Shown piece by piece: positions 1 to 64,000 of a DNA stretch of 64,000 nucleotides. The stretch is taken from the NCBI GenBank assembly GCA_949878435.1, contig CATLAK010000006.1, forward strand, positions 1-64,000, read 5' to 3'. Source of the stretch: an uncultured Lachnospiraceae bacterium. Lineage in GTDB: Bacteria > Bacillota > Clostridia > Lachnospirales > Lachnospiraceae. Positions within the stretch are counted from its first letter, which is position 1. Each line of letters opens with the position of its first letter. Below the pieces are notes generated by a model. That model was not told the origin of the DNA, made no database searches, and saw only the letters and a list, made by a program, of their open reading frames with translations. Both the position numbers and the translations under genes were made by a program.

Positions 1-7
1 GTGCTTC

Positions 8-181
8 TTATTTGCCGCCCGCTCCGCAGGCAGAACCACAGGCTGCGGGTTTTTCTTCCGGCTTGTCGCCTGCCCCACAGGCAGAACCGCAGGCTGCAGG
101 CTTTTCTTCCGGCTTGTCACCTGCCCCGCAAGCGCTTCCTGCGATATTCTCGTTCCAGCCAGCTATGTTTGATAATGCCAT
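8..181 (-). CDS. ACGX-repeat RiPP precursor peptide
   Basis: This 57-residue peptide starts at an ATG preceded by AAGGAGG 9 bases upstream. After a short leader (MALSNIAGWNENIAGS) it carries five Ala-Cys-Gly-X units, with cysteines at about 18, 31, 35, 48 and 52. Two 17-residue blocks (ACGA, then GDKPEEKPA, then ACGS) are tandem duplicates, visible as a 51-bp DNA repeat. Peptides of this kind are known as ACGX-repeat peptides and are substrates of radical SAM/SPASM maturases that act on cysteine-rich ranthipeptide-like precursors. That partner would lie downstream, left of base 1, and cannot be seen. No signal peptide is present. I am confident of the gene and the repeat; the modification is inferred from the family. 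Confidence 0.85.
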   Translation of the reverse strand: MALSNIAGWNENIAGSACGAGDKPEEKPAACGSACGAGDKPEEKPAACGSACGAGGK

Positions 182-242
182 TTCTCTGTACCTCCTTTAT
201 TAGAATTGGTTTCATCCGGCACGATTGCCTTCTGTAATGTCC

Positions 243-309
243 ATTATACCGGCTGGCAGGAACCCTACAAGTACGCACTTTTGAGTAACCTAGGTTACTT
301 TTGGGTAAC
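243..309 (-). promoter_or_regulatory. Promoter and tandem HxlR-like operators of the ACGX peptide gene
   Basis: On the minus strand, TTGTAG (265-270) and TATAAT (243-248) are separated by 16 bases. Upstream lies GTTACCCAAAAGTAAC (294-309), an inverted repeat GTTAC-N6-GTAAC. A second, weaker copy in the same orientation lies at 274-289, sharing the TTTTG spacer, 20 bp away. The overlap of the two creates the perfect 14-bp palindrome GTAACCTAGGTTAC (285-298). GTTAC-N6-GTAAC resembles sites of HxlR-family winged-helix regulators; that assignment is inference. Confidence 0.55.
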
Positions 310-369
310 GATTGGATAAATACGCGGTTTTTTACTTGTTAAGCAAGTAAAAATTTATCCTTTATAACA

Positions 370-418
370 ATATATAAAAAGTGCCAAACAAGCCTAAGCA
401 CCGGCTTATTTGACACTT
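370..418 (-). terminator. Intrinsic terminator after the 250-aa unknown gene
   Basis: Minus-strand stem AGTGTCAAATAAGCC / GGCTTGTTTGGCACT around an 8-base loop, followed by a T run at 376-380. It separates the unknown gene from the peptide gene's promoter. Confidence 0.8.
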
Positions 419-457
419 ATATTATTATTCATATCTGTGTGAAAATGAATTCTATAT

Positions 458-1210
458 TTAAACTTTCAGAAATTGCTTAAACACGTCCTTCACCAATTGA
501 TTTATTGCCTTACCCCCATACTGCTCGTCAAACGCTTTTTTTGCCATTTTCATTTTCAAGTAAATATCCATCTTTTCATCCTTCCGCTCTGCGGCAGGCT
601 CAGGTTGATCTTCAAGCTGATGCTGTGTGTTCAAAATAGCTCTTTGGGCATATTCACCAGCTTTTATCCCATAATTTGCATACCCTTCTAATACATAGCT
701 GTAGAAATCAAACGCCTCATTTAAAGCCGCCAATTCCTCTTCCTGGGTCACTTGACGATAATCATTTTCGCACGAACCATCACCAGCTAATACCCAATAC
801 TCCCTCGTCCCTTGCTCATACCCCTTTTTAATCTCATCGTACATTTCGGCATAAACTTTTAAATTATTTTCCGCCAAATCTTCTAGCGATAGCTTACTCG
901 TCCCTTCAGTTGAATTTAATTTAAGCAGCCGCCTGTGAAACTCTGCTTCCATTCCATGCGCCGGATCTATTACTATTTTTTTATCAGAATATTTCCTTAA
1001 CTTATCTAAAGCCTCCAGATCATATTTTCCATCCTGCTGCCCTGTTTCCTGCAGACTCTTTTTGTAAGCTTCTTTTCCTTCATCAGAAAAGGAAACCTTC
1101 ACGGAAATATCGTCCTCTGCTTTGCTGAAAGAAGAAAATTGCGCATTCTTACCCTCAGCATTATTAAATACATTCGTATGCAGCAAATTGTTTTGTGTTG
1201 TGATTTTCAT
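458..1210 (-). CDS. Uncharacterised 250-aa protein
   Basis: I do not recognise this family. The product is hydrophilic and mostly helical by eye, with no signal peptide, membrane segment or paired cysteines. The first 30 residues are Asn/Ser-rich, then come charged helical stretches (motifs VSFSDEGKEAYKKS and DPAHGMEAEFHRR), a Tyr/Glu-rich middle and a basic C-terminus. The start ATG follows GGGGGAAAAACAGA. It ends 18 bp after the secreted-protein gene upstream and may share its transcript. A terminator follows. A cytoplasmic or type-III/flagellar-secreted role is possible but unsupported. Confidence 0.7.
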   Translation of the reverse strand: MKITTQNNLLHTNVFNNAEGKNAQFSSFSKAEDDISVKVSFSDEGKEAYKKSLQETGQQDGKYDLEALDKLRKYSDKKIVIDPAHGMEAEFHRRLLKLNSTEGTSKLSLEDLAENNLKVYAEMYDEIKKGYEQGTREYWVLAGDGSCENDYRQVTQEEELAALNEAFDFYSYVLEGYANYGIKAGEYAQRAILNTQHQLEDQPEPAAERKDEKMDIYLKMKMAKKAFDEQYGGKAINQLVKDVFKQFLKV

Positions 1211-1227
1211 TCTGTTTTTCCCCCTTA

Positions 1228-2705
1228 CTAATTTACAAAATCAAAATAATTATAGTTAAAAATCATCGTATACGGTTGAAAATAACTAATATAATTAGAG
1301 CCTTGTGCCCATTGATAAAAATAATTATACTCTGCAATATCTACCAGAACGCCATCATCAGGATCAATCTGTACAATCACATAGTCCGGTTGTTTCGATA
1401 ACGTATTTGCAGCATAAGCCCCCGTTCCCACACACGATATGTTATAAAAAGGTGTCTTATCTAAATTATAAAACATCAACTGTAAGAGCGGCTTACTCTC
1501 AACGACCTTGTTCGGGCGCGTGGAACCAATATATTCTACAACCTCTGGTCCCTGAATTTGTTCATGCCAGACTTGACAATATACATTATCGCCATCCGTC
1601 AGCGTGATATTATAATTCTGTGATCCATCAGCAGTATTAGACGAATAACTATACCGATAATCAATTTTTATACGATTTCCATTTACATAATAAGATGTTC
1701 CTGTATGGTTTGTTTGAAAAACCACCCCTGCTTCTTCGCATATTGCTCTTAAAGGTACCAGATTCTCACTCACAAATTCTCCAACTTTTTTGAAATTAAC
1801 AGTATATGTATCTGAAACTGAATACGCTTGTTCTGGACTATAAACTGCAAAACAATAGGTTCCCGGCTGAACTTTAATCAAAGTATCCTCAATAACTATC
1901 GCCGATGATTGGTCTCCCGATTTTCCAGCGTATACTAAGCTATATCCCTTCCCTGTCGAAATAGTATATCTTAGTATTGTTGGTTTTGTTACAGTAAATG
2001 AATAATAATCAACATCGTAAGGTGAATCAATCACTCCAATAACATTTTGACTCAGAGAAACTTCTGCTGCGGTATCAACAGAATCATTTACTTCATATTC
2101 AGAATCAATTGAACTTTCATAAAATGCAAAAGCAAATGCTCCCACTCCTTGATATCCTCTCACTGCAAATAAATAAGTGCCCGCATTCATCACATCTCTA
2201 AAGTATTCTGATGCGCCTAATTCTCCACTGTTACTCCCTCCAACCAGCTCCAATCCATGTGTTTCTTCATTTAAGAAAAAATATACAAATCAGCATCAAT
2301 ATTTTCTTCCATCTGCAGCAGTATACTTACTCTGCTATTTTTATCCAGAGAAAATGCATACCACCTCGCTTCCTCCTCTTCTTCAATTATTCCTTGCATA
2401 ACAGTATCATGAGACACTATATATGCATAATTGGGATCTGTGTTTGGAATAGAATCTCTTTCTTCACTATATGCACTAACCATTTCCTGCAACACATAGG
2501 ATTCGCCTGGATATACTTTTTCCGTTACATTTGCCGGCATTTCATAAATGCTCTTTGCTTCCATCTCTTCATCTGCATCTTCCACTATTTTGATGGAACC
2601 CTTTTCTTCTTCTGATATTGCTTTTGCGTCCGCTTCTATTTCCGCATTCAAAAATAATGCCAATATGCACCCTAAAAACATTCTTACAATTCTTTTTTTC
2701 TTCAT
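1228..2705 (-). pseudogene. Secreted PPC-like-domain protein, interrupted by a frameshift at a T tract
   Basis: Two reading frames together make one protein of about 490 residues. The first starts at ATG 2705 after GGGGAAGG, encodes a signal peptide (MKKKRIVRMFLGCILALF...) and ends at a TAA at 2271. The second continues, without its own good start, from about 2275 to 1228. The junction is a run of six T on the minus strand (2276-2281); one more T would join the frames as ...DLYIFFLNEETHGLELVGG. The second part has a module resembling bacterial pre-peptidase C-terminal (PPC) beta-sandwich domains (EYEVNDSVDTA... DVDYYSFTV), and the first part ends in the start of another (ARWYAFSLDKNSRV...DADLYIF). 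It may be a broken gene, a phase-variable gene or a sequencing error. The protein is probably extracellular. Confidence 0.7.
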
Positions 2706-2942
2706 TGTATCCTTCCCCTTTAAAACCATTTTTGAAAATTTAAATTCTATATCCCATTTCAACTGTAACTATTATACCTACTCCAATTACATTTTACCAG
2801 ATATTTATATGAGTGTCTTCCATCTATTGTTCCAATTCTATACCGCAATAGTTCATGGTGAAATTTATGTAAAATCGGCTATAATTAATCATCAATACGT
2901 ATATTCTTATAATCAAACACCTTCTTTTGATTATCTAAATTC

Positions 2943-4094
2943 CTAGTATCCGAGCACCTCCACCGCCTTCTTCATCTTCTCAATAATTCCCACCCCAAAC
3001 GGACAGTTCCCTTCGCATCTGCCGCATGCAATGCATTCCGACGCGTGGTGTTCCAATAGCTTATAGTGGTCTGCCACCGTCTCCGGCACCTGCCCCTGCG
3101 CCAGGCACAGATTCAGGTATTTATTGACATCCGCCACATTGATTCCCACGCTGCACGGCGCACAGTGTCCGCAGTACATGCAGTTGCCTTTGAATATAAA
3201 TTTATCCATCTGTGACAGAACCAGGGAATAGTCTTTTTCTTCCTTGGAAGCATCATAGTAGGACACTGCCTTCTCGATTTCGCTCTCGCTATGGCATCCC
3301 GCCATAACAGATACTACGCCGGGTCTGGTCAGGCAATATTCAATGCACTGATATTCGTTAAATGCCACGCCAAAAGGAGACAGTTCCGCATTCAGCATGT
3401 CGCCTCCGCCGAACACCTTCATAACATCGATTGCCACATCCTCCCTTGCACACAGTTCATACAGCGCCTTTCTGTCCGGGTTCATTCCTGCAAAGCCCTT
3501 CTGATAACTTGCCGGATCAAATAAGGCATTGCAGTCCTCACTTGGCGGCTGCATGTCATAAGCAGCATTCACGGAAAACATCAGTACATCGATAAGACCT
3601 GTTTCCACTGCCTTTCTTGCAATCACCGGATTATGGGAGCTAAGCCCGATGGCATGAATCTTCCCCTCTGCTTTCAGTTCCTTGCAGTACGCTATAACAT
3701 CCCCATGAAAAACTTCTTCAAAATCGCTCTCTCCGTCCACATAGTGAATCATTCCAATATCAAGGTAATCTGTTCCAAGCCGCCTTAGCTGATCCTCAAA
3801 CGCCTCCCTTGCCTTCTTCACGTCTCTGGTGCGGAGATATTGCCCGTCTTCCCACACAGCGCAGATATGCCCCTGCAGCACAAGTTCCTGCCTTCTTCCC
3901 TTCATTGCTGCGCCCAGATGGTCACGGAAGAGCGGATTCGGCGTATACATATCAATAAAATTAATGCCCAGGGACAATGCCTTATCCAGCATCCCCCTAA
4001 ATTCTTCTGCTGTCTTGTCTATAAATCCCTCGCATCCCAGCGCAATCTCACTCACCTTTAAATTGCCGCATCTTTTCAATTCTCTGTATTTCAT
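2943..4094 (-). CDS. Aldo/keto reductase-like protein with C-terminal 2[4Fe-4S] ferredoxin domain
   Basis: 383 residues. Residues 1-290 form an AKR-type TIM barrel (NFIDMY at 46-50, GMIHYVD at 114-120, GLSSHN at 150-155). Residues 300-375 carry two ferredoxin motifs, CMYCGHCAPC (C305, 308, 311, 314) and CIACGRCEGNCPFG (C354, 357, 360, 364). Family members are treated as NAD(P)H-linked reductases able to pass electrons through Fe-S clusters. Asp48 and His117 match the usual AKR tetrad, but Tyr sits 2 residues after the Asp instead of 5, and the expected Lys position reads LQGHI, so chemistry may differ. It is the last gene of the lar run, 27 bp after larE, which suggests a 2-hydroxy-acid or related substrate (inference). 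Confidence 0.85.
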   Translation of the reverse strand: MKYRELKRCGNLKVSEIALGCEGFIDKTAEEFRGMLDKALSLGINFIDMYTPNPLFRDHLGAAMKGRRQELVLQGHICAVWEDGQYLRTRDVKKAREAFEDQLRRLGTDYLDIGMIHYVDGESDFEEVFHGDVIAYCKELKAEGKIHAIGLSSHNPVIARKAVETGLIDVLMFSVNAAYDMQPPSEDCNALFDPASYQKGFAGMNPDRKALYELCAREDVAIDVMKVFGGGDMLNAELSPFGVAFNEYQCIEYCLTRPGVVSVMAGCHSESEIEKAVSYYDASKEEKDYSLVLSQMDKFIFKGNCMYCGHCAPCSVGINVADVNKYLNLCLAQGQVPETVADHYKLLEHHASECIACGRCEGNCPFGVGIIEKMKKAVEVLGY

Positions 4095-4121
4095 AATGAT
4101 ACCTTCCTTTCCATCCTTTTT

Positions 4122-4979
4122 TTACTCATTATCTTTCCTGCTGCAGTTTTCCGCAATTTCGCTATTGATATTTACATCCATGCTGCCAGAGCGGAACCCC
4201 TCAAGGTCCAATGTTATGTAAACAAATCCAAGTACTTTAAAATACCTGATAATTTCTTCCCTATTCGCCAAAAAATCAGGAAATGAATCTGCATCAATCT
4301 CAATTCTTGCAATCCCGCCGTGTACCCTTATTCTAACATTATGTAAACCAAACGTTTTTAAAAAAGCCTCGCCTTTCTCCACCTGTTCCATTTTTTCATA
4401 GGTAAGCTCTGTCCCATAAGGGAACCGCGTGGCAAGGCAGGGGGTGGATGGTTTAGAAGCGGCAGCAAGACCATACTCGCCAGCCATTTTCCTCACCTCC
4501 GCCTTTGTCATGCCATCTTCCGCCAAAGGGCTGATAATCTGCAGTTCTCTAAGTGCCTGTATGCCCGGACGGTACACGTGAAGATCGTCTTCATTGGTTC
4601 CCTCCAAAATCACGTTTATGCCAAGTTCTGCTGCCCGCTCCTTCATCTTAAGGAACAGATACTTTTTGCACAAATAACAGCGGTTCACCGGGTTATTCAT
4701 GATTCCTGCTTCCTTAAGTTCATCCACGGCAATCACAATGTGAACCGCCCCGATTTCATCACATACTCTTTTTGCCTCTTCAATTTCCCCTCCCGGGTGC
4801 AGGTGGGTCTGCATAGTCAACGCATAAACCTTTCTGCCGGTCTTATCCGCCGCCATACACGCCAGCTTTAAAAGCAGACAGCTGTCAACGCCTCCCGAAA
4901 AAGCCACTGCCACATCCTGCTTGGCATATTGGACCATATGATGAATCAGCCTTCCTCTTTTTGCTGCATACTCCTCCAT
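4122..4979 (-). CDS. larE: LarE, sulfur transferase for nickel-pincer nucleotide synthesis
   Basis: 285 residues, PP-loop ATP pyrophosphatase fold with SGGVDS at 28-33. LarE adenylylates the carboxylates of the LarB product P2CMN and inserts sulfur to make the dithio pincer that later binds nickel. The sulfur-donating cysteine region is PSTPCLATR (C181). A second pair, RCYLCK (C101, C104), gives a CX2C...C arrangement like that described for [4Fe-4S]-dependent LarE proteins, as opposed to the sacrificial single-cysteine type. The start lies inside the 3' end of larC (34-bp overlap), indicating translational coupling. Length is normal for the family. Confidence 0.93.
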   Translation of the reverse strand: MEEYAAKRGRLIHHMVQYAKQDVAVAFSGGVDSCLLLKLACMAADKTGRKVYALTMQTHLHPGGEIEEAKRVCDEIGAVHIVIAVDELKEAGIMNNPVNRCYLCKKYLFLKMKERAAELGINVILEGTNEDDLHVYRPGIQALRELQIISPLAEDGMTKAEVRKMAGEYGLAAASKPSTPCLATRFPYGTELTYEKMEQVEKGEAFLKTFGLHNVRIRVHGGIARIEIDADSFPDFLANREEIIRYFKVLGFVYITLDLEGFRSGSMDVNINSEIAENCSRKDNE

Positions 4980-6226
4980 ATTACCTCCTGCAAAGGCATT
5001 CCTTTTTTCTTTGCCACCCTGACCGCACTCTCATACTCCGGATAGAGCCTCACCCTGCCATCCGGCAAAATGCATTTTTTTACTTTTACCTTCTCTTCCC
5101 CAAGTGTGATTTCCGTATGTTCTCTTGCTAAAACCGTGCGCTCCATCTTAATTCTTCGTATTCCTATGGTGGTAGTCTCTTCAAAAAGAATCTGCTCTAG
5201 TTCCTTTACCTTCTCTTCATCACAGATGACGGTAAGCAGATATGCAGGACGGTTCTTCTTCATATACACAGGCGTAAAATGGACGTCCCTTGCCCCGGCA
5301 TCCATCAGCCTGTCCATCACATACCCAAGCACTTCCCCGGTGCAATCGTCAATATTGGTCTCCAGCTTGTAAATGCAATCCTGTGCGGCGGCTTCTCCTG
5401 CCTGCTTCCTGTTCTTGTACGTTGCTTTTTCTTCAATCAGCATTGCCCGGAGGAGGCTTGGTCTTTCATAATTCCGCTTTCCCGCCCCCATTCCGATTTT
5501 GGAGACGGTAAATTCCGCAGGCAATTCCGATGTGGTTCTGATCGCCGCAGCAATTGCCGCTCCTGTGGGGGTTACAAGTTCCCCCTCCACTTCCGTCATT
5601 CTGACTGGAAGCCGATAAGCCTCCACAATATTCATCACTGCAGGAACAGGCACCGGCAGAACGCCATGCTGGCATCTCACCGTCCCCTTCCCCTCACACA
5701 CAAAAGGCACCGCTACTTCCGTGATGCCCAGGTTATCCAGACATACTGCCGCCGCAACGATATCTACAATGGAGTCCACCGCCCCTACTTCGTGGAAATG
5801 CACCTGATCTATGGGCACACCATGAGCTTTTGCCTCCGCCTGTGCCAGTATACGGAAAATTTTTTCAGCCGTCTTCTTTGCTTCTGCGCTGATTTCAGCT
5901 CCTTCAATGATTTTAAGTATCTCCGGCAGCCCTCTATGCTCATGTGTATGCACATGAACATCATGATGATGTCCGTGACCGTGCCCATGCAGATACTCCA
6001 TGTCATGATCATGATTCTCGTGCTGTGCATCCAGTTTTACGCCAAAATCACACGCATCCAGCCCTGCCTTTTTCACCCTGCTGATTTCAATTTCAAACCC
6101 ATGCACAGGAAGACTTGCAAGCGCTCTTTTAAGCACACCGGCATCCGCCCCCAAGTCCAGCAACGCTGCCACCGTCATATCCCCGCTAATTCCTGAATAG
6201 CATTCCAAATATAAAATCCTGCCCAT
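4946..6226 (-). CDS. larC: LarC, nickel insertase of the nickel-pincer cofactor pathway
   Basis: 426 residues from ATG 6226. GGAGG lies 5 bases upstream, so the TTG four codons earlier is part of the ribosome site, not the start. The N-terminal signature YLECYSGISGDM and the His-rich stretch at about 70-97 (HENHDHD...HGHGHGHHHD...HTHEH) fit nickel binding. LarC is a CTP-dependent nickel-inserting cyclometallase. In Lactobacillus plantarum it is made from two frames by ribosomal frameshifting; here it is one uninterrupted frame, with the LarC2-like half beginning near DCIYKLETNIDD. It follows larB by 29 bp. Confidence 0.93.
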   Translation of the reverse strand: MGRILYLECYSGISGDMTVAALLDLGADAGVLKRALASLPVHGFEIEISRVKKAGLDACDFGVKLDAQHENHDHDMEYLHGHGHGHHHDVHVHTHEHRGLPEILKIIEGAEISAEAKKTAEKIFRILAQAEAKAHGVPIDQVHFHEVGAVDSIVDIVAAAVCLDNLGITEVAVPFVCEGKGTVRCQHGVLPVPVPAVMNIVEAYRLPVRMTEVEGELVTPTGAAIAAAIRTTSELPAEFTVSKIGMGAGKRNYERPSLLRAMLIEEKATYKNRKQAGEAAAQDCIYKLETNIDDCTGEVLGYVMDRLMDAGARDVHFTPVYMKKNRPAYLLTVICDEEKVKELEQILFEETTTIGIRRIKMERTVLAREHTEITLGEEKVKVKKCILPDGRVRLYPEYESAVRVAKKKGMPLQEVIWRSMQQKEEG

Positions 6227-6255
6227 CCTTACCTCCAAAACAATTTATCAAATAT

Positions 6256-7017
6256 TCACGCTTCCTGATCCCCGCCTCTGCATCCAAGCCGGTTAATCTG
6301 CGTTGCGATATATCCCGCCCCATAACCATTGTCAATATTGACCACCGCGATTCCGTTTGCACAGGAATTGATCATGGTGAGCAGTGCCGAGAGCCCGTGC
6401 ATGCTTGCCCCATAGCCCACAGAGGTAGGCACGGCAATCACCGGTCTGCTGACCAGACCGCCCAATACGCTTGCCAGTGCGCCTTCCATTCCTGCCACTG
6501 CCACCACACAGTTTGCCTCCTGTATCACGTCAAGGCGGGAAAGCAGCCTATGCAGACCGCTCACCCCCACATCATAGATCCGTTCAACAAAGGAACCGAA
6601 GTACTCCGCTGTCTGCGCCGCCTCCTCCGCCACCGGGATATCCGCCGTGCCGGCAGTGCAGACCGCAATCTTTCCGCACCGTCTCTTCCCTTCCTTCTCC
6701 ACTTTTAAAATCCGGGATACTTTATCATATGTCACTTGGGGAAGAACCTCCCTCACCAGTTCGTACTGCCGCATCTGTGCCCTGGTCCCGAAGACTTCTC
6801 CGGTTTCCTCAAACAGCCGCTTATAAATGGAGAGTAGATAGGCATCCGGTTTACCGCTGCAGTAAACCACTTCCGGAAATCCCGATCGGATTTCCCTGTG
6901 GGTATCCAGCTTCGCATACCCCAATTCCTCAAAGGGCTGTTTTCGGAAATATTTCTCCGCTTCCTCCACCGTCATGCTCCCCGTCTTCACCTGCTCCAAT
7001 ATTTCTCTTGCTTCCAC
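6256..7017 (-). CDS. larB: LarB, carboxylase/hydrolase of nicotinic acid adenine dinucleotide
   Basis: 253 residues, related in its C-terminal half to PurE (AIR carboxylase): VCTAGTADIPVAEEAA, VAGMEGALASVLGGL, VPTSVGYGAS. LarB carboxylates the pyridinium of NaAD and hydrolyses the phosphoanhydride, giving P2CMN for LarE. Start is GTG at 7017 with GGAG about 10 bases upstream. First gene of the larB-larC-larE-AKR run; the ilvE terminator lies just upstream, so transcription probably starts in the interval 7018-7100. The lactate racemase gene larA is not in this window. Confidence 0.92.
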   Translation of the reverse strand: MEAREILEQVKTGSMTVEEAEKYFRKQPFEELGYAKLDTHREIRSGFPEVVYCSGKPDAYLLSIYKRLFEETGEVFGTRAQMRQYELVREVLPQVTYDKVSRILKVEKEGKRRCGKIAVCTAGTADIPVAEEAAQTAEYFGSFVERIYDVGVSGLHRLLSRLDVIQEANCVVAVAGMEGALASVLGGLVSRPVIAVPTSVGYGASMHGLSALLTMINSCANGIAVVNIDNGYGAGYIATQINRLGCRGGDQEA

Positions 7018-7092
7018 CCGAACTCTTCTCCATTCTACAAATTAGTCAAACCCGTGCCTGTATGCTTTCACCTACGGCAAAATTTATTATGA

Positions 7093-7129
7093 GAAAAATA
7101 AGGCATTCAAACTTGCAAGCTTGAATACC
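7093..7129 (-). terminator. Intrinsic terminator after ilvE
   Basis: Minus-strand GGTATTCAAGCTTGCAAGTTTGAATGCC stem (7102-7129; ATTCAA-CTTG / CAAG-TTGAAT) followed by TTATTTTTC. It insulates ilvE from the lar operon. Confidence 0.8.
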
Positions 7130-7162
7130 CTATTATTACTAAACATCAATACGCCTGATCTG

Positions 7163-8188
7163 CTATTGAACTTCTACGATCCATCCCTCAGGCGCTTTGA
7201 TCGTGCCCATCTGAATGCCGGTAAGCGTTTCGTACAGTTTCTTAGTGACAGGTCCCATTTCCGCCATTCCGCTGGGGAAGCAGATTTCCTTCCCGTGATC
7301 CACCACCTTGCCTACCGGTGAAATGACTGCCGCCGTACCGCACAGTCCGCATTCGGCAAAATCCTTCAGCTCATCTAAGTAAACCTCTCTCTCCTCTGCC
7401 TCCAGTCCTAAATATTCTCTGGCAACCTGCATCAGAGAACGCCTTGTGATAGAAGGGAGGATACTGTCTGACTTAGGTGTTACCACCTTTCCGTCCTTGG
7501 TTACGAACAGGAAGTTTGCTCCGCCTGTCTCCTCTACCTTGGTCCTGGTACCTGCATCGAGATACATATTCTCATCATACCCCTGCTTGTGTGCATCCAC
7601 GATTGCATGCAGGCTCATCGCATAGTTGAGTCCTGCCTTGATATGACCGGTTCCGCACGGAGCCGCACGGTCAAAATCACTGACACGGATGGTCAGAGGC
7701 TTAACGCCGCCCTTGAAATAAGGTCCCACCGGTGTGGTAAACACTCTGAACTGATATTCGTCCGCCGGCTTTACACCGATAACCGCATTGCTGCCGAACA
7801 TATAGGGGCGCACATACAAAGTTGCACCGCTGCCATAAGGAGGCACATAAGCTTCATTTGCCTTAATCGTCTTAAGTACGGCTTCCACGAACCGCTCTTT
7901 CGGAAAAACCGGCATTTCAAGACGCCTTGCGCTCTGCTCCATTCTCTCTGCATTTAAATCAGGGCGGAAAGTAACGATGCGTCCGTCCGCTGTGGTATAA
8001 GCCTTCATGCCTTCAAAAATCGTCTGCGCATACTGCAGGACGCCTGCACATTCGCTGATGACCACATTTGCATCCTGTGTCAATGTGCCATCGTCCCATG
8101 CACCATTCTTATAATCAGATACGAATCTGTAATCTGTCTGAATATAACCAAATCCCAGATTTGCCCAATCGATATTCTTCTTTTCCAT
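7163..8188 (-). CDS. ilvE: Branched-chain amino-acid aminotransferase
   Basis: 341 residues, fold-type IV PLP enzyme that interconverts Leu, Ile and Val with their 2-oxo acids using 2-oxoglutarate/Glu. Visible marks are FEGMKAY near 60, YVRP, GTGHIKAGLNYA with the PLP lysine near 200, EETGGANFLF, and a C-terminal GTAAVISPVG loop. The length fits the eukaryotic-like IlvE/BcaT II branch. The ATG follows GGGAGCGC. It stands alone between folA and a terminator. A possible promoter (TTGACT...TATAAT-like) overlaps the end of folA at about 8222-8248, with non-ideal spacing. Confidence 0.95.
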   Translation of the reverse strand: MEKKNIDWANLGFGYIQTDYRFVSDYKNGAWDDGTLTQDANVVISECAGVLQYAQTIFEGMKAYTTADGRIVTFRPDLNAERMEQSARRLEMPVFPKERFVEAVLKTIKANEAYVPPYGSGATLYVRPYMFGSNAVIGVKPADEYQFRVFTTPVGPYFKGGVKPLTIRVSDFDRAAPCGTGHIKAGLNYAMSLHAIVDAHKQGYDENMYLDAGTRTKVEETGGANFLFVTKDGKVVTPKSDSILPSITRRSLMQVAREYLGLEAEEREVYLDELKDFAECGLCGTAAVISPVGKVVDHGKEICFPSGMAEMGPVTKKLYETLTGIQMGTIKAPEGWIVEVQ

Positions 8189-8243
8189 AATACTGCGCTC
8201 CCTCTTAAGTTTCTTTTTATTATTATACTTTTTGCGTTAAAAG

Positions 8244-8732
8244 TCAACACTTCTCATATTTCAGGAAGTGATAGGTAATATCAAAATAGGTCTGCTCGTC
8301 GCTGTCTGCTGTTATTTTCCACTCGGGCATCTCGTCTAGGTTGGGGAAATATGCATCTGCATCGTACGCATGATCGATTTTGGTAATATGCGCCACATCA
8401 CAGTGGGGGAGGAGCTGTCTGTAAATACTTTCCCCTCCTACAATGTAGACATCCTCTGTGTCATATTTTTCCAGCTCCAAAAGCAGTTCCTCAAGGCTGT
8501 GCACCACCACCGCATCCTTCACCTTGTACTCCGGATTGGCAGATAAGATGATGTTCGTCCTGTTCTTAAGGGGTAACCCCTGAGGGAAAGTTTCTAAAGT
8601 CTTCCTTCCAAGCACGACCACCTTCCCGGTAGTCTCCTGCCGGAAATTCTTGTGATCTGCCGGAATCCTGATCAATAAATCCCCGCTGTTTCCAATTGCC
8701 CAATTTTCATCCACTGCCGCTATCAGATTCAT
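8244..8732 (-). CDS. folA: Dihydrofolate reductase
   Basis: 162 residues from ATG 8732, chosen because AGGAAAG precedes it and the product then begins MNLIAAVDENWAIG, the normal DHFR N-terminus. Other marks are DLLIRIPADHKNF with the active-site acid, VVLGRKTLETFP for NADPH binding, and DVYIVGGESIYRQLL. It reduces the dihydrofolate made by the adjacent ThyA, and the two genes lie 56 bp apart on the same strand. Confidence 0.95.
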   Translation of the reverse strand: MNLIAAVDENWAIGNSGDLLIRIPADHKNFRQETTGKVVVLGRKTLETFPQGLPLKNRTNIILSANPEYKVKDAVVVHSLEELLLELEKYDTEDVYIVGGESIYRQLLPHCDVAHITKIDHAYDADAYFPNLDEMPEWKITADSDEQTYFDITYHFLKYEKC

Positions 8733-8788
8733 ATCGCATCTTTCCTTTCCTAGTCCGCTTCCCGTACACTTCATCCAAAATATCACAT

Positions 8789-9637
8789 TTATATGGCAAT
8801 CGGGATGTTCTTAATCTGTTCTCCTGTCACATAGCCTTCCACCTTCACGTCATCCCTTGTAAACTGATAAAAATCTTTTATCTCAGGATTGAGCCAGAAA
8901 GACGGCGCTGGATAGGATTCTCTTTCGATCAGCTCTTCAATGATTGGAACATGCCTGTCATAAATATGCGCATCCGCAATCACATGGACCAGTTCTCCCG
9001 CCTTCATGCCGCATACCTGTGCCAGCATATGGACCAGCACCGCATACTGCACCACATTCCAGTTATTAGCGGCAAGCACATCCTGAGAACGCTGGTTCAG
9101 GATTGCATTCAGGGTAAGTTTATCCTCCCCCTTCTTCTGCGTCACATTGAACGTCATGCTGTAGGCACAAGGGTATAGGTTCATCTCATAAAGATCCTGA
9201 TGCACATAAATGTTGGTCATGATCCGGCGGCTGAAAGGATTGTTCTTAAGATCATAGATCACTCTGTCCACCTGATCCATCATGCCCTCTTTGTACCGAT
9301 GTTTCACTTTCATCTGATAACCGTATGCCTTGCCGATGGAACCATCCGCATCCGCCCATTCATCCCAGATATGGCTGTGCAGGTCATGAATATTATTAGA
9401 CTTGCGCTGCCAGATCCAGAGCATTTCATCTGTTGCGCTCTTTAACGCCGTTTTTCTTAAAGTCAATATAGGAAATTCCTTTGACAGATCATACCTGTTC
9501 ACCACGCCGAATTTCTTGATTGTATATGCAGCCGTCCCATCTTCCCATTTAGGACGCACCTTTTCCCCTTCTGTGCTGGTTCCGTTTTCAAGGATGTCCC
9601 TGCACATATTGATGAATATTTCATCTGCCAGACTCAT
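8789..9637 (-). CDS. thyA: Thymidylate synthase (ThyA type)
   Basis: 282 residues from ATG 9637, preceded by GGAGG 8 bases upstream. It methylates dUMP to dTMP with methylenetetrahydrofolate. Conserved parts include FGVVNRYDLS, the NPFSRRIMTNIY phosphate-binding arginines, NQRSQDVLAANNWNV and the dUMP-binding DAHIYDRH. The nucleophile motif reads YPCAYSMTF: the catalytic Cys is present but the usual following His is Ala, and the usual QRSCD reads QRSQD. This looks like a divergent clostridial clade, not a dead enzyme. The gene start overlaps no other start and the previous gene ends 20 bp inside the upstream region of this one. Confidence 0.93.
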   Translation of the reverse strand: MSLADEIFINMCRDILENGTSTEGEKVRPKWEDGTAAYTIKKFGVVNRYDLSKEFPILTLRKTALKSATDEMLWIWQRKSNNIHDLHSHIWDEWADADGSIGKAYGYQMKVKHRYKEGMMDQVDRVIYDLKNNPFSRRIMTNIYVHQDLYEMNLYPCAYSMTFNVTQKKGEDKLTLNAILNQRSQDVLAANNWNVVQYAVLVHMLAQVCGMKAGELVHVIADAHIYDRHVPIIEELIERESYPAPSFWLNPEIKDFYQFTRDDVKVEGYVTGEQIKNIPIAI

Positions 9638-9656
9638 TTCCGCTATCCTCCATCTC

Positions 9657-11255
9657 TCACGTCTCCCACTTGTCGCAGAGGGAATTAATCTGATCGGCAA
9701 ATTTTGCCAGTTCTTTGTTGGGTCCTCCCTCGTTTTTACGGATTACCGCAACCAGCCTCTGACCTGCTGCCACAAGGCGTGCAAATACGTCAGATACCGT
9801 TTTCGCCTTCTTATGGATAGGAATCGGCACTGCTTCATATTCAAGCTTATCCGTCAGCAGATTAAATTCCGTTCCGCTATAGGGCGCGTATGCCTTGATT
9901 CCATGCTCCGTCCAAAGGCACTCTGCAAAGCTCTTTACTACGGAATCCTCACCGTGCACCACGAAGACGCGCCGGGGTTTTTCTTTAAATCCTTCCACCC
10001 ATTCCAACAGCCCATTCTTATCCGCATGCCCCGAAAGCCCCACCAGCGTACGTATGGATGCCCGCACAGCAATCGGTTCGCCGAACAGCTTCACTTCATC
10101 GATGCCTTCTATCAGCAGCCTGCCCAGCGTGCCCACCGCCTGATAGCCTACAAAGAGAATCGTACATTCCTCTCTCCACAGATTATGCTTCAAATGATGG
10201 CGGATTCTTCCCGCCTCGCACATGCCGGATGCCGATATGATGACCTTGGGTACTGTATCAAAGTTAATTTCTTTTGATTCCTCACTGGTAATGGTGAGAT
10301 TAAGCCCGGGGAAGGACAGAGGATTGATTCCCGCTTTCACCAGCTTCATCGCTTCTTCGTCAAAACAGCTCTCTTCATTTTTGTAAAAAATATTGGTTGC
10401 TTCCACTGCCAGCGGACTATCCACATACACAGGGAAATTCCCGTGTCCCGTCACCAGCCGGTCCACCTTTATTTTACGCAGGAAATATAATATCTCCTGG
10501 GTTCTTCCCACTGCAAAAGAAGGAATGACTACATTTCCGCCCTTATCAAAAGTTTCCTGCAAAATCTTTGCAAGCTCTTTTACATAGTCCGGATGTTCTC
10601 CCGGATGAAGCCTGTCCCCATAGGTAGATTCCATGACCACATAATCTGCCTCTTCAATTGTACTGGGACTCTTAATAAGCGGAAGGTCCTTGTTCCCAAT
10701 GTCTCCTGAGAAGACGATCTTCCTGGTGCTCTCCCCTTCCGACGCCCACACCTCGATACTTGCAGAACCTAAGAGATGCCCTACGTCCGTGAAACGGATC
10801 TTAATTCCCTCGCAGAGCTCTATTTCCTGTCCATACTCACAAGGTACGATTCTCTTGATGGCTGCCTCTGCATCTTCCATCGTGTAAACAGGCTCCTGAT
10901 AAGCTACGTTCGCATTTCTCTTCGCCTTACGGCTCTTCCACTCTGCCTCCTGCATCTGAATATGCGCACAGTCACGCAGCATAATGCTGCATAAATCCGC
11001 CGTCGGCTTCGTGGTAAAAATCTGCCCCCTGAATCCCCTTGCCGTCAGCCTTGGAATCATACCGGAATGATCGATGTGCGCATGAGTGAGCAGCACATAA
11101 TCTATGTACGACTCCTGCACCGGAAGATCACAGTTCTCAAACACATTTACCCCCTGCTCCATTCCATAGTCCACAAGGATGTGCTTCCCACAAGCATTCA
11201 GATAGTGACAGCTTCCCGTCACCTCGTGTACCGCCCCTACAAAGATTAGTTTCAT
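9657..11255 (-). CDS. MBL-fold beta-CASP ribonuclease/exonuclease
   Basis: 532 residues. The N-terminal metallo-beta-lactamase domain has THAHIDHSG (two-zinc motif), DVGHLLGSA and FSGDIG. The beta-CASP insert follows (ESTYGDRLH; IPSFAVGRTQEIL; ISASGMCEAGRIRHHLK), then LSGHADKNGL and VVHGE. This is the archaeal-CPSF/YsiA-like MBL exonuclease architecture, acting on RNA in the cytoplasm; the KH domains of archaeal relatives are absent. The C-terminal 80 residues are extra and basic. Start is ATG after GGAGGTAGGCT. It is the first of a tightly spaced nuclease-thyA-folA run on the minus strand. Confidence 0.88.
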   Translation of the reverse strand: MKLIFVGAVHEVTGSCHYLNACGKHILVDYGMEQGVNVFENCDLPVQESYIDYVLLTHAHIDHSGMIPRLTARGFRGQIFTTKPTADLCSIMLRDCAHIQMQEAEWKSRKAKRNANVAYQEPVYTMEDAEAAIKRIVPCEYGQEIELCEGIKIRFTDVGHLLGSASIEVWASEGESTRKIVFSGDIGNKDLPLIKSPSTIEEADYVVMESTYGDRLHPGEHPDYVKELAKILQETFDKGGNVVIPSFAVGRTQEILYFLRKIKVDRLVTGHGNFPVYVDSPLAVEATNIFYKNEESCFDEEAMKLVKAGINPLSFPGLNLTITSEESKEINFDTVPKVIISASGMCEAGRIRHHLKHNLWREECTILFVGYQAVGTLGRLLIEGIDEVKLFGEPIAVRASIRTLVGLSGHADKNGLLEWVEGFKEKPRRVFVVHGEDSVVKSFAECLWTEHGIKAYAPYSGTEFNLLTDKLEYEAVPIPIHKKAKTVSDVFARLVAAGQRLVAVIRKNEGGPNKELAKFADQINSLCDKWET

Positions 11256-11271
11256 AGCCTACCTCCTTTGT

Positions 11272-11547
11272 TTAATTTGCATGCCATATCATATAGTCTG
11301 TTCTCCCAAACATAGTTTCCACCGCCGTCAAAAAAATATCTTTGTCCTCTTCCTTTTCTACATCTCCATGAAAAAAGAAAACACCGATATCATACATCCT
11401 TTCCAGTTCTTCTTTCACCATTCTGCCAAGTTCCTTATTTTTGATGATCAAAGCAATAAAACACCCTTCTCTGGCATATTTTTCTAAAAGAGAGTACTCT
11501 GCATTCCCTACCTTTCCGGCAAGTACGCATACTTTTGTATCAATCAT
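11272..11547 (-). CDS. Short SDR-like N-terminal fragment (91 aa)
   Basis: The sequence lines up by eye with the first half of short-chain dehydrogenases: a beta-alpha start KVCVLAGKVGNAEYSLLEKYAREG, then FFFHGDVEKEEDKDIFLTAVETMFGRTDYMIWHAN, matching the usual D-V...F-G-R-I-D-x-L-V-N-N-A segment. It stops there, lacking the catalytic Ser and YxxxK. The glycine-rich NAD motif is also degraded (AGKVGN). It may be a remnant or a small regulator-like protein. It ends 17 bp before the beta-CASP nuclease start and probably shares its transcript. Confidence 0.6.
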   Translation of the reverse strand: MIDTKVCVLAGKVGNAEYSLLEKYAREGCFIALIIKNKELGRMVKEELERMYDIGVFFFHGDVEKEEDKDIFLTAVETMFGRTDYMIWHAN

Positions 11548-11655
11548 GACATATTACGCACCTTTCTTTGCTTATGCCGACAATATCTTTCAAATATCGT
11601 AGTCAAATTATACCATATATGAATATAATATAGCAAATCTAAAAGGCAGTATGAC

Positions 11656-12243
11656 ATGACCTTATCTATTTATTTTTTTCTACTTCTGGTAATCATTCTT
11701 TCCATGGACGCCTTTGCCGCTGGATTATCTTATGGAATAGAAAAAGTGCAGGTTTCCTTTGTTGCCGTTTTTATTATAGCGCTGCTCTCAGGCAGTATGC
11801 TCACACTCTCCCAGATTGCGGGAAATGTTTTTCTTTGTCTGATCCCCGATCATCTTACAAAGATAATTTCCTTCTCTATACTTTTTCTGCTTTCCCTATA
11901 TAAGTTTTACGATGCTCTGCCCCAGCTCCATAAAAAAGACGCAGGATTGACCACAAGAACGATTTCACAAAAAATAAACAAAGAAGATAAAGCAGTACTT
12001 TCCTGCCGCGAAGCTGCTCTTTTGGCATTCGCCCTGTCTGTCGACAACATCTCAGCAGGGCTGTGCACCGGAACAGTCTCCTTACCTCCTATTATACTAC
12101 TGCTTGTAACAACTGCAATCCATTTTCTTGCCATAAGGCTGGGGCTTTTTACCGGGAGCCTGCTCTCCCGAAGAAGTTCACACAATTTCGCCTGGCTGGG
12201 CGCTGCTATTCTCATGCTGTTGTCCTTTGTCCGCATCTTCTGA
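11656..12243 (+). CDS. ytaF: YtaF/MntP-family sporulation membrane protein
   Basis: 195 residues with about six membrane segments and the duplicated signature SMDAFAAG (near 17) and ALSVDNISAG (near 128), typical of the MntP/YtaF (DUF204) transporter family. Bacillus YtaF is a sporulation-linked membrane protein; MntP exports manganese. A charged cytoplasmic loop (KKDAGLTTRTISQKINKEDK) divides the halves. A paralogue, mntP, is at 20355-20936. The 3' end overlaps the convergent P-type ATPase gene by 66 bp. Confidence 0.85.
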   Translation: MTLSIYFFLLLVIILSMDAFAAGLSYGIEKVQVSFVAVFIIALLSGSMLTLSQIAGNVFLCLIPDHLTKIISFSILFLLSLYKFYDALPQLHKKDAGLTTRTISQKINKEDKAVLSCREAALLAFALSVDNISAGLCTGTVSLPPIILLLVTTAIHFLAIRLGLFTGSLLSRRSSHNFAWLGAAILMLLSFVRIF

Positions 12244-14907
12244 TGCCCCTATATCTGCCCTTTTTAACAGATTTTCCGAAAGGACTAAGAGTTCATGGAC
12301 CAAAAGCGGCATGCTTGCCAGCATTCCAAGCATCCCCCATTCTGAAAGGCTGAGCCTGCTGGTCCCAAACAGATTTACAAAATAGGGAATTTCCGTAACC
12401 AGCGCCTGAAGCGCAATGCCTGCTCCCCACGCCATGATCATGTAAATATTTTCCAGATGATTCATTTTAAAAATGGATTTATTTACATCCCGCATTCCCA
12501 CCGCATGCATTAACTGGCTCATGCCGAGTACAGTAAATGCATGCGTCTGCGCTTTATTAAGGACCAGCGGGAGCCGCAGAATCTTTTCCAGATTCTGTAT
12601 ATTTACGGGCAGTCCTTTGACCATCAGTTCCTGATAAGGAACTGCTGCAAAGGCAAGCAGGCTTATGATACCGATCACTGCCCCATAACACAGGGTGCAG
12701 GCAAGCCCTCCGTGTGAAAACAGACTGTCGGTGCTTTTTCTGGGCGGTTCCTTCATCAAAGCGTTTCCGTCATTTTTGTCTACCCCCAGCGCAAGTGCCG
12801 GCAGGGAATCCGTGATCAGATTAATCCATAATATGTGGCTTGCCTTAAGCGGTGTGGGAAAACCTGCCAGAATCGCAACGAGCATGGTAATAATTTCTCC
12901 AAAATTGGAGGAAAGAAGGAATAAGATTGTCTTGCGGATATTTTCATAAATCCCCCTTCCCTCTTTCATCGCCTTTTCAATGGTAGCAAAATTATCATCC
13001 GTCAGGACCAGATCCGCCGCGTTGCGGGCTACATCTGTTCCCTCCTTCCCCATGGCGATTCCCACATCCGCCGCCTTTAAGGAAGGCGCGTCATTGACGC
13101 CGTCCCCCGTCATTGCCACCGTTTTGCCCCGGGATTTTAATGCTTCCACGATCCGCACCTTGTGCTCCGGCGAAACCCTGGCAAAGACACGGATGGATTC
13201 AACCCGGTTCACAAAATCTCTGCTATCTGATTCCTCAATCTCTGCCCCTGTCATGCACTGGCTTCTATCTGTCGCGATCCCCAAGTCCTTTGCTATGGCA
13301 AAAGCCGTATCCACATGGTCTCCTGTGATCATGACGGTATCCACATGGGCGCCTTTGAAGCTCTCTACTGCCCCACGTGCTTCTGCCCTCGGCGGATCGA
13401 TCATGCCGACGAGTCCTACAAAGACCATGTTCTTTTCATCTTTTAAGTCCCCTTTATGTTTTACTGCAATTGCCAGTACCCGGTAGGCTTTGCCCGCCAT
13501 CTCCCCCACCGCCGCCTTTGCCTCTCTTTTAGCTTTGGCAGAAAAAGGCATCTCCTTTCCATGCATGCAGACACTTTGACAGCGGTCAATCAGTTCATCC
13601 GCAGCCCCTTTCACATAGGCGATTTTTCCTGCTCCACTTCTATGTACCGTGGTCATCCTTTTCCGCTCAGAATCAAAAGACCGTTCATCCACCCTGGGGA
13701 ATTTTTTCTCAAGCTGCCCCTTTTCCATTCCATAATTACGGGCAAGATCAAGCAGCGCCAGTTCGGTAGGATCCCCAAGCCTGTTCTCTCCAATGGAAGC
13801 ATCATTGCATAGGGTACATGCCTCCAGCAAAAAATGATTTTCATCTGGATTAAGCGCTTCCTCATTCAGCAGCCGTCCGTCCACATAGCATTCCCTAACT
13901 GTCATCCGATTCTGGGTCAGCGTCCCTGTCTTATCAGAACAGACGGTGTTGACTGCTCCAAGTGTCTCCACAGAAGGAAGACGCCGGACGATGGTGCCTA
14001 CTTTGACCATCCGTGATACGCTAAGTGCCAGCACAATCGTGACGATTGCCGCCAATCCTTCCGGCACTGCCGCCACTGCAAGCGAAATCGCCGTAAGCAG
14101 CATGTCCCCCACATCGCGCTTCTGCAGCACTGCCACTAGGAATAAGAAGGCACATATGCCGACGGCGAGGATACTGAGCAGCTTTCCTAAGTCTGCCAGC
14201 CGCTTCTGCAGGGGTGTCATTTCGCCCCCATCCCCATCAATCAGACCCGCAATCTTTCCGATTTCTGTGTCCATCCCGGTAGCCGTCACGATTCCTTCTC
14301 CCCTGCCGTACGTCACAGTTGTGGACATATACGCCAGGTTAATTTTATCGCCGACACTTTTTTCTCCTCCCGTCAGTTCTTTCGTAATTTTTTCCACGGG
14401 AACCGACTCCCCGGTAAGCGCCGATTCCTCCACCTTTAAATTTACCGCCTCAAGAAGCCTAAGGTCTGCCGGCACCTGTCTTCCTGCCTCCAAAAATACG
14501 ATATCCCCCGGCACCAGCTGCGAACTTGCTATCTCATATTCTTTTCCATCCCGCTTTACCAGCGCTTTTGGACTTGCCAGCTGTTTCAGCGCCTCAATCG
14601 CCTTCCGGGCCTTGTCCTCCTGAATGACGCCTACCATGGAATTTAAAATAATAACGGCTGCAATAATTGCCGCATCCCCCACTTCCTTCAAAAAGAAGGA
14701 TATGGCTATCGCCACCATCAAAATATATATGAGCGGGTCATTGAGCTGTTCTATAAACAACATGACAATTCCCTTTTTCTTCTGTTCCTTAAGCTGGTTA
14801 GGACCGTATTTCCGAAGCCGCACCTCCGCTTCCAATGAGGTCAGCCCTTTTTCTTTGCTGCTCTCAAGCTGCCTTATCACCTCTGCTGTGTTCTGATCTG
14901 CATACAT
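12178..14907 (-). CDS. Calcium-type P-type ATPase (IIA/SERCA-like)
   Basis: 909 residues. In order: N-terminal actuator region with TGES (near 165), PEGL in M4 (AAVPEGLAAIV), DKTGTLTQN phosphorylation site near 325, nucleotide-binding KGAADE, TGDHVDTA, TGDGVNDAPSLK hinge, and NLITDSLPALALG in M6. These are the marks of cation-exporting SERCA/PMR1-like pumps such as B. subtilis YloB, used for Ca2+ (possibly Mn2+) efflux across the plasma membrane. The ATG follows GGAGGGATGAACT. The 3' end runs 66 bp into ytaF on the opposite strand, so the two mRNAs would be antisense there. No riboswitch is seen upstream. Confidence 0.92.
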   Translation of the reverse strand: MYADQNTAEVIRQLESSKEKGLTSLEAEVRLRKYGPNQLKEQKKKGIVMLFIEQLNDPLIYILMVAIAISFFLKEVGDAAIIAAVIILNSMVGVIQEDKARKAIEALKQLASPKALVKRDGKEYEIASSQLVPGDIVFLEAGRQVPADLRLLEAVNLKVEESALTGESVPVEKITKELTGGEKSVGDKINLAYMSTTVTYGRGEGIVTATGMDTEIGKIAGLIDGDGGEMTPLQKRLADLGKLLSILAVGICAFLFLVAVLQKRDVGDMLLTAISLAVAAVPEGLAAIVTIVLALSVSRMVKVGTIVRRLPSVETLGAVNTVCSDKTGTLTQNRMTVRECYVDGRLLNEEALNPDENHFLLEACTLCNDASIGENRLGDPTELALLDLARNYGMEKGQLEKKFPRVDERSFDSERKRMTTVHRSGAGKIAYVKGAADELIDRCQSVCMHGKEMPFSAKAKREAKAAVGEMAGKAYRVLAIAVKHKGDLKDEKNMVFVGLVGMIDPPRAEARGAVESFKGAHVDTVMITGDHVDTAFAIAKDLGIATDRSQCMTGAEIEESDSRDFVNRVESIRVFARVSPEHKVRIVEALKSRGKTVAMTGDGVNDAPSLKAADVGIAMGKEGTDVARNAADLVLTDDNFATIEKAMKEGRGIYENIRKTILFLLSSNFGEIITMLVAILAGFPTPLKASHILWINLITDSLPALALGVDKNDGNALMKEPPRKSTDSLFSHGGLACTLCYGAVIGIISLLAFAAVPYQELMVKGLPVNIQNLEKILRLPLVLNKAQTHAFTVLGMSQLMHAVGMRDVNKSIFKMNHLENIYMIMAWGAGIALQALVTEIPYFVNLFGTSRLSLSEWGMLGMLASMPLLVHELLVLSENLLKRADIGASEDADKGQQHENSSAQPGEIV

Positions 14908-14975
14908 AGTTCATCCCTCCTGCTCTTATGATTTTATATGCCGCCGCAGAAAGGAATATTCGCAGGAATTTTAAA

Positions 14976-15006
14976 TTGCAAAAGGCTGCCGCAAAAGCGA
15001 CAGCCC
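14976..15006 (-). terminator. Intrinsic terminator of the His/Cys-repeat surface protein gene
   Basis: GGCTGTCGC-TTTT-GCGGCAGCC stem (14984-15005) followed on the minus strand by TTTTGC and AT-rich sequence. Confidence 0.75.
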
Positions 15007-15012
15007 GAAATA

Positions 15013-16185
15013 CTAATGTCCAATAGCCGGTGTATAATTGTCAAAATAACTGTAATTGCATCTGATGCAGGTATAAGCCGTATACCCCTGTGTGGTCGAT
15101 GTTGCCGGAATGACCACCGCACGGAATGTATGGTTATTCATGTCCAGCTCAATGCTTTCCGCCTTACTGCTGCCGCAGCTGCACACGAAGGAACGAATCC
15201 CTTTTTCTGTACAGTTCGCTTCTTTCAGCACATAGGACTGGTAATTATGCGAATGAGGCGTAGCCGAAGGCGCTGCAGATGGTGTTGGCGCAGTTGTAGG
15301 CGCATTCGTAGGTGCTGAGGATGAAGAACTCTGACCCGCGCTTGCTGCCGGAGCCGCGCTGGCGCCAGGGCTTGGAGAAAGCATGTTCACAGGTCTTGAA
15401 TCCAAAAGAACACCGCATACCACGCACGTTCTTTCTTCTGTTCCCATTTTCGTCGTGGTGGGTTCTGCCGCCACCGTCCAGTCTGTTGCCACGTGACCGG
15501 GTGCGGGTATCATTTCTGTATAGAAATTTCCGCAGCTGCAGGTATATTTCCGAAGCCCTGCCAGAATACAGCTGGGTTCTCTTTCGGTAGATGCCGTATA
15601 CTGATGCGTATGAGGCGCCTGGGTCTCACCATTTGCTCCGCTTCCTGACGAACCGCCGTTAACATTTTCAAGCAGAAGATTTTCCTGTGCCATAATCTCA
15701 TCACAGTAAATACACTTTCTTACCCTGAGTCCATCTTTCTCTGCCGTAGGCTTTCTGACCGTTTCCCAGTCGCCCGCCACATGACCGGTTGACATAACAT
15801 CTACATAATAGGTCTCTCCGCACGCACAGGTATACTTAATCCTTCCTGCGCTATAGCAATTTGCCCTTTTCTCCAAAGATTCCTTATAATCATGAACATG
15901 ATCTAAACTAGGAAGTCTGTTCAACATAGGCGCAGGCGTTTCTTTTGCCTCTGGAGAAACCGTCCCCTCCGGTACCTGCGTAGGAACAGCTGATGCCTCC
16001 GTATCCGCCGCCGCTTTTGCATCTGCTGAATCTTCCTGATCCGCCGATTCCTCGCTTTTTGAGGTCTGCATGTTATCCTTTTCACCGTCTATCAGCGAAT
16101 AGCCCACTATTCCCACCGTGGCAAGACAGGCGATCACTGCCAGAACGCCCAAAATACCCGTTAATACTTTTACAATTCCATTCAT
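15013..16185 (-). CDS. Membrane-anchored extracellular protein with His/Cys ribbon repeats
   Basis: 390 residues. One uncleaved N-terminal membrane segment (about 8-30) precedes a low-complexity Asp/Ala/Pro stalk. Then come repeated modules of the pattern H-x-H/Y...C...G-x-Y/F-C-x-C-G...GH followed by R-x-C-x-x-C: about 97-165, 190-260 and 308-385, separated by Ser/Thr/Pro/Ala linkers. Examples are YTCACGETYY, CIYCDE, YTCSCGNFY and TCVVCG. The cysteine pairs look like metal-binding ribbons. The function is unknown. A shorter lipoprotein with similar ribbons is at 28829-29605. Confidence 0.75.
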   Translation of the reverse strand: MNGIVKVLTGILGVLAVIACLATVGIVGYSLIDGEKDNMQTSKSEESADQEDSADAKAAADTEASAVPTQVPEGTVSPEAKETPAPMLNRLPSLDHVHDYKESLEKRANCYSAGRIKYTCACGETYYVDVMSTGHVAGDWETVRKPTAEKDGLRVRKCIYCDEIMAQENLLLENVNGGSSGSGANGETQAPHTHQYTASTEREPSCILAGLRKYTCSCGNFYTEMIPAPGHVATDWTVAAEPTTTKMGTEERTCVVCGVLLDSRPVNMLSPSPGASAAPAASAGQSSSSSAPTNAPTTAPTPSAAPSATPHSHNYQSYVLKEANCTEKGIRSFVCSCGSSKAESIELDMNNHTFRAVVIPATSTTQGYTAYTCIRCNYSYFDNYTPAIGH

Positions 16186-16271
16186 TCTGGATTCTCCATT
16201 ATCATTGCTGTCATTTTCATTTAACTTCTATCTTTTAAGTATATAATCTTTCCTGTTTTTTGTAAAGAGAC

Positions 16272-18218
16272 TTAGTTCTGTTGCTCATTCGCCCTGAAAA
16301 ATCCAAATTTAACCCCATTATACTCAAATTCCTCGTGCAGATAAAAATGGTCTGTTAACCCCGGATATTCTTCCTGCATATACCAAAGACTCGTCAAAGA
16401 ACAGAAAAAATACGGTGTTTTTTCCAGATCATACCGGATTCTTTCCATTGTATCAAGAGGCATATTCAGGTAAAACCATTCTGTGGTATGCATATGGGTA
16501 TCTCTGTCTATCAATGCCATCAATTCCGGGACGCCCTCGCCGAATGATACCGCGTCCGGCGGAATCTGAACATAGACATATTGGGCGAATTCCATCAGTT
16601 CATCCTTTTTCCAAATCGTCTCTGATGATGTATTCCATGCCTTCGGCATAGAATAAAGACTATCAAACGCCATAATAAACAGAATAAAGGCAGTCACTAC
16701 ACGTAAAGAAAGAAATAAGAAACGGTCTGGCACAGCAAAAACACTGCTCTTTTCCCTTTTCCATCCAAGATAAATATCCTGGCTTTTCTGCAAAATAATC
16801 GCCTGCCAGATCAGCATAGGGAAAAGCACAATGAACATGCTTCCCTCTACCGGACGATTCACATAATACAGCATTAAAGCAATGCTCATAGTTCCAAGGA
16901 AAAAGTAAAACGGTCTAAGTTTCCTTTCATCCTGCCCCGGGAAGAGCGTCTTAAACACTGCCGGACAGACAGCGCCTAAAAACAGGACAGACGTGCCTGT
17001 CCATGCATGTGTGATATCCGGAAGCGCCAGTTCAATCTTATCGATGTAGCCCCTGTCGGAAATAAGCGGAAACATAAACTCCCCAAATCCAAGGACAGCT
17101 CCCCCTGCCATGAGATTGTAGCCATTTATCACAAGATATGATATTGCAAAGGGGAGCAATACATAAACCGCCAACGCACGAACCAGAAGCAGCACCTTCC
17201 GCAGGGAAAAAGGCGTCCCATCCATAATCCGCCGTATCCATCTGTAGAGTGCAAAAGAAAGCATCGTGACGATTCCCACCTCTGTCGACCACACAAAGGA
17301 CAATACAAGAAGAATGACCGCCAAGACAGAATACTTCTTGCTGTTCTTATGCTCCTGCAGCACAAGTACCGTCATAAGAACCGGAAAAATCATACGGTGC
17401 GGATGCACCTGCAGATAAACCCCTCCCTGCATGAGCATAAAATATTCTTCTCCGACAGCCAGCATGCCAAGATAAAAAATCAAATCGTTTTGTGCAAAAT
17501 AATCCAGCACATATAGGAAAAGAAGAATCGAAATGCCGGCGATCACTGCAGACACAACAAAAATTCCCGTCAAATAATCCACGTGAAAGCATTTATGAAG
17601 AAGCTTTAGGACCGGCATAAATAAAATTCCGTAATGTCCATAGAGAGACTCCATGTCCTCACTATAAGGAATCAGCCAACAGGCATTTATAATGCTATTT
17701 GTATACGCATGACTGTGATAAGTCCCGCCCTGAATATCACGAAAGATATTGGGCGCATAAAACTGTATGGATGTTCCCACCGTAAATGCAAGTGAAGCGA
17801 CGACACGTATCCTCTTCCTGATTTTCAGCGTTTTTTCCTTGGCTTCCCTGCGTAAAGCAAAAAGGCAGACAGCTGTTCCCAAAATCATTAATGTAATCCA
17901 CAGCGGGAACGGAAAAGACCTTCGAATCAGCTCTGAGCCACTAAGTGCATGTTCTGTATTCGTTTCATTGACATAAAATAAGATCATCCACACAGCTAAC
18001 AACACAATTGCAGAAATACTCCAGACTTTTCCGCTGAAAAGTCCTTCCTTACTCTTTCTTTGGTTTAAAATAAAATATGAAAGTATCGCTATGCAGACAA
18101 AAACAGCACATGCCGCTGCGAAAAACTCCATATTATGCAGGGGGATACTATTGCGCATCGCTGCAAAAAGAATAAACGCAATGCTCCCCGCAAAAAAACT
18201 TTTTGCCTCCTTAGACAT
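16272..18218 (-). CDS. Polytopic membrane protein, probable GT-C-type glycosyltransferase
   Basis: 648 residues, with roughly 12-13 hydrophobic segments through residue 510 followed by a soluble C-terminal domain of about 130 residues. The acidic/aromatic first loop after TM1 and the long extracellular loop near 155-200 (GGTYHSHAYTNS...) resemble the GT-C superfamily of lipid-phosphosugar-dependent glycosyltransferases, but I see no definitive family motif. ATG 18218 is preferred over the adjacent TTG. It lies 46 bp downstream of the chemoreceptor gene on the same strand, which may or may not be functional. Envelope polysaccharide or glycoprotein work is the likeliest job. Confidence 0.6.
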   Translation of the reverse strand: MSKEAKSFFAGSIAFILFAAMRNSIPLHNMEFFAAACAVFVCIAILSYFILNQRKSKEGLFSGKVWSISAIVLLAVWMILFYVNETNTEHALSGSELIRRSFPFPLWITLMILGTAVCLFALRREAKEKTLKIRKRIRVVASLAFTVGTSIQFYAPNIFRDIQGGTYHSHAYTNSIINACWLIPYSEDMESLYGHYGILFMPVLKLLHKCFHVDYLTGIFVVSAVIAGISILLFLYVLDYFAQNDLIFYLGMLAVGEEYFMLMQGGVYLQVHPHRMIFPVLMTVLVLQEHKNSKKYSVLAVILLVLSFVWSTEVGIVTMLSFALYRWIRRIMDGTPFSLRKVLLLVRALAVYVLLPFAISYLVINGYNLMAGGAVLGFGEFMFPLISDRGYIDKIELALPDITHAWTGTSVLFLGAVCPAVFKTLFPGQDERKLRPFYFFLGTMSIALMLYYVNRPVEGSMFIVLFPMLIWQAIILQKSQDIYLGWKREKSSVFAVPDRFLFLSLRVVTAFILFIMAFDSLYSMPKAWNTSSETIWKKDELMEFAQYVYVQIPPDAVSFGEGVPELMALIDRDTHMHTTEWFYLNMPLDTMERIRYDLEKTPYFFCSLTSLWYMQEEYPGLTDHFYLHEEFEYNGVKFGFFRANEQQN

Positions 18219-18263
18219 CAAAACTAACCCTTTCTGCCAATCGCTTTACTTCACATTTCTTTA

Positions 18264-19187
18264 TCATTCGCTGGTATACTCTTCTATAATTGGAGGAATC
18301 TGTGAGAGCATATTGTCTATATCCTCAAACATAGCGCTCTTTGTCGTACCCATATTGCTTGCGCGGTTGATATGATTTACGACTTCCTGATACTGCCTCT
18401 TTGTATTTTCAAAAAAGTCATATAATGTTTGAAGCGAAGCTTTGGACTCGTCGACTACTTGGGCGATTTCCGCCTGCACAGCGGTTGTTCCTTCTGCCGC
18501 CTGCGTAATGCTGTCAAATGTTTCATACGCCTCCTCTACCTTGGAAAGGCTTTGCGTCAAGGCTTCGTGAGAGGTGTCTATGCTGGCATTAAGATGCGCT
18601 GTCCCCTGTTCCACATCTTCGATGCTGGAATCTACCTCTGCCGCAAGATTTTTAATTTCATCCGACAGACTCTTTACTTCCTCTGCAACGACTGCAAAAC
18701 CTTTTCCCTGCTCCCCCGCTCTGGCGGCTTCGATGGAAGCATTGAGAGAAAGGATATTGGTCTGATCCGCAATAGAAACGATTTTTCCCATACATCCCTT
18801 GATTTCTTTTAATGCCCTCTGAAATTCTTCAAAAGTATTCTGCATCTCTTCAAAATGCGTCTCTACCTGAAGGGAACTGTATTTCAGCTGCTCGATTTCA
18901 CCCTGTGCCTGAATCACAGATTGAGAAATATTATCCTTCACAGCAGCAAACTGCCCTGACACCGTATTAATGTTTGAGAATGTTTCTCCAAAACCTCTCA
19001 GCGTGTCTTTAAAGTTTTCTGATTCTTTAAGCACGCTGCCAAAGGATTTGCTTACCATGCTCAGTTCCCACAAGGAGGAAACCTCGCTTTGTACAAGTTC
19101 CTGATGATAGTCCTTAAGGCTTCCAATTACATATAATACCGGATACAAGCTTTTAGACTTGCGCCGGGGTTTTTTCTTTATTATCAT
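18264..19187 (-). CDS. Soluble methyl-accepting chemotaxis-type receptor
   Basis: 307 residues from ATG 19187, placed 7 bases after GGAGG; an earlier ATG abuts the ribosome site. The coiled-coil signalling domain is plain, with the hairpin tip [20 protein letters not shown] and the following [11 protein letters not shown] that contacts CheA/CheW. No transmembrane segment or HAMP is present, only a basic N-terminus ([10 protein letters not shown]) and a roughly 100-residue helical input region. It is a cytoplasmic receptor and starts 14 bp after the FIST gene, so the FIST protein is its probable sensory input. Confidence 0.88.
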
Positions 19188-19201
19188 ATCCATTCCTCCA
19201 T

Positions 19202-20257
19202 TTATTCAAACACAACACAAGTCATAGACTGGTTGACAAATCGATTATTGTAATGTTCTCCATATCCCACCAGACCGGCATGATTTCCAAGTGCCGACAT
19301 CTCATTCAAATATTCCTGCATATAATGATTCTCTGTAAACAACAAATACCGGAACAGACAGTTCACGGAAAATACAGCTGAAATCTTAGGGAAATCCTTG
19401 CGGATCGTCTGAATCGTGTTCTTCACGATTGCCTTATAATCGCCTAATTCCAGCATAATAAGCACATCAGAATCATTTACCTGCCTGAAGCAGGTCAACG
19501 AATTGCCGCTCACTTCTTTAATGGATATAATACAAATATCGTCCCCGTTAATCTTTCCAAAGGGATTCTTAAAGGTCTGCGTCAGTATCTCTTTTTCCGT
19601 CACATGCAAAATATCTTGGTAAACCTGTTTGGCCGGAACTCCATTCAACTTTCCGAGAATATAGTTTGCCTTGTCTGTCTTAGACGCAATAAAACGGTAA
19701 TTTCCCATCTGTCTGTAAATATTTTCCTTGTAAGCTTTTACTCGTCCATTATTATTCTTGACCAGTCCGTACGCTACTGCATCCGAATAAATCTTTCCAT
19801 TTGCCGATACCTTTCCTCCATCGCCGGTTCCGCCCACCAAGGAAATATTTTTATGTTTAAGAACGCTATGTATCGTGGTGAGTACACACGCATCATTACC
19901 GCAGCAAAAATCAATACAAATCGTATCATTCAGCGAACCGTTTATGGTGCGCACATCCTGTTCCAGCCGTTCAATATATTTCACCGGCATGACAGATACC
20001 TCTTCCAGCACATTTGCAGTTGCCGTAATTCCATCATAAAATGCAACAACACCGACGCCTTTCTCCACTACCTTTGTATCGTAGCTCATTCCTATACACC
20101 CAATGCTGGGGATTTGGGGATAAAGCTCTTCCAGCTTTTTTACATGTGCTTCAAACTGGTCATTGTTAGATAACAGCATAATGAACTGGGGGTTATGCAG
20201 CCCCTTGACTGCTTCTTGCAGATTTCCGCTCTGACTCATTCCGAAAAACTGTTTCAA
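19202..20257 (-). CDS. FIST-domain sensor protein
   Basis: 351 residues with a FIST_N region (about 20-190: [29 protein letters not shown]) and a FIST_C region (about 210-345: [10 protein letters not shown], ending near [24 protein letters not shown]). FIST proteins are ligand-sensing inputs often linked to methyl-accepting proteins, histidine kinases or GGDEF proteins. Start is a TTG at 20257 with AGAGGA 7 bases upstream; the next ATG is six codons on and lacks a ribosome site. Forms a two-gene unit with the soluble chemoreceptor. Confidence 0.85.
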
Positions 20258-20313
20258 TGTCTTATCCTCTCTTCCTTTTAAATGAATTGTTTTCCTCTTA
20301 TTTATGATGTAAG

Positions 20314-20342
20314 ATTATACCATATACAGCATACATATACAA
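20314..20342 (-). promoter_or_regulatory. Promoter of the FIST-chemoreceptor operon
   Basis: Minus-strand TTGTAT (20337-20342), 17-base spacer, TATAAT (20314-20319), about 57 bases before the FIST start. Confidence 0.65.
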
Positions 20343-20354
20343 TAAACATATGCT

Positions 20355-20936
20355 TCAAAATATTCCTGTGATGAAGATTTCTATGCCGATTAAAATCAAA
20401 ATGCTTCCTCCTAATATGGCTGCTTTGCCTGACAGACCGGTTCCAAATTTTCTGCCTGCAATCAAACCTGCAAAACAGATGCAGAATGTTACAGCTGCTA
20501 TGATCAGCGCGCTGGCAAACGCCATTGCAGGGGTGTATGCTGCAATCGTAAATCCTACGGACAATGCATCGATTGAAGTCGCGATCCCCTGCACAAGAAG
20601 TACTCCTAAACTTATCCGGGCATGGGAAACCTCTTCCTCATCTTTCCTTCCCTCCACCACCATCTTTCCGCCGATAAACAACAGCAGTAAAAGTGCAATC
20701 CACGGAATCATTTTTTCAAAGGTGGCAAAATACCGGGCAGCCGTATGCACACATACCCAGCCGATGATAGGCATGAGCGCCTGAAAAAAAGCAAACACGC
20801 CTGCAATTGCACACATTTTCTTTTTGCTCATCCCCGGCTCATTCAACCCGTTTGCCAGTGACACCGAAAAGGCATCCATCGAAAGCCCTGCCCCAAGCAG
20901 AATGCTGTTAACGAAAAATAATGGGTTCCATTCCAT
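20355..20936 (-). CDS. mntP: Manganese efflux pump MntP
   Basis: 193 residues from ATG 20936, with AGGAGGGACGAAAG in front; the upstream in-frame ATG lies in the riboswitch leader. Six membrane segments, with the paired acidic motifs SMDAFSVS (near 19) and TSIDALSVG (near 122). MntP exports Mn2+ across the plasma membrane. Control by the yybP-ykoY manganese riboswitch immediately upstream confirms the assignment. Confidence 0.95.
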   Translation of the reverse strand: MEWNPLFFVNSILLGAGLSMDAFSVSLANGLNEPGMSKKKMCAIAGVFAFFQALMPIIGWVCVHTAARYFATFEKMIPWIALLLLLFIGGKMVVEGRKDEEEVSHARISLGVLLVQGIATSIDALSVGFTIAAYTPAMAFASALIIAAVTFCICFAGLIAGRKFGTGLSGKAAILGGSILILIGIEIFITGIF

Positions 20937-21027
20937 CTTTCGTCCCTCCTGTATATTTTTTCTCCCTGCTCGCCGCGTGGTCCGCATACTGCATCAACAG
21001 CCGCCTTCCATATACGGACCTGCGCAT

Positions 21028-21192
21028 AAAAATCCCGGTACAGCCTTATAGCTATACCGGGTTCTTCTTTACGATAGACAGACGCCATGTATAGCTTAAG
21101 CCTATACATGAGTCTCGCAATTTAAAGCAAGCCAGACCACTCGGGTCAGTATGTTGACTTGTTGCGCCGCGCGCTTGCTACTCCCCCATGGG
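21028..21192 (-). ncRNA. yybP-ykoY manganese riboswitch with terminator platform
   Basis: Reading the minus strand, the aptamer (about 21192-21106) shows GGGGGAGTAGC, GTCAACATACTGACC, GAGTGGTCTGGC and GCGAGACT, which match the yybP-ykoY consensus. The expression platform has a hairpin CATGTATAG/CTATACATG (21086-21110) and an intrinsic terminator CCCGGTA...TACCGGG (21034-21061) with a T5 run (21028-21032). AGCUAUAC (from 21089-21096) is complementary to GUAUAGCU in the terminator's 5' arm (21050-21057), giving an antiterminator. In the family, Mn2+ binding turns expression on. Confidence 0.95.
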
Positions 21193-21204
21193 AATTTTAT
21201 AAAT

Positions 21205-21233
21205 AATCTACCATTACTTTTTTTAATTGTCAA
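21205..21233 (-). promoter_or_regulatory. Promoter of the mntP riboswitch transcript
   Basis: TTGACA (21228-21233), 17 bases, TAGATT (21205-21210). The -35 box overlaps the last codons and stop of the upstream deacetylase gene (GTT GAC AAT TAA), so mntP can be transcribed separately. Confidence 0.75.
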
Positions 21234-23799
21234 CTTTTTTTATCTGCCGTCCCTCAAAGTTTAAGTGATAATGATCCTTGTAAATCAATTCCGAAAGGGG
21301 AACGATCTCATATCCCTCTGCTTCCAATGCAGTAATCAGATCATCCAGCGCCGCTGCCGTATACTCTGCTCCATTGTGGCACAGTATAATACTACCGTTC
21401 CCAAGATTCTTGTGCTCCGTCACTGTCTCAATGATGGAATCGATCCCTTTATTCTGCCAATCCAGAGAATCCACATCCCATTGAATCCCATAATAACCGC
21501 AGTCTTTAAGTACATCCACGACGGCGTTGTCATAATCGCCGTAGGGCGGTCTGAACAGGAACATGTCATACCCTGTGAGATCTTTTACCTTTTCATGGAC
21601 CTTCATAATCTCTTCCCGCTTCTCTTCATCGGAGAGCTGGCTCATGTTCTTGTGATTTTCACTGTGATTGCCTAAATCGTGTCCAGCGGCAAGAATACTT
21701 TTCACATCTTCCGGATAACTTTCCACCCATCCTCCCGTCATAAAGAAGGTCACATGAATGTCATGCTTCTCTAAAATTTTAAGAATCTCCTCTGTGTCCT
21801 CATTTCCCCATGCAGCGTCGAAGGTAAGGGCAATCTTTTTCTCCTGTGTGTCCACACAGTAAATAGGCAGTTTACGTCCGTTTACATCATGGTCTGCCGT
21901 CGTCAGATCTGCCAGAACCTCCTCCTCGTTTTCGCTTTTTTCCTCTCCGTCACTGTTGTGTGCTCCTTCCGCTCCCATCTCTTTCATTTCAAGAGGGAGT
22001 TTTATGTCAAATTTCTCATAAGGAATCGTAACTTCCTGAAAGCCTGCTGCAAAACACGCCAGTGCATAAGGTGGGAAATAGAAACGGATTCCCTCCTCCG
22101 ACAGATAGAAATCAGAATCAAAGCTCACTCCCTCATTTACCGTCTCTAAAGCATCCTCCCAGAATAATTCCGGATTTTCCCCGATATATTGAGCAAAGTA
22201 TTCTGTCACCAGCGCTCTTAGTTCCTCTTCGCTGTTTCCAATAAGATCCGCAAGATAAATTCGTTCCCCCGTCTTTAGGTCAAATGTATACCCGATTTGG
22301 TACAACATCCCATGAGCGCCTCCCTCATAAGCATCGCCGTGCTGGCAAAAGCTGAAATAATTGCCATCAAAATAAGTAATTGCCGACGGATAGCTGGTAT
22401 CGCTGAACAGTCCCAGCATATCGATAGCGTCTTCCCCTTTTTCCTCCAGCTCATCATCTATCCATTTGGTGCTTTCCTTTTCGTAGGAAATACATTCTTC
22501 CAGAAAGCTGCTCAAGGTGCGATTGATTTTCGATGCACCTGCAAATTTTTCATCTACCACAATGCTCTGACACGTAACTTCTCCGCGGATTGCATCCGGT
22601 CTTACCTCACTGTAAATCGGTTCATAATGTGTTTCAAGCTTACCTACTTTCCCAATTTCTTTATCAAAATAAGCCTCTCCCAAAATCTCTTCCGTATCAA
22701 TCTCTTCCATACTTCTGCGTGCAAGATACATTGCATAATCTTTCTCCGCAGCATAATACACATATCCATTACAGATGGTAAAACCCATAGCCGAGGAAAG
22801 CAAATGCGGTTCGATCCCCACATGTATCGTAAAGAAACTGCTTCTCTCGCCATTTTCAAGTGCAATTCTTTCATAAATATAACTACGGTCTTCTTTATCA
22901 TCCTGATACCGCGCGGCATAAACATATTTTTCATCCAGCCCCAGTATCCATCCATTATATTCACTATCGAGACAAGTAAGCATCCTCGTCTCAAGCGTCT
23001 GTGCATCCTTTAGATACAGCTCTTTACCTCCCGCCTCGTTATAGGATAAGCAAAGAATATAATCCCTGTTCCAATTTTCTATGATGTCCTCTCCAAATAA
23101 GGTCTCCTCTTTCGTCTGAGGGTCTATCATTACCGCTTTAAAATTCTTATTGCGCAGCAATATGTATCCATAATTCTCCACGCTCTCAAAAGGGGTCAGC
23201 TCCCCAATCATGCTATAGTCCTCCGGAATTTTATAGGGCGTATTTTCCGTCAACTCTTCCGAAAAAGACAATCCTCCGTCTTCTCCGATTTCATATGCCC
23301 GCACTAGATCCCAACGGCAGTAAACATACAGTGCCTGGTCGGAACAATACATGGTTTGAAAAGGATTTTCCAACTCATCTATTTTTTCATATCCTGTTCC
23401 GTCTGTATTGATCATAGAAAGAATTTTCTTCTCCTCATAAGCTACCCACACATGTTCGATAAAATACAGCTTGTCGCCTGCAAGTACAGCCTGCCCGCCC
23501 CCATAGCTGCGCATATCCATTTCTTCTGTCCCGCTCTCCCATAAAACCGTTACCTCCTGACTGTCCTTATCAACCTTCCGGATCTGCCCGGTACCGCAAA
23601 TATAGACAGCCTTATCATCTTCCAAGACCGCACTGCTGCCTCCGCTATATACTATGGGAGTCTCTTCACCGACTGCCGGAGCCGTATCAAGGGGGTCTGT
23701 CGCAGTCCCCTGTCCGTCTCTGTTTCCATCCGCACCTTTCCCGCATCCTGTAAGCAATGCGAAAATCAGCGTCATCGCTAAAACCCATTTTTTCTTCAT
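21223..23799 (-). CDS. Three-domain lipoprotein: beta-propeller-like, DUF3298/RsiV-like and NodB polysaccharide deacetylase
   Basis: 858 residues. A lipoprotein signal (lipobox LLTGC) places it on the outer face of the membrane. Residues about 45-390 are DUF5050/propeller-like repeats. Residues about 400-610 include the DUF3298 pattern (YFDGNYFSF, GGAHGMLYQIGYTFDLKTGERI, FYFPPYALA). Residues 630-858 are a NodB deacetylase: TFDAAWG (Asp661), NHSENH (His712, His716), RPPYG (750-754) and LCHN (His808), consistent with a Zn enzyme that deacetylates peptidoglycan or another N-acetylated polysaccharide. TFDAAWG in place of TFDDGP is the variant seen in PdaA/PdaB-like sporulation deacetylases. The domain combination is unusual; the first two domains may sense or bind wall polymers. 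Confidence 0.88.
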   Translation of the reverse strand: MKKKWVLAMTLIFALLTGCGKGADGNRDGQGTATDPLDTAPAVGEETPIVYSGGSSAVLEDDKAVYICGTGQIRKVDKDSQEVTVLWESGTEEMDMRSYGGGQAVLAGDKLYFIEHVWVAYEEKKILSMINTDGTGYEKIDELENPFQTMYCSDQALYVYCRWDLVRAYEIGEDGGLSFSEELTENTPYKIPEDYSMIGELTPFESVENYGYILLRNKNFKAVMIDPQTKEETLFGEDIIENWNRDYILCLSYNEAGGKELYLKDAQTLETRMLTCLDSEYNGWILGLDEKYVYAARYQDDKEDRSYIYERIALENGERSSFFTIHVGIEPHLLSSAMGFTICNGYVYYAAEKDYAMYLARRSMEEIDTEEILGEAYFDKEIGKVGKLETHYEPIYSEVRPDAIRGEVTCQSIVVDEKFAGASKINRTLSSFLEECISYEKESTKWIDDELEEKGEDAIDMLGLFSDTSYPSAITYFDGNYFSFCQHGDAYEGGAHGMLYQIGYTFDLKTGERIYLADLIGNSEEELRALVTEYFAQYIGENPELFWEDALETVNEGVSFDSDFYLSEEGIRFYFPPYALACFAAGFQEVTIPYEKFDIKLPLEMKEMGAEGAHNSDGEEKSENEEEVLADLTTADHDVNGRKLPIYCVDTQEKKIALTFDAAWGNEDTEEILKILEKHDIHVTFFMTGGWVESYPEDVKSILAAGHDLGNHSENHKNMSQLSDEEKREEIMKVHEKVKDLTGYDMFLFRPPYGDYDNAVVDVLKDCGYYGIQWDVDSLDWQNKGIDSIIETVTEHKNLGNGSIILCHNGAEYTAAALDDLITALEAEGYEIVPLSELIYKDHYHLNFEGRQIKKVDN

Positions 23800-23847
23800 C
23801 CCATCTATTCTCCTTCGTATTTGTGTCTCTTTTGCCTGTATTGTTAT

Positions 23848-23991
23848 TTATCCCCCTAAGATCAAAGACTGGGATGCAAGAATCATCGACACGCCAATCA
23901 TCAATCCCCACAGTAAAATACCACCTATTATCCGCAAACGTCCTTTTTTCGTTTTGTTTTCTATATCCACATATCGTTCTCTCTGCATCAT
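23848..23991 (-). CDS. Small single-pass membrane protein (47 aa)
   Basis: ATG ATG at 23991 follows GGAGACAGG. The product begins with a charged cytoplasmic stretch (RERYVDIENKTKKGRLR) and has one hydrophobic segment (about 21-45: IIGGILLWGLMIGVSMILA). It lies between the FAD-Rieske gene and the deacetylase gene on the same strand, 18 bp after the former and 48 bp before the latter. The function is unknown. Confidence 0.6.
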   Translation of the reverse strand: MMQRERYVDIENKTKKGRLRIIGGILLWGLMIGVSMILASQSLILGG

Positions 23992-24009
23992 CCTGTCTCC
24001 TTTAAACTT

Positions 24010-25446
24010 TTATTTTCCAATTCTCCATTTTGCCGGATCATCTATCAGATTTCCGTGAATATCAAACCTTGACCCATGACAAGGGCAGTCCCAGCTGGAT
24101 TCTTCCGGATTCCAGCTAAGCTCACATCCCATGTGGGGGCAGCGGAGCGATACCCTGTGTACGGTTCCATCTTCCTCTTTATAACAGCCGTACCTTTTCA
24201 ACCCCTTCCGCACCACACCTCCCTGACCGTTTTTAAGGTTCACTTCTTTTTGTGTCGTGAACAGATTCCGCAGCCACAATAATCCCGCACTGCTTTCTCC
24301 TAAATCCACCAGGAACTTTTTTATGCCTGCAGCAAAATTACACCTCTGGGGAGAAAATAATTCTGCATAAGGATTTTCTTCCCCCATGACCGTATCCGCT
24401 ATGACCGACGCTGCAATCATAGAAGAGGTCATGCCCCATTTTCTGAATCCGGTTTCTACATACCAGTAGGGGCGAAAACGGGAATATTTCCCGATGAATG
24501 GCAGTTCATCGTGGGGCATACAGTCCTGTGCCGACCAGCAGGCAGCCTCCTGCGCTTTAGGAAAATCATTCTTCACTTTCCGCCGGATGGATTCATAACA
24601 TCCTTCCGGCTTATGCTTTCCGGTGCGGTGCGCGCTGCCTCCTGCCAAAAGGAAATTCTGATAGCTTCTATAAGAGAGTCCTTCCGCATCCGCGCTGTAA
24701 TACATTCCGTTTAGTTCCTCTATCCCCGTATATGCCACCACATAACTTCTCTCCTGATGCTGCCGCAGGAAATAAAATCCGGGAACATTCACGATTGGAT
24801 AATGGGTTGCAAAGATAATGTTCTGTGCAGTTATCTTCCCATGGCTGGTGGTGAGCACATGCCCTTTTACCGATAGAACTTTGGCGCCCTCATAAATCTC
24901 CAGTTCCTTTGCCAATTCCTTTATGAATTTTAACGGATGAAACTGCGCCTGGTCTTCAAAGCATACCGCGCCTTTTACAGCAAAGGGCAGAGAACTCTTC
25001 TTGCAAAAATATGCAGATATTCCAAGGCTTGCGGCTGCCTCTGCCTCTTTTTTAAGTCCTTCCTCGTCCTCCACAGAATACAGGTAAGAGGGAAGCCTTT
25101 CAAAATCACATGCGATCTGATGTTCTTTGATCAGCTCTTCAAATCGTTCGATTGCTTCCCTGTTCGCAGCGGCGTACAGCCCTGCTTTTTCCCGCCCGTA
25201 TATTTCAATCAGCTTTTCATACCGCATACCGTGCTGTCCCGTGATCTTAGCCGTAGTGTTTTTGGTCTGCCCGCTGCCGATCCGGTCTGCCTCAAGAACG
25301 ATTACCTGCCTGCCTCTTTCTTTTAACAAATATGCGGTCAGTATCCCTGCCATTCCAGCACCGATGACCGCCACGTCCACGCTTAAATCGGAAGGGCACA
25401 CCGGTCTTTGCGGTACCTGCACGCTTTTGCTCCATATCGATTCCAT
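24010..25446 (-). CDS. FAD-dependent oxidoreductase with C-terminal Rieske [2Fe-2S] domain
   Basis: 478 residues. The N-terminal Rossmann FAD motif VAVIGAGMAGILTAYLLKERG starts near residue 27, followed by GSGQTKNTTAKIT and a D-amino-acid-oxidase-type fold (to about 380). Residues about 410-475 form a Rieske domain with CPHMGC and CPCHGSRF ligands. Homologues are deaminating or dehydrogenating flavoproteins of unclear substrate. The likely role is redox chemistry in the cytoplasm with electrons passed via the Rieske centre. No partner gene is evident nearby. Confidence 0.9.
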   Translation of the reverse strand: MESIWSKSVQVPQRPVCPSDLSVDVAVIGAGMAGILTAYLLKERGRQVIVLEADRIGSGQTKNTTAKITGQHGMRYEKLIEIYGREKAGLYAAANREAIERFEELIKEHQIACDFERLPSYLYSVEDEEGLKKEAEAAASLGISAYFCKKSSLPFAVKGAVCFEDQAQFHPLKFIKELAKELEIYEGAKVLSVKGHVLTTSHGKITAQNIIFATHYPIVNVPGFYFLRQHQERSYVVAYTGIEELNGMYYSADAEGLSYRSYQNFLLAGGSAHRTGKHKPEGCYESIRRKVKNDFPKAQEAACWSAQDCMPHDELPFIGKYSRFRPYWYVETGFRKWGMTSSMIAASVIADTVMGEENPYAELFSPQRCNFAAGIKKFLVDLGESSAGLLWLRNLFTTQKEVNLKNGQGGVVRKGLKRYGCYKEEDGTVHRVSLRCPHMGCELSWNPEESSWDCPCHGSRFDIHGNLIDDPAKWRIGK

Positions 25447-25498
25447 TTTCTATCTCACTTTCTAAATCATATCCTTGTAAGATAGTTTTGGCTTTTTT

Positions 25499-26377
25499 TT
25501 ACATTTTATCCATCATGCTGTTAAGCTGCTGGCAATACAGTCTGTTGATCCATCCATCCTTTTCCATCAGGGCTGCGCCCGTCCCATTTTCCCAAAAGGA
25601 TACACCTTCCGGCTGCGCGTTCAGTTCCTCCGGAGACTGCCAGAACCGTGCATCTGCAGCCGCCTTCCAATCTTCCCTGCTCTGCTGCCAGATACCCGCC
25701 AGATGCCTTCCTTCCTCATCCAGGTCCTCATACAGCGCCATGGTGCGCTTCCCAAGTTCATTACACCATTCTAAATCAAATGCCTCCTGCCTGGATCTGA
25801 TTTCAACCTCACATCCCTCATACATAGATAACACATATTGTCTGTCGATATCGTCGGTAAAGGTTCCGCGGATATCTTTGATAAAAGCGCAGCGGTACAT
25901 CTGCGCGCTGTGCCAGAGCCGTTCCTCTGCCCCCACCCCCATATACTCCATCAGATCCTTCTGGGCATCCACTGCCTGCTGAACTGCAGCCAGATATTCC
26001 TCTGCCATCTCCCGGTCTTTTGCATAGCTGCATCTTGATTCGTAATCCTCCAAATATGCCTCCAGCTGTCCTTTCCATGCATTTTCATACCTCTCAAGCA
26101 CCGCCGCTTTATCCTCCCCGCCGCTAGTATAAATCATGGGAAGGTAAAGCTCATCGATGGGATTATCGAATTCTCCCGTCTGTCCGAATAGATCATTTTT
26201 CTCCTCTGTTTGCTCCGCTTCACACTCTTTAACGCTTTCCGCTCCTTCACCGTTTTTCTTTCCAGCCATATATATAGAAAGCATCATCATGCCTGACAAT
26301 AGAAGAAGACAGGAAATGGATATCCATAATCTCTTTCCTGTCTTCTTCATTTCTCTGCAATTTTCTTCCCCGCACAT
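25499..26377 (-). CDS. Membrane-anchored helical extracellular protein, paralogous N-terminus to the LRR protein
   Basis: 292 residues. The N-terminus (MKKTGKRLWISISCLLLLSG) is nearly the same as that of the neighbouring LRR protein (MKRTGKRLIISISCLVLLSG), giving a membrane anchor or signal at about 10-40. The rest is acidic, helical, with several spaced cysteines and a pattern faintly like DUF1311/LprI helical domains (ESRC...MYRCAF...YEGCEVEIRSRQEAF...LEWC); I would not name it on that basis. Its upstream region, including four 11-bp repeats, duplicates that of the LRR gene, so the two are probably co-regulated. Confidence 0.7.
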   Translation of the reverse strand: MCGEENCREMKKTGKRLWISISCLLLLSGMMMLSIYMAGKKNGEGAESVKECEAEQTEEKNDLFGQTGEFDNPIDELYLPMIYTSGGEDKAAVLERYENAWKGQLEAYLEDYESRCSYAKDREMAEEYLAAVQQAVDAQKDLMEYMGVGAEERLWHSAQMYRCAFIKDIRGTFTDDIDRQYVLSMYEGCEVEIRSRQEAFDLEWCNELGKRTMALYEDLDEEGRHLAGIWQQSREDWKAAADARFWQSPEELNAQPEGVSFWENGTGAALMEKDGWINRLYCQQLNSMMDKM

Positions 26378-26404
26378 GCTATGATGCTCCTCTCTTTCGT
26401 CTGA

Positions 26405-26466
26405 TACTTATAGATTACATGCCCAGTGCATCAAATTAGCATCATTTTTGCATCAAAGTTGCATCA
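26405..26466 (-). promoter_or_regulatory. Four tandem 11-bp repeats and -10 of the 292-aa surface-protein gene
   Basis: On the minus strand TGATGCA (one copy TGATGCT) recurs four times exactly 11 bp apart (26460-66, 26449-55, 26438-44, 26427-33), each followed by four variable bases. Then come CTGGGCATGTAATCTATAAG, with a -10-like TGTAATCT/TATAAG. No -35 consensus is visible. Tandem 11-bp direct repeats are typical binding sites of OmpR/PhoB-family regulators. Confidence 0.65.
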
Positions 26467-26517
26467 TTTCTTAATTTTCATTCTGCTGTTCCAAAAATCG
26501 CTCCCGTGCTCTTTCAT

Positions 26518-28737
26518 TTAAAACCGCCCCGTGCTCTCATCATAATAAACCGAGCGGTCTTCCACCCAATATTCTCCCTCTTCATCCGGTCTTAAAAGGA
26601 TAAGTTCATGGATGAATCCAGTCTTTTCCTGTACACAGCTATTGTAATATAAAAGCACAGGCTCTCCTTCCATAAGTCCAATGTAAAACTGTTCAGGTGG
26701 CTCTACCCCCATCAGTTTTTCATAGGATGTGCGGATTTCCTGGGAAGTATAATAAACTGCAGGAAGCGGCAGGGCATTTGTGAGAAATTCCTCCGCTGCC
26801 TTTTCCAGCACCCAGCAGGGCTCTTTGGTGACATCATAGTCATATATATGATAATCAAACCATCCATCCAGTTCCGGCGCCATGACCCCTGCCCGCACCT
26901 CCGGAAGCGGTTTTTGAATTTCCTCTTCAAGCTGCCCAAGCAATACCTCAAGTTCTTCCTTCCGGGGATCCGCCTCCCCGTTATCTTCCGCTATGAGAAG
27001 AAGTTCTTTTTCCCTCTCCGTATCCCCTACAGCAACATAATGCTTCCACTGACCGTTTTCCAGATTACGAACGGTATAGTCCATCCCTGTAGTAAAGACG
27101 AAATGCCCTATATCCGTCTCCCACTTTGCCACCATACCGCTGTTTTCATACTGATACATATTGGTACTGCCCCAGCGCCAGTTACTGCCCCCATAAGTCT
27201 GGATCACCAACATATCACCTGTAATAATGACTCCTGCATAAGGATCCCCATAAACGCCTCCCGAGTCGGGAGGCAGGGTTTCCACCGGTGTAAGTGGAAT
27301 AAAACTTCCGCCGCTTCTGCCGATAAATGGATACACATACCTTTTCCTGACCGCGCCGAACTCCGGATCTTCTTCATCTGAAAGCGCGGTGACTGCCAGG
27401 TCTTCTATCCCGTCGCCGTTTAAATCCCCCTTTGCGAAATCTTCCGCCTGCATCACTTTGCCTGGATAATACAGTTCCAGATGTGCCTGCATATGCGCAA
27501 GCTCCTCCTCAATTCCAAGCGTGCTGCCCATCAAAAGCCAGGGAGTAAATACCAGTTTTCCGATATCCTGCCCCGGATTGTCTTCCACAGAAAGGGAATA
27601 GAGCTTTTCCATCTCCATAATCGGCGTATAATCCTCTATCTGGTTCCGGCTAAGTCCCAGATACTGCATCTCTTTCATATTGGCAAGCGCTGAAATATCG
27701 CTGATCAAATTTGCGTCAAGGGAAAGATTATACATCTTTGTCATCCCCTCAAGAGGTGAAATATCTTCAATCTGATTATCCGCTGCCCCGAGCGCTGTCA
27801 GCTCCTTTAATCCCTCAAGCGGCGACAAATCTGTAATCTGGTTGGAGTTCAGATTAACCGCTTCCAGCCTGCTTAGATTTCGGAGTCCTTCAATGTCTTC
27901 AATCCGGTTTCCCTGCAGTCCCACTTCCTTAAGATTTGGCAGCTGGGACAACACATTGATATCCGTCAAGCGGTTATACGCCAGCGAAACCACTTCCAGA
28001 TTCTTACAGCTTACAAGCGGTGAAATATCCCTAAGCTCGTTTCCATAAAAGGATACTTCCGTAAGGCGGGGATACTTATCCAGAAAAGAAATATCCTTAA
28101 GACCGCAGTCTATCATTCCCAGTACCTTTACATCGGGCAGTCGTTCTAAAAAATCCGCTTCACCGAGGGGAATATTTTCAAAAAACAATTCCTCCAGCAC
28201 AGGAACCATTTCCGGTTCCAGGTCAAAACGTATTTCCTCCCCTTCTGCCCCTGCCAATGTCAGGCTGGTAAGACGAGGGAGCTTACGCAGATCCTGAAAA
28301 GTCTTTACCTGCTCTGCCTTCGGAATCCGCAGAGCAGTGATATCCATGACCTCTCTGCGTGAAAGCGTGCTGTCATAACTGCTTTGAATTTCGTCACAGA
28401 CAGCCTGTCTTACATATTCATCCTCCCAGTCCATCTCTTCATCTGCCAGATAATTCATCCCCTCTGCAAGAATCTCCTCTATACTTATTACCTGTCTCAA
28501 ATATGTCCTATTATCCTCTATATTCAGTTCTTGTCGGTCCTTCTGCCCGCTTGCGGCATACGTTCCTGCCTCTGCGTCCGCTATGTTTTCTCTCCTTTCC
28601 AGCCCCTTCCCCAGCATATAGGTAAAAGCCGCCACGATTCCCGACAACAAAACAAGACAGGAAATAGATATGATCAATCTCTTTCCTGTCCTTTTCATTT
28701 CTCCGTTATTTTCTCTATTACGCACAGTATGATACAC
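26518..28737 (-). CDS. Membrane-anchored leucine-rich-repeat protein with EF/FG-GAP-like module
   Basis: 739 residues from a GTG at 28737 (AAGGAG just upstream); the ATG 13 codons on is an alternative. One N-terminal membrane segment, then SDS22/internalin-type LRRs of about 22 residues from about 150 to 410 (LPNLKEVGLQGNRIEDIEGL, LEAVNLNSNQITDLSPL and so on). A FG-GAP-like Asp-rich motif follows, GDLNGDGIEDLAV (about 450), then a roughly 250-residue domain I do not recognise. It should face outward and bind protein or polysaccharide. Upstream DNA and N-terminus match the 25499-26377 gene, indicating a duplicated 5' region. Confidence 0.8.
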   Translation of the reverse strand: MYHTVRNRENNGEMKRTGKRLIISISCLVLLSGIVAAFTYMLGKGLERRENIADAEAGTYAASGQKDRQELNIEDNRTYLRQVISIEEILAEGMNYLADEEMDWEDEYVRQAVCDEIQSSYDSTLSRREVMDITALRIPKAEQVKTFQDLRKLPRLTSLTLAGAEGEEIRFDLEPEMVPVLEELFFENIPLGEADFLERLPDVKVLGMIDCGLKDISFLDKYPRLTEVSFYGNELRDISPLVSCKNLEVVSLAYNRLTDINVLSQLPNLKEVGLQGNRIEDIEGLRNLSRLEAVNLNSNQITDLSPLEGLKELTALGAADNQIEDISPLEGMTKMYNLSLDANLISDISALANMKEMQYLGLSRNQIEDYTPIMEMEKLYSLSVEDNPGQDIGKLVFTPWLLMGSTLGIEEELAHMQAHLELYYPGKVMQAEDFAKGDLNGDGIEDLAVTALSDEEDPEFGAVRKRYVYPFIGRSGGSFIPLTPVETLPPDSGGVYGDPYAGVIITGDMLVIQTYGGSNWRWGSTNMYQYENSGMVAKWETDIGHFVFTTGMDYTVRNLENGQWKHYVAVGDTEREKELLLIAEDNGEADPRKEELEVLLGQLEEEIQKPLPEVRAGVMAPELDGWFDYHIYDYDVTKEPCWVLEKAAEEFLTNALPLPAVYYTSQEIRTSYEKLMGVEPPEQFYIGLMEGEPVLLYYNSCVQEKTGFIHELILLRPDEEGEYWVEDRSVYYDESTGRF

Positions 28738-28762
28738 CTCTCCTTCGCATAATCTTCCTCTT

Positions 28763-28825
28763 ACATCTATAGATTACACGCCCGGTGCATCAAATCAGCA
28801 TCATTTTTGCATCAAAGTTGCATCA
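28763..28825 (-). promoter_or_regulatory. Four tandem 11-bp repeats and -10 of the LRR gene
   Basis: The same box as at 26427-26466: TGATGCA-type heptamers at 28819-25, 28808-14, 28797-103 and 28786-92, exactly 11 bp apart, then GTGTAATCTATAG. The first repeat begins 3 bases after the stop codon of the upstream lipoprotein gene. Confidence 0.65.
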
Positions 28826-28828
28826 TTT

Positions 28829-29605
28829 TTATTTCATCCTGAAAAGTACCGTGCCCTCGCTCTGCAACACTTTCAATTCCTCTTCTGCATTTATATAATC
28901 TTGATAATAATGTGTCTGGCTGTTGCATACCCAGACTACAATTCCGTCATATCCCACTGGAACGCTGACAAAGAATTTTTTCTTTATCATAAGTGCATCT
29001 TCCACCCATTCGCTCTGTAACAGCTCGCTCGCATATATCGCCTGTGTATACTCCTTACCATTGAAGTTCACCGCGAACATATCATTGTTCCACGATTCAT
29101 TCGCATCCTTAATGTTATAATAATCACTGACTGAACAAGTATAATCAGCAACTCCGTACTTGTTTGCATTCTCATCATCAAACACAAGCGTAGCGGTGAC
29201 TGTTCTCCATTCATATCCGTCCCGCTCTTCGTGCGCATCGTCCGCTGAAAACACATCATAGTCCGAAAACATGATCCTTCCAACCGTTATCTCGTCACCT
29301 TCCATGCATCTGTTCTCAAAAGGATACTCCACATCCTCCTTGGCATCACAGATGATTCCATATTTTTCAAAGTCAGGCTGCAAAACTTCACCCTGTGTCA
29401 AACCGCATTCTGTGCAGGTTTCCGGCTGCTGATAATTAGCTTCCTCAAAATGATGCTCTTTTGGCTCGCCGCTGGTCTTGCCGCACTTAATGCAAACCAT
29501 GGGACTTGTACAAGTCGGACCCTCGTATGCATGATTACAACACCCTGAAAGCATACACCCCATGATTAAAATTCCGATTCCACATATCCATTTTCTGTAA
29601 TTCAT
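28829..29605 (-). CDS. Zinc-ribbon-type lipoprotein
   Basis: 258 residues. Lipobox MLSGC near residue 21, then two ribbon-like modules with CxxC pairs (CIKCGK and CTECGL) interleaved with His (HHFEE), resembling the repeats of the 15013-16185 protein. From about 85 onward is a beta-rich domain (DEITVGRIMFSDYDVF ... GYDGIVVWVCNSQT) similar in outline to immunoglobulin-like DUF4352/DUF5067 lipoprotein domains. The gene ends directly before the 11-bp repeat box. The function is unknown; surface location is well supported. Confidence 0.75.
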   Translation of the reverse strand: MNYRKWICGIGILIMGCMLSGCCNHAYEGPTCTSPMVCIKCGKTSGEPKEHHFEEANYQQPETCTECGLTQGEVLQPDFEKYGIICDAKEDVEYPFENRCMEGDEITVGRIMFSDYDVFSADDAHEERDGYEWRTVTATLVFDDENANKYGVADYTCSVSDYYNIKDANESWNNDMFAVNFNGKEYTQAIYASELLQSEWVEDALMIKKKFFVSVPVGYDGIVVWVCNSQTHYYQDYINAEEELKVLQSEGTVLFRMK

Positions 29606-29772
29606 AATCTCCTCCGCTCAAATTTAAACTTGCTTTTAGTTAATAATTCAATTATAAATTATAACAAAGGAGTCTCATGATTACAAGAAAACTTATCCAG
29701 CAGAGAAAAACGCTCTTCTAACAAAGGCATTATAGACTGTCTTCAACTGTCTTCAAATTTGCAGACACAAAG

Positions 29773-29806
29773 AAAAACGGAAACGCTGCATTTATCAACG
29801 TTTCCG
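29773..29806 (-). terminator. Intrinsic terminator after tRNA-Gly
   Basis: CGGAAACG / CGTTTCCG stem (29778-29785, 29799-29806) followed on the minus strand by TTTTT. It lies 15 bp past the tRNA 3' end. Confidence 0.85.
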
Positions 29807-29820
29807 CACTTCTTCAAAGA

Positions 29821-29892
29821 GCGCGAGACGGGACTCGAACCCGCGGCCTCGACCTTGGCAAGGTCGCGCTCCACCAACTGAGCCACTCGCGC
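29821..29892 (-). tRNA. tRNA-Gly (GCC)
   Basis: 72 nt cloverleaf. Acceptor GCGCGAG/CTCGCGC, D loop with CAGTTGGTG, anticodon stem CGACC/GGTCG enclosing TTGCCAA (anticodon GCC), T loop GGTTCGAGTC. CCA is not encoded. The gene is single and flanked by its own promoter and terminator. Confidence 0.97.
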
Positions 29893-29956
29893 ATTTTTCA
29901 TATAAAAGCATCCCACACGACGCTTATTGTTCATCCGTACCCGACGGACAAGTATT

Positions 29957-29985
29957 AATATACAATATGTTTTTCACTTTGTCAA
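29957..29985 (-). promoter_or_regulatory. Promoter of tRNA-Gly
   Basis: TTGACA (29980-29985), 17-base spacer, TATATT (29957-29962), with expected initiation about 55 bases before the mature tRNA. Confidence 0.85.
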
Positions 29986-30134
29986 CTTCATTTTTTAATT
30001 TTTTTCAAATTTATTTACAGTTTAGTCCACAAGGGCAGGACAACAGCTTGGAGGACCTCGTCACTTAACAAGGTCCTTCACATGTTTAACGCCATTGCAC
30101 TTCTCATGACCAGTGCATACGCTGATTCAAGCTT

Positions 30135-31457
30135 TTATCCCACTTCATTTTTCTTTTTTACTCTGAAAATTCTCCGTAAGGATTCGTTTATTCTTTCTTC
30201 CGACAAGGTTCCATTATTGACCGCCTCAAGCACTCCATTATATGCCGTTTCATAATCCTCCGGCATCAGAATCATATCTGCGCCCGCCTGCAGTGCCTTG
30301 ACCGCCGCTTCATCCGCCGTGTAATAATCGGTAATAGCCGTCATGCTCATAGAATCTGTAACTACAATCCCCTGATACCCTAACTGCCCTCTTAAAATTT
30401 CTGTAATCATCTTTTCAGACAAAGATGCCGGTGTATTGTCCCCGACTACATTTGGGGCGGAAAGATGGCTCACCATCACCATATCCACTCCCGCATTTAT
30501 GCCCGCCTGGTAAACAGGGAAATCCGTTGTATTAAATTCATCTAAGCTTTTCTCCGTACTCGCCATACCGTCATGGGTATCCTCTGTAGTATCCCCCAGC
30601 CCCGGAAAGTGCTTCAGGCAGGCACTCACCCCGGAACTTTGCATTCCTTCCACTGCTGCCGCAACCATGGGCGCAACCAGATTCGGATCAGACCCAAAAG
30701 AACGGCTTCCTATCGTCTCGTTTCCTTCTGCAACAACATCTGCCACCGGTGCAAAGTTTAGGTTAAAGCCATATCCTGAAAGATAACCTCCAATTATAGC
30801 GCCTGCTTCCTGCGCTGCTGCCGCATCTCCTGCAGCTCCGATATCTGCCATGCTTCCCACATCATCTGCCAGACCGCTTCCGGCAACACGGCTTACTGTG
30901 CCACCCTCTTCGTCCACCCCGAGGAAGATAGCATATTTGCTAAATCCTTTGGTATTTTGAAGCATTTCTGTGAGCTGCGCTGAATCATTTATATTTTTAG
31001 AAAAATAGATAAGCCCTCCCACCGGATGCTCTTCTAAACTTTTTTCCGTGACCTCGCCAGCTCTAATCACAGTGTCTGTACCTGTAAGAGCTTCCGGCGT
31101 AATGATAAAAAGCCCTGCTACTTTATCTTCAAGCGTCATGCCCGCAACAATCGACTCCACCGCTTCCCCTAAGTAATCGCTTTCCCCTACCGGTTCTGCC
31201 GATTCAGCCGGCGCTTCCACCACCGGCGTTTCCTCTTCCGACTCGGAAAGCTCTTCTAATTGCTTTTGCAGTTCTTCTGCCTGCTTTCTATCCTTAACCG
31301 CAGAAATAACCTTGTTTGCCGCAACTACCCCTCCTGCTATCACTCCTATTAAGATAATTACAAGAACTATATATGCTATAATTTGATTTTTAACCCTGCG
31401 CCTTCGCCGCAGCTCTCTTCTATCTATTTCTTCATCATATGCTTCGTTTTTTGCCAT
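30135..31457 (-). CDS. Glycoside hydrolase family 3 beta-N-acetylhexosaminidase, membrane-anchored
   Basis: 440 residues from ATG 31457 (GGAGG about 10 bases upstream). A basic N-terminus (RRELRRRRRVKN) precedes one membrane segment (about 31-53), then an acidic linker and a GH3 catalytic domain. Marks are GVDEEGG, KHFPGLG with the NagZ-type His/Asp dyad TEDTHDG, and the nucleophile Asp in VVTDSMSM. NagZ-type enzymes remove GlcNAc from peptidoglycan fragments; the anchor puts this one outside the cell. A long leader of about 510 nt precedes it. NagZ is the closest named relative. Confidence 0.88.
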   Translation of the reverse strand: MAKNEAYDEEIDRRELRRRRRVKNQIIAYIVLVIILIGVIAGGVVAANKVISAVKDRKQAEELQKQLEELSESEEETPVVEAPAESAEPVGESDYLGEAVESIVAGMTLEDKVAGLFIITPEALTGTDTVIRAGEVTEKSLEEHPVGGLIYFSKNINDSAQLTEMLQNTKGFSKYAIFLGVDEEGGTVSRVAGSGLADDVGSMADIGAAGDAAAAQEAGAIIGGYLSGYGFNLNFAPVADVVAEGNETIGSRSFGSDPNLVAPMVAAAVEGMQSSGVSACLKHFPGLGDTTEDTHDGMASTEKSLDEFNTTDFPVYQAGINAGVDMVMVSHLSAPNVVGDNTPASLSEKMITEILRGQLGYQGIVVTDSMSMTAITDYYTADEAAVKALQAGADMILMPEDYETAYNGVLEAVNNGTLSEERINESLRRIFRVKKKNEVG

Positions 31458-31982
31458 CTCACATCTTCCTCCGTACATCCTCTATCATAACTTATTTGTC
31501 CTTTAATTTCCACCAGAAATTACATCGTTTTGTAAAAGCCCAGCCATTAATACAGTTAGTAGTCTTTCCAAGCCATATAAGACCTTGTCAGCTCAAAGCG
31601 AAGTGGGTATCAATCCTTTCGATTAATACCCACTTCTAAACTACGCTATCCAATGGTCCTTACCTCTCTTTTCTCTTTTTGGATAATGTTCCTTATTCAG
31701 TTTTACCCTTTTCTCTTTCGTACTTTTCCTTTTTTTCTTTTGTACGCGTGTACTGTAACTTTCTTTTTCTTCGTTTGTCTTTCGTTACTTTTTCTTCTGT
31801 ACTTAGTACGAATTTGAAATCCGCTTTCTTTAGTACTGTGTTCTTTTGTACTTTAAAAGCTTAACTCTTTCACATTTCTGTTATTTGATTAAAATCAAAT
31901 AACGCATCTTATGTTTTTGGTGGTCCGTACCTTCCTTTCTTTAAGATTATCTATGTGAATTTGTTTTTGTAAGTTCATTATA
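31458..31982 (-). promoter_or_regulatory. Promoter and long purine-rich leader before the GH3 gene
   Basis: Strong promoter TTGACA (32000-32005), 17 bases, TATAAT (31977-31982). The roughly 510-nt leader then holds, in transcript order: a near-perfect palindrome GTTATTTGATTA... (31880-31903) that contains an 8-codon ORF (MRYLILIK, 31881-31907); a purine-rich stretch (31718-31860) with six or more GTAC tetramers among AAAGAA runs; and a stable hairpin GAAGTGGGTAT/ATACCCACTTC (31600-31636) without a T run. No known riboswitch class is recognised. The interval could hold an independent small RNA. Confidence 0.5.
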
Positions 31983-32005
31983 GCTGATAGCTTTTTATTT
32001 GTCAA

Positions 32006-32181
32006 CACATTTTTTCATTTTATTATCTATTTTTTCTTTTTTCTTTTTTATGCTTATTTATATCTGTTTTTATGCCATTTTTCGGCAAATTATCGCAAAA
32101 CTTTCCAAAGGTTTTCACTAACATTCAAACTATACAAACGCGCTCTTACATATATATCTTACAACGGTAGCAGTTCATCCC
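32006..32181. other. T-rich intergenic stretch
   Basis: AT-rich sequence between the GH3 promoter and the palindromic element, with T/C runs on the plus strand. I see no gene or convincing regulatory site in it. Confidence 0.4.
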
Positions 32182-32552
32182 CCAATGTCATTAAGTTAAG
32201 AGGGGAGCGCGGGCAGGACAGCAGTGACACGGGGCAGAGAGCAGACCAGGTACAGGGGGAGCGCATATCCTATTGTTTCAAGCCTCCGCGAAAAATCGGT
32301 AATTTCACTTGCAGAATGTTGAGTCCCTAGGGTGAAATCGCCATGGATGGCGATTTCAGGAGTCGCGCGGCACGGATGCCGCTGACTCCGACCCGTCCGC
32401 ATTGAAACACCTAAATACATTCTGTTAGTGAAATCCGATTTTGAGAGGAGACTTGAAACAATAGGATATGCGCTCCCCCTGTACCTGGTCTGCTCTCCGC
32501 CCCGTGTCACTGCTGTCCTGCCCGCACTCCCCTCTTAACTTAATGACATTGG
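32182..32552. repeat. Palindromic repeat element, copy A (371 bp, MITE-like)
   Basis: Two 101-bp arms (32182-32282 and 32452-32552) are inverted repeats differing at only 2 positions; complementarity continues imperfectly inward through TTTCACT-CAGAATG. The central part has hairpins GAAATCGCCAT/ATGGCGATTTC (32334-32357) and GGAGTC..GCGGCA-cgga-TGCCGC..GACTCC (32359-32389). TTCATCCC flanks both sides directly (32174-32181 and 32553-32560), as an 8-bp target duplication would. The core matches copies B (54817-55149) and C (43937-44074). No transposase is encoded. Confidence 0.85.
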
Positions 32553-32584
32553 TTCATCCCCTTTCCTTCCTCTCCCATTTGTTT

Positions 32585-32590
32585 TATAAT
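32585..32590 (+). promoter_or_regulatory. -10 box of the LUD-domain gene
   Basis: TATAAT 43 bases before the start codon. The -35 region (near 32562, CTTTCC) is poor, and lies only about 10 bp from the palindromic element. Confidence 0.45.
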
Positions 32591-32632
32591 AAGAATATCT
32601 TTTTAAAATACCTTATATTCAGGAGGAATTAT

Positions 32633-33268
32633 ATGACACCTAAGCAGCTTGCTTTTCAAACCGCAGTTAATGGAATCATCCCCAAACTTGCTTGCCGAAA
32701 TATGGGAGGTTATTTTTTTGAAAACAGTGCTTCCTGCGTGAGCGCAATCACTGACCTTATGGAAGATGGCTCCAGCATCAGCTGGGGCGGCAGCGAATCC
32801 ATAAAGGAATGCGGACTTATGGATGCCATCAAGTCCGGCAATTATATCCTAATTGACCGCCTATCCGCCAAAACACCGGAAGAAGGCAGAGAACTGTATG
32901 CCAAGACAGTTCTGTCCGACTACTACTTAATGAGCAGCAATGCCATTACATATGACGGCGAACTGATCAATATCGATGGAAACGGGAATCGCGCTGCATG
33001 CCTTATCCACGGTCCAAAATACGTCCTTGTGATAGTCGGCATGAACAAACTGGTTTCTGACGTAGAATCAGGTTATAAGAGAGTCCGCAATCTGGCATCC
33101 CCGGCTAACGCCAAGCGTTTGGGGCGGAACACCCCATGTTTCCATACCGGAAAGTGCGGCGATTGTCTTTCAGATGAATGTATGTGCAGCCATATAGTCG
33201 TGACAAGACGGTGCAGCATCCCCGGAAGAATTAAGATCTTTTTCGTGGCTGAAGAGCTTGGTTACTAA
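32633..33268 (+). CDS. LUD-domain (DUF162, LutC-like) protein
   Basis: 211 residues from ATG 32633 with AGGAGG upstream; the longer in-frame extension would run into the palindromic element and is discarded. Motifs SWGGSESIKECGLMDAI and GPKYVLVIVGMNKLV belong to the LUD fold of lactate-utilisation proteins. Stand-alone members of this size are common in clostridia and not shown to act on lactate. Cysteines near the C-terminus (CFHTGKCGDCLSDECMC) suggest a metal site. The stop codon is the first three bases of a 37-bp tandem repeat. Confidence 0.85.
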   Translation: MTPKQLAFQTAVNGIIPKLACRNMGGYFFENSASCVSAITDLMEDGSSISWGGSESIKECGLMDAIKSGNYILIDRLSAKTPEEGRELYAKTVLSDYYLMSSNAITYDGELINIDGNGNRAACLIHGPKYVLVIVGMNKLVSDVESGYKRVRNLASPANAKRLGRNTPCFHTGKCGDCLSDECMCSHIVVTRRCSIPGRIKIFFVAEELGY

Positions 33269-33376
33269 CAAACGTTGCCACGCTGCGCGAGACAACTTAT
33301 TGTAACAAACGCTGCCACGCTGCGCGAGACAACTTATTGTAACAAACGCTGTCACGCCGCGCGAGACAGTTTATTG
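33266..33376. repeat. Three tandem 37-bp repeats
   Basis: Units TAACAAACGyTGCCACGCTG + CGCGAGACAACTTATTG at 33266-33302, 33303-33339 and 33340-33376. Units 1 and 2 differ at one base; unit 3 has about five changes. Each unit has an internal inverted pairing (GTTG...CAAC). There are no spacers, so this is not CRISPR. Confidence 0.85.
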
Positions 33377-33378
33377 CA

Positions 33379-33436
33379 GCAAAACAGGTATTGCTATCCT
33401 AATTATTTTAAGAAGCAATACCTGCTTTTGTTTTTT
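33379..33436. terminator. Bidirectional terminator between the LUD gene and glyA
   Basis: CAGGTATTGCT (33385-33395) / AGCAATACCTG (33414-33424) stem with T-rich flank TTTTGTTTTTT on the plus side and AAAA (T on the minus) on the other. Confidence 0.75.
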
Positions 33437-33484
33437 CCGTAAAATCGAAGCAGCGGATACTTACGCTTTCCCTGCTAGCAAGCC

Positions 33485-34723
33485 TTAAATCAACGGATAC
33501 TTGTCTGTCAATTTCTGTACGATTGCCCTAGCTTCAGGGATTTTTTCCTCTCCGCCCTTGACAATCATCGCAATGGCTTCCGCAATCTGATCCATATCCT
33601 CTGCATTCATGCCCCTGGAGGTAACCGCAGGTGTACCAAGGCGCACCCCGCTGGTTACAAAAGGTGATTTAGGGTCATTGGGAATCGTGTTCTTGTTTGC
33701 CGTAATATGCGCCTCGTCCAGCATCTTCTCAACAGCTTTTCCCGTAAGGTCATAAGGCGTAAGATCCAGCAGCATCAGATGATTGTCTGTACCGCCTGAT
33801 ACGATTTTCATCTCTCTATCCATAAGTCCCTTACACAGCGCCTGGGCATTGTCAATGATGTTCTTCTGGTAGGTTTTAAACTCATCTGAAAGCGCTTCTT
33901 TGAAGCAGACAGCCTTTGCCGCAATCACATGCATCAGCGGACCTCCCTGGGTTCCCGGGAAGATTGCCTTGTTAAAGTTATATTTCTCTGCCGCCTCTTT
34001 ATTTGCAAGAATCAGACCGCCTCTAGGACCCCTCAGTGTCTTATGGGTCGTCGTTGTGACTACGTCTGCATAAGGAATCGGGCTGGGGTGAAGACCTGCT
34101 GCCACAAGCCCGGCAATATGCGCCATATCTACCATAAGTGCCGCACCGACCTCATCTGCCACTTCTCTGAACTTTTTAAAGTCAATCGTTCTTGCATAAG
34201 CGGAAGCCCCTGCAATAATTAATTTGGGTCTGCACTCTAATGCTATGTTTCTAAGCTTATCGTAATCAATGAATCCTTCGTCATTTACCCCGTAAGGAAC
34301 GATTTTAAAATACTTACCGGAGATATTGACCGGACTTCCGTGGGTCAAATGACCGCCATGATCTAAATTCATTCCCATGATCGTATCGCCAGGGCTGCAG
34401 ATTGCAAACTGGACTGCCAGATTCGCCTGTGCCCCTGAATGAGGCTGCACATTTGCATAGTCGCAGCCAAAAAGTTCTTTTGCTCTTTCAATTGCAAGAT
34501 TTTCCACCACATCAACACACTGGCATCCTCCATAATAACGTTTTCCCGGATAGCCTTCTGCATATTTATTTGTAAGTGGACTTCCCATGGCAGCCATTAC
34601 TGCCTTGCTCACCCAATTTTCTGATGCAATCAATTCAATGTGGCTGTTTTGCCTCTCCTGTTCATCCACAATCGCCTGCGCAATTTCGGGATCAACATTT
34701 TTTACCTCGTCAAATGAATACAT
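33485..34723 (-). CDS. glyA: Serine hydroxymethyltransferase
   Basis: 412 residues, the usual length. It converts serine and tetrahydrofolate to glycine and methylenetetrahydrofolate, the one-carbon donor used by ThyA. Marks are the N-terminal [11 protein letters not shown], the substrate-binding [28 protein letters not shown], and the PLP lysine in [15 protein letters not shown]. The ATG follows AGGAGGAAGAATT. It is monocistronic and ends at a bidirectional terminator. Confidence 0.97.
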
Positions 34724-34901
34724 AATTCTTCCTCCTTCTTATTTATAAATTAATATAACATAAACCTTTTTGAAAAAAAACCAATTTCTGAAAAAACTCC
34801 TAAGTAAACCTTAAGATTTACGGAATCGCATAAAAAAACTTTACTCCTGCAAAAAATACTGCTAAAATAGGAAAAGATTTCAGGGAGACAAAAGAAAATA
34901 T

Positions 34902-35876
34902 ATGTATTATATCATTGTAAATCCCGCCTCTAAATCGGGACGAGGCGCTAAGATATGGGCAAAAATACAGCCTGTTTTAGAGCAGCAAAAAATCCCATAT
35001 GAAGTTTTCTTTTCCCAGGAAGCCGGACATGTCATCAAATTAACTGCTGATTTATCTGCTTCCTTATTAAGTGCGGACTCTGATTTCATTTTAAAGCTGA
35101 TTGTGCTTGGCGGTGACGGAACCTTGAATGAAGTTCTTCAGGGAATTGCCGATTTTGACCGGGTACAGGTAGGATATATCCCTACCGGTTCAAGCAATGA
35201 CATGGCAAGAGATTTAAGGCTGCCTAAAGATCCCTGCGAAGTACTTAAGAACATTTTATCCTGTAAGGAGCCTATGCGAATGGATTTGGGGTGCCTTACA
35301 TATGAGCAGCCTCCGGAAAAGTTATCCAGGTACTGTGGGAGCAATCCGGCTTCCACACGTTTTTTTTCCGTCAGCAGCGGCATTGGGTTTGATGCCGCCG
35401 TATGCGAAGAGGCGCTTGCCTCTAAATTTAAAAATATATTAAATAAGATAGGGCTCGGCAAGCTTACTTACCTTGGAATCGCGCTCAAACAGCTTATTAA
35501 AGCAAAGAAAGTCACCTGCACGATTACATTAGATGACCAGAAAAAGATTCATCTTCCCAAGTTTTTATTTGTCGCCTGCATGATTCATCAATATGAGGGC
35601 GGCGGATTCAAATTCTGTCCCGGCGCTGATTCCGGTGATGGGCTGATTGATGTCTGTGCTGTAGGAAATATTCCCAAATGGCTGATTCTTTTGGCGCTTC
35701 CCACAGCATTTTCAGGAAAGCATTACCGCTTTCACGGCATCGATCACTATATGGCGCGTAAGATACGGCTGGAAACATCCATTCCGCTGTGGGTTCACAC
35801 CGATGGGGAGGTTACGATGAAATGCTGCTCCATCAGCCTTAGCTGTGAACAGCAAAAAATACAGTTTCTGCTATGA
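34902..35876 (+). CDS. Diacylglycerol kinase-family lipid kinase
   Basis: 324 residues. The catalytic GGDGTLNEVL (near 68-77), substrate loop PTGSSNDMARDL and C-terminal DGEV fit the DagK/YegS/BmrU family, soluble enzymes that phosphorylate diacylglycerol at the membrane and feed phosphatidic acid synthesis. Its 3' end lies 46 bp before the start of the PAP2 phosphatase gene on the same strand, so opposing kinase and phosphatase activities are encoded together. Confidence 0.9.
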   Translation: MYYIIVNPASKSGRGAKIWAKIQPVLEQQKIPYEVFFSQEAGHVIKLTADLSASLLSADSDFILKLIVLGGDGTLNEVLQGIADFDRVQVGYIPTGSSNDMARDLRLPKDPCEVLKNILSCKEPMRMDLGCLTYEQPPEKLSRYCGSNPASTRFFSVSSGIGFDAAVCEEALASKFKNILNKIGLGKLTYLGIALKQLIKAKKVTCTITLDDQKKIHLPKFLFVACMIHQYEGGGFKFCPGADSGDGLIDVCAVGNIPKWLILLALPTAFSGKHYRFHGIDHYMARKIRLETSIPLWVHTDGEVTMKCCSISLSCEQQKIQFLL

Positions 35877-35922
35877 ATGTCAAGACCGCGTCAGCAATAT
35901 GATTTATTATGAGGAGAAAGTT

Positions 35923-36600
35923 ATGAAAAAGTTTTATGGAAAATACAAACATGCTATCCCGCTTATGATTTATGCGGTGATTTACTGCACTTGGTTCGCT
36001 TATCTGGAAAAAAAGGTTATACATCCTGCAACCATTATACATGTGGGCATTGATGACCTGATTCCTTTTTGGGAAGTTTTTGTGATTCCTTATTTTTTGT
36101 GGTTTGCTTATGTTTCTGCGGTTGTGATGTACTGCTTTTTTAAAAGCAAACAAGAATATTATAAGACTTGCGTATTCCTTTTTACCGGAATGACCATTTT
36201 CTTGATTATTTCCACCCTTTGGCCAAATGGGCATCATCTTCGCCCTGCCGTAATGCCGAGGGAAAACATATTTACCGCCATGATTGCACATTTGTACAGA
36301 GCGGACACCCCTACCAATTTGTGGCCCAGCATACATGTTTACAATTCAATCGGCGCCCACCTTGCAGTTGTGCACAACGATCAGCTTGCAAAGAATAAGC
36401 TTCTTCGCACAGGCTCCTTGACTCTATGTATCTTAATCATACTTTCAACGGTATTTATCAAACAGCATTCCATGTTTGATGTGATTACCGCCTTTGTAAT
36501 GGCAGCAGTTATGTATGTCGTAGTCTATCAGACCGATATCGTCGCTTCCTGCCAGACCTACCGCTCCAATTGGAAACGCCACAGAATCCGTCAAGTCTAA
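35923..36600 (+). CDS. PAP2-family membrane phosphatase/phosphotransferase
   Basis: 225 residues from ATG 35923 (GAGGAGAAAGTT upstream). About five to six membrane segments with PAP2 motifs: SIHVYNSIG (S-x-x-H, central motif) and KQHSMFDV (H-x3-D, last motif). The layout resembles inositolphosphotransferase Aur1/Ipt1-like bacterial proteins. It probably dephosphorylates a lipid phosphate at the outer membrane face, in balance with the kinase encoded just upstream. Confidence 0.85.
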   Translation: MKKFYGKYKHAIPLMIYAVIYCTWFAYLEKKVIHPATIIHVGIDDLIPFWEVFVIPYFLWFAYVSAVVMYCFFKSKQEYYKTCVFLFTGMTIFLIISTLWPNGHHLRPAVMPRENIFTAMIAHLYRADTPTNLWPSIHVYNSIGAHLAVVHNDQLAKNKLLRTGSLTLCILIILSTVFIKQHSMFDVITAFVMAAVMYVVVYQTDIVASCQTYRSNWKRHRIRQV

Positions 36601-36614
36601 TTTATTTATAAGCA

Positions 36615-36651
36615 AAAAGGCAGCGTCAGCTGCCTTTTGGGGGTTTCTTTT
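36615..36651. terminator. Terminator between the PAP2 gene and the glycosyltransferase gene
   Basis: AAAAGGCAGC-gtca-GCTGCCTTTT (36615-36638) followed by GGGGGTTTCTTTT; it serves the plus-strand gene and, with weaker T content, the convergent minus-strand gene. Confidence 0.8.
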
Positions 36652-36655
36652 ACAA

Positions 36656-37681
36656 TCAATTGAAATTAAAGAATCTCTGACAGATCTTATACCCTTCCAC
36701 CGAAATCTTTCTACCGCCTTTGCCGGGCAGATTCATACAATGCCCCAAAAGTCCGTACCGCAATTTCCGATATAAAATCCAATCTTTCTTTTTAAGGTAA
36801 TCCCACAGTTCTTTCTTTTTTTGCAGGTTTTCTTTTGTGTCCGAGCGGATAAGTAAGATAGAAGACACCGTAGTGATAATATCCAGATAACTCAACATGT
36901 AGTGATACATCTTCTTGTTCGCTGTTATCTTATTTCTATTCTCCACTATATAATCGATCATCAATTTGTTTACCTTAATCTGCTGATCGATCCTTCCGAT
37001 CATAACCTCCTCATTGACCGACTGATCCGACCTTCCAATATAGTAACGGTAAAAATTCACATCCAGATAATACATATTTTTTACATAAGGAAGGGGTTCA
37101 AACACATAAAGATTGTCCACATAAAAAGTGTGCTCCGGGAGTCTTAACCCACATTCCCTAAGCAGCTTGGTTCTGAATATAACAGAATGCATCAAAATAT
37201 ACTGTCCTTTATGGAAATGTTTGATTTCTTCCCATGTGAACATCTGATTTACCGGCATCGCATGCTTATAGCGCATCACCTTGTGCCGGTCTTGTCCGAC
37301 CTTCTCATACACAAAATTGCTGACCAGCATGTCCAATACCTTTTCTCCGCCCACCAGGCTCCGCAAGGTATCCAGAATCTGCATATATGCCTCCTGCTTT
37401 ACCCAATCGTCACTGTCAACTACCTTAAAGTACAGACCGGATGCACTGTCAATCCCTGCATTGACTGCCGACCCATGTCCTCCGTTTTCCTTGTGTATGA
37501 CCCGTATAATGGAAGGATGCTCTGCCGCATACCTGTCGGCAATTGCTGCCGTCTCATCCGTGGATCCGTCATCCACTATGATGATCTCCACATCCTCTCC
37601 GCCTTTTAAAAGTGATTCCACACATTTTTCCATATATGCTGCTGAATTATAGCAGGGCACTGCAAATGATAATAATTTCAT
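36656..37681 (-). CDS. Family 2 glycosyltransferase
   Basis: 341 residues. GT-A domain with SFAVPCYNSAAYM, IIVDDGSTDET, ENGGHGSAVNAG and the metal-binding VDSDDW. The C-terminal 120 residues are basic and lack membrane segments, so it acts at the cytoplasmic face. The acceptor cannot be told. It is a single gene on the minus strand, similar in outline to the one at 49389-50213. Confidence 0.88.
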   Translation of the reverse strand: MKLLSFAVPCYNSAAYMEKCVESLLKGGEDVEIIIVDDGSTDETAAIADRYAAEHPSIIRVIHKENGGHGSAVNAGIDSASGLYFKVVDSDDWVKQEAYMQILDTLRSLVGGEKVLDMLVSNFVYEKVGQDRHKVMRYKHAMPVNQMFTWEEIKHFHKGQYILMHSVIFRTKLLRECGLRLPEHTFYVDNLYVFEPLPYVKNMYYLDVNFYRYYIGRSDQSVNEEVMIGRIDQQIKVNKLMIDYIVENRNKITANKKMYHYMLSYLDIITTVSSILLIRSDTKENLQKKKELWDYLKKKDWILYRKLRYGLLGHCMNLPGKGGRKISVEGYKICQRFFNFN

Positions 37682-37772
37682 TTTTACTTACTCCTGTTTA
37701 TGCTTCTTTTTGATTTCAGTTTGACTTATATATTTATCTACCTTCCTATCATACCCATTTTATCAAAAAGAA

Positions 37773-39503
37773 TCAACTTAAGAAATTCTGAACATAAACA
37801 TGGTAAGCCGAGGGAATTGGATATTTATCCTTTATTTCGTCCGGTTCCGCAAAAATCATGCTGCTCTGGCTTCCCTTTTTCGCCAGTTCATCTACCTTGA
37901 CTGAATAGCCGATCATATGCCACTCCTTATGCGTGAAAATATGTCTGCTCTTCTCTAGTTCTTCAACCTTAAGCACCGAAAGTCCCTGTTTTTTCAGATA
38001 AGCAATCACCTGTCTTTTTGTAAGATGCCCCTCCAGACACGGAAATTCATACATTCCTGCCAAGAGCCCCTTTCCCGGTCTTTGCATCAATGCTGCCCTC
38101 GTCTCGTCCCGAATGACAAGAACCGTCTTTTCTTCAATTGTCCTCGGTTTCTTAGGCGTTTTATATGGAAACTCCGATTCTCTTCCCATAAGATGGGCAT
38201 CACAGCATTTTTCCCATGGACACTCGGTACACCGAGGCGCCCCGGCAGGCATACATATCATTGCCCCTAATTCCATCAGTGCCTGATTAAAATCCCCGGA
38301 CCGTTCCTGGGGCATGACTAGGCGGAGTTCTTCCTCTATTTCTGTGCGCACCCCTGACTTTGAAATGTCCCTGTCGTCCCCTCTTAATCTGGATAACACA
38401 CGCAGCACGTTTCCATCCACCGCCGGAACTCGCTTTCCATAGGCAATAGAACTGACAGCGCCTGCCGTATAGCTTCCGATTCCCGGTAGTTTAATCAGTT
38501 CTTCATACGCCTCAGGCATCTTTCCTTCGTATTTCTCCATTATCACCTGCGCTGCCTTTTTCAAATTTCTTACCCTGTTATAGTAGCCAAGCCCCTCCCA
38601 GAGCTTTAGCAATTCCTCTTCCCCTGCCTCTGCCAGTGCCGGAATGTCCGGCAATGCCTTCATAAAACGGTCATAATACGGCTTTACTGCCTCCACTCTG
38701 GTTTGCTGGAGCATGATTTCCGAAACCCATACATGATATGGTGTGGCGTCTTCCCGCCAGGGAAGAATCCGTCTTCCCTTATCATACCATTGCATCAGGG
38801 AATCTGCTGCCAGTTCTATCTCTGAAAGTCTCACCGGCACAGGGCTGTTCACCTTCATGGAATCCGGTGTCACTTTACAGTCATAGGCAAGCACTTCTAC
38901 TCCCGCCTGCCTTGCCCGAAGGAGCGCATCGGCAAATTCCGGATGGGTGCTCCGATTGGGTGTAAAAAACATTACATCTCCCATCTGAATCACAAAAAGG
39001 ATATACGCCTTATATCCCTCCTTTACTGCTTTGGCAAGTTCATTTATATGTTTGACTGCCCGCTGGGAAGGCGCATCCGGAAACAGCACTACATTCTCCT
39101 GCTCCAGGGTAACCCCTTTTACCTCTATGAAAATCTTGTCCTCCGGCGTCTCCACATAAAAGTCGAAGCGAGAACTTTCATAGGTCGTCTCTGGTTTCAA
39201 AAAAGTGATATTTTCAAACAAGCCTCCTCTAAGGAGCCACTCCTCCACAGCCTTATTAGGCGCCTGGGAATCCATATTGATGATTCTCTCTTTCTTTTTC
39301 ACTGCCACCAGGTCATAGGCAGTGCTTCTTTCAGGATTGCTGCTCTTATTCAAAAACACTTGGGCATTTTCCGTCAGAAGTTCACGGCATCTGCCTGTAT
39401 TCTTGACATGGACCTTTTCCGTCCTCCCTACTATATTCACATAGGCAATAAATCTGTTCGGACGGCTTTCAAACCGCCCTTCCCAAATATCATTATAATT
39501 CAT
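37773..39503 (-). CDS. sfsA-mutY: SfsA-MutY fusion: nuclease domain joined to A/G-specific adenine glycosylase with Nudix-like tail
   Basis: 576 residues. Residues 1-225 are SfsA (KNTGRCRELL, SRFDFYVETP, FIEVKGVTLE, FPDAPSQRAVKH), a DNA-binding nuclease family. Residues 232-440 are MutY: WVSEIMLQQTRV with catalytic Glu262, HhH LPGIGSYTAGA at 339-349, catalytic Asp363 in PAVDGNV, and an Fe-S cluster motif C417, C425, C428, C433/434. The first spacing is 7 residues where E. coli has 6. Residues about 455-576 are the MutT-like 8-oxoG-recognition domain. MutY removes adenine opposite 8-oxoguanine. There is no stop, frame change or ribosome site between the parts. It starts 3 bp after the nucleotidase gene. 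Confidence 0.92.
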   Translation of the reverse strand: MNYNDIWEGRFESRPNRFIAYVNIVGRTEKVHVKNTGRCRELLTENAQVFLNKSSNPERSTAYDLVAVKKKERIINMDSQAPNKAVEEWLLRGGLFENITFLKPETTYESSRFDFYVETPEDKIFIEVKGVTLEQENVVLFPDAPSQRAVKHINELAKAVKEGYKAYILFVIQMGDVMFFTPNRSTHPEFADALLRARQAGVEVLAYDCKVTPDSMKVNSPVPVRLSEIELAADSLMQWYDKGRRILPWREDATPYHVWVSEIMLQQTRVEAVKPYYDRFMKALPDIPALAEAGEEELLKLWEGLGYYNRVRNLKKAAQVIMEKYEGKMPEAYEELIKLPGIGSYTAGAVSSIAYGKRVPAVDGNVLRVLSRLRGDDRDISKSGVRTEIEEELRLVMPQERSGDFNQALMELGAMICMPAGAPRCTECPWEKCCDAHLMGRESEFPYKTPKKPRTIEEKTVLVIRDETRAALMQRPGKGLLAGMYEFPCLEGHLTKRQVIAYLKKQGLSVLKVEELEKSRHIFTHKEWHMIGYSVKVDELAKKGSQSSMIFAEPDEIKDKYPIPSAYHVYVQNFLS

Positions 39504-39506
39504 CTC

Positions 39507-40439
39507 TCATGGATCTCTCTTATGTTCTAATTTATCATGTTGCTTATAGGGTACTCTCGCCGACGGCACTACCTCCGATGCCGGCGTCGTATGTACTGCC
39601 TGATCGTCAAAAAAGATATGCGCGCCAAACGCTTTTAAAACATCCCGCTTTGTAATTCCTCCCAAAAAGAATGCCTCATCAATCCTCACGTTCCACGCCC
39701 GCAGCGTCCTGATTACACGCTCATGGGCAGGCGCGCTTCTTGCCGTAACAAGGGCGGTACGTATAGGCGCCTGTTCCGGCGGAAATTCATTCTGAATATC
39801 TGAGAGCGTCTTTAAAAACTTGGCAAAGGGTCCCTGATTGAGAGGGTGCTCTGCCTTAAGCCGCTCATTCTCCTCGAAAGCTTCCAATCCCTTTTCCCGG
39901 TAAATCTGCTCCGACTCGTCAGAAAACAATACTGCATCACCATCAAATGCAATCCTGATCTGGGAGATTTTCTTATGGCTATTATACGTCTTGATTTCGT
40001 CGCAGCAGATGATTCCCGCCGCAATTCCACAGTCAATAGCAGACTGCACATCCGCCTCATCCGCAGATAAATACAAATCTGTATGAAATGCCTCCAGATA
40101 AGGCGTAAGGGATGCACCGCTGGCAAGTACAGCCCTTGAGATATTAAGTCCGTAGTGAGCAATTGCATTGAACACACGTAAGGATGTGTCGGGACTGTTG
40201 TGGGACATAATAATTACCTCCACCCGTCCCTCCTGCCCGGGAATCTTATTAATATTGAGCAGCGCCTCTATCAACCGGAACCCATTTCCCGGCAAAAGAA
40301 GCTCCTTCTCATGCTCCACCTGATATCTGCAATAAGCCTCCACCCCCTGTGAACGGAAAATCTCATTTTCCGCAGTCAGGTCAAACAAAGCCCTTGAGGA
40401 CACTCCTATGACCAGCCTGTTTTCCAAATCATACGCCAT
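39507..40439 (-). CDS. Cytosolic 5'-nucleotidase (NT5C1-like, PF06189 type)
   Basis: 310 residues from ATG 40439 (GGAGGTTATT upstream). Motifs LVIGVSSRALFDL, IIMSHNSPDTS, LYLSADEADVQSA, IAFDGDAVLFSDE (the HAD-like Asp region) and FLGGITKRDVLKAF match the cN-I family of 5'-nucleotidases. It would release nucleosides from nucleoside monophosphates in the cytoplasm. Coupled to the SfsA-MutY gene, which starts 3 bp downstream. Confidence 0.85.
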   Translation of the reverse strand: MAYDLENRLVIGVSSRALFDLTAENEIFRSQGVEAYCRYQVEHEKELLLPGNGFRLIEALLNINKIPGQEGRVEVIIMSHNSPDTSLRVFNAIAHYGLNISRAVLASGASLTPYLEAFHTDLYLSADEADVQSAIDCGIAAGIICCDEIKTYNSHKKISQIRIAFDGDAVLFSDESEQIYREKGLEAFEENERLKAEHPLNQGPFAKFLKTLSDIQNEFPPEQAPIRTALVTARSAPAHERVIRTLRAWNVRIDEAFFLGGITKRDVLKAFGAHIFFDDQAVHTTPASEVVPSARVPYKQHDKLEHKRDP

Positions 40440-40548
40440 AATAACCTCCATCCTTTCCTCTTTGCACCGCGGCTATGGAACCTCCCGGAAATTATTCATG
40501 CTTAAAGAACTATGACGGGAAAACTTTATTCATAGAACGTCCATTATT

Positions 40549-41121
40549 TTATCTCATTCGGCTGCACTCATACTTTTGAAAGGTCAAAAGGCAGGTGCGC
40601 AGTTCTTCCAGTCGATCCTGCGTATCGCCTTCCTCGATTTCTACATCCACAGCCATCGCCATGGTGTTAATCATATCGTCGGTAATCCGATGCTGCAGCG
40701 CTGAAAGTATATTGAGACGCTCTTCATATGTCCCGGCATCCAGAAATTCCAGTACCAGCGGGTCGATATTTAATTCTTCCGGCTGCTCATCAGCCTGTGC
40801 CGAAATTCTTTCGGCGGTATCTGCCGCAGCTTCCCTGTCTGACGGCTCACCTTCATTGCTCTTCATCTTTGCAGCCGGTTCAGCGATCAGCTCATTTTGA
40901 AGTTCAAAACGATATTCTGAAACGGCTCCTTCATACTTACTTTTATCTATCTTTTCCATGAACATAGACAAGGGTCTTGCATAGACCTCATATGTTCCGT
41001 AAAGCGCCTGATAGACCACCAGTTCTTCATCTGTCTCCGTATGCCTTGCAAGGGTCACGATTCTGTAAAGGTTTCCTTTAAAATGCCTGTAAATCTGTCC
41101 AGGCAATGGGATATTTGACAT
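40549..41121 (-). CDS. DUF1653-domain protein
   Basis: 190 residues. The first 75 (GQIYRHFKGNLYRIV, VVYQALYGTYEVYARPLSMF) are a DUF1653 domain of unknown function, found alone or attached to other proteins. The rest is acidic and helical, with a linker near 85-115. Start ATG after GGAGGAGGCT. It is a lone gene. Confidence 0.85.
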   Translation of the reverse strand: MSNIPLPGQIYRHFKGNLYRIVTLARHTETDEELVVYQALYGTYEVYARPLSMFMEKIDKSKYEGAVSEYRFELQNELIAEPAAKMKSNEGEPSDREAAADTAERISAQADEQPEELNIDPLVLEFLDAGTYEERLNILSALQHRITDDMINTMAMAVDVEIEEGDTQDRLEELRTCLLTFQKYECSRMR

Positions 41122-41218
41122 AGCCTCCTCCTTCTGCCGCGTAAATATGCAGTTCTTCTCTTCCGATTACACGGCTACATCAATTATAATCCTTCCCCCA
41201 GTCCTTGTCATTCTTCTT

Positions 41219-41605
41219 TTATAAATCTGCTTCAAGAAATTCATGGAAAAAATTACAATCTTCTACAGGAAATTCAATCATCCTGCATGCATCCAGCAGT
41301 TCCTCCTGCTCATCCAAAGCCAGATTCATGATTCTTCTGTGATAGATGGTCACAGTGTACTGCCTGCTGCCGTCCTCCAGACGCACCCTGTTCATGGTGA
41401 CGCCGCTGTTGCAGTAACCCCTTTCCTTTAGCAGATCACGGATCTTGCTCACATATGTCTGTTCCAAAATGCTATAATATTGTTCTTCCTCCAGATTTCC
41501 TTCTCTGGTCTGTCCAGCTGCCGTACCGCAGATACAAAAAGCTATGACAAATATTAATACTGCCGTGACAGATGCCGTTACTGCCATTTCCTTCAAGTCC
41601 TTCAT
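41219..41605 (-). CDS. Small membrane-anchored protein of unknown function (128 aa)
   Basis: ATG after AGGAGGAATGGT. One N-terminal hydrophobic segment (about 9-31, VTASVTAVLIFVIAFCICG) followed by a soluble, probably extracellular alpha/beta domain with Cys63, Cys105 and Cys116. I do not recognise the domain. The ferredoxin-like pattern of the soluble part (helix, YTVTIYHRR strand) recalls small sporulation or export-linked domains, without stronger support. Confidence 0.6.
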   Translation of the reverse strand: MKDLKEMAVTASVTAVLIFVIAFCICGTAAGQTREGNLEEEQYYSILEQTYVSKIRDLLKERGYCNSGVTMNRVRLEDGSRQYTVTIYHRRIMNLALDEQEELLDACRMIEFPVEDCNFFHEFLEADL

Positions 41606-41700
41606 ACCATTCCTCCTAAATCGTTTTGCTTGCTTTTGATATCTTTATTATAAAAAATGTTGTGTCCAATAAACCTCCCTCAAAAAAAAATTTTATACTA

Positions 41701-41751
41701 TTGACAAGTTTACTTGGCATACATATAATATAAATATGACAAGCAAACTTG
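41701..41751 (+). promoter_or_regulatory. Promoter with two operators for the DUF6442-XRE operon
   Basis: TTGACA (41701-41706), 17 bases, TATAAT (41724-41729). Two matching sites GACAAG-TTTA-CTTGGC (41703-41718) and GACAAG-CAAA-CTTGGC (41738-41753) share the CAAG-N4-CTTG dyad; one covers the -35, the other lies just past the -10. This is the layout expected for a self-repressed operon. Confidence 0.8.
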
Positions 41752-41791
41752 GCAACCGTATATAGAAGCTGATCAAGAATGAGGAATTACT

Positions 41792-42118
41792 ATGAACAAA
41801 GAAGAAATATTAGCAAAAAGCAGGGCAGAAAATAAAAATCAGGATATTTATGAAAAGGAAGTTTTAAAGCTGGCTGCCAAAGTCTCTTCCGGTGTACTCA
41901 TGCTGTTTGTAATATTGTTTTTGATACTTCAGATTATTGCAGGCAATGGTATAAATTACGGCTTATTGGCTCTTGAGTCCAGTATATATATGTCAACTCA
42001 TTGGGTAAAATTTCTTCATCTCAAGAAAAAAGAATATTTATACTTTGCCATCGCTGAAACCGTGTTCGTATTTGCATCTTCAGCCGCACATATATATGAT
42101 TTATTTTCAATTATATAG
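41792..42118 (+). CDS. DUF6442-type small membrane protein
   Basis: 108 residues, N-terminal amphipathic charged helix (KEEILAKSRAENKNQDIYEKEV) followed by about three membrane segments. Proteins of this shape (annotated as DUF6442) commonly sit upstream of a small XRE regulator in Firmicutes, as here. The gene has a strong promoter with two operators. Function is unknown; the pairing suggests the membrane protein's level is what the regulator controls. Confidence 0.75.
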   Translation: MNKEEILAKSRAENKNQDIYEKEVLKLAAKVSSGVLMLFVILFLILQIIAGNGINYGLLALESSIYMSTHWVKFLHLKKKEYLYFAIAETVFVFASSAAHIYDLFSII

Positions 42119-42130
42119 ATGGAGAAAATC

Positions 42131-42340
42131 ATGGATGAAAAACTCATATTAAGAAATCGCCTCAAAGAAGCGCGGGCAGAAAAAAGGCTGTCCCAAAGCC
42201 AGCTTGCCGAAATGGTAGGTGTATCGAGAAATACAATCAGTTCAATTGAAACAGGGCAGTTTGGCCCTACTGCCAAACTAGCCCTGATCATCTGTATCGC
42301 ACTTGATAAAAAATTTGAAGAAATATTTTACTTTGATTAA
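42131..42340 (+). CDS. XRE-family transcriptional regulator
   Basis: 69 residues from ATG 42131 (GGAGAAAATC upstream). The whole protein is one Cro/cI-type HTH domain: LKEARAEKRLSQSQLAEMVGVSRNTISSIE, recognition helix near 30-42, then GPTAKLALIICIALDKKFEEIF. It lacks an effector domain and is probably the repressor that binds the CAAG-N4-CTTG sites. Its end overlaps the convergent HAD gene by 4 bp. Confidence 0.9.
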   Translation: MDEKLILRNRLKEARAEKRLSQSQLAEMVGVSRNTISSIETGQFGPTAKLALIICIALDKKFEEIFYFD

Positions 42341-43107
42341 AAGTTCTTCGGCGCCGCTTCAAGATATACTTCACTGATCTGTTCCAATCTTCTGCAGCTA
42401 CCCGGCAACTTTGACGCCTTTTCCCCGGACTGTGCCGTGAAGATATACATGCTGTCGATACCATAACAATCTGCCCCGTAAATATCGGCACGGTATTCAT
42501 TCCCGACCATAACGGATTCTTCCTTTTTTAAATGATACTTTTTGAACAGTGCATCATAAAAATGGAAGGAAGGTTTTTTCACCCCTGCATCCGAAGAATA
42601 TAAAATACCGTCAAAATCCTCATAAATACCAAGCATTCTCATTTCCGGCTCTGTAAACATACGCTGCGCATTGGACAAGAGATATACTTTCTTCCCATTA
42701 TTCCTAAGGCGCGCAAGAAGCTCCGGCACCCCCTCAAACAATTTAATATATTCTAAAGACAGGCTTCTAAACACAATACCAATCTGCCTTAACTGTGTCG
42801 CATCTATTGCTGTTCCTTTTTGCAAAAATAACTTCTCAAATACCTTTTCCAAAAGAATTTCTATCTCTTCATCTTCCAGAAGTCCATTAGCATATTTAAG
42901 GCTTATACACTCTTTCGTTACCGGAACTTCCTCACAGACCAGTTTTTTATACTGCTCTTTCAGTTCACCGGCTGTATAAGGCGCACCCAGCATAGAATAA
43001 ATAACTGCCATATTCCTCCACAAGGATGCTTTATTCTCATCCGTGTGTATATCGACCAGCGTCCCATACAAATCAAAAATATAGTTCTTATACTCCTTCA
43101 TATCCAT
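42337..43107 (-). CDS. HAD-superfamily hydrolase
   Basis: 256 residues from ATG 43107 (AGGAAAGGATTGAT upstream). Motif I IFDLYGTLVD, motif II LLSNA, motif III with Lys in GVKKPSFHFY, motif IV VGNEYRADIYGA. The helical cap in between places it in subclass I (YjjG/phosphoglycolate-phosphatase-like). Substrate unknown. It follows the HD-domain gene by 1 bp. Confidence 0.88.
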   Translation of the reverse strand: MDMKEYKNYIFDLYGTLVDIHTDENKASLWRNMAVIYSMLGAPYTAGELKEQYKKLVCEEVPVTKECISLKYANGLLEDEEIEILLEKVFEKLFLQKGTAIDATQLRQIGIVFRSLSLEYIKLFEGVPELLARLRNNGKKVYLLSNAQRMFTEPEMRMLGIYEDFDGILYSSDAGVKKPSFHFYDALFKKYHLKKEESVMVGNEYRADIYGADCYGIDSMYIFTAQSGEKASKLPGSCRRLEQISEVYLEAAPKNF

Positions 43108-43108
43108 A

Positions 43109-43888
43109 TCAATCCTTTCCTCTTTTGTTTTGAAGATATGCATTCATACGCTCACGTATCTGCCTAAACTGTTCCTGCGTCTTTTGATTTTCGGAGTAAA
43201 AATCCATCAACTGCCTTACATATCCCTGCTCCATGACCAGCACAAGGCTTCTCGGATATACCAGCTCATACACCAGCGAAATATGCCCCACCACATGATC
43301 TGCGGGCGTCCTTTTCAGACTGCGCAACACTGCATGCCCTTCCTTAAATGCCTCCATGACCTCTTTACTCACCTCTGCGGTACGAAGTTCCCTGGTAGAA
43401 ACATTATAAATCTCCTCAAGCGGAAATTCCACATTCACCTTAAGGATATCAATCTTGTCCCCATCCCGCAAAATCTGACAGAACATCTTCGTCCTCTCAT
43501 CCAATCCTTCCGGCAGCCGGTACGCACTATGATTCGCCACTGCCTCCTTAATCAGCCCATCTTCCCTCTCATCGTCTAAATAATCCCTAATCTTTCCCTG
43601 CCCAAACAAAATTTCCGCGCCATACATGGCATGATCGATAGATTTAGCATCCGCAAATGTTCCATATTGCCTCAGCTGCTCAAACCTTCCGATATCATGC
43701 AGCATCCCGATCAGCCACGCCAGAGAACACTCCTCCTCCCTAAGATGCAAAGAACACGCAATATCCTCACAAAGCTCACTGACCCGGTATGTATGCTCAA
43801 TTTTCAACCTCACTTTCTCATCCCTGCTGTCATAACTATCCACATAACCTCTAAAAACCTTTAAAACTTTCTGTCTATCAATCTCCAT
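43109..43888 (-). CDS. HD-domain phosphohydrolase
   Basis: 259 residues from ATG 43888 with GGAGG about 11 bases upstream. HD motif residues: IEHTYRVSE, LIGMLHDIGRF, DHAMYGAEIL, and AVANHSAY, with a further D in GDKIDILK. Members cleave phosphate esters of nucleotides or signalling nucleotides using a divalent metal pair. Neither PAS nor GYP motif is present. It is coupled to the HAD hydrolase, which may suggest a nucleotide salvage or house-cleaning pair. Confidence 0.88.
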   Translation of the reverse strand: MEIDRQKVLKVFRGYVDSYDSRDEKVRLKIEHTYRVSELCEDIACSLHLREEECSLAWLIGMLHDIGRFEQLRQYGTFADAKSIDHAMYGAEILFGQGKIRDYLDDEREDGLIKEAVANHSAYRLPEGLDERTKMFCQILRDGDKIDILKVNVEFPLEEIYNVSTRELRTAEVSKEVMEAFKEGHAVLRSLKRTPADHVVGHISLVYELVYPRSLVLVMEQGYVRQLMDFYSENQKTQEQFRQIRERMNAYLQNKRGKD

Positions 43889-43936
43889 AATCAAACATGC
43901 CTCCACAATTTTAATCCAGTGTATCACTAATGCCCT

Positions 43937-44074
43937 ACATTTTCAAACAGCTAAATGCATTCTGTTAGTGAAATCCGATTCTTGAGAAAAGACTTGAAAC
44001 GATATAATACACTGTCGCCTGTGCCTAAGTCCGCTTCCTGCCCCGAGTCACTGCCACCTTGCCCGCGCCGGTCT
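43937..44074. repeat. Palindromic repeat element, copy C (truncated half)
   Basis: Matches the right half of copy A: TTTCAAACAGCTAAATGCA, then TTCTGTTAGTGAAATCCGATT and GAGAAAAGACTTGAAAC, followed by arm-like sequence related to but diverged from copy A's (CCCCGAGTCACTGCCACCTTGCC vs copy A CCCCGTGTCACTGC). The left arm is missing, so no palindrome remains. It fills most of the gap 43889-44200 between divergent genes; otherwise I see only an AT-rich stretch (44140-44185) before the DUF362 gene. Confidence 0.75.
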
Positions 44075-44200
44075 GTCGCCTACGCCTGTGCTGCTGTCAT
44101 GCCCTTGCAGGCGGAACTGCCACAAATTCCTTTTCAAATTTTCAGCAGAGTGCTAAAATATAACAATATTAAAACGCATTATAACTGAAAGGAAATTTAT

Positions 44201-45316
44201 ATGATCCAGACACTCTATCATGTACCTGAATATAAAGAAGAACTTATTTACGACGCTGTCTGCAAAGCCATGGACGCTCTCTCTATCGCCCAGGATATGC
44301 ATCCGGACTTAAAAGTTGTGATAAAGCCTAACCTTGTAATGGCAAAAAGTCCCGATTTTCCCGCCACCACCCATCCGCTTGTGATAAAAGCAGTGGTCCG
44401 CTGGCTGCAGGCGCATGGGGTAAGTCATATCACGCTGGCAGAAAGTTCCGGCGGACTTTACAATGCAGAACATATGAAAAACGTCTATCAAGTCTGCGGC
44501 ATGAAACAGTTATCGCCCGATGTTACGCTTAATATGGATTTTTCTGCGCAGACAGTCAACTGCCGCGAGGGCTTTGCCAATCATTCCTTCCATTTGATTA
44601 CCCCTATTTTAAATGCCGATTATATCATCAATATCTGCAAATTAAAGACTCACGCCATGACCGGCTATTCCGGCGGTATCAAGAATCTGTTCGGTACCAT
44701 TCCCGGTCTGGAAAAACCCCAGATGCACTATCGCTGGCCCGATATCCGGGACTTTTCCCGCATGCTCCTTGAACTTGCACAGACGGTAAATCCCCAGCTC
44801 ACAATTATAGATGCCATCGATGCCATGGAAGGGAATGGACCCACAGGCGGCACTTCCCATCCCCTTCATCTCCTCCTTGCTGCAAGAGATTTCTACACCC
44901 AGGATTATTTTGCCGCCGGTCTTATGAAACTTGACCCTATGGAAATCGAAATGATAAAGCAGGCTGTGGATGCCGGTCTTGCTAAACCTTGCGAAATTGA
45001 ACTTGCAGGCGATCCGGTACCGGATGATCTGACTCCTTTTCAAGTACCGGACAGCAAGAAACTGGACTTTACCGGCTCCCTTCCCGGCTTTTTACATAAG
45101 CCCTTTGTTTTTATTGTAAAAAGGCTTTTTAAATCCTATCCTCAGCTGAATAAAGAACTTTGTGTAGGATGCGGAAAGTGTGCGGAAAGCTGTCCCGCCC
45201 ACATCATCAAAATCGAAAACAAGAAAGCAATCTTCAAAAAAAAGGGCTGCATTTCCTGCTTTTGCTGTCAGGAAATGTGCCCTATGAAAGCAATTTCTGT
45301 AAAAAAGGCCTTGTAA
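44201..45316 (+). CDS. DUF362 protein with C-terminal 2[4Fe-4S] ferredoxin domain
   Basis: 371 residues. DUF362 region about 20-280 (KVVIKPNLVMAKSP, TLAESSGG, INICKLKTHAMTGYSGGIKNLFG, DAIDAMEGNGPTGG); ferredoxin motifs CVGCGKCAESCP and CISCFCCQEMCP at about 315-360. These proteins are believed to be Fe-S redox or metal-handling proteins, but no activity is established. Its 3' end forms part of a terminator facing the convergent copA gene. Confidence 0.88.
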   Translation: MIQTLYHVPEYKEELIYDAVCKAMDALSIAQDMHPDLKVVIKPNLVMAKSPDFPATTHPLVIKAVVRWLQAHGVSHITLAESSGGLYNAEHMKNVYQVCGMKQLSPDVTLNMDFSAQTVNCREGFANHSFHLITPILNADYIINICKLKTHAMTGYSGGIKNLFGTIPGLEKPQMHYRWPDIRDFSRMLLELAQTVNPQLTIIDAIDAMEGNGPTGGTSHPLHLLLAARDFYTQDYFAAGLMKLDPMEIEMIKQAVDAGLAKPCEIELAGDPVPDDLTPFQVPDSKKLDFTGSLPGFLHKPFVFIVKRLFKSYPQLNKELCVGCGKCAESCPAHIIKIENKKAIFKKKGCISCFCCQEMCPMKAISVKKAL

Positions 45317-45331
45317 AAGGTCTTTTTTATT
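45301..45331 (+). terminator. Terminator of the DUF362 gene
   Basis: AAAAAGGCCTT / AAGGTCTTTTTT stem-loop spanning the TAA stop, ending in a T run; it lies in the last bases before the end of copA. Confidence 0.7.
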
Positions 45332-45536
45332 TGATTTGTGTCACCTCATAGCCAGCCTCTGTCACAGCTGTTTTGAGCATTTCATCTGTCACCTGTTCCT
45401 CCAGGACTACCTCAGCGCTTTTATTTTCAAGGCTCATTGTGACGCTTTCCACTCCAGGTATTTCTTCCAGCGCCTTCTGCACTCTTCCGGTGCAGTGACC
45501 GCACATCATTCCCTCAATTGTTATTACTTTGTTCAT
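45327..45536 (-). CDS. copZ: CopZ-like copper chaperone, probable internal start within copA
   Basis: In-frame internal ATG at 45536 with a perfect AAGGAGG 8 bases upstream. The predicted product is 69 residues, beginning MNKVITIEGMMCGHC, the normal start of free CopZ proteins. It shares the reading frame with the copA C-terminus. Nested translation is inferred from the ribosome site only. Confidence 0.5.
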   Translation of the reverse strand: MNKVITIEGMMCGHCTGRVQKALEEIPGVESVTMSLENKSAEVVLEEQVTDEMLKTAVTEAGYEVTQIK

Positions 45537-47957
45537 CTTTCTTTCCTCCTTTTTCTTTTCATCTTTCAATTTATTTTGTTCTTCTAAATCCTTTCCCTCT
45601 TCATAGGAATGGGATTTAAACCGCCTAAGACGCAGCGCATTCCCCACCACAAACAGGCTGCTCAGGCTCATAGCTGCCGCCCCGAACATAGGATTTAACC
45701 GGATTCCAAAAACAGGATACCATACCCCTGCTGCCAGCGGAATACCAATAACATTATAAAAAAATGCCCAAAACAGATTTTCTTTGATATTGGTAATGAC
45801 AGCGCGGCTTAATCGGATTGCTGTGATGGCATCTGTAAGTCTGCTCTTCATCAATATGATATCCGCACTGTCAATGGCGACATCCGTACCTGCGCCAATG
45901 GCGATTCCCACATCTGCCGCTGCCAGTGCAGGGGCGTCATTGATGCCGTCACCGATCATCGCAACTTTCTTTCCCTGCTTCTGCAGTTTTCGGATTTCCT
46001 TTTCTTTATCCTCCGGAAGGACCTGCGCGACCACTTGATTGATATTCAGTTTCTTTTGCACCGCCTGGGCTGTACGTCGGTTGTCTCCGGTTAACATAAC
46101 TACATCTATTTTCATTTCATGCAGTTCTTCTATTGCTTTGACCGAAGAAACCTTTACCGTATCCGCAACTGCTATGATTGCGGATAATTTCTGATTTACC
46201 GCAAATAACAGCGGTGTTTTCCCATCTTCCGACAGGGCATCCATGGCATTTTTCTGTTCTTCGGATAAAGTAACTCCGTTTTCTTCCATAAATCCCATAT
46301 TTCCGGCAAGGCACTTTTCTTTGCCGCAGTTTCCCATAACGCCTTTTCCAAAAACTGCCTTAAAGTCTTCCGCCTTGGGAATAGAAATATTTTCTGCCTT
46401 CGCCTCGCTTACGATGGCTTCTGCAAGGGGATGCTCGCTAGGCTTTTCGATTGCCGCTGCAAAGGCTAGAATCTGGCTGGACGTCAAATCCTTTTCAAAC
46501 TGAAGGATATCCGTGACTTTAGGTTTTCCCTCCGTAATCGTGCCTGTTTTATCCAGTACCACCGTATCGATATCTCTTGCCGACTGTAGGGCATCTCCTG
46601 ATTTGATTAAAATACCGTTCTTCGCCCCTACTCCGGTTCCCACCATAATCGCCACCGGTGTGGCGAGCCCAAGGGCACAGGGACAGGAAATCACCAGCAC
46701 TGCAATTGCACTGGATATGGCTGCTTCAAAACCGCCTCCCGCCACCATCCAGACTAAGAAGGTTACAGCGGCGATTCCCATCACTGCCGGTACGAAAACA
46801 CCAGCTATCTTATCCGCCATTCTGGCGATCGGCGCCTTGGAGGAAGATGCCTCTTCCACCAGGCGTATAATCTGCGACAGCGTCGTGTCTTCTCCTACCT
46901 TGACTGCCCTGCAGACCAGGCGTCCCGCCTTGTTCATAGTGGCGGATACCACTGTATCTCCGGGCTGCTTCTCTACCGGAATGCTCTCTCCTGTGATTGC
47001 CGCTTCATTGACGCTGGAAGTACCCTCCACCACAATGCCGTCCACCGGGATTAAACTTCCTGGTTTTACCACGAATAAATCATCCCGCAAAAGCTGCTGG
47101 GTCGGAATCTCTTTTTCCTCACCGTTCTCCATAAGAAGGATTGCGGTTTTGGGGGACAAATCCATCAGTTTCTCTATCGCCTCACTGGTCTTTCCCTTAG
47201 ACCTGGTCTCTAAATATTTTCCCACCGTAATAAGCGCCAATATCATTCCTGCCGATTCAAAGTATAAATCAGAGGCATAACGCGCAACCAGCGCCTCATC
47301 TCCATGCCCTAATCCATATCCGATCCGGTAAATGGCAAAAATGCCATACACCAACGCAGCGCCGGATCCGATTGCAATCAGACTGTCCATATTAGGACTC
47401 AAATGAAAAAGTGTCTTGAATCCAGTATGATAATATTTCCGGTTTACATAAATAATCGGCAATGTCAGTAAAAACTGAGTAAACGCAAAGGTCAGCGCAT
47501 TCTCATTGCCATGGAACAGCTTCATGAAAAACTCCGGCACAGGCAGATGCAGCCACATAAAGAACATGTGATGCATAGATACAATCATCAAAAGAATCAT
47601 GAAAATGATTGAAATAATAAGCCTGGTCCGCATCTCCTTATTTTCTTTTTTCCCCTTTAGTGATTCGCACATCAGCTGACCTTTGGTATCTGCTGTTCCC
47701 GCCCTGCCGCCTCTGCCATCTTCCCTTCCTGTATGTCCATCCGCCTGATTCAGGCTGGCGCCGTATCCTGCCTTCTCCACCGCATCTATGACCTGACTTT
47801 CTGTGCAGAGTGCTTCATCGTAAACCACCTGCATGCTGTTGGTGAGCAGATTGACCGTGACCTCCTCCATACCGGGCAGCTTGCACACACTTTTTTCCAC
47901 ATGGGAAGAACAAGCCGAACAGGTCATGCCAGTCACCGCATATTTTTCCTTTCTCAT
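45327..47957 (-). CDS. copA: Copper-exporting P1B-ATPase with N-terminal HMA and C-terminally fused CopZ-like HMA
   Basis: 876 residues from ATG 47957 (GGAGGAAACC upstream; the earlier ATG overlaps that site). N-terminal HMA with GMTCSACSSHVEKS at about 11-20, then eight membrane segments, TGES, the copper site CPC in VISCPCALGLATP, DKTGTITEGKP, TGDNRRTAQ, GDGINDAPAL. After the last membrane helices a Lys/Glu linker (about 785-806) leads to a 69-residue domain with GMMCGHCTGRVQ that is a CopZ-type chaperone in all respects. The linker DNA encodes AAGGAGGAAAGAAAG-ATG in frame, so free CopZ may also be made. It lies downstream of csoR, in the same direction. Confidence 0.95.
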   Translation of the reverse strand: MRKEKYAVTGMTCSACSSHVEKSVCKLPGMEEVTVNLLTNSMQVVYDEALCTESQVIDAVEKAGYGASLNQADGHTGREDGRGGRAGTADTKGQLMCESLKGKKENKEMRTRLIISIIFMILLMIVSMHHMFFMWLHLPVPEFFMKLFHGNENALTFAFTQFLLTLPIIYVNRKYYHTGFKTLFHLSPNMDSLIAIGSGAALVYGIFAIYRIGYGLGHGDEALVARYASDLYFESAGMILALITVGKYLETRSKGKTSEAIEKLMDLSPKTAILLMENGEEKEIPTQQLLRDDLFVVKPGSLIPVDGIVVEGTSSVNEAAITGESIPVEKQPGDTVVSATMNKAGRLVCRAVKVGEDTTLSQIIRLVEEASSSKAPIARMADKIAGVFVPAVMGIAAVTFLVWMVAGGGFEAAISSAIAVLVISCPCALGLATPVAIMVGTGVGAKNGILIKSGDALQSARDIDTVVLDKTGTITEGKPKVTDILQFEKDLTSSQILAFAAAIEKPSEHPLAEAIVSEAKAENISIPKAEDFKAVFGKGVMGNCGKEKCLAGNMGFMEENGVTLSEEQKNAMDALSEDGKTPLLFAVNQKLSAIIAVADTVKVSSVKAIEELHEMKIDVVMLTGDNRRTAQAVQKKLNINQVVAQVLPEDKEKEIRKLQKQGKKVAMIGDGINDAPALAAADVGIAIGAGTDVAIDSADIILMKSRLTDAITAIRLSRAVITNIKENLFWAFFYNVIGIPLAAGVWYPVFGIRLNPMFGAAAMSLSSLFVVGNALRLRRFKSHSYEEGKDLEEQNKLKDEKKKEERKMNKVITIEGMMCGHCTGRVQKALEEIPGVESVTMSLENKSAEVVLEEQVTDEMLKTAVTEAGYEVTQIK

Positions 47958-48042
47958 GGTTTCCTCCATTCCGAAGTGTCACAAATTCTTCCTTTTTCCT
48001 TATTCATCTAGTCTTGATATTCTTTGCACATTTTATCCCTGT

Positions 48043-48369
48043 TTACTTCAGCTTCTTGACAAGTTCTATCGTCTCATCCATAATCTTATCATTTCCATTT
48101 AAGACCTCTTCCACCACACAGGTTTCTAAATGTTCCTTCAACACAATATAGCCAAATCCCTGCAAAGCGCTTTCCACCGCCGCGACCTGCGTGAGAATAT
48201 CTCCGCAATAGCGGTTCTCCTCCAGCATCCTGCCAATTCCATTCAGCTGACCAATCATGCGGTTCAGCCTGTTCTTTAGATTTTTATGTTGTGCTGCACT
48301 TCTGGGCGTATGCTTCGTATGGCAGCAATTACCTGTGTTTCCCTCTTGTTGATCATTCGCTTCAAACAT
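48043..48369 (-). CDS. csoR: Copper-sensing repressor CsoR
   Basis: 108 residues from ATG 48369 (GGAGGT 7 bases before it; the preceding ATG abuts the ribosome site). DUF156 fold of three helices: LKNRLNRMIGQLNGIGRMLEENRYCGDIL, then LKEHLETCV. The Cys-His-Cys copper ligands are those in RYCGD and EHLETC. A His/Cys-rich N-terminal tail (NCCHTKH) is extra. It represses the csoR-copA operon until Cu(I) binds. copA begins 86 bp downstream. Confidence 0.95.
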   Translation of the reverse strand: MFEANDQQEGNTGNCCHTKHTPRSAAQHKNLKNRLNRMIGQLNGIGRMLEENRYCGDILTQVAAVESALQGFGYIVLKEHLETCVVEEVLNGNDKIMDETIELVKKLK

Positions 48370-48420
48370 ATTCATACCTCCTGTACCCTATGGATTATTT
48401 TCGGAATACCACTTCTTGCA

Positions 48421-48479
48421 AATACCCCTCATGGGTATTTTACATTTTATATAATATACCCCATATGGGTATATGTCAA
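48421..48479 (-). promoter_or_regulatory. csoR-copA promoter with two CsoR operators
   Basis: Minus strand TTGACA (48474-48479), 17 bases, TATTAT. The dyad TATACCCATATGGGGTATA (48455-48473) fills the spacer, and a second AATACCCATGAGGGGTATT (48421-48439) lies just downstream. Both match the G-tract dyad of CsoR sites. Confidence 0.88.
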
Positions 48480-48503
48480 GTGTTTATCAATGACTATATG
48501 CCA

Positions 48504-48541
48504 TAAAAAATGCTGCCAACCCTCTCAAGCTGACAGCATTT
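48504..48541 (-). terminator. Terminator of the heptad-repeat gene
   Basis: AAATGCTG / CAGCATTT stem with a 17-20 base loop, followed by TTTTTT on the minus strand. Confidence 0.75.
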
Positions 48542-48581
48542 ACTCTTCTCTCATTTTCATATTGGTCTCTTCACCTCTTCA

Positions 48582-49151
48582 TTAGGAACCCGCCCCTACA
48601 GCCGTTTTCCCATTATAAACTATGAACCGGCTTATTTTCCTGGCATTTTCCTGCGCCAGATCATAGGTCTTAGATATTTCAGTCTGCAGTGCAAACTCCA
48701 TCGTATCCATCTTGTCACGCACGTCTATCACAGTCAAACGTACTGCTTCGATTTTACCGCCCAGTTCCATATGCATATCATCCATCTTCGTGCGCATGTC
48801 ATCTATTTCTTCGTGAATTCCATCTATTTCTTTATGGATTCCACTTATCTCTTCATGGATTCCATCTATCTCTTCATGGATTCCATTTATCTCTTCATGG
48901 ATTCCATTTATCTCTTCATGGATTCCATTTATCTCTTCATGGATTCCATTTATCTCTTCATGGATTCCATCTATCTCTTCATGGATTCCATTTATCTCTT
49001 CATGGATTCCATTTATCTCTTCATGGATTCCATTTATCTCTTCATGGATTCCATCTATCTCTTCATGAATTCCACGTATCTCTCCATGCATTTCACTAAT
49101 TTCAGCATGCATATCATCCAGCCGGCTTAAAATCAATTCCGTATCCGTCAT
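48582..49151 (-). CDS. Long heptad-repeat coiled-coil protein
   Basis: 189 residues from ATG 49151 (GGAGGAAACAGG upstream). Residues about 13-130 are 17 contiguous heptads, mostly IHEEI(N/D/S)G, with Ile at both core positions, favouring a parallel trimer. The short C-terminal region (GGKIEAVRLTVIDVRDKMD...) is also helical. No membrane segment. The DNA is a tandem 21-bp repeat (48790-49085), so copy number may vary by slippage without breaking frame. Function unknown. Confidence 0.85.
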   Translation of the reverse strand: MTDTELILSRLDDMHAEISEMHGEIRGIHEEIDGIHEEINGIHEEINGIHEEINGIHEEIDGIHEEINGIHEEINGIHEEINGIHEEINGIHEEIDGIHEEISGIHKEIDGIHEEIDDMRTKMDDMHMELGGKIEAVRLTVIDVRDKMDTMEFALQTEISKTYDLAQENARKISRFIVYNGKTAVGAGS

Positions 49152-49388
49152 CCTGTTTCCTCCTTTCTCTCCGTACTTCTTTTTCATCCCCGAAATCTTT
49201 ACTTAAATCAAATTCCCAGATGCAAACAGTAAGGTATCTATCTCGATCCATTGCTTTCGGACATAAAAAAGTGTAGTTCCATCTTATCGGAAAAAAGATT
49301 ACATGTCAATCCATTTTAAGCTTTTAAAATTATAAAAATTCTGAAAAATTTCTGATGCTAAAAATCCTTTTTTCTATAGCTTACTCGT

Positions 49389-50213
49389 CTAAGCTGATTT
49401 TATCTTCTTGATTTTGTCATGGGCAAAAGATAGGTAAAACATTTGTATGCGCATTCTGTTTTCATTATATAAATCAATCGATTTATACAAATCTTTATAA
49501 TAATCAAACAAAATCCTTTTGGTCCGAATCGTCTGCTGAAATGTAATCTGCGTATCCACAAGGCTTCCTTTTGTCTTCACATAATAGTAAAGCGGCTTTG
49601 TTACGACACCCACCTTTCCCACGTATTGCAGATATTCAAGATTGAATCTGAAATCTTCGCACCAATCCAATTCCGGCGAGCAGGATAATCCAAACTTTTT
49701 TACGATATCCGCTTTAAAAAATTTATTCCACAGCACACCGAAATAAAAGTTTGCCGGTGCCTTCATCATATATTCAGCATATTTCATCCGTGTAATTACT
49801 TTTCCGCCCTCAATATGTCCTTTTGTAAAAAAACGTCTTCCCCTCACCCTGTAATAGTCGGAAATCACCATATCGCATCCATAAGTGACTGCTGTTTTCA
49901 CAAATTCCTCTGTCGCCTGCTTTGCCAGCCAGTCGTCACCGTCTACAAACTGAAGGAACGCTCCTTTTGCCTCCTGCATTCCTCTGTTCCTGCTGTCTGA
50001 AACCCCGCTGTTTGCCTTTCTTATATGCTTAAACCGCTCATCTTTAGCAGCATACTTCTCAATCACTTTTCCCGTGTGATCCGTGCTTCCGTCATCTATA
50101 ACTATAATTTCAATATTCCTATAACTTTGATTCTGGATGCTGCGCAGACATCTTTCAATGGTTCTCTCACCGTTGTAAACCGGTACAATTATGCTCACCA
50201 AAGGCTCTTCCAT
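49389..50213 (-). CDS. Family 2 glycosyltransferase
   Basis: 274 residues: SIIVPVYNGERTIERCL, IIVIDDGSTDHTG, NSGVSDSRNRGM, FVDGDDW metal motif, and a C-terminal helical region. Similar class to the 36656-37681 enzyme but with a shorter C-terminus, resembling EpsJ-like transferases. Cytoplasmic face. Acceptor unknown. Single gene, divergent from the glycolipid genes at 50441. Confidence 0.88.
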   Translation of the reverse strand: MEEPLVSIIVPVYNGERTIERCLRSIQNQSYRNIEIIVIDDGSTDHTGKVIEKYAAKDERFKHIRKANSGVSDSRNRGMQEAKGAFLQFVDGDDWLAKQATEEFVKTAVTYGCDMVISDYYRVRGRRFFTKGHIEGGKVITRMKYAEYMMKAPANFYFGVLWNKFFKADIVKKFGLSCSPELDWCEDFRFNLEYLQYVGKVGVVTKPLYYYVKTKGSLVDTQITFQQTIRTKRILFDYYKDLYKSIDLYNENRMRIQMFYLSFAHDKIKKIKSA

Positions 50214-50440
50214 TCAACCTCTACACCCTTCCATTGTATATACTTTTTTTAGAAACCTTATAACGCATTATATCACTTGAAAAATAAAAAAATGTAAACA
50301 AATCAGAATATTTTTATTAAATCTTCTTCATCCGTTTGTTGTGGCATAAAATGCTTTTTTCTGATATAGTATATTACGCAAAGCAGGCAGAGACATTTGT
50401 CATATCTCTCCCGAAATGCATATGAAGGAGTATTTTTATC

Positions 50441-51598
50441 ATGAAAGTATTGATATTGTCATGCAGTACTGGCGGCGGTCACAACGCTGCCGGCAAAGCA
50501 GTAAAAGAACGTCTTGAATATGAAGGGCATGAGGCTGTCCTTTTGGATCCCTTTACCTTGTCCAGCGAGCGCACCGCCCGGATCGTGGGCAATGCCTACA
50601 TAAAAATCGCCAGTCATATTCCAGGTTTTTTCGGATTTTTATACAAACTTGGAGGCGCTGTCAGCTCTTTCCGGCACAAGTCACCCGTTTACTATGCCAA
50701 CACCTTAATGGTAAAACATCTGAAACGTTTCCTCTCAGAAAATCACTTTGATGCCATTGTGACGCCTCACTTATTTCCGGCGGAAATGATAACTTGTATG
50801 AAACGCAGAAATATGGAAATTCCTCCTGCCATTGCAATCGCCACCGACTATACCTGCATTCCCTTTTGGGAAGAGACGCAATGTGATTACTACATCCTCC
50901 CCCATCCTGACCTCATAACAGAAAATACGGACCGAGGACTGCCGGAGGATAAACTATATCCTATCGGTATTCCAGTGGGAATGGCATTTTCAGAAAAGTC
51001 AGATAAATCCAAAGCAAAGGAAAGGCTTCATCTGCCCGCCGATAAACCGGTGTTCTTAATTATGAGCGGCAGTATGGGGTTTGGAAAAATGCATTTGTTT
51101 GTGTTTGAGCTGACAAGAAAACTTATTCACGACGAACAATTGATTATTATCTGCGGCAACAATCAAAAAATGTACCGTATCTTAAGGCGAACCTATAAAC
51201 GGAATAAAAATGTGCATGTCACCGGCTATACCGACCATGTGTCTGAATATATGGATGCCAGCGATGTTATCTTTACCAAACCCGGAGGACTTACCTCTAC
51301 AGAAGCCCTTGTTAAAAATATTCCTATCGTGCACACAGCCGCCATTCCCGGATGTGAAACCAAGAACAGCGAATTTTTTGCCGCCAGAGGACTTTCCCTT
51401 GCTTCAGAGCATATTCACACCCAGGTTTCCCAAGGAATAACACTTGCGGAGAATAAAGAAATACGAGCCGCTATGATCTCCACCCAAAGAAAATACGCAT
51501 TTCCAAATGCCTCCGCCGATCTCGTAAAAATACTCGCCGAAATCACAAAAGAGCGCCTCCCCCAAAAGGAGGATGCAGGAAAGGAGCCTATGCGATGA
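50441..51598 (+). CDS. MGDG synthase/UgtP-like glycosyltransferase (GT28)
   Basis: 385 residues. N-terminal LILSCSTGGGHNAAGKAV is the MGDG-synthase N-domain signature; the C-terminal domain has IMSGSMGFGKM, IICGNNQKMY, FTKPGGLTSTEAL and PIPGCE-type sugar-nucleotide contacts. Relatives transfer glucose or galactose from UDP-sugar to diacylglycerol, making membrane glycolipids or the lipoteichoic acid anchor. Followed with a 4-bp ATGA overlap by a PlsY-type acyltransferase, which supports lipid synthesis. Confidence 0.88.
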   Translation: MKVLILSCSTGGGHNAAGKAVKERLEYEGHEAVLLDPFTLSSERTARIVGNAYIKIASHIPGFFGFLYKLGGAVSSFRHKSPVYYANTLMVKHLKRFLSENHFDAIVTPHLFPAEMITCMKRRNMEIPPAIAIATDYTCIPFWEETQCDYYILPHPDLITENTDRGLPEDKLYPIGIPVGMAFSEKSDKSKAKERLHLPADKPVFLIMSGSMGFGKMHLFVFELTRKLIHDEQLIIICGNNQKMYRILRRTYKRNKNVHVTGYTDHVSEYMDASDVIFTKPGGLTSTEALVKNIPIVHTAAIPGCETKNSEFFAARGLSLASEHIHTQVSQGITLAENKEIRAAMISTQRKYAFPNASADLVKILAEITKERLPQKEDAGKEPMR

Positions 51599-52227
51599 AA
51601 GAATTATCATGGATGCCTTATTTACTTTGGTCCTTAATCGGCTATCTGTCCGGCAGTGTTCTGTATGGATATCTGATTCCCAAATATTTTAATCATCTTG
51701 ACGTTTGCAAAATAAGCGATGACGGCAACCCCGGCACGGCAAACGCTTACAAATATGCCGGCTTTTGGACTGGAACCGCCGTCCTCCTGTGTGAACTTCT
51801 GAAAGCCTTTTTTCCGGTATTCCTTGCTGCCCGCATGATTGATTCCGCAAGGCTCCCCTTTGCATTCGTCATGGCATCGCCTGTAGCCGGTCATGCTTTT
51901 TCCGCTTTTTTCAAAGGCAAAGGCGGCAAAGCCATTGCCGCCTCCTTCGGCGTCTTGCTGGCTCTGTTCCCAAATCTGTTTCCCTTTGCCGCACTCGCCC
52001 TGTTTTATATTCTGTTTTCAACGGTAATCATTATTTCACCGCACCTGTTCCGCTCTATTATAACCTTTCTTCTATTCACAGTGACAGTTTTCATTAAAGT
52101 ATCCGTCCCGTCCATCAGACTGGGCTGCGGACTGATTTCTGCCATCACAATCAAAAAACATTTGAAAAGCTTTAACGGCGAAGCTCTTAAAGTCCGCATG
52201 ATCTGGCAACGGAAGTTTTCTGGTTGA
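51595..52227 (+). CDS. plsY: PlsY-family glycerol-3-phosphate acyltransferase-like protein
   Basis: 210 residues, about five to seven membrane segments. PlsY motifs: SGSVLYGYLI, DDGNPGTANAYKYAG (phosphate loop), and GHAFSAFFKGKGGKA. PlsY acylates glycerol-3-phosphate with acyl-phosphate. The C-terminus beyond the core is longer and basic. Translationally coupled to the GT28 gene. Since a canonical plsY usually exists elsewhere with plsX partners, this may be a paralogue with a related role. Confidence 0.8.
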   Translation: MKELSWMPYLLWSLIGYLSGSVLYGYLIPKYFNHLDVCKISDDGNPGTANAYKYAGFWTGTAVLLCELLKAFFPVFLAARMIDSARLPFAFVMASPVAGHAFSAFFKGKGGKAIAASFGVLLALFPNLFPFAALALFYILFSTVIIISPHLFRSIITFLLFTVTVFIKVSVPSIRLGCGLISAITIKKHLKSFNGEALKVRMIWQRKFSG

Positions 52228-52280
52228 CCTCAAACATGCGCTGCCTCCATACAGCTTTGCAAAAATCGCATATTATCAAA

Positions 52281-52727
52281 TTAGACCAGCATCTCTCCCA
52301 CAATCTTATTGACCAGGCTGCCGTCCGCTCTGCCCTTCACTCTCGGCATAAGTTCCTTCATTACTTTTCCTTTATCTTTTCCCGAAGGCTCTGCAATGCC
52401 AAGGGTATCTAAGACCTCCCTGACCTGTACGCGGATCTCCTCCTCGCTCATTTCCTCTGGTGCAAATTCCTGATAAACGGCAATCCTGATCTCGCAGGCT
52501 TCTTTAATATCCTTCCGATCTTCCGGCGCCAGCTCCATGGTCTCCTTGGTCTGCTTGATTTCCTTTTTGACCACCTCATATTCCTCTGCCTGGGTTAAAT
52601 CCTCCCGCTTATCAATCGCCTTATTCTTAAGCGCCGAAAGAAGCATGGAAAGCGCATCCTTTCTGTCCTTATTTTTGTTCTTCATAGCCTCCATCATCTG
52701 TGAACGCACATCATCAATCATACTCAT
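52281..52727 (-). CDS. yqeY: GatB/YqeY-domain protein
   Basis: 148 residues, the family's usual size: MIDDVRSQMMEAMKNKNKDRKDALSMLLSALKN, then EDRKDIKEACEIRIAVYQEFAPEEMSEEEI, GKVMKELMPRVKGRADGSLVNKIV. It resembles the tail domain of the amidotransferase subunit GatB and is thought to bind tRNA. Short spacing (39 bp) to holA on the same strand. Confidence 0.92.
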   Translation of the reverse strand: MSMIDDVRSQMMEAMKNKNKDRKDALSMLLSALKNKAIDKREDLTQAEEYEVVKKEIKQTKETMELAPEDRKDIKEACEIRIAVYQEFAPEEMSEEEIRVQVREVLDTLGIAEPSGKDKGKVMKELMPRVKGRADGSLVNKIVGEMLV

Positions 52728-52766
52728 TTTTCATTCCATCCTTTCTTTTATAGATATTATCTGTCC

Positions 52767-53750
52767 TCACCCTCCCGTACTGCTGTACCGGATGATCAAC
52801 ATTTCCACGCTCATATTGTCATTGAGCCGCCCCGTCTTGATGGCTTCCTCCGCCCCCACACATGCCTCCACCGCATCCCGTATCTCCTGTGTCTTAAAGC
52901 GTGAAGCCTGAACCACATATTTTCCCGCAACAAACCCCGGCAGTCCTGTCTTCTCTCCTATGGTTTTGTTGGAATACCCCTTCCCTTTCAGTTCCTTTAC
53001 CTGCAAAAGAAGGTTAAACTGCCTGGCAATCAAAAACAAGATCCGCATGGGCGGCTCTTTTTGTGCCAGCAGTTCATAGTAAAGTTCCAGCGCCTTTTTT
53101 TGCTTTTTATCCGCTATGGCGCTTACCATATCAAAAATATGATTGCCAATTCTTTTGGTGCAGATTTCTTCAATATCTGCTTCCGTAATGGCTTCCTTAT
53201 CCAGACAATAGCAAAATAGCTTCTCCGTCTCTTTCCGGATATTTTCCATGTCTGTCCCAGTCTTTTCCAGAAGAAACTGCAAAGCGTTCTCCGATATTTT
53301 CTTGTTCTCCTTTTTTACCATCCCCAAAATCCACTTTTTCAGCGTACTTTCATCCTGAACAGCAAATTCCACCGCACAGCCCTTTGAGGATGCCATTTTG
53401 TAAAGACGGCTTCTTTTATCCACCTCTGTCTCTACAAATAAGAAGAACGTAGTCTCCGGCAGCGCGGGCAGATACTCTGCAATCTGCTCTCCGCCGCTCT
53501 TAAACAAACCGCTGTTCTCTAGCACGATCAAACGCCTGTCCGCAAAAAACGGAAGCGTCTCCGCCTGATCTATGACTTCCCCCAAAGAAATATCCTTCCC
53601 CTCGTAGTAATGGCAGTTCATCGTATCGTCACCGATCATCGCCTCTTTGAGCCTGTCCCGGTACTGCTTTCTTAAATATGCTTCCGCACCGTAGAGCAGA
53701 TAAATGTGATTAAATTGTCCTGATTTTATATCCTGCGTCAACCGCTGCAT
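52767..53750 (-). CDS. holA: DNA polymerase III delta subunit
   Basis: 327 residues from ATG 53750 (AGGAAAGAAT upstream). Starts MQRLTQDIKSG, with HIYLLYGAEAYLRKQYRDRL as the inactive Walker A region, then DAETLPFF-like text (VIDQAETLPFFADRRLIVLE), domain III with LLFLIARQFNLLLQVKEL. HolA is the clamp loader's wrench subunit. Usual length and neighbour: comEC lies nearby, as in many Firmicutes where comEC precedes holA. Confidence 0.92.
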   Translation of the reverse strand: MQRLTQDIKSGQFNHIYLLYGAEAYLRKQYRDRLKEAMIGDDTMNCHYYEGKDISLGEVIDQAETLPFFADRRLIVLENSGLFKSGGEQIAEYLPALPETTFFLFVETEVDKRSRLYKMASSKGCAVEFAVQDESTLKKWILGMVKKENKKISENALQFLLEKTGTDMENIRKETEKLFCYCLDKEAITEADIEEICTKRIGNHIFDMVSAIADKKQKKALELYYELLAQKEPPMRILFLIARQFNLLLQVKELKGKGYSNKTIGEKTGLPGFVAGKYVVQASRFKTQEIRDAVEACVGAEEAIKTGRLNDNMSVEMLIIRYSSTGG

Positions 53751-53853
53751 ATTCTTTCCTGCTTCTGTGTAATAATTATTATAAGTATACCACAACAAAG
53801 CAGATGATGCTAAAATAAATTAAAAGGATTACAAAAAAGAAAGAAGGTATAAA

Positions 53854-54777
53854 ATGGCTAAGCGGATATTAGATTGTTATGCTTCGGATTTTGAAGGATT
53901 TTCAAAGATGGATTTGCTGGAATCCATTGGAAAAAGCGAGGGACGGGTAATCGCCTGCGAGACCATCGGTACGGTGCAGCCCATGCTGGTGGATGTAACG
54001 AATGCAGAGTTCGTATCGGCGATGGGCGCTGATCTTCTGCTCCTTAACATGTTTGATGTGCTAAATCCGTGCATCCGCGGACTTCCAGACGGAAAGCCGG
54101 AGGATACCGTGCGGCTGCTCAAGCAGTTGACGGGGCGCCCCATCGGAATCAATTTAGAACCGGTAGAGGAAGGGAAAGAAGGCGAAACTTCCGATCTGTG
54201 GAAAATGTCCAACGGACGGCGGGCAACTTTGGAAAATGCACAGCGGGCATATGAAATGGGTGTAAATATGATTCTTTTAACCGGCAACCCGGGAATGGGC
54301 GTCAGCAATGAAGGAATTGAAAAGACCTTATCCCTGTACCGTGAGAAGCTGGGCGACAAAATGATTTTGGCAGCCGGAAAAATGCATGCAGCAGGCATAC
54401 TTACAGAAGCGGCGGAGTCAATCATAACAAAAGATGATGTCAAACGCTTCCGGAAGGCGGGTGCCGATATTCTGCTTTTCCCTGCACCTGCCACAGTACC
54501 GGGCATCACGGTGGAATATATCCGAGAGCTGGTAAGTTATGCTCATTCCCTTGGAGCGCTGACGATTACTGCAATTGGGACTTCCCAGGAGGGCGCTGAT
54601 ATCAATACAATACGGCAGATTGCATTGATGTGTAAAATGACTGGGACGGATATTCATCATCTAGGAGATGCGGGGTATGCGGGGATGTCATTGTCGGAAA
54701 ATATACAGGCGTATTCTATTGCGATACGGGGGGTTCGGCATACTTATCATAGGATGGCGGCTTCTATACATCGTTAA
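53854..54777 (+). CDS. Uncharacterised TIM-barrel-like protein (DUF7916-type)
   Basis: 307 residues. Repeated beta-alpha pattern with PIGINLEPV, GVNMILLTGNPGMGVSN, GADILLFPAPATVPGI and TDIHHLGDAGYAG. It resembles PEP-mutase or phosphosugar-type barrels and is often annotated as haloacid dehalogenase-like by inheritance; no HAD motif is present. It has its own ribosome site (GAAGG). The downstream palindromic element starts 40 bp after the stop. Confidence 0.7.
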   Translation: MAKRILDCYASDFEGFSKMDLLESIGKSEGRVIACETIGTVQPMLVDVTNAEFVSAMGADLLLLNMFDVLNPCIRGLPDGKPEDTVRLLKQLTGRPIGINLEPVEEGKEGETSDLWKMSNGRRATLENAQRAYEMGVNMILLTGNPGMGVSNEGIEKTLSLYREKLGDKMILAAGKMHAAGILTEAAESIITKDDVKRFRKAGADILLFPAPATVPGITVEYIRELVSYAHSLGALTITAIGTSQEGADINTIRQIALMCKMTGTDIHHLGDAGYAGMSLSENIQAYSIAIRGVRHTYHRMAASIHR

Positions 54778-54816
54778 AGTGTGCTCTTGGTTGTTAAAAA
54801 AGGGGATCTGTTGAAC

Positions 54817-55149
54817 GGTCAGTTAGTTGAGGAACGGCGCCGGCGGGGGATATAAATCTTGCGGAGGGCGGACCCACAGGCGTCACACCTTATGTTTTCA
54901 AGTCTCTTCTTAAAATCGGATTTCACTAACAGAATGTGTTTATGTGTTTCAAGACGACCAGGGCGGCATCCGTGCCGCTTGGCTCCTAAAATCGCCATCC
55001 ATGGCAATTTTACCCTAGGTGGCTCAACATTCTGTAAGTGAAATTGCCGACTTTTCGCAAAGACTTGAAAACATAAGGTGTGACGCCTGTGGGTCCGCCC
55101 TCCGCAAGATTTATATCCCCCGCCGGCGCCGTTCCTCAACTAACTGACC
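54817..55149. repeat. Palindromic repeat element, copy B (333 bp, MITE-like)
   Basis: Arms 54817-54902 and 55064-55149 are perfect inverted repeats over 86 bp. The interior (161 bp) is the inverted counterpart of copy A's: GTTAGTGAAATCCGATTTTAA, CTTACAGAATGTTGAGCCAC, GCCATGGATGGCGATTTTAGG and the hairpin GCGGCA-cgga-TGCCGC. Arms differ from copy A's except for the outermost and innermost ends (GGTCAGTTAGTTGAGG; CTTGAAAAC). No target duplication is evident. It supplies the stop codon of comEC. Confidence 0.85.
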
Positions 55150-57382
55150 TTCCGAAAGGCTGCTCTCCTTGATCTAAATTATTGTTCAAAAAAGATTTGA
55201 TTGTGATTTTTCCGTCTTTATAGTGAACTGTGATTGCTCCAGTTTGATTGGTCTGATAGAGTTGGCAGCCCGCTTGGTTAAGGCGGTCTATTAATTCGCT
55301 GTGGGGATGTCCATATGGATTATCTTTCCCGGCAGAAATCAAGGCGATGCGGGGGGATATTGTCTCCAAAAACTCCTTATCTGTAGAGTATTTAGAACCA
55401 TGGTGGGCTGTTTTTAGGATTGTTATTGGAGACATTTTCTCTTTTTTTAAAAACTGGGTAAGCATTTGTTCGCCCTCCCCTTCTATGTCTCCGGTGAGCA
55501 TTGTGGTGAAATTGCCGACAGTGAGGGTGAGTACGGTTGAATATTCGTTGGAATTTGAGGATGCGTATGCCTGAGTGGGATGAAGACATGTGATTGTAAG
55601 CTTGCCATCAATGATTTCCTGACCCCTGCTGATGTATGAGACAGGGATACCGTACTTTGCCGCCAAGTGTTCCAGTTCCAAATAGGCTTCTTCCTTTGCA
55701 CTCTGCGCGATGTCAGGGAGCACAAGATTCTTGATATTGATTCCTTGAAGCGCTCCTGTTTGGATCAATTCTTTGATTCCGCTGCAGTGGTCTTCATCGG
55801 GGTGGGTTATGAATACGGCTTTTAATTGAGAAATGCCTTGGGATTTCAGAAAGGGGATAATCCGGTATTCTCCAACGCTTTTGACGGAAGAACTCCCGCC
55901 ATCTACAAGATAACTGTCTCCGTATCCATTTTTAATGCAGATACAGTCTCCCTGTCCCACATCCAGAAAGGTAATTGTCAGACCTGCCTTTGCCGGAAGC
56001 AGGAGCAAAAAAACTGCTGTAAACGCTATGCCCCAGCGCAGGATGAGGGTTCCTTTTTTCTTTAAGAACACAAGAAGAAGTAAGAGCAGCAGGTAAAGAA
56101 TCATCTGCCAGATTTCTGGCTTGCCGCATGTTAAGAGATTGCCGGGAAGCCTATCGCAGATGTTGCAGGTTCCTTCATATATTGTGAGGATTCCTTTAAT
56201 CAGCAGGGCAAAGGGAACCACAGCTGGCGGGCATAAAATACTGCATGCAAGAAGAAGCAGACCTGCCGCCATCAAAATACTCATCAGCGGAATCACCAGC
56301 AGGTTTAAGAACATGGAATAAGCTGGAAACTGATAGTAGAACCATAAATAGATAGGCAGGGTGACGACCATCATTGCAATGCTTCCAAGAAGCTTTTTTA
56401 CTGCTGGATGTATTGTCCGTTTTCCCTCCGTCAAGGAAGGAAGAAGCAGACCGATTCCCAATACGCATCCGAAGGAGAACAAGAAACCGCTGTGCTTAAG
56501 ATAGAAGGGTTGGTTTATGAGAATCAGAACGGCTGCCACCATCACCGCCGTCAGCATGTCATAAGTGCGTTCTGTGAGAACGGCTCCCATTTGCAGCGAA
56601 AACATGATGACGGCACGGATGGCTGATACGGAAAATCCGGTCATGATGCAGTAAAGGACCATTGCCAACGCTGATACGGCTGCCGATACCTTCATGGGCA
56701 TTCCACACTTTCGCAGCAGCTTGTACAGTCCCATGCCAAGCATAGAAATGTGCAGCCCTGAGATTGCCAGAATATGTGCGATTCCGTTTCTCTGATAAAG
56801 TGCCTTTAGTTCCTTATCCATGCCGCTTTTTTCACCCAGCAGCATGGTCTGCATCATTGCTGCTTCCTGTTTCGGAAGATTTTCCGAAAGTTTCACTGAC
56901 AAGAATCTTCTGACCAGATATGCCTTTTGCGTAAGTATGTTATAATTTTGTGACTTTGCTGAAATAACTGCCTGATTCAGGCGATAGGATATTCCTAAGA
57001 TCTGATAATATGAATAGGCATCAAATTGTCCCGGATTGGATGCTCGTTCAAAGCCTGCAAGCCTTCCCGTAAGCCGCACGGTACTGCCCATCTCCGGTTC
57101 TGTTTGACCGGATTTCAAATAGCAGATGACCTTTTCCGTGCGGAAGGCGGATGGCTTTTCCCACTGCTCCCCGCCTTCTTGGGAAAAAAGCTTTAAATAC
57201 AGCACCGTCACCGGCTCTTTTGTCTGCCCTGATGTCTCCTTCTTATATACGCTTCCCTCCACCGTAATCATTTTGCCTTCAAGCGCGTCAAAATTCTGGT
57301 ATGGCGCAGGCTTTATGCTTACAATGAAGTACAAGACCAAAGACAGTATCAGGCAGGCAAAACCAAGGGGACGTTTTGCCAT
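55136..57382 (-). CDS. comEC: DNA internalisation protein ComEC/Rec2
   Basis: 748 residues from ATG 57382 (GGAGGTAAATAT upstream). N-terminal DUF4131 domain (about 30-170), the Competence membrane domain with HILAISGLHISMLGMGLY and many helices (about 190-470), and a C-terminal MBL-fold domain: FLDVGQGDCI, VFITHPDEDHCSG, LTGDIEGEGE, TAHHGSKYSTD. It forms the inner-membrane channel for DNA uptake, and the MBL domain may degrade one strand. The final codons and the TGA stop lie inside repeat copy B, so the native C-terminus has been altered slightly. Confidence 0.95.
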   Translation of the reverse strand: MAKRPLGFACLILSLVLYFIVSIKPAPYQNFDALEGKMITVEGSVYKKETSGQTKEPVTVLYLKLFSQEGGEQWEKPSAFRTEKVICYLKSGQTEPEMGSTVRLTGRLAGFERASNPGQFDAYSYYQILGISYRLNQAVISAKSQNYNILTQKAYLVRRFLSVKLSENLPKQEAAMMQTMLLGEKSGMDKELKALYQRNGIAHILAISGLHISMLGMGLYKLLRKCGMPMKVSAAVSALAMVLYCIMTGFSVSAIRAVIMFSLQMGAVLTERTYDMLTAVMVAAVLILINQPFYLKHSGFLFSFGCVLGIGLLLPSLTEGKRTIHPAVKKLLGSIAMMVVTLPIYLWFYYQFPAYSMFLNLLVIPLMSILMAAGLLLLACSILCPPAVVPFALLIKGILTIYEGTCNICDRLPGNLLTCGKPEIWQMILYLLLLLLLVFLKKKGTLILRWGIAFTAVFLLLLPAKAGLTITFLDVGQGDCICIKNGYGDSYLVDGGSSSVKSVGEYRIIPFLKSQGISQLKAVFITHPDEDHCSGIKELIQTGALQGINIKNLVLPDIAQSAKEEAYLELEHLAAKYGIPVSYISRGQEIIDGKLTITCLHPTQAYASSNSNEYSTVLTLTVGNFTTMLTGDIEGEGEQMLTQFLKKEKMSPITILKTAHHGSKYSTDKEFLETISPRIALISAGKDNPYGHPHSELIDRLNQAGCQLYQTNQTGAITVHYKDGKITIKSFLNNNLDQGEQPFGRSVS

Positions 57383-57451
57383 ATATTTACCTCCTGTATG
57401 CCGCATACTTTCTCTGCGGCCTTACCTGCGATATATGGAAGGGTTGAAAAT

Positions 57452-58375
57452 TTATTCCCCCACCAACTCCAGGTTTCTCTCAAATACCGTTGAAAAACTG
57501 ATATTTTCTTTATAATTTACATTTGTATCACCGTTGATGGATATCTGTACTTTATTCACATTAGATAGTTCCACCAGAGAATTTGTGATGGAATAAATCG
57601 TCACATCTGATGTTACATTATAAATCTGCGTCAGGAATGTGCTGTCCAGATTTACATAGCAGATGCCGTCCTTTACATTGACGCTGACGATTTTCGTGTC
57701 CGGATTTACGGCGGGAAAAGCCTTTTCCTCTGCAAGAGGACCTGCTATCAGCTGTTCCACCACCAGTCTTTCCATTGCAATATTGCTATTATAAATCACC
57801 GGTCTGCTCACCGCTTTAAGTCCGTCTCCGTTTTCATTTGCAAAATACAGCGTCAACTTCACTTTTTCATAAGTATTAATCTCATTGCCCGCGTTGTCGA
57901 TGAACATATCCGCATTCATCGTTCCGATGACGATACCGGATGCATCTGTAAGCGGCTCTGACTTGATTTGGAAACTTACATACTGTATTCCCTCAATCTG
58001 TGTCAGTGTCCTGACGATTGCCGCACGCACCAGAACTTCGGTGGTGACCGGCTGCAGTTTATAGTTTTCATCAAAAACCAGCGTCACCTGATCCTCCGCA
58101 ATGCTGTAATCCAATAAATTGAAACCGCCGGATAAAGGCGCCTTGTATTCCAGCTTTCCGGAAGCAACGCCAAGCTGGTCTATGAACTCTGACACCAATG
58201 CTTCCTTATCCTTCGTCTCTGTCCTATAATCCTGGGGAAATATCCCTGTTTCATCATTATTCTCATAATAAATTCTATACATATCCTTCTGGCTGGTATC
58301 ACTCTGCTGCCCACAGGCACAGAACATTGTCAAGAAAACCAGCGCCAGGAAAAGCATTTTACCTTTTTTATTCAA
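57452..58375 (-). CDS. GerMN-domain lipoprotein
   Basis: 307 residues from TTG 58375 (AAGGAG 10 bases upstream). Lipobox FCAC near 20. Two GerMN domains follow (about 40-165 and 175-300), with YVSFQIKSEPLTDASG and IKVTLYFANENG-like strands (KLTLYFANENGDGL). GerM proteins act in spore germination and sporulation; other GerMN lipoproteins pair with two-component kinases such as LpqB with MtrAB. It begins 14 bp after the histidine kinase gene, fitting the latter role. Confidence 0.88.
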   Translation of the reverse strand: MNKKGKMLFLALVFLTMFCACGQQSDTSQKDMYRIYYENNDETGIFPQDYRTETKDKEALVSEFIDQLGVASGKLEYKAPLSGGFNLLDYSIAEDQVTLVFDENYKLQPVTTEVLVRAAIVRTLTQIEGIQYVSFQIKSEPLTDASGIVIGTMNADMFIDNAGNEINTYEKVKLTLYFANENGDGLKAVSRPVIYNSNIAMERLVVEQLIAGPLAEEKAFPAVNPDTKIVSVNVKDGICYVNLDSTFLTQIYNVTSDVTIYSITNSLVELSNVNKVQISINGDTNVNYKENISFSTVFERNLELVGE

Positions 58376-58388
58376 AGCATCCTTCTCC

Positions 58389-59867
58389 TTATACTAAAAC
58401 CCGTGTAAGAGGTATCTTTACCGTAAATACAGTTCCCTCCCCTTCAACACTTTCTACCTTAATGGATCCCCTATGGAGCAGTATTGCACTTCTGGTGATT
58501 GCAAGACCTAATCCTGTGCCTCCAATCTCTCTTGAATGTGATTTATCTACCCGATAAAAACGTTCATAAATCTGGCTTCTGGATTCTTCCGGAATGCCGA
58601 TTCCAGTATCCGCCACCTCTACCGTGAAAAATTGATGATCTGCATCCAGCGTCACATCTACCTTCCCCTGTTCTTTATTGTATTTAATCGCATTTTCAAC
58701 CAAATTGGTCAAAATCAGGGACATTTTCACTTCGTCTACTTCCGCAATGATCTCTCTTTTGCTGATCAAGGTCACTTCAATATTCTTTTTTCTTGCAATC
58801 GGACGGAGCCTCTTTAAAATGATTTCCGTCAGGTCATTGATGTTGATTACACTAATATTAAGCTCTGCTGCCGATTTATCCAGTTTTACTAAAGCAAGAA
58901 GATCGTTGATAATCTTGTCTTCCCGTTCGATTTCCTCTGCAATATCTACCATGAACTCATGGTAAAGTTCCGCCGGGACATCCTGCTGTGCCAGCAGGGA
59001 ATCTGCAAGTACCTTCACCGAAGTAATCGGCGTCTTGAGCTCATGGGATACATTTGCCACAAACTCCTTCCTGGAATCATCCAACACCTTCATTCTTTCA
59101 AGGAGGCTGTTAAAAGCATCCACGATATGCTCTGTTTCCAGATAGTCCGGCACAGACACCGGCTCATTGGTATACCCTTCCTTCACTTCGCTGATTGCCT
59201 TTGAGACTCGGTCAAAAGGCTTTATCAAAATCTGCGCCAAAATAAGGGCAATGGCAAAAATGCAGAAAACCATAATGATCTCAACGATAAGCGCCTTTCG
59301 GTTCAATAGTTCCAACGTGTTTACAATGCTGTCGGTAGAGACACTGGTAAGCATCACACCCCGGACCACCTCTGTTCCTTCCGGAATCTCCGCAGTCGCC
59401 ATCTGCGCTGAAATCGTCTCCACAATCGGAACCGTAATCTCAATAAATCCATTGACCGCATCGTAATTCACCGTATTAACGCCCTTCATGCACCTAATGA
59501 CCTCTTCGGATATAATCGTCTTCCCCTCACTGATGGCGTATGTATCCTTCACCACCTTTAAGTTTCCATTAATAACAAGCACCCGCCCGTTATACAGATT
59601 GGAAAGCTGCTCAAGTTCTGCCCCTATCATCTCCGATGAGGTGTCCTGCAGATAGTTGTATGTAATCAGGTGATTTGCAATGATCCTAAGCTGTGTCTGC
59701 ACATCTGAGGTCCTCACATCCACAGCACGGCTTTCGTAGTTTTCCAGAATACCCACGCGCACAAAGATACTGGGAATACTTCCCATAAGAAATATAATGA
59801 CGAACAGGCGGACCTTTAAGCTCCGCCAAATCTTCAAGTTTTTAAAAGTTGCTTTTAGATCAGCCAT
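58389..59867 (-). CDS. Two-component sensor histidine kinase (WalK/MtrB-like)
   Basis: 492 residues from ATG 59867; an upstream GTG sits too close to AAAGG. Membrane segment 1 (about 20-40), extracellular sensor (40-185), segment 2 (about 190-215), HAMP (215-265). Then HisKA with the phospho-acceptor VSHELKTPITSV, and an HATPase with NAIKYN, DTGIGIPEES and GTGLGLAITRS. No PAS domain. Its partner is the response regulator encoded 62 bp upstream. Confidence 0.93.
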   Translation of the reverse strand: MADLKATFKNLKIWRSLKVRLFVIIFLMGSIPSIFVRVGILENYESRAVDVRTSDVQTQLRIIANHLITYNYLQDTSSEMIGAELEQLSNLYNGRVLVINGNLKVVKDTYAISEGKTIISEEVIRCMKGVNTVNYDAVNGFIEITVPIVETISAQMATAEIPEGTEVVRGVMLTSVSTDSIVNTLELLNRKALIVEIIMVFCIFAIALILAQILIKPFDRVSKAISEVKEGYTNEPVSVPDYLETEHIVDAFNSLLERMKVLDDSRKEFVANVSHELKTPITSVKVLADSLLAQQDVPAELYHEFMVDIAEEIEREDKIINDLLALVKLDKSAAELNISVININDLTEIILKRLRPIARKKNIEVTLISKREIIAEVDEVKMSLILTNLVENAIKYNKEQGKVDVTLDADHQFFTVEVADTGIGIPEESRSQIYERFYRVDKSHSREIGGTGLGLAITRSAILLHRGSIKVESVEGEGTVFTVKIPLTRVLV

Positions 59868-59928
59868 AACCGGCACTGCCTTTCAAATCCGCACTTCTTT
59901 AAGGTCTCCTCAGGGTCGCTCCTTAAGA

Positions 59929-60609
59929 TCACGCAAAATAGTAGCCCACGCCCCATTTTGTGTGCACATACTTAGGCTCCGAAGGGTTCTGTTCTATCTT
60001 CTCCCTCAGCCTTCTGATATGTACATCCACCGTCCGCACATCTCCCGGATAGTCATTCCCCCACACCAGCTTTAAGAGGTTTTCCCTGCTATACACCTTG
60101 TTTACATTGACCACCAGCAGCTCTAACAGCTCAAATTCCTTTGCTGTCAGATTGATTTCCTGCCCTGCTACGTATACTCTCCTTCCATCACAATCAAGCC
60201 GCATATCCCCGCTCTCAATAATCTTTGCCGTTTCCTTGGGCTTAGGGGAAGTACGCCTTATGATTGCTTTGATTCGTGCCTTTACCTCCAAAATGTTAAA
60301 AGGCTTTGTGATGTAATCATCCGCACCGTATTCAAGCCCTAAGATTTTATCCATATCTTCTCCCTTTGCGGTTAACATAACAATCGGGACACTTGAAAAT
60401 TCCCGCGTCTGCTGACAGACTTCAAACCCTGTAAGCTTAGGGAGCATGACATCCAGCAGTACGATATCGTACTCCTTCTCCTTGATCATTTTAAGCGCTT
60501 CCTCGCCGTCATAAGCGCAGTCCACTTCCATTCCGTCCTGTTCCAAGCTAAAACGTATCCCCTTTACGATCAGCTTTTCATCATCTACAACAAGCACTTT
60601 CTTCGCCAT
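59929..60609 (-). CDS. OmpR/PhoB-family response regulator
   Basis: 226 residues. Receiver domain with the acidic pair DDE (9-11), phospho-acceptor Asp53 in LLDVMLPK, and Lys in MLTAKGED; C-terminal winged helix with LTAKEFELLELLVVN and DVRTVDVHIRRLREKI. The family binds tandem half-sites 11 bp apart. It probably regulates its own locus; other targets are unknown. It begins 25 bp after comEA. Confidence 0.95.
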   Translation of the reverse strand: MAKKVLVVDDEKLIVKGIRFSLEQDGMEVDCAYDGEEALKMIKEKEYDIVLLDVMLPKLTGFEVCQQTREFSSVPIVMLTAKGEDMDKILGLEYGADDYITKPFNILEVKARIKAIIRRTSPKPKETAKIIESGDMRLDCDGRRVYVAGQEINLTAKEFELLELLVVNVNKVYSRENLLKLVWGNDYPGDVRTVDVHIRRLREKIEQNPSEPKYVHTKWGVGYYFA

Positions 60610-60634
60610 ATTAATCCCTACCTTATTTCAATAA

Positions 60635-61306
60635 CTACACGGTAATGCTGTCCTTTATCTTTTCAAACAGCCCATTCTTTATCCCCTCAACGTTCATAAT
60701 ATCTTCTTTCTTTTCAAACGGTCCATTCTTTTCCCTGTAGGCAATAATGCTTTTCGCCTTGCTGCTCCCTACTCCTGGAAGGGTGCACAAAAGTTCCTCT
60801 TCCGCCGTATTGATATTTACGGGAAAATCCTTTTCGTCAGCGTCCCCTATACCGAAATCTTGCCAATGATTCTCTCTTCCGGTCTCTTCCACCTCAGCCT
60901 TGGTCGGTATATAAATCTTCATTCCGTCCGCAACCTGATCCGCCTGGTTCAAATAATCCTGATCTGCATCCTCCCTAAATCCGCCTGCCTTCTCAACGGC
61001 CTGATAAATCCGGCTTCTTACTTCCAGCGTATATACGCCCGGATTATTCACTGCACCGCAGATATGTACCACACAGGACGATACCTCCAAAATCTCTTTA
61101 GTCCCATCATCCGTTTCTGCCGGCTGCAAGGCTGCATCTTCCGTCATCCCTCCTGCCGCATCTGCTTCTTTTCCGACCTCCGCCCCGGCATCATTTACAG
61201 GAAGGAGCAGTAATTCCTCCTGCTCCTTTTCCCTTTTTTCACAGCCTAAAAGTATACAGAAAAATACAACTAAAATTCCTGCTGCCAGTTTGTAATTTTT
61301 CTTCAT
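60635..61306 (-). CDS. comEA: ComEA-like lipoprotein with SLBB and helix-hairpin-helix domains
   Basis: 223 residues. Lipobox LLGC near 22, in place of the transmembrane anchor of Bacillus ComEA. After an acidic linker an SLBB domain (about 78-140: VVHICGAVNNPGVYTL, GMKIYIPT) and a HhH pair (about 165-223: VNINTAEEELLCTLPGVGSSKAKSIIAYRE). ComEA binds incoming DNA at the cell surface and passes it to ComEC, encoded about 3 kb downstream. Starts 9 bases after a ribosome site GGAGATAACG. Confidence 0.9.
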   Translation of the reverse strand: MKKNYKLAAGILVVFFCILLGCEKREKEQEELLLLPVNDAGAEVGKEADAAGGMTEDAALQPAETDDGTKEILEVSSCVVHICGAVNNPGVYTLEVRSRIYQAVEKAGGFREDADQDYLNQADQVADGMKIYIPTKAEVEETGRENHWQDFGIGDADEKDFPVNINTAEEELLCTLPGVGSSKAKSIIAYREKNGPFEKKEDIMNVEGIKNGLFEKIKDSITV

Positions 61307-61397
61307 CGTTATCTCCTTTCTGTTATCCAGAAAGCCCCTTATAACGATACCATTTCATTGTAAAGTAAATCAGGTCGATTGACAAGCCAAATGTTCA

Positions 61398-61829
61398 CTA
61401 TTTCCATTTGAAAATTACAATCCCCGCTATTGCCACCAGCATTCCTAAAATCTTTCTCCACTCAAGAGGCTGTTTTTCCACACCGAACAACCCCAGCAGT
61501 TCGATGACATAAGCAATGATGAGCTGGGCGATTACAATCAGCATGACCGCTCTTGCCGGTCCTAACATTTCCATGCTTTTGATTACCGTATAAGTGATAA
61601 ATGCACCTATAGCGCCTCCTAAGAGCATATATTTCGGTTCAACCTTAAGCAGCGTCCCAAAAGAGGAGCGATCTGAAACCAGCCATACCCCAAGGCACAC
61701 TAGGAGCGCCGTCAGCTGGACAAAAGCATTGGCAACCCAGATGCCGGAAGTCTTGGTTACCTGGGTATTGAACACACCCTGAATGCTCATCAGGGCGCCT
61801 GATATAAGCGCAATAAAAAATCCAATCAT
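61398..61829 (-). CDS. DMT-superfamily transporter (DUF606/YdcZ type)
   Basis: 143 residues with about five membrane segments; MIGFFIALISGALMSIQGVFNTQV is the typical YdcZ N-terminus. Most members have unknown cargo. Its ATG lies within the 3' arm of an 11-bp perfect inverted repeat (see regulatory entry), with GGAGG in the loop. It starts 54 bp after the end of the solute-binding gene on the same strand. Confidence 0.88.
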   Translation of the reverse strand: MIGFFIALISGALMSIQGVFNTQVTKTSGIWVANAFVQLTALLVCLGVWLVSDRSSFGTLLKVEPKYMLLGGAIGAFITYTVIKSMEMLGPARAVMLIVIAQLIIAYVIELLGLFGVEKQPLEWRKILGMLVAIAGIVIFKWK

Positions 61830-61878
61830 ATGAGCCTCCTTAACACGTTTCGTTAATTCATGATGCCCATATGATTGG
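61822..61878 (-). promoter_or_regulatory. Hairpin able to sequester the ydcZ-like start codon
   Basis: Minus-strand RNA: CCAATCATATG (61868-61878) pairs perfectly with CATATGATTGG (61822-61832), which includes the ATG start. The 35-base loop holds GGAGG and an inner TTAAC/GTTAA pairing. Confidence 0.5.
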
Positions 61879-61882
61879 AAAA

Positions 61883-63289
61883 TTATTCATCCAGATATTC
61901 TGTTTCTTCCTCCGGTGCTTCAGGTTCCTCAAGGTATTCCTCCTGATAAGCTGTTCCGGTTACCTGCGACATAATCTGTTCCGACAATTCCTTTAACTTT
62001 TCGTTGGCATCCGCACCGTTCCACACCTGTGAAAAGACCACCTCAAGTTTTACCCAAAAATTACTCGTCTCAATCATCTTAGGCATAGAAATAGACTGTT
62101 CATACTCCTGTGCAAACTTGTCCAATGCTTCGTAGCCGTAGTCCACACCCTTAGCTGCCGATACCTTCCCTGTCCTTGCATACAAAATATCATTGTATTC
62201 GGCAGTCAGAAAATAAGCAAAGTCATTGGCGTCTTCCTTCTTTTCTGAATAACCGTTTACGACTACGCAGCTTGTAACGGAAAGGGAACGCGTCTTCCTG
62301 CTCTCGTCGATATCCGGCGCCAGCGCAATATCGTAATCATATCCAAATAAGCTATCCTCCTTCGCCTGCTCTAATTTAAACACTGCGTCTGTGGTAGCCA
62401 TGGTAAAAACCATCTTTCCAGCCATAAATTCGTCCAGTATCGCTTCATAATCGCTTTCGCTGGTATCAATGGAAAAGAACTGGTTCAAGTCCTGATAGAC
62501 GCGCAGACTGGCAATAGCATCCAGATTATAGATATCAATCTGGGAGGTATCCCAACCGGCTTCTCCCCCCATTTTAATAGAATTTCCAACAAAAAAATAA
62601 TTATAGAAAATATCTGTGACATCCCACTTAAAGACACCTTCCACCTGCTGCGGGGCATCATAATTATCTGCAAAAGTCTCTATATCCAAAATTGTCCTCG
62701 GAAGGAGCTCCTGCACCTTTGCCTCAACCTGTTCTTCCGTAAATGCAGGTTCCTGCTCCGCCTCTGCTTCAAGGCTGGCCCTTGCCATATCCTTCAGATA
62801 CGTCTTATTGTACAAGAGAGAGCTGGTCTCAAAGTAAAAAGGATATCCCACAAATTTGTCCTTATAAGAAGCAGCCTGCAGACCCGTTCCAATATAGACC
62901 TCTTCCATTGCAGCTCCGTCCTTAGGCATAACCTCGCTCGCAAGACCGGCAAGGCTCGCCTTCTCCAAGGATTCATGGCTGATGATATATAAGTCCGGCG
63001 CACTGTTTTCCAGGGAAGCCTGATTGATTTTTTCCAGATATTCCAGCCCTGATTCTAATACCGGCACCACCCGCACATCATGGGTCTCATTATACGTAAC
63101 TGCCGCACTGCTTAAATAAGAAGTAAGGGCTTCATCCGTATACCAAAGATAAATCGTCTCCTTTTCCCCTGCAAAGATAGTTTCCTCCTGCTTTTCGCTT
63201 ATCTGTCTGCCTGATCCGGCAATGCCAAAAACAGCTGCAGCGGCTATGGCAATGATTCCTATTGCCGTAAGTCGTTTTTTCAGACTCAT
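61883..63289 (-). CDS. Extracellular solute-binding protein (family 1 type)
   Basis: 468 residues. N-terminal membrane-type signal (LTAIGIIAIAAAAVFGIAG) without an obvious lipobox Cys, then a periplasmic-binding fold with IYLWYTDEALTSYL, DLYIISHESLEKA, VGYPFYFETSSLLYNK, and MFTMATTDAVF-like text. The tail is Glu/Pro-rich (LEEPEAPEEETE). Such proteins capture sugars or peptides for ABC importers; no permease genes are adjacent within the window. It starts 14 bp after the end of argD, on the same strand. Confidence 0.8.
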   Translation of the reverse strand: MSLKKRLTAIGIIAIAAAAVFGIAGSGRQISEKQEETIFAGEKETIYLWYTDEALTSYLSSAAVTYNETHDVRVVPVLESGLEYLEKINQASLENSAPDLYIISHESLEKASLAGLASEVMPKDGAAMEEVYIGTGLQAASYKDKFVGYPFYFETSSLLYNKTYLKDMARASLEAEAEQEPAFTEEQVEAKVQELLPRTILDIETFADNYDAPQQVEGVFKWDVTDIFYNYFFVGNSIKMGGEAGWDTSQIDIYNLDAIASLRVYQDLNQFFSIDTSESDYEAILDEFMAGKMVFTMATTDAVFKLEQAKEDSLFGYDYDIALAPDIDESRKTRSLSVTSCVVVNGYSEKKEDANDFAYFLTAEYNDILYARTGKVSAAKGVDYGYEALDKFAQEYEQSISMPKMIETSNFWVKLEVVFSQVWNGADANEKLKELSEQIMSQVTGTAYQEEYLEEPEAPEEETEYLDE

Positions 63290-63303
63290 TCTTTACTCCA
63301 TTT

Positions 63304-64000
63304 CTATTCTGCATCCAGACAGGTCCGTAAGATCGCTGTCATCTCATCTACATGTTCCTTTGTAATGATAAGGGGAGGGACAAAACGAATGATATTCATT
63401 CCTGCATTGATCAGGATTAGTCCCCTGTCAAGTGCCTTTGTGATAATATCTCCTACCGGTCTGTCAAATACCAGTCCCTGCATCAGCCCGGCGCCGCGTC
63501 TGGTTTCAATACAATCATATTCCCTGACAAGTTCATCTAACTTCTTTTCCAGATAAGCCCCCGTCTCTTTCACATTATCTATTATATGGTTCTCCTCAAA
63601 TAAATCAAGTACAATATTTATTGCCGCCCCTGCCAGCGGGTTTCCGCCATAGGTCGTGCCGTGGTCGCCGCTGGTAAGAGAATTTGCCCCCACCTTTTCT
63701 GTCAGCAAAAACGCCCCCACCGGGATGCCGCATCCCAGCGCTTTAGCCGTGGTCATGATATCCGGTCTGATTCCGTATCTCTGCCATGCATACATGTAAC
63801 CGGTCCGCCCCATGCCGCATTGAATCTCATCAAGGATAAGCAAGATATCCTTTTCCTCACAGAGTTTCTTGATGCTCTTCATAAAGGCTTCCTCCGCCGG
63901 ATAAATGCCGCCCTCTCCCTGCACCGTCTCAAACAGGATCGCGCAAGTCTTTTCATTCACCTGCTCGATCACGCTCTCAAAATCATTCATTTTGGCAAAG
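63304..64000 (-). CDS. argD: Acetylornithine aminotransferase (3' part only)
   Basis: The frame is open to the window edge, so the N-terminus lies beyond base 64000. At least 231 residues: ILFETVQGEGGIYPAE, LLILDEIQCGMGRTGYMYA (PLP-binding Asp), TTAKALGCGIPVGAFL with the PLP lysine, DHGTTYGGNPLAGAA, then the C-terminal domain with RGAGLMQGLVF and FVPPLIITKEHVDE. It transfers the amino group of glutamate to N-acetylglutamate semialdehyde in arginine synthesis. Class III aminotransferases of other substrates are similar, but ArgD fits best. Confidence 0.92.
   Translation of the reverse strand, partial: FAKMNDFESVIEQVNEKTCAILFETVQGEGGIYPAEEAFMKSIKKLCEEKDILLILDEIQCGMGRTGYMYAWQRYGIRPDIMTTAKALGCGIPVGAFLLTEKVGANSLTSGDHGTTYGGNPLAGAAINIVLDLFEENHIIDNVKETGAYLEKKLDELVREYDCIETRRGAGLMQGLVFDRPVGDIITKALDRGLILINAGMNIIRFVPPLIITKEHVDEMTAILRTCLDAE

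Follow-up and report, generated by a model that had tools for sequence, protein, structure and literature searches.

A TwoAYGGAY core within a family of long palindromic elements in an uncultured Lachnospiraceae genome

The window, a 64,000-nucleotide stretch of DNA from an uncultured Lachnospiraceae bacterium, carries three copies of a palindromic element. Copy A (a type-I element of 369 bp, CAATG...CATTG) occupies positions 32183..32551 on the plus strand, copy B (a whole palindrome with remnants of type-I ends, defined below) 54817..55149 on the minus strand, and the partial copy C 43937..44123 on the plus strand. An earlier note on this sequence had reported arm matches of 99/101 for copy A and 86/86 for copy B, and re-measurement returned the same values: the 101-nt left arm of copy A (32182..32282, plus strand) pairs with the right arm (32452..32552, plus strand) with 2 mismatches, and the arms of copy B pair at all 86 positions. 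The predicted folding energies of segments containing copies A and B were −294 and −257 kcal/mol, respectively. Chance does not account for arms so long and so well matched.

Between the arms, copies A and B have a common core in opposite orientation. Scored with the covariance model of the TwoAYGGAY RNA (RF01731, gathering score 43), the copy A core (32286..32448, plus strand) reached 82.2 bits and the copy B core (54906..55060, minus strand) 56.5 bits. Both hairpins that the earlier note had named in this shared core are present. In copy A they lie at 32334..32357 (loop AUGGAU) and 32367..32382 (loop ACGGAU), both on the plus strand, giving the two AYGGAY loops conserved in RF01731. Copy C, which had no match in Rfam at an E value of ≤1, consists of the right arm and the 3′ half of the core. 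It was rightly described as a remnant, but its right limit moves from 44074 to 44123 to take in a type-II end (3 mismatches) at 44104-44123.

Copy A is shown to be an insertion of a 369-bp unit with a 10-bp target-site duplication. The repeat GTTCATCCCC flanks it exactly on the left (32173..32182) and right (32552..32561), with no strand assigned. The earlier note took this repeat as support for transposition, which holds, but as 8 bp long. Since it is 10 bp, the element proper runs from 32183 to 32551, and the first base of the left arm and the last base of the right arm belong to the duplication. The close relative G008 has the clean empty site that had been proposed as a check, with a single GTTCATCCCC. 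Five further copies matched the whole of copy A at 84 to 92% identity. The claim that arms are copy specific thus applies to most copies but not to copy A, whose arms are shared among the members of its own subfamily. No clean target duplication was seen upon inspection of the copy B flanks.

A search for an insertion sequence with similar ends, as had been suggested, was successful: the window's own genome contains an IS4-family element with ends CAATGTCATTTAGATAAG and a 10-bp duplication, GCCCGCCGAC. Its ends share 16 of 18 bases with type-I ends, with no likeness further inward. Its transposase lies in two overlapping frames that match consecutive parts of NF033592 (97.5 and 81.7 bits) and likewise consecutive parts of PF01609, above its cut-off; split in this way, the transposase may be inactive. 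In other bacteria, a 10-bp duplication (at least 9/10) flanked 16 of 37 end pairs among those listed, five of which were 1467 to 1691 bp and eleven 123 to 346 bp long. Because of its 10-bp duplication, its empty site, and the related insertion sequence ends in the genome, copy A is most fittingly classed as a MITE with IS4-type ends. Known MITEs of bacteria that have IS4-family ends are similarly short and noncoding, with terminal inverted repeats, a 10-bp duplication, and a related resident insertion sequence. The present family differs from them in having inverted repeats of about 100 bp, of which only about 18 end bases occur in the insertion sequence, a structured core inside, and no recurrent ends in most copies.

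Of 108 copies initially collected, 2 proved to be duplicates and were removed. The 54 full copies measured in the window's own genome, short, multicopy, and transposase-free like other MITEs, comprised 12 of type I, 8 of type II, and 34 of neither type, a copy being assigned by a recurrent end in at least one arm. The end types number two or more and differ in duplication length. A target-duplication score of at least 7 was found in only 4 of 98 copies (control rate, 0.2%). The earlier note had proposed a reversal of the usual MITE arrangement, with a constant core and variable arms. This description fits most copies, since 34 of 54 have neither end type, but the other 20 carry one of the two.

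Arms diverge between copies while remaining matched inside each copy: across 99 copies, 240 of 8973 arm positions (2.7%) were mismatched. One explanation is that selection acts on a hairpin in transcribed RNA and that mutations are compensated singly via G:U intermediates. The core is indeed a curated RNA family, with two AYGGAY motifs in 49 of the 54 own-genome cores and one in the remaining 5; copies from G009 and G019 and the cross-genus loci have fewer. Core pairs also contained 70 G:U against 41 A:C, concentrated in three pairs (100 copies from five same-genus genomes, counted before the 2 duplicates were removed). However, the arm mismatches themselves showed no G:U preference (94 G:U versus 104 A:C), which favors arm-to-arm copying at the DNA level over RNA selection. 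Nor was there one in the cross-genus core alignment (24 versus 21 in 36 of 39 loci), although this used the strand of a near-palindromic model and may mix strands. Nearly perfect pairing over 100 bp also seems beyond the needs of an RNA. We therefore regard RNA selection as an improbable cause of the matched arms.

Copying of one arm onto the other has precedent. Replication template switching at inverted repeats is predicted to yield matched arms, paired multibase changes, and spacer inversion (PMC8794818, PMC8604942), and homogenization is already known for long repeats too (PMC8604942); the present case is distinct in concerning a mobile family of many copies, most of whose arms span 50 to 190 bp. 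At two shared sites, L022/L316 and L025/L327, the core was inverted relative to the flanks, and at L058/L325 the outermost 22 arm bases contained two differences, each of them paired across the arms. L289/L327 (the L025 site) was left out of the count, as no more than 8 arm bases are matched in the copy from G013. Against the closest genome, two shared copies had changes in one arm only (12 and 2 columns), none of them paired. Among 60 random nonorthologous copy pairs, the ratio of paired to single changes was similar (median, 61.5:4), and arm identity resembled that at L022/L316 and L058/L325, so these two may represent independent insertions. Given this control, the paired changes lose weight, and the shared-site data by themselves do not prove correction in situ. 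A search for conserved sequence between divergent copy pairs yielded only flank similarity that was due to a neighboring copy.

The earlier note had left two options for the matched arms, correction against each other or acquisition at insertion. Under the latter, elements insert into host hairpins such as terminators, and the outermost, copy-specific part of the arms derives from the host stem together with a target duplication that is itself palindromic. Copies often adjoin stop codons, and some sites lacking the element contain short hairpins (L273, for a copy in G013, is one), both as this would have it. When 16 IS4-type target sites of other genomes were reconstructed, they folded more stably than local random sequence (median, −15.6 versus −10.7 kcal/mol; P = 0.007), but just 3 of them fell in the top 5% for hairpin folding, and the empty site of copy A folds weakly (−4.2 kcal/mol). 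Moreover, inner arms are common to many copies. Our search of G008 covered 22 of the 34 own-genome copies with neither end type, and eight element-free sites were examined there. At L017, L281+, L281−, and L284−, apparent host capture of the arms was rejected: the junctions have microhomologies of 2, 3, 5, and 4 bp, respectively, and we therefore read them as deletion scars rather than inverted host duplications. L022, L023, L286, and L288 gave no reading. The four copies apparently lost in G008 by microhomology deletion (flank identity, 72 to 89%) had arm mismatches of 1/91, 1/52, and 1/87, with 9 mismatches plus 7 gap columns in the longest (190/197 nt). Because the four of these eight sites that resembled acquisition fit deletion scars, we favor DNA-based correction, its proof in situ being incomplete given the random-pair control, and consider acquisition unlikely.

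A further possibility is that unrelated transposon end pairs captured the core repeatedly, so that arms differ by origin with no correction. The two or more end types are as expected from this, and 26 of the 66 arms in the class with neither end type had no relative at an E value of ≤1e-3. In contrast, 22 of these 66 arms share inner parts only with other arms and 18 the outer end too, and next to the core the arms of type I resemble those of type II. From these shared inner parts, many arms appear to have a common ancestor, and we give repeated capture little credence.

CsrA binding by TwoAYGGAY is a published prediction (PMC4333381). csrA was present in 43 of 45 TwoAYGGAY-positive genomes against 110 of 254 negative genomes of the sampled taxonomic family (Fisher's test, 4e-12), a co-occurrence that is, at the level of genome sequence, in line with that prediction. 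Within the genus there was no contrast, and the genome from which the window comes (86% complete) yielded no csrA. All 54 own-genome cores contain CA.GGATG, 42 of them twice and none on the reverse strand; in cross-genus loci it occurs on both strands at about equal frequency. Like CsrB/RsmZ-type CsrA-sequestering RNAs, TwoAYGGAY has ANGGA in hairpin loops and co-occurs with csrA. Unlike them, it is dispersed in dozens of copies, its own-genome cores lack the ACA..UGU frame, and it is a candidate binder only. Copies at gene ends were biased in orientation (42 versus 9, counted before the duplicates were removed and unchanged on recount), which neutral MITE movement does not predict. It is conceivable, though we hold this tentatively, that TwoAYGGAY is a mobile predicted CsrA-binding module, a self-templating hairpin transposon spreading CsrA sites, whose stem "covariation," at least in the arms, results from DNA template switching and not from RNA selection.

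Taken together, we believe that A, B, and C probably belong to a MITE family built as a single long hairpin around a TwoAYGGAY core, with arms copied at the DNA level after insertion. Each element would comprise a core of about 170 bp that contains two hairpins with ANGGA loops and is putatively descended from a CsrA-binding RNA, and flanking arms mostly of 50 to 190 bp. As end sequence and duplication length agree, an IS4-family transposase would have moved the type-I copies; a second transposase would have moved those of type II. After insertion, the arms would drift yet stay complementary through an occasional template switch of the replication fork inside the hairpin, by which one arm is copied onto the other. 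Such a switch would invert the core as well, and the palindrome would be prone to deletion.

These findings link the orphan RNA family TwoAYGGAY to mobile DNA. The literature, in the parts covered, treats RF01731 as an RNA, whereas the same core with two AYGGAY-type loops has a mobile DNA carrier here; those passages, with most subscription papers outside their scope, mention no mobility and neither target duplications nor long arms that are specific to each copy. An orphan Rfam family gains a physical carrier, along with a partner protein that can be tested, and one genome offers dozens of natural long palindromes for measuring arm-to-arm correction. If DNA hairpin copying can make stem covariation, covariation alone would be weaker evidence for a functional RNA.

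Copy A (32182-32552) is a palindrome with arms of 101 nt that carry 2 mismatches, and copy B (54817-55149) has arms that pair at 86/86. Both cores match the Rfam TwoAYGGAY model (RF01731), with that of copy B lying on the opposite strand from that of copy A. Copy C, described in the earlier note as a remnant, is indeed truncated, with a right limit that reaches 44123, beyond the end first given for it. The window's genome is probably that of a gut clostridium. Weinberg et al. (PMC2864571) name human gut, gamma-Proteobacteria, and Clostridiales as sources of this RNA motif.

Other repeats are visible in the window. A 21-bp unit forms a tandem array of about 440 bp (48708-49148), and a 37-bp unit occurs three times head-to-tail (33266-33376) directly 3' of the ORF downstream of copy A. 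At 26258-26469 and 28606-28828, two neighboring ORFs are alike where they start (74% across 109 bp) and in the 74 bp upstream (89%), and are probably a local duplication.

Copy A is an insertion. In G008, a close relative of the window's genome, the left flank (30052-32182, 95% identity) joins the right flank (32552-36600, 92% identity) directly, with an exact 10-bp overlap. This empty site bears out the transposition proposed in the earlier note and lengthens its 8-bp direct repeat to 10 bp. The target duplication is GTTCATCCCC, which sets the element limits at CAATG...CATTG, 369 bp.

Scanning for the exact copy A end, CAATGTCATTAAGTTAAG, gave at least 118 stretches, 80 of them among the matches listed. 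Genes were checked at two loci among these listed matches. The Aquimarina ORF is an IS4-family transposase (157.6 bits versus the NCBIfam cut-off of 115), and the Allobaculum ORF (263 aa) scored 109.5 bits, slightly under that cut-off; PF01609 was present in both. Across loci among the matches listed, 16 of 37 end pairs had a 10-bp duplication at 9/10 or better. An insertion sequence (IS) with ends like those of copy A, which had been suggested as a search target, was found in the window's own genome: an IS4-family element whose ends read CAATGTCATTTAGATAAG and whose target duplication is GCCCGCCGAC. This element spans contigs C13 and C33, a join that we infer from the duplication and the overlapping gene ends. 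Its gene consists of two overlapping frames. They align to successive portions of NF033592, an IS4-family model, with neither reaching the cut-off by itself, and score above the cut-off for PF01609. This resident element may be inactive. Judged from end sequence and duplication length, an IS of this kind would mobilize the MITE.

For the own genome, BLAST scored 40 near-full core copies and RF01731 listed 53 matches. In the fetched stretches, 54 distinct full copies were measurable, comprising 12 with type I ends, 8 with type II ends, and 34 with neither (5 mismatches permitted in one arm, at which 4/540 shuffles matched). The type II end is GTAACAGTTCAGCCTGCAAG, and the usual element length is 342 bp. 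Type II duplications were exact over 8 bp at locus L407, spanned 9 bp at L411, and were imperfect elsewhere. L411 (96 bp), which retains its duplication, L418, and L072 (G000:C5:84423-84594) are core-less derivatives in which a short loop links the two arms. Five genomes of the genus combined gave 106 full copies. At E≤0.001, RF01731 matched 17/37 genomes of the genus (16 above cut-off), 45/299 of the family sample (43 above cut-off), and none of 14 control genomes. Several copies or flanks lie at G008 contig ends (e.g., C1, C14, C36, C37, C76, and C85), so assemblies seem to break at the palindromes. Copy counts in draft genomes are probably too low.

The copy-specific arms matched within each copy proved real. 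In the 99 copies whose arms reach 40 nt or more, mismatches occupied 240 of 8973 aligned positions (2.7%), with 35 further gap columns. Between copies, arms are alike close to the core and increasingly different outward. Among 66 arms of copies with neither end type, 26 had no relative at E≤1e-3, 22 were alike in inner parts only, and 18 at the outer end as well. The earlier "reversed MITE" reading, a constant core with variable terminal arms, fails for the copy A subfamily, whose arms are alike (84 to 92% identity across the whole element). The 3' arms of own-genome copies are rich in C (42%, against 21% G, with C exceeding G in 51/53 copies), so that on each strand a G-rich 5' arm is read first.

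Arms could be kept matched through RNA or DNA. Mismatches read on the core strand comprised 94 G:U and 104 A:C, so RNA-type tolerance gives no sign in the arms. We favor DNA template switching within the hairpin, a process as described in PMC8794818 and PMC8604942, the latter noting homogenization for long repeats as well. The absence of wobble bias supports it, as do four copies, seemingly lost from G008 by microhomology deletion, that retain well-matched arms, a core inverted relative to its flanks at two shared sites, and the outermost 22 bases of the copy pair L058/L325, where both differences are paired across the arms. Against it, two copies that are also present in G008 have changes confined to one arm, in 12 and 2 columns, and zero paired changes. 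At three sites shared by genomes G000 and G013, paired-to-single columns were 62:1, 69:7, and 34:8 (35, 41, and 13 of the paired being gaps), but 60 random nonorthologous pairs gave a similar median of 61.5:4. Only the pair L010/L314 was more alike than all 60, which may be explained by both being type I. With this support, the single-arm changes, and the random-pair match, DNA template switching is likely only, and we regard it as the probable mechanism behind the self-matched, copy-specific arms.

A stop codon faced the right arm in 54 of 95 copies with gene context (42 within 40 bp; median, 19) and the left arm in 31 (9 within 40 bp). The difference of 42 versus 9 (P = 3e-6, from gene calls by a simple hexamer-based model and from genomes whose relatedness makes them nonindependent) implies that many copies lie directly after genes, mostly antisense to them. 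The right:left split was 22:3 in the own genome and 10:5 in G013. This bias may arise from insertion into hairpins that resemble terminators; at 16 rebuilt IS4-type targets, hairpin propensity exceeded that of random sites nearby (P = 0.007). Alternatively, CsrA sites in sense orientation may be poorly tolerated in messages. Copies less than 200 bp apart were divergent (-,+) in 6/6 own-genome pairs (L014, L015, L019, L024, L057, and L064). Many such pairs, uncounted, are visible in other genomes, G341, G339, and G019 among them, with at least one tandem exception in G205.

Binding of CsrA by TwoAYGGAY is a prediction of PMC4333381. In the family sample, csrA (PF02599) was present in 43/45 TwoAYGGAY-positive versus 110/254 negative genomes (Fisher, 4e-12, ignoring shared ancestry). 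At the genus level the contrast was absent (15/17 positive and 18/20 negative). A search of the own genome, which is 86% complete, did not find csrA (PF02599), and the CsrA link is thus putative for this window. Compared with the E. coli CsrA consensus RUACARGGAUGU given in PMC6692469, CA.GGATG occurred at least once in 54/54 own-genome cores and ACA.GGATGT in 0/54. That these elements are a family of MITEs built on the core of an orphan RNA is well supported.
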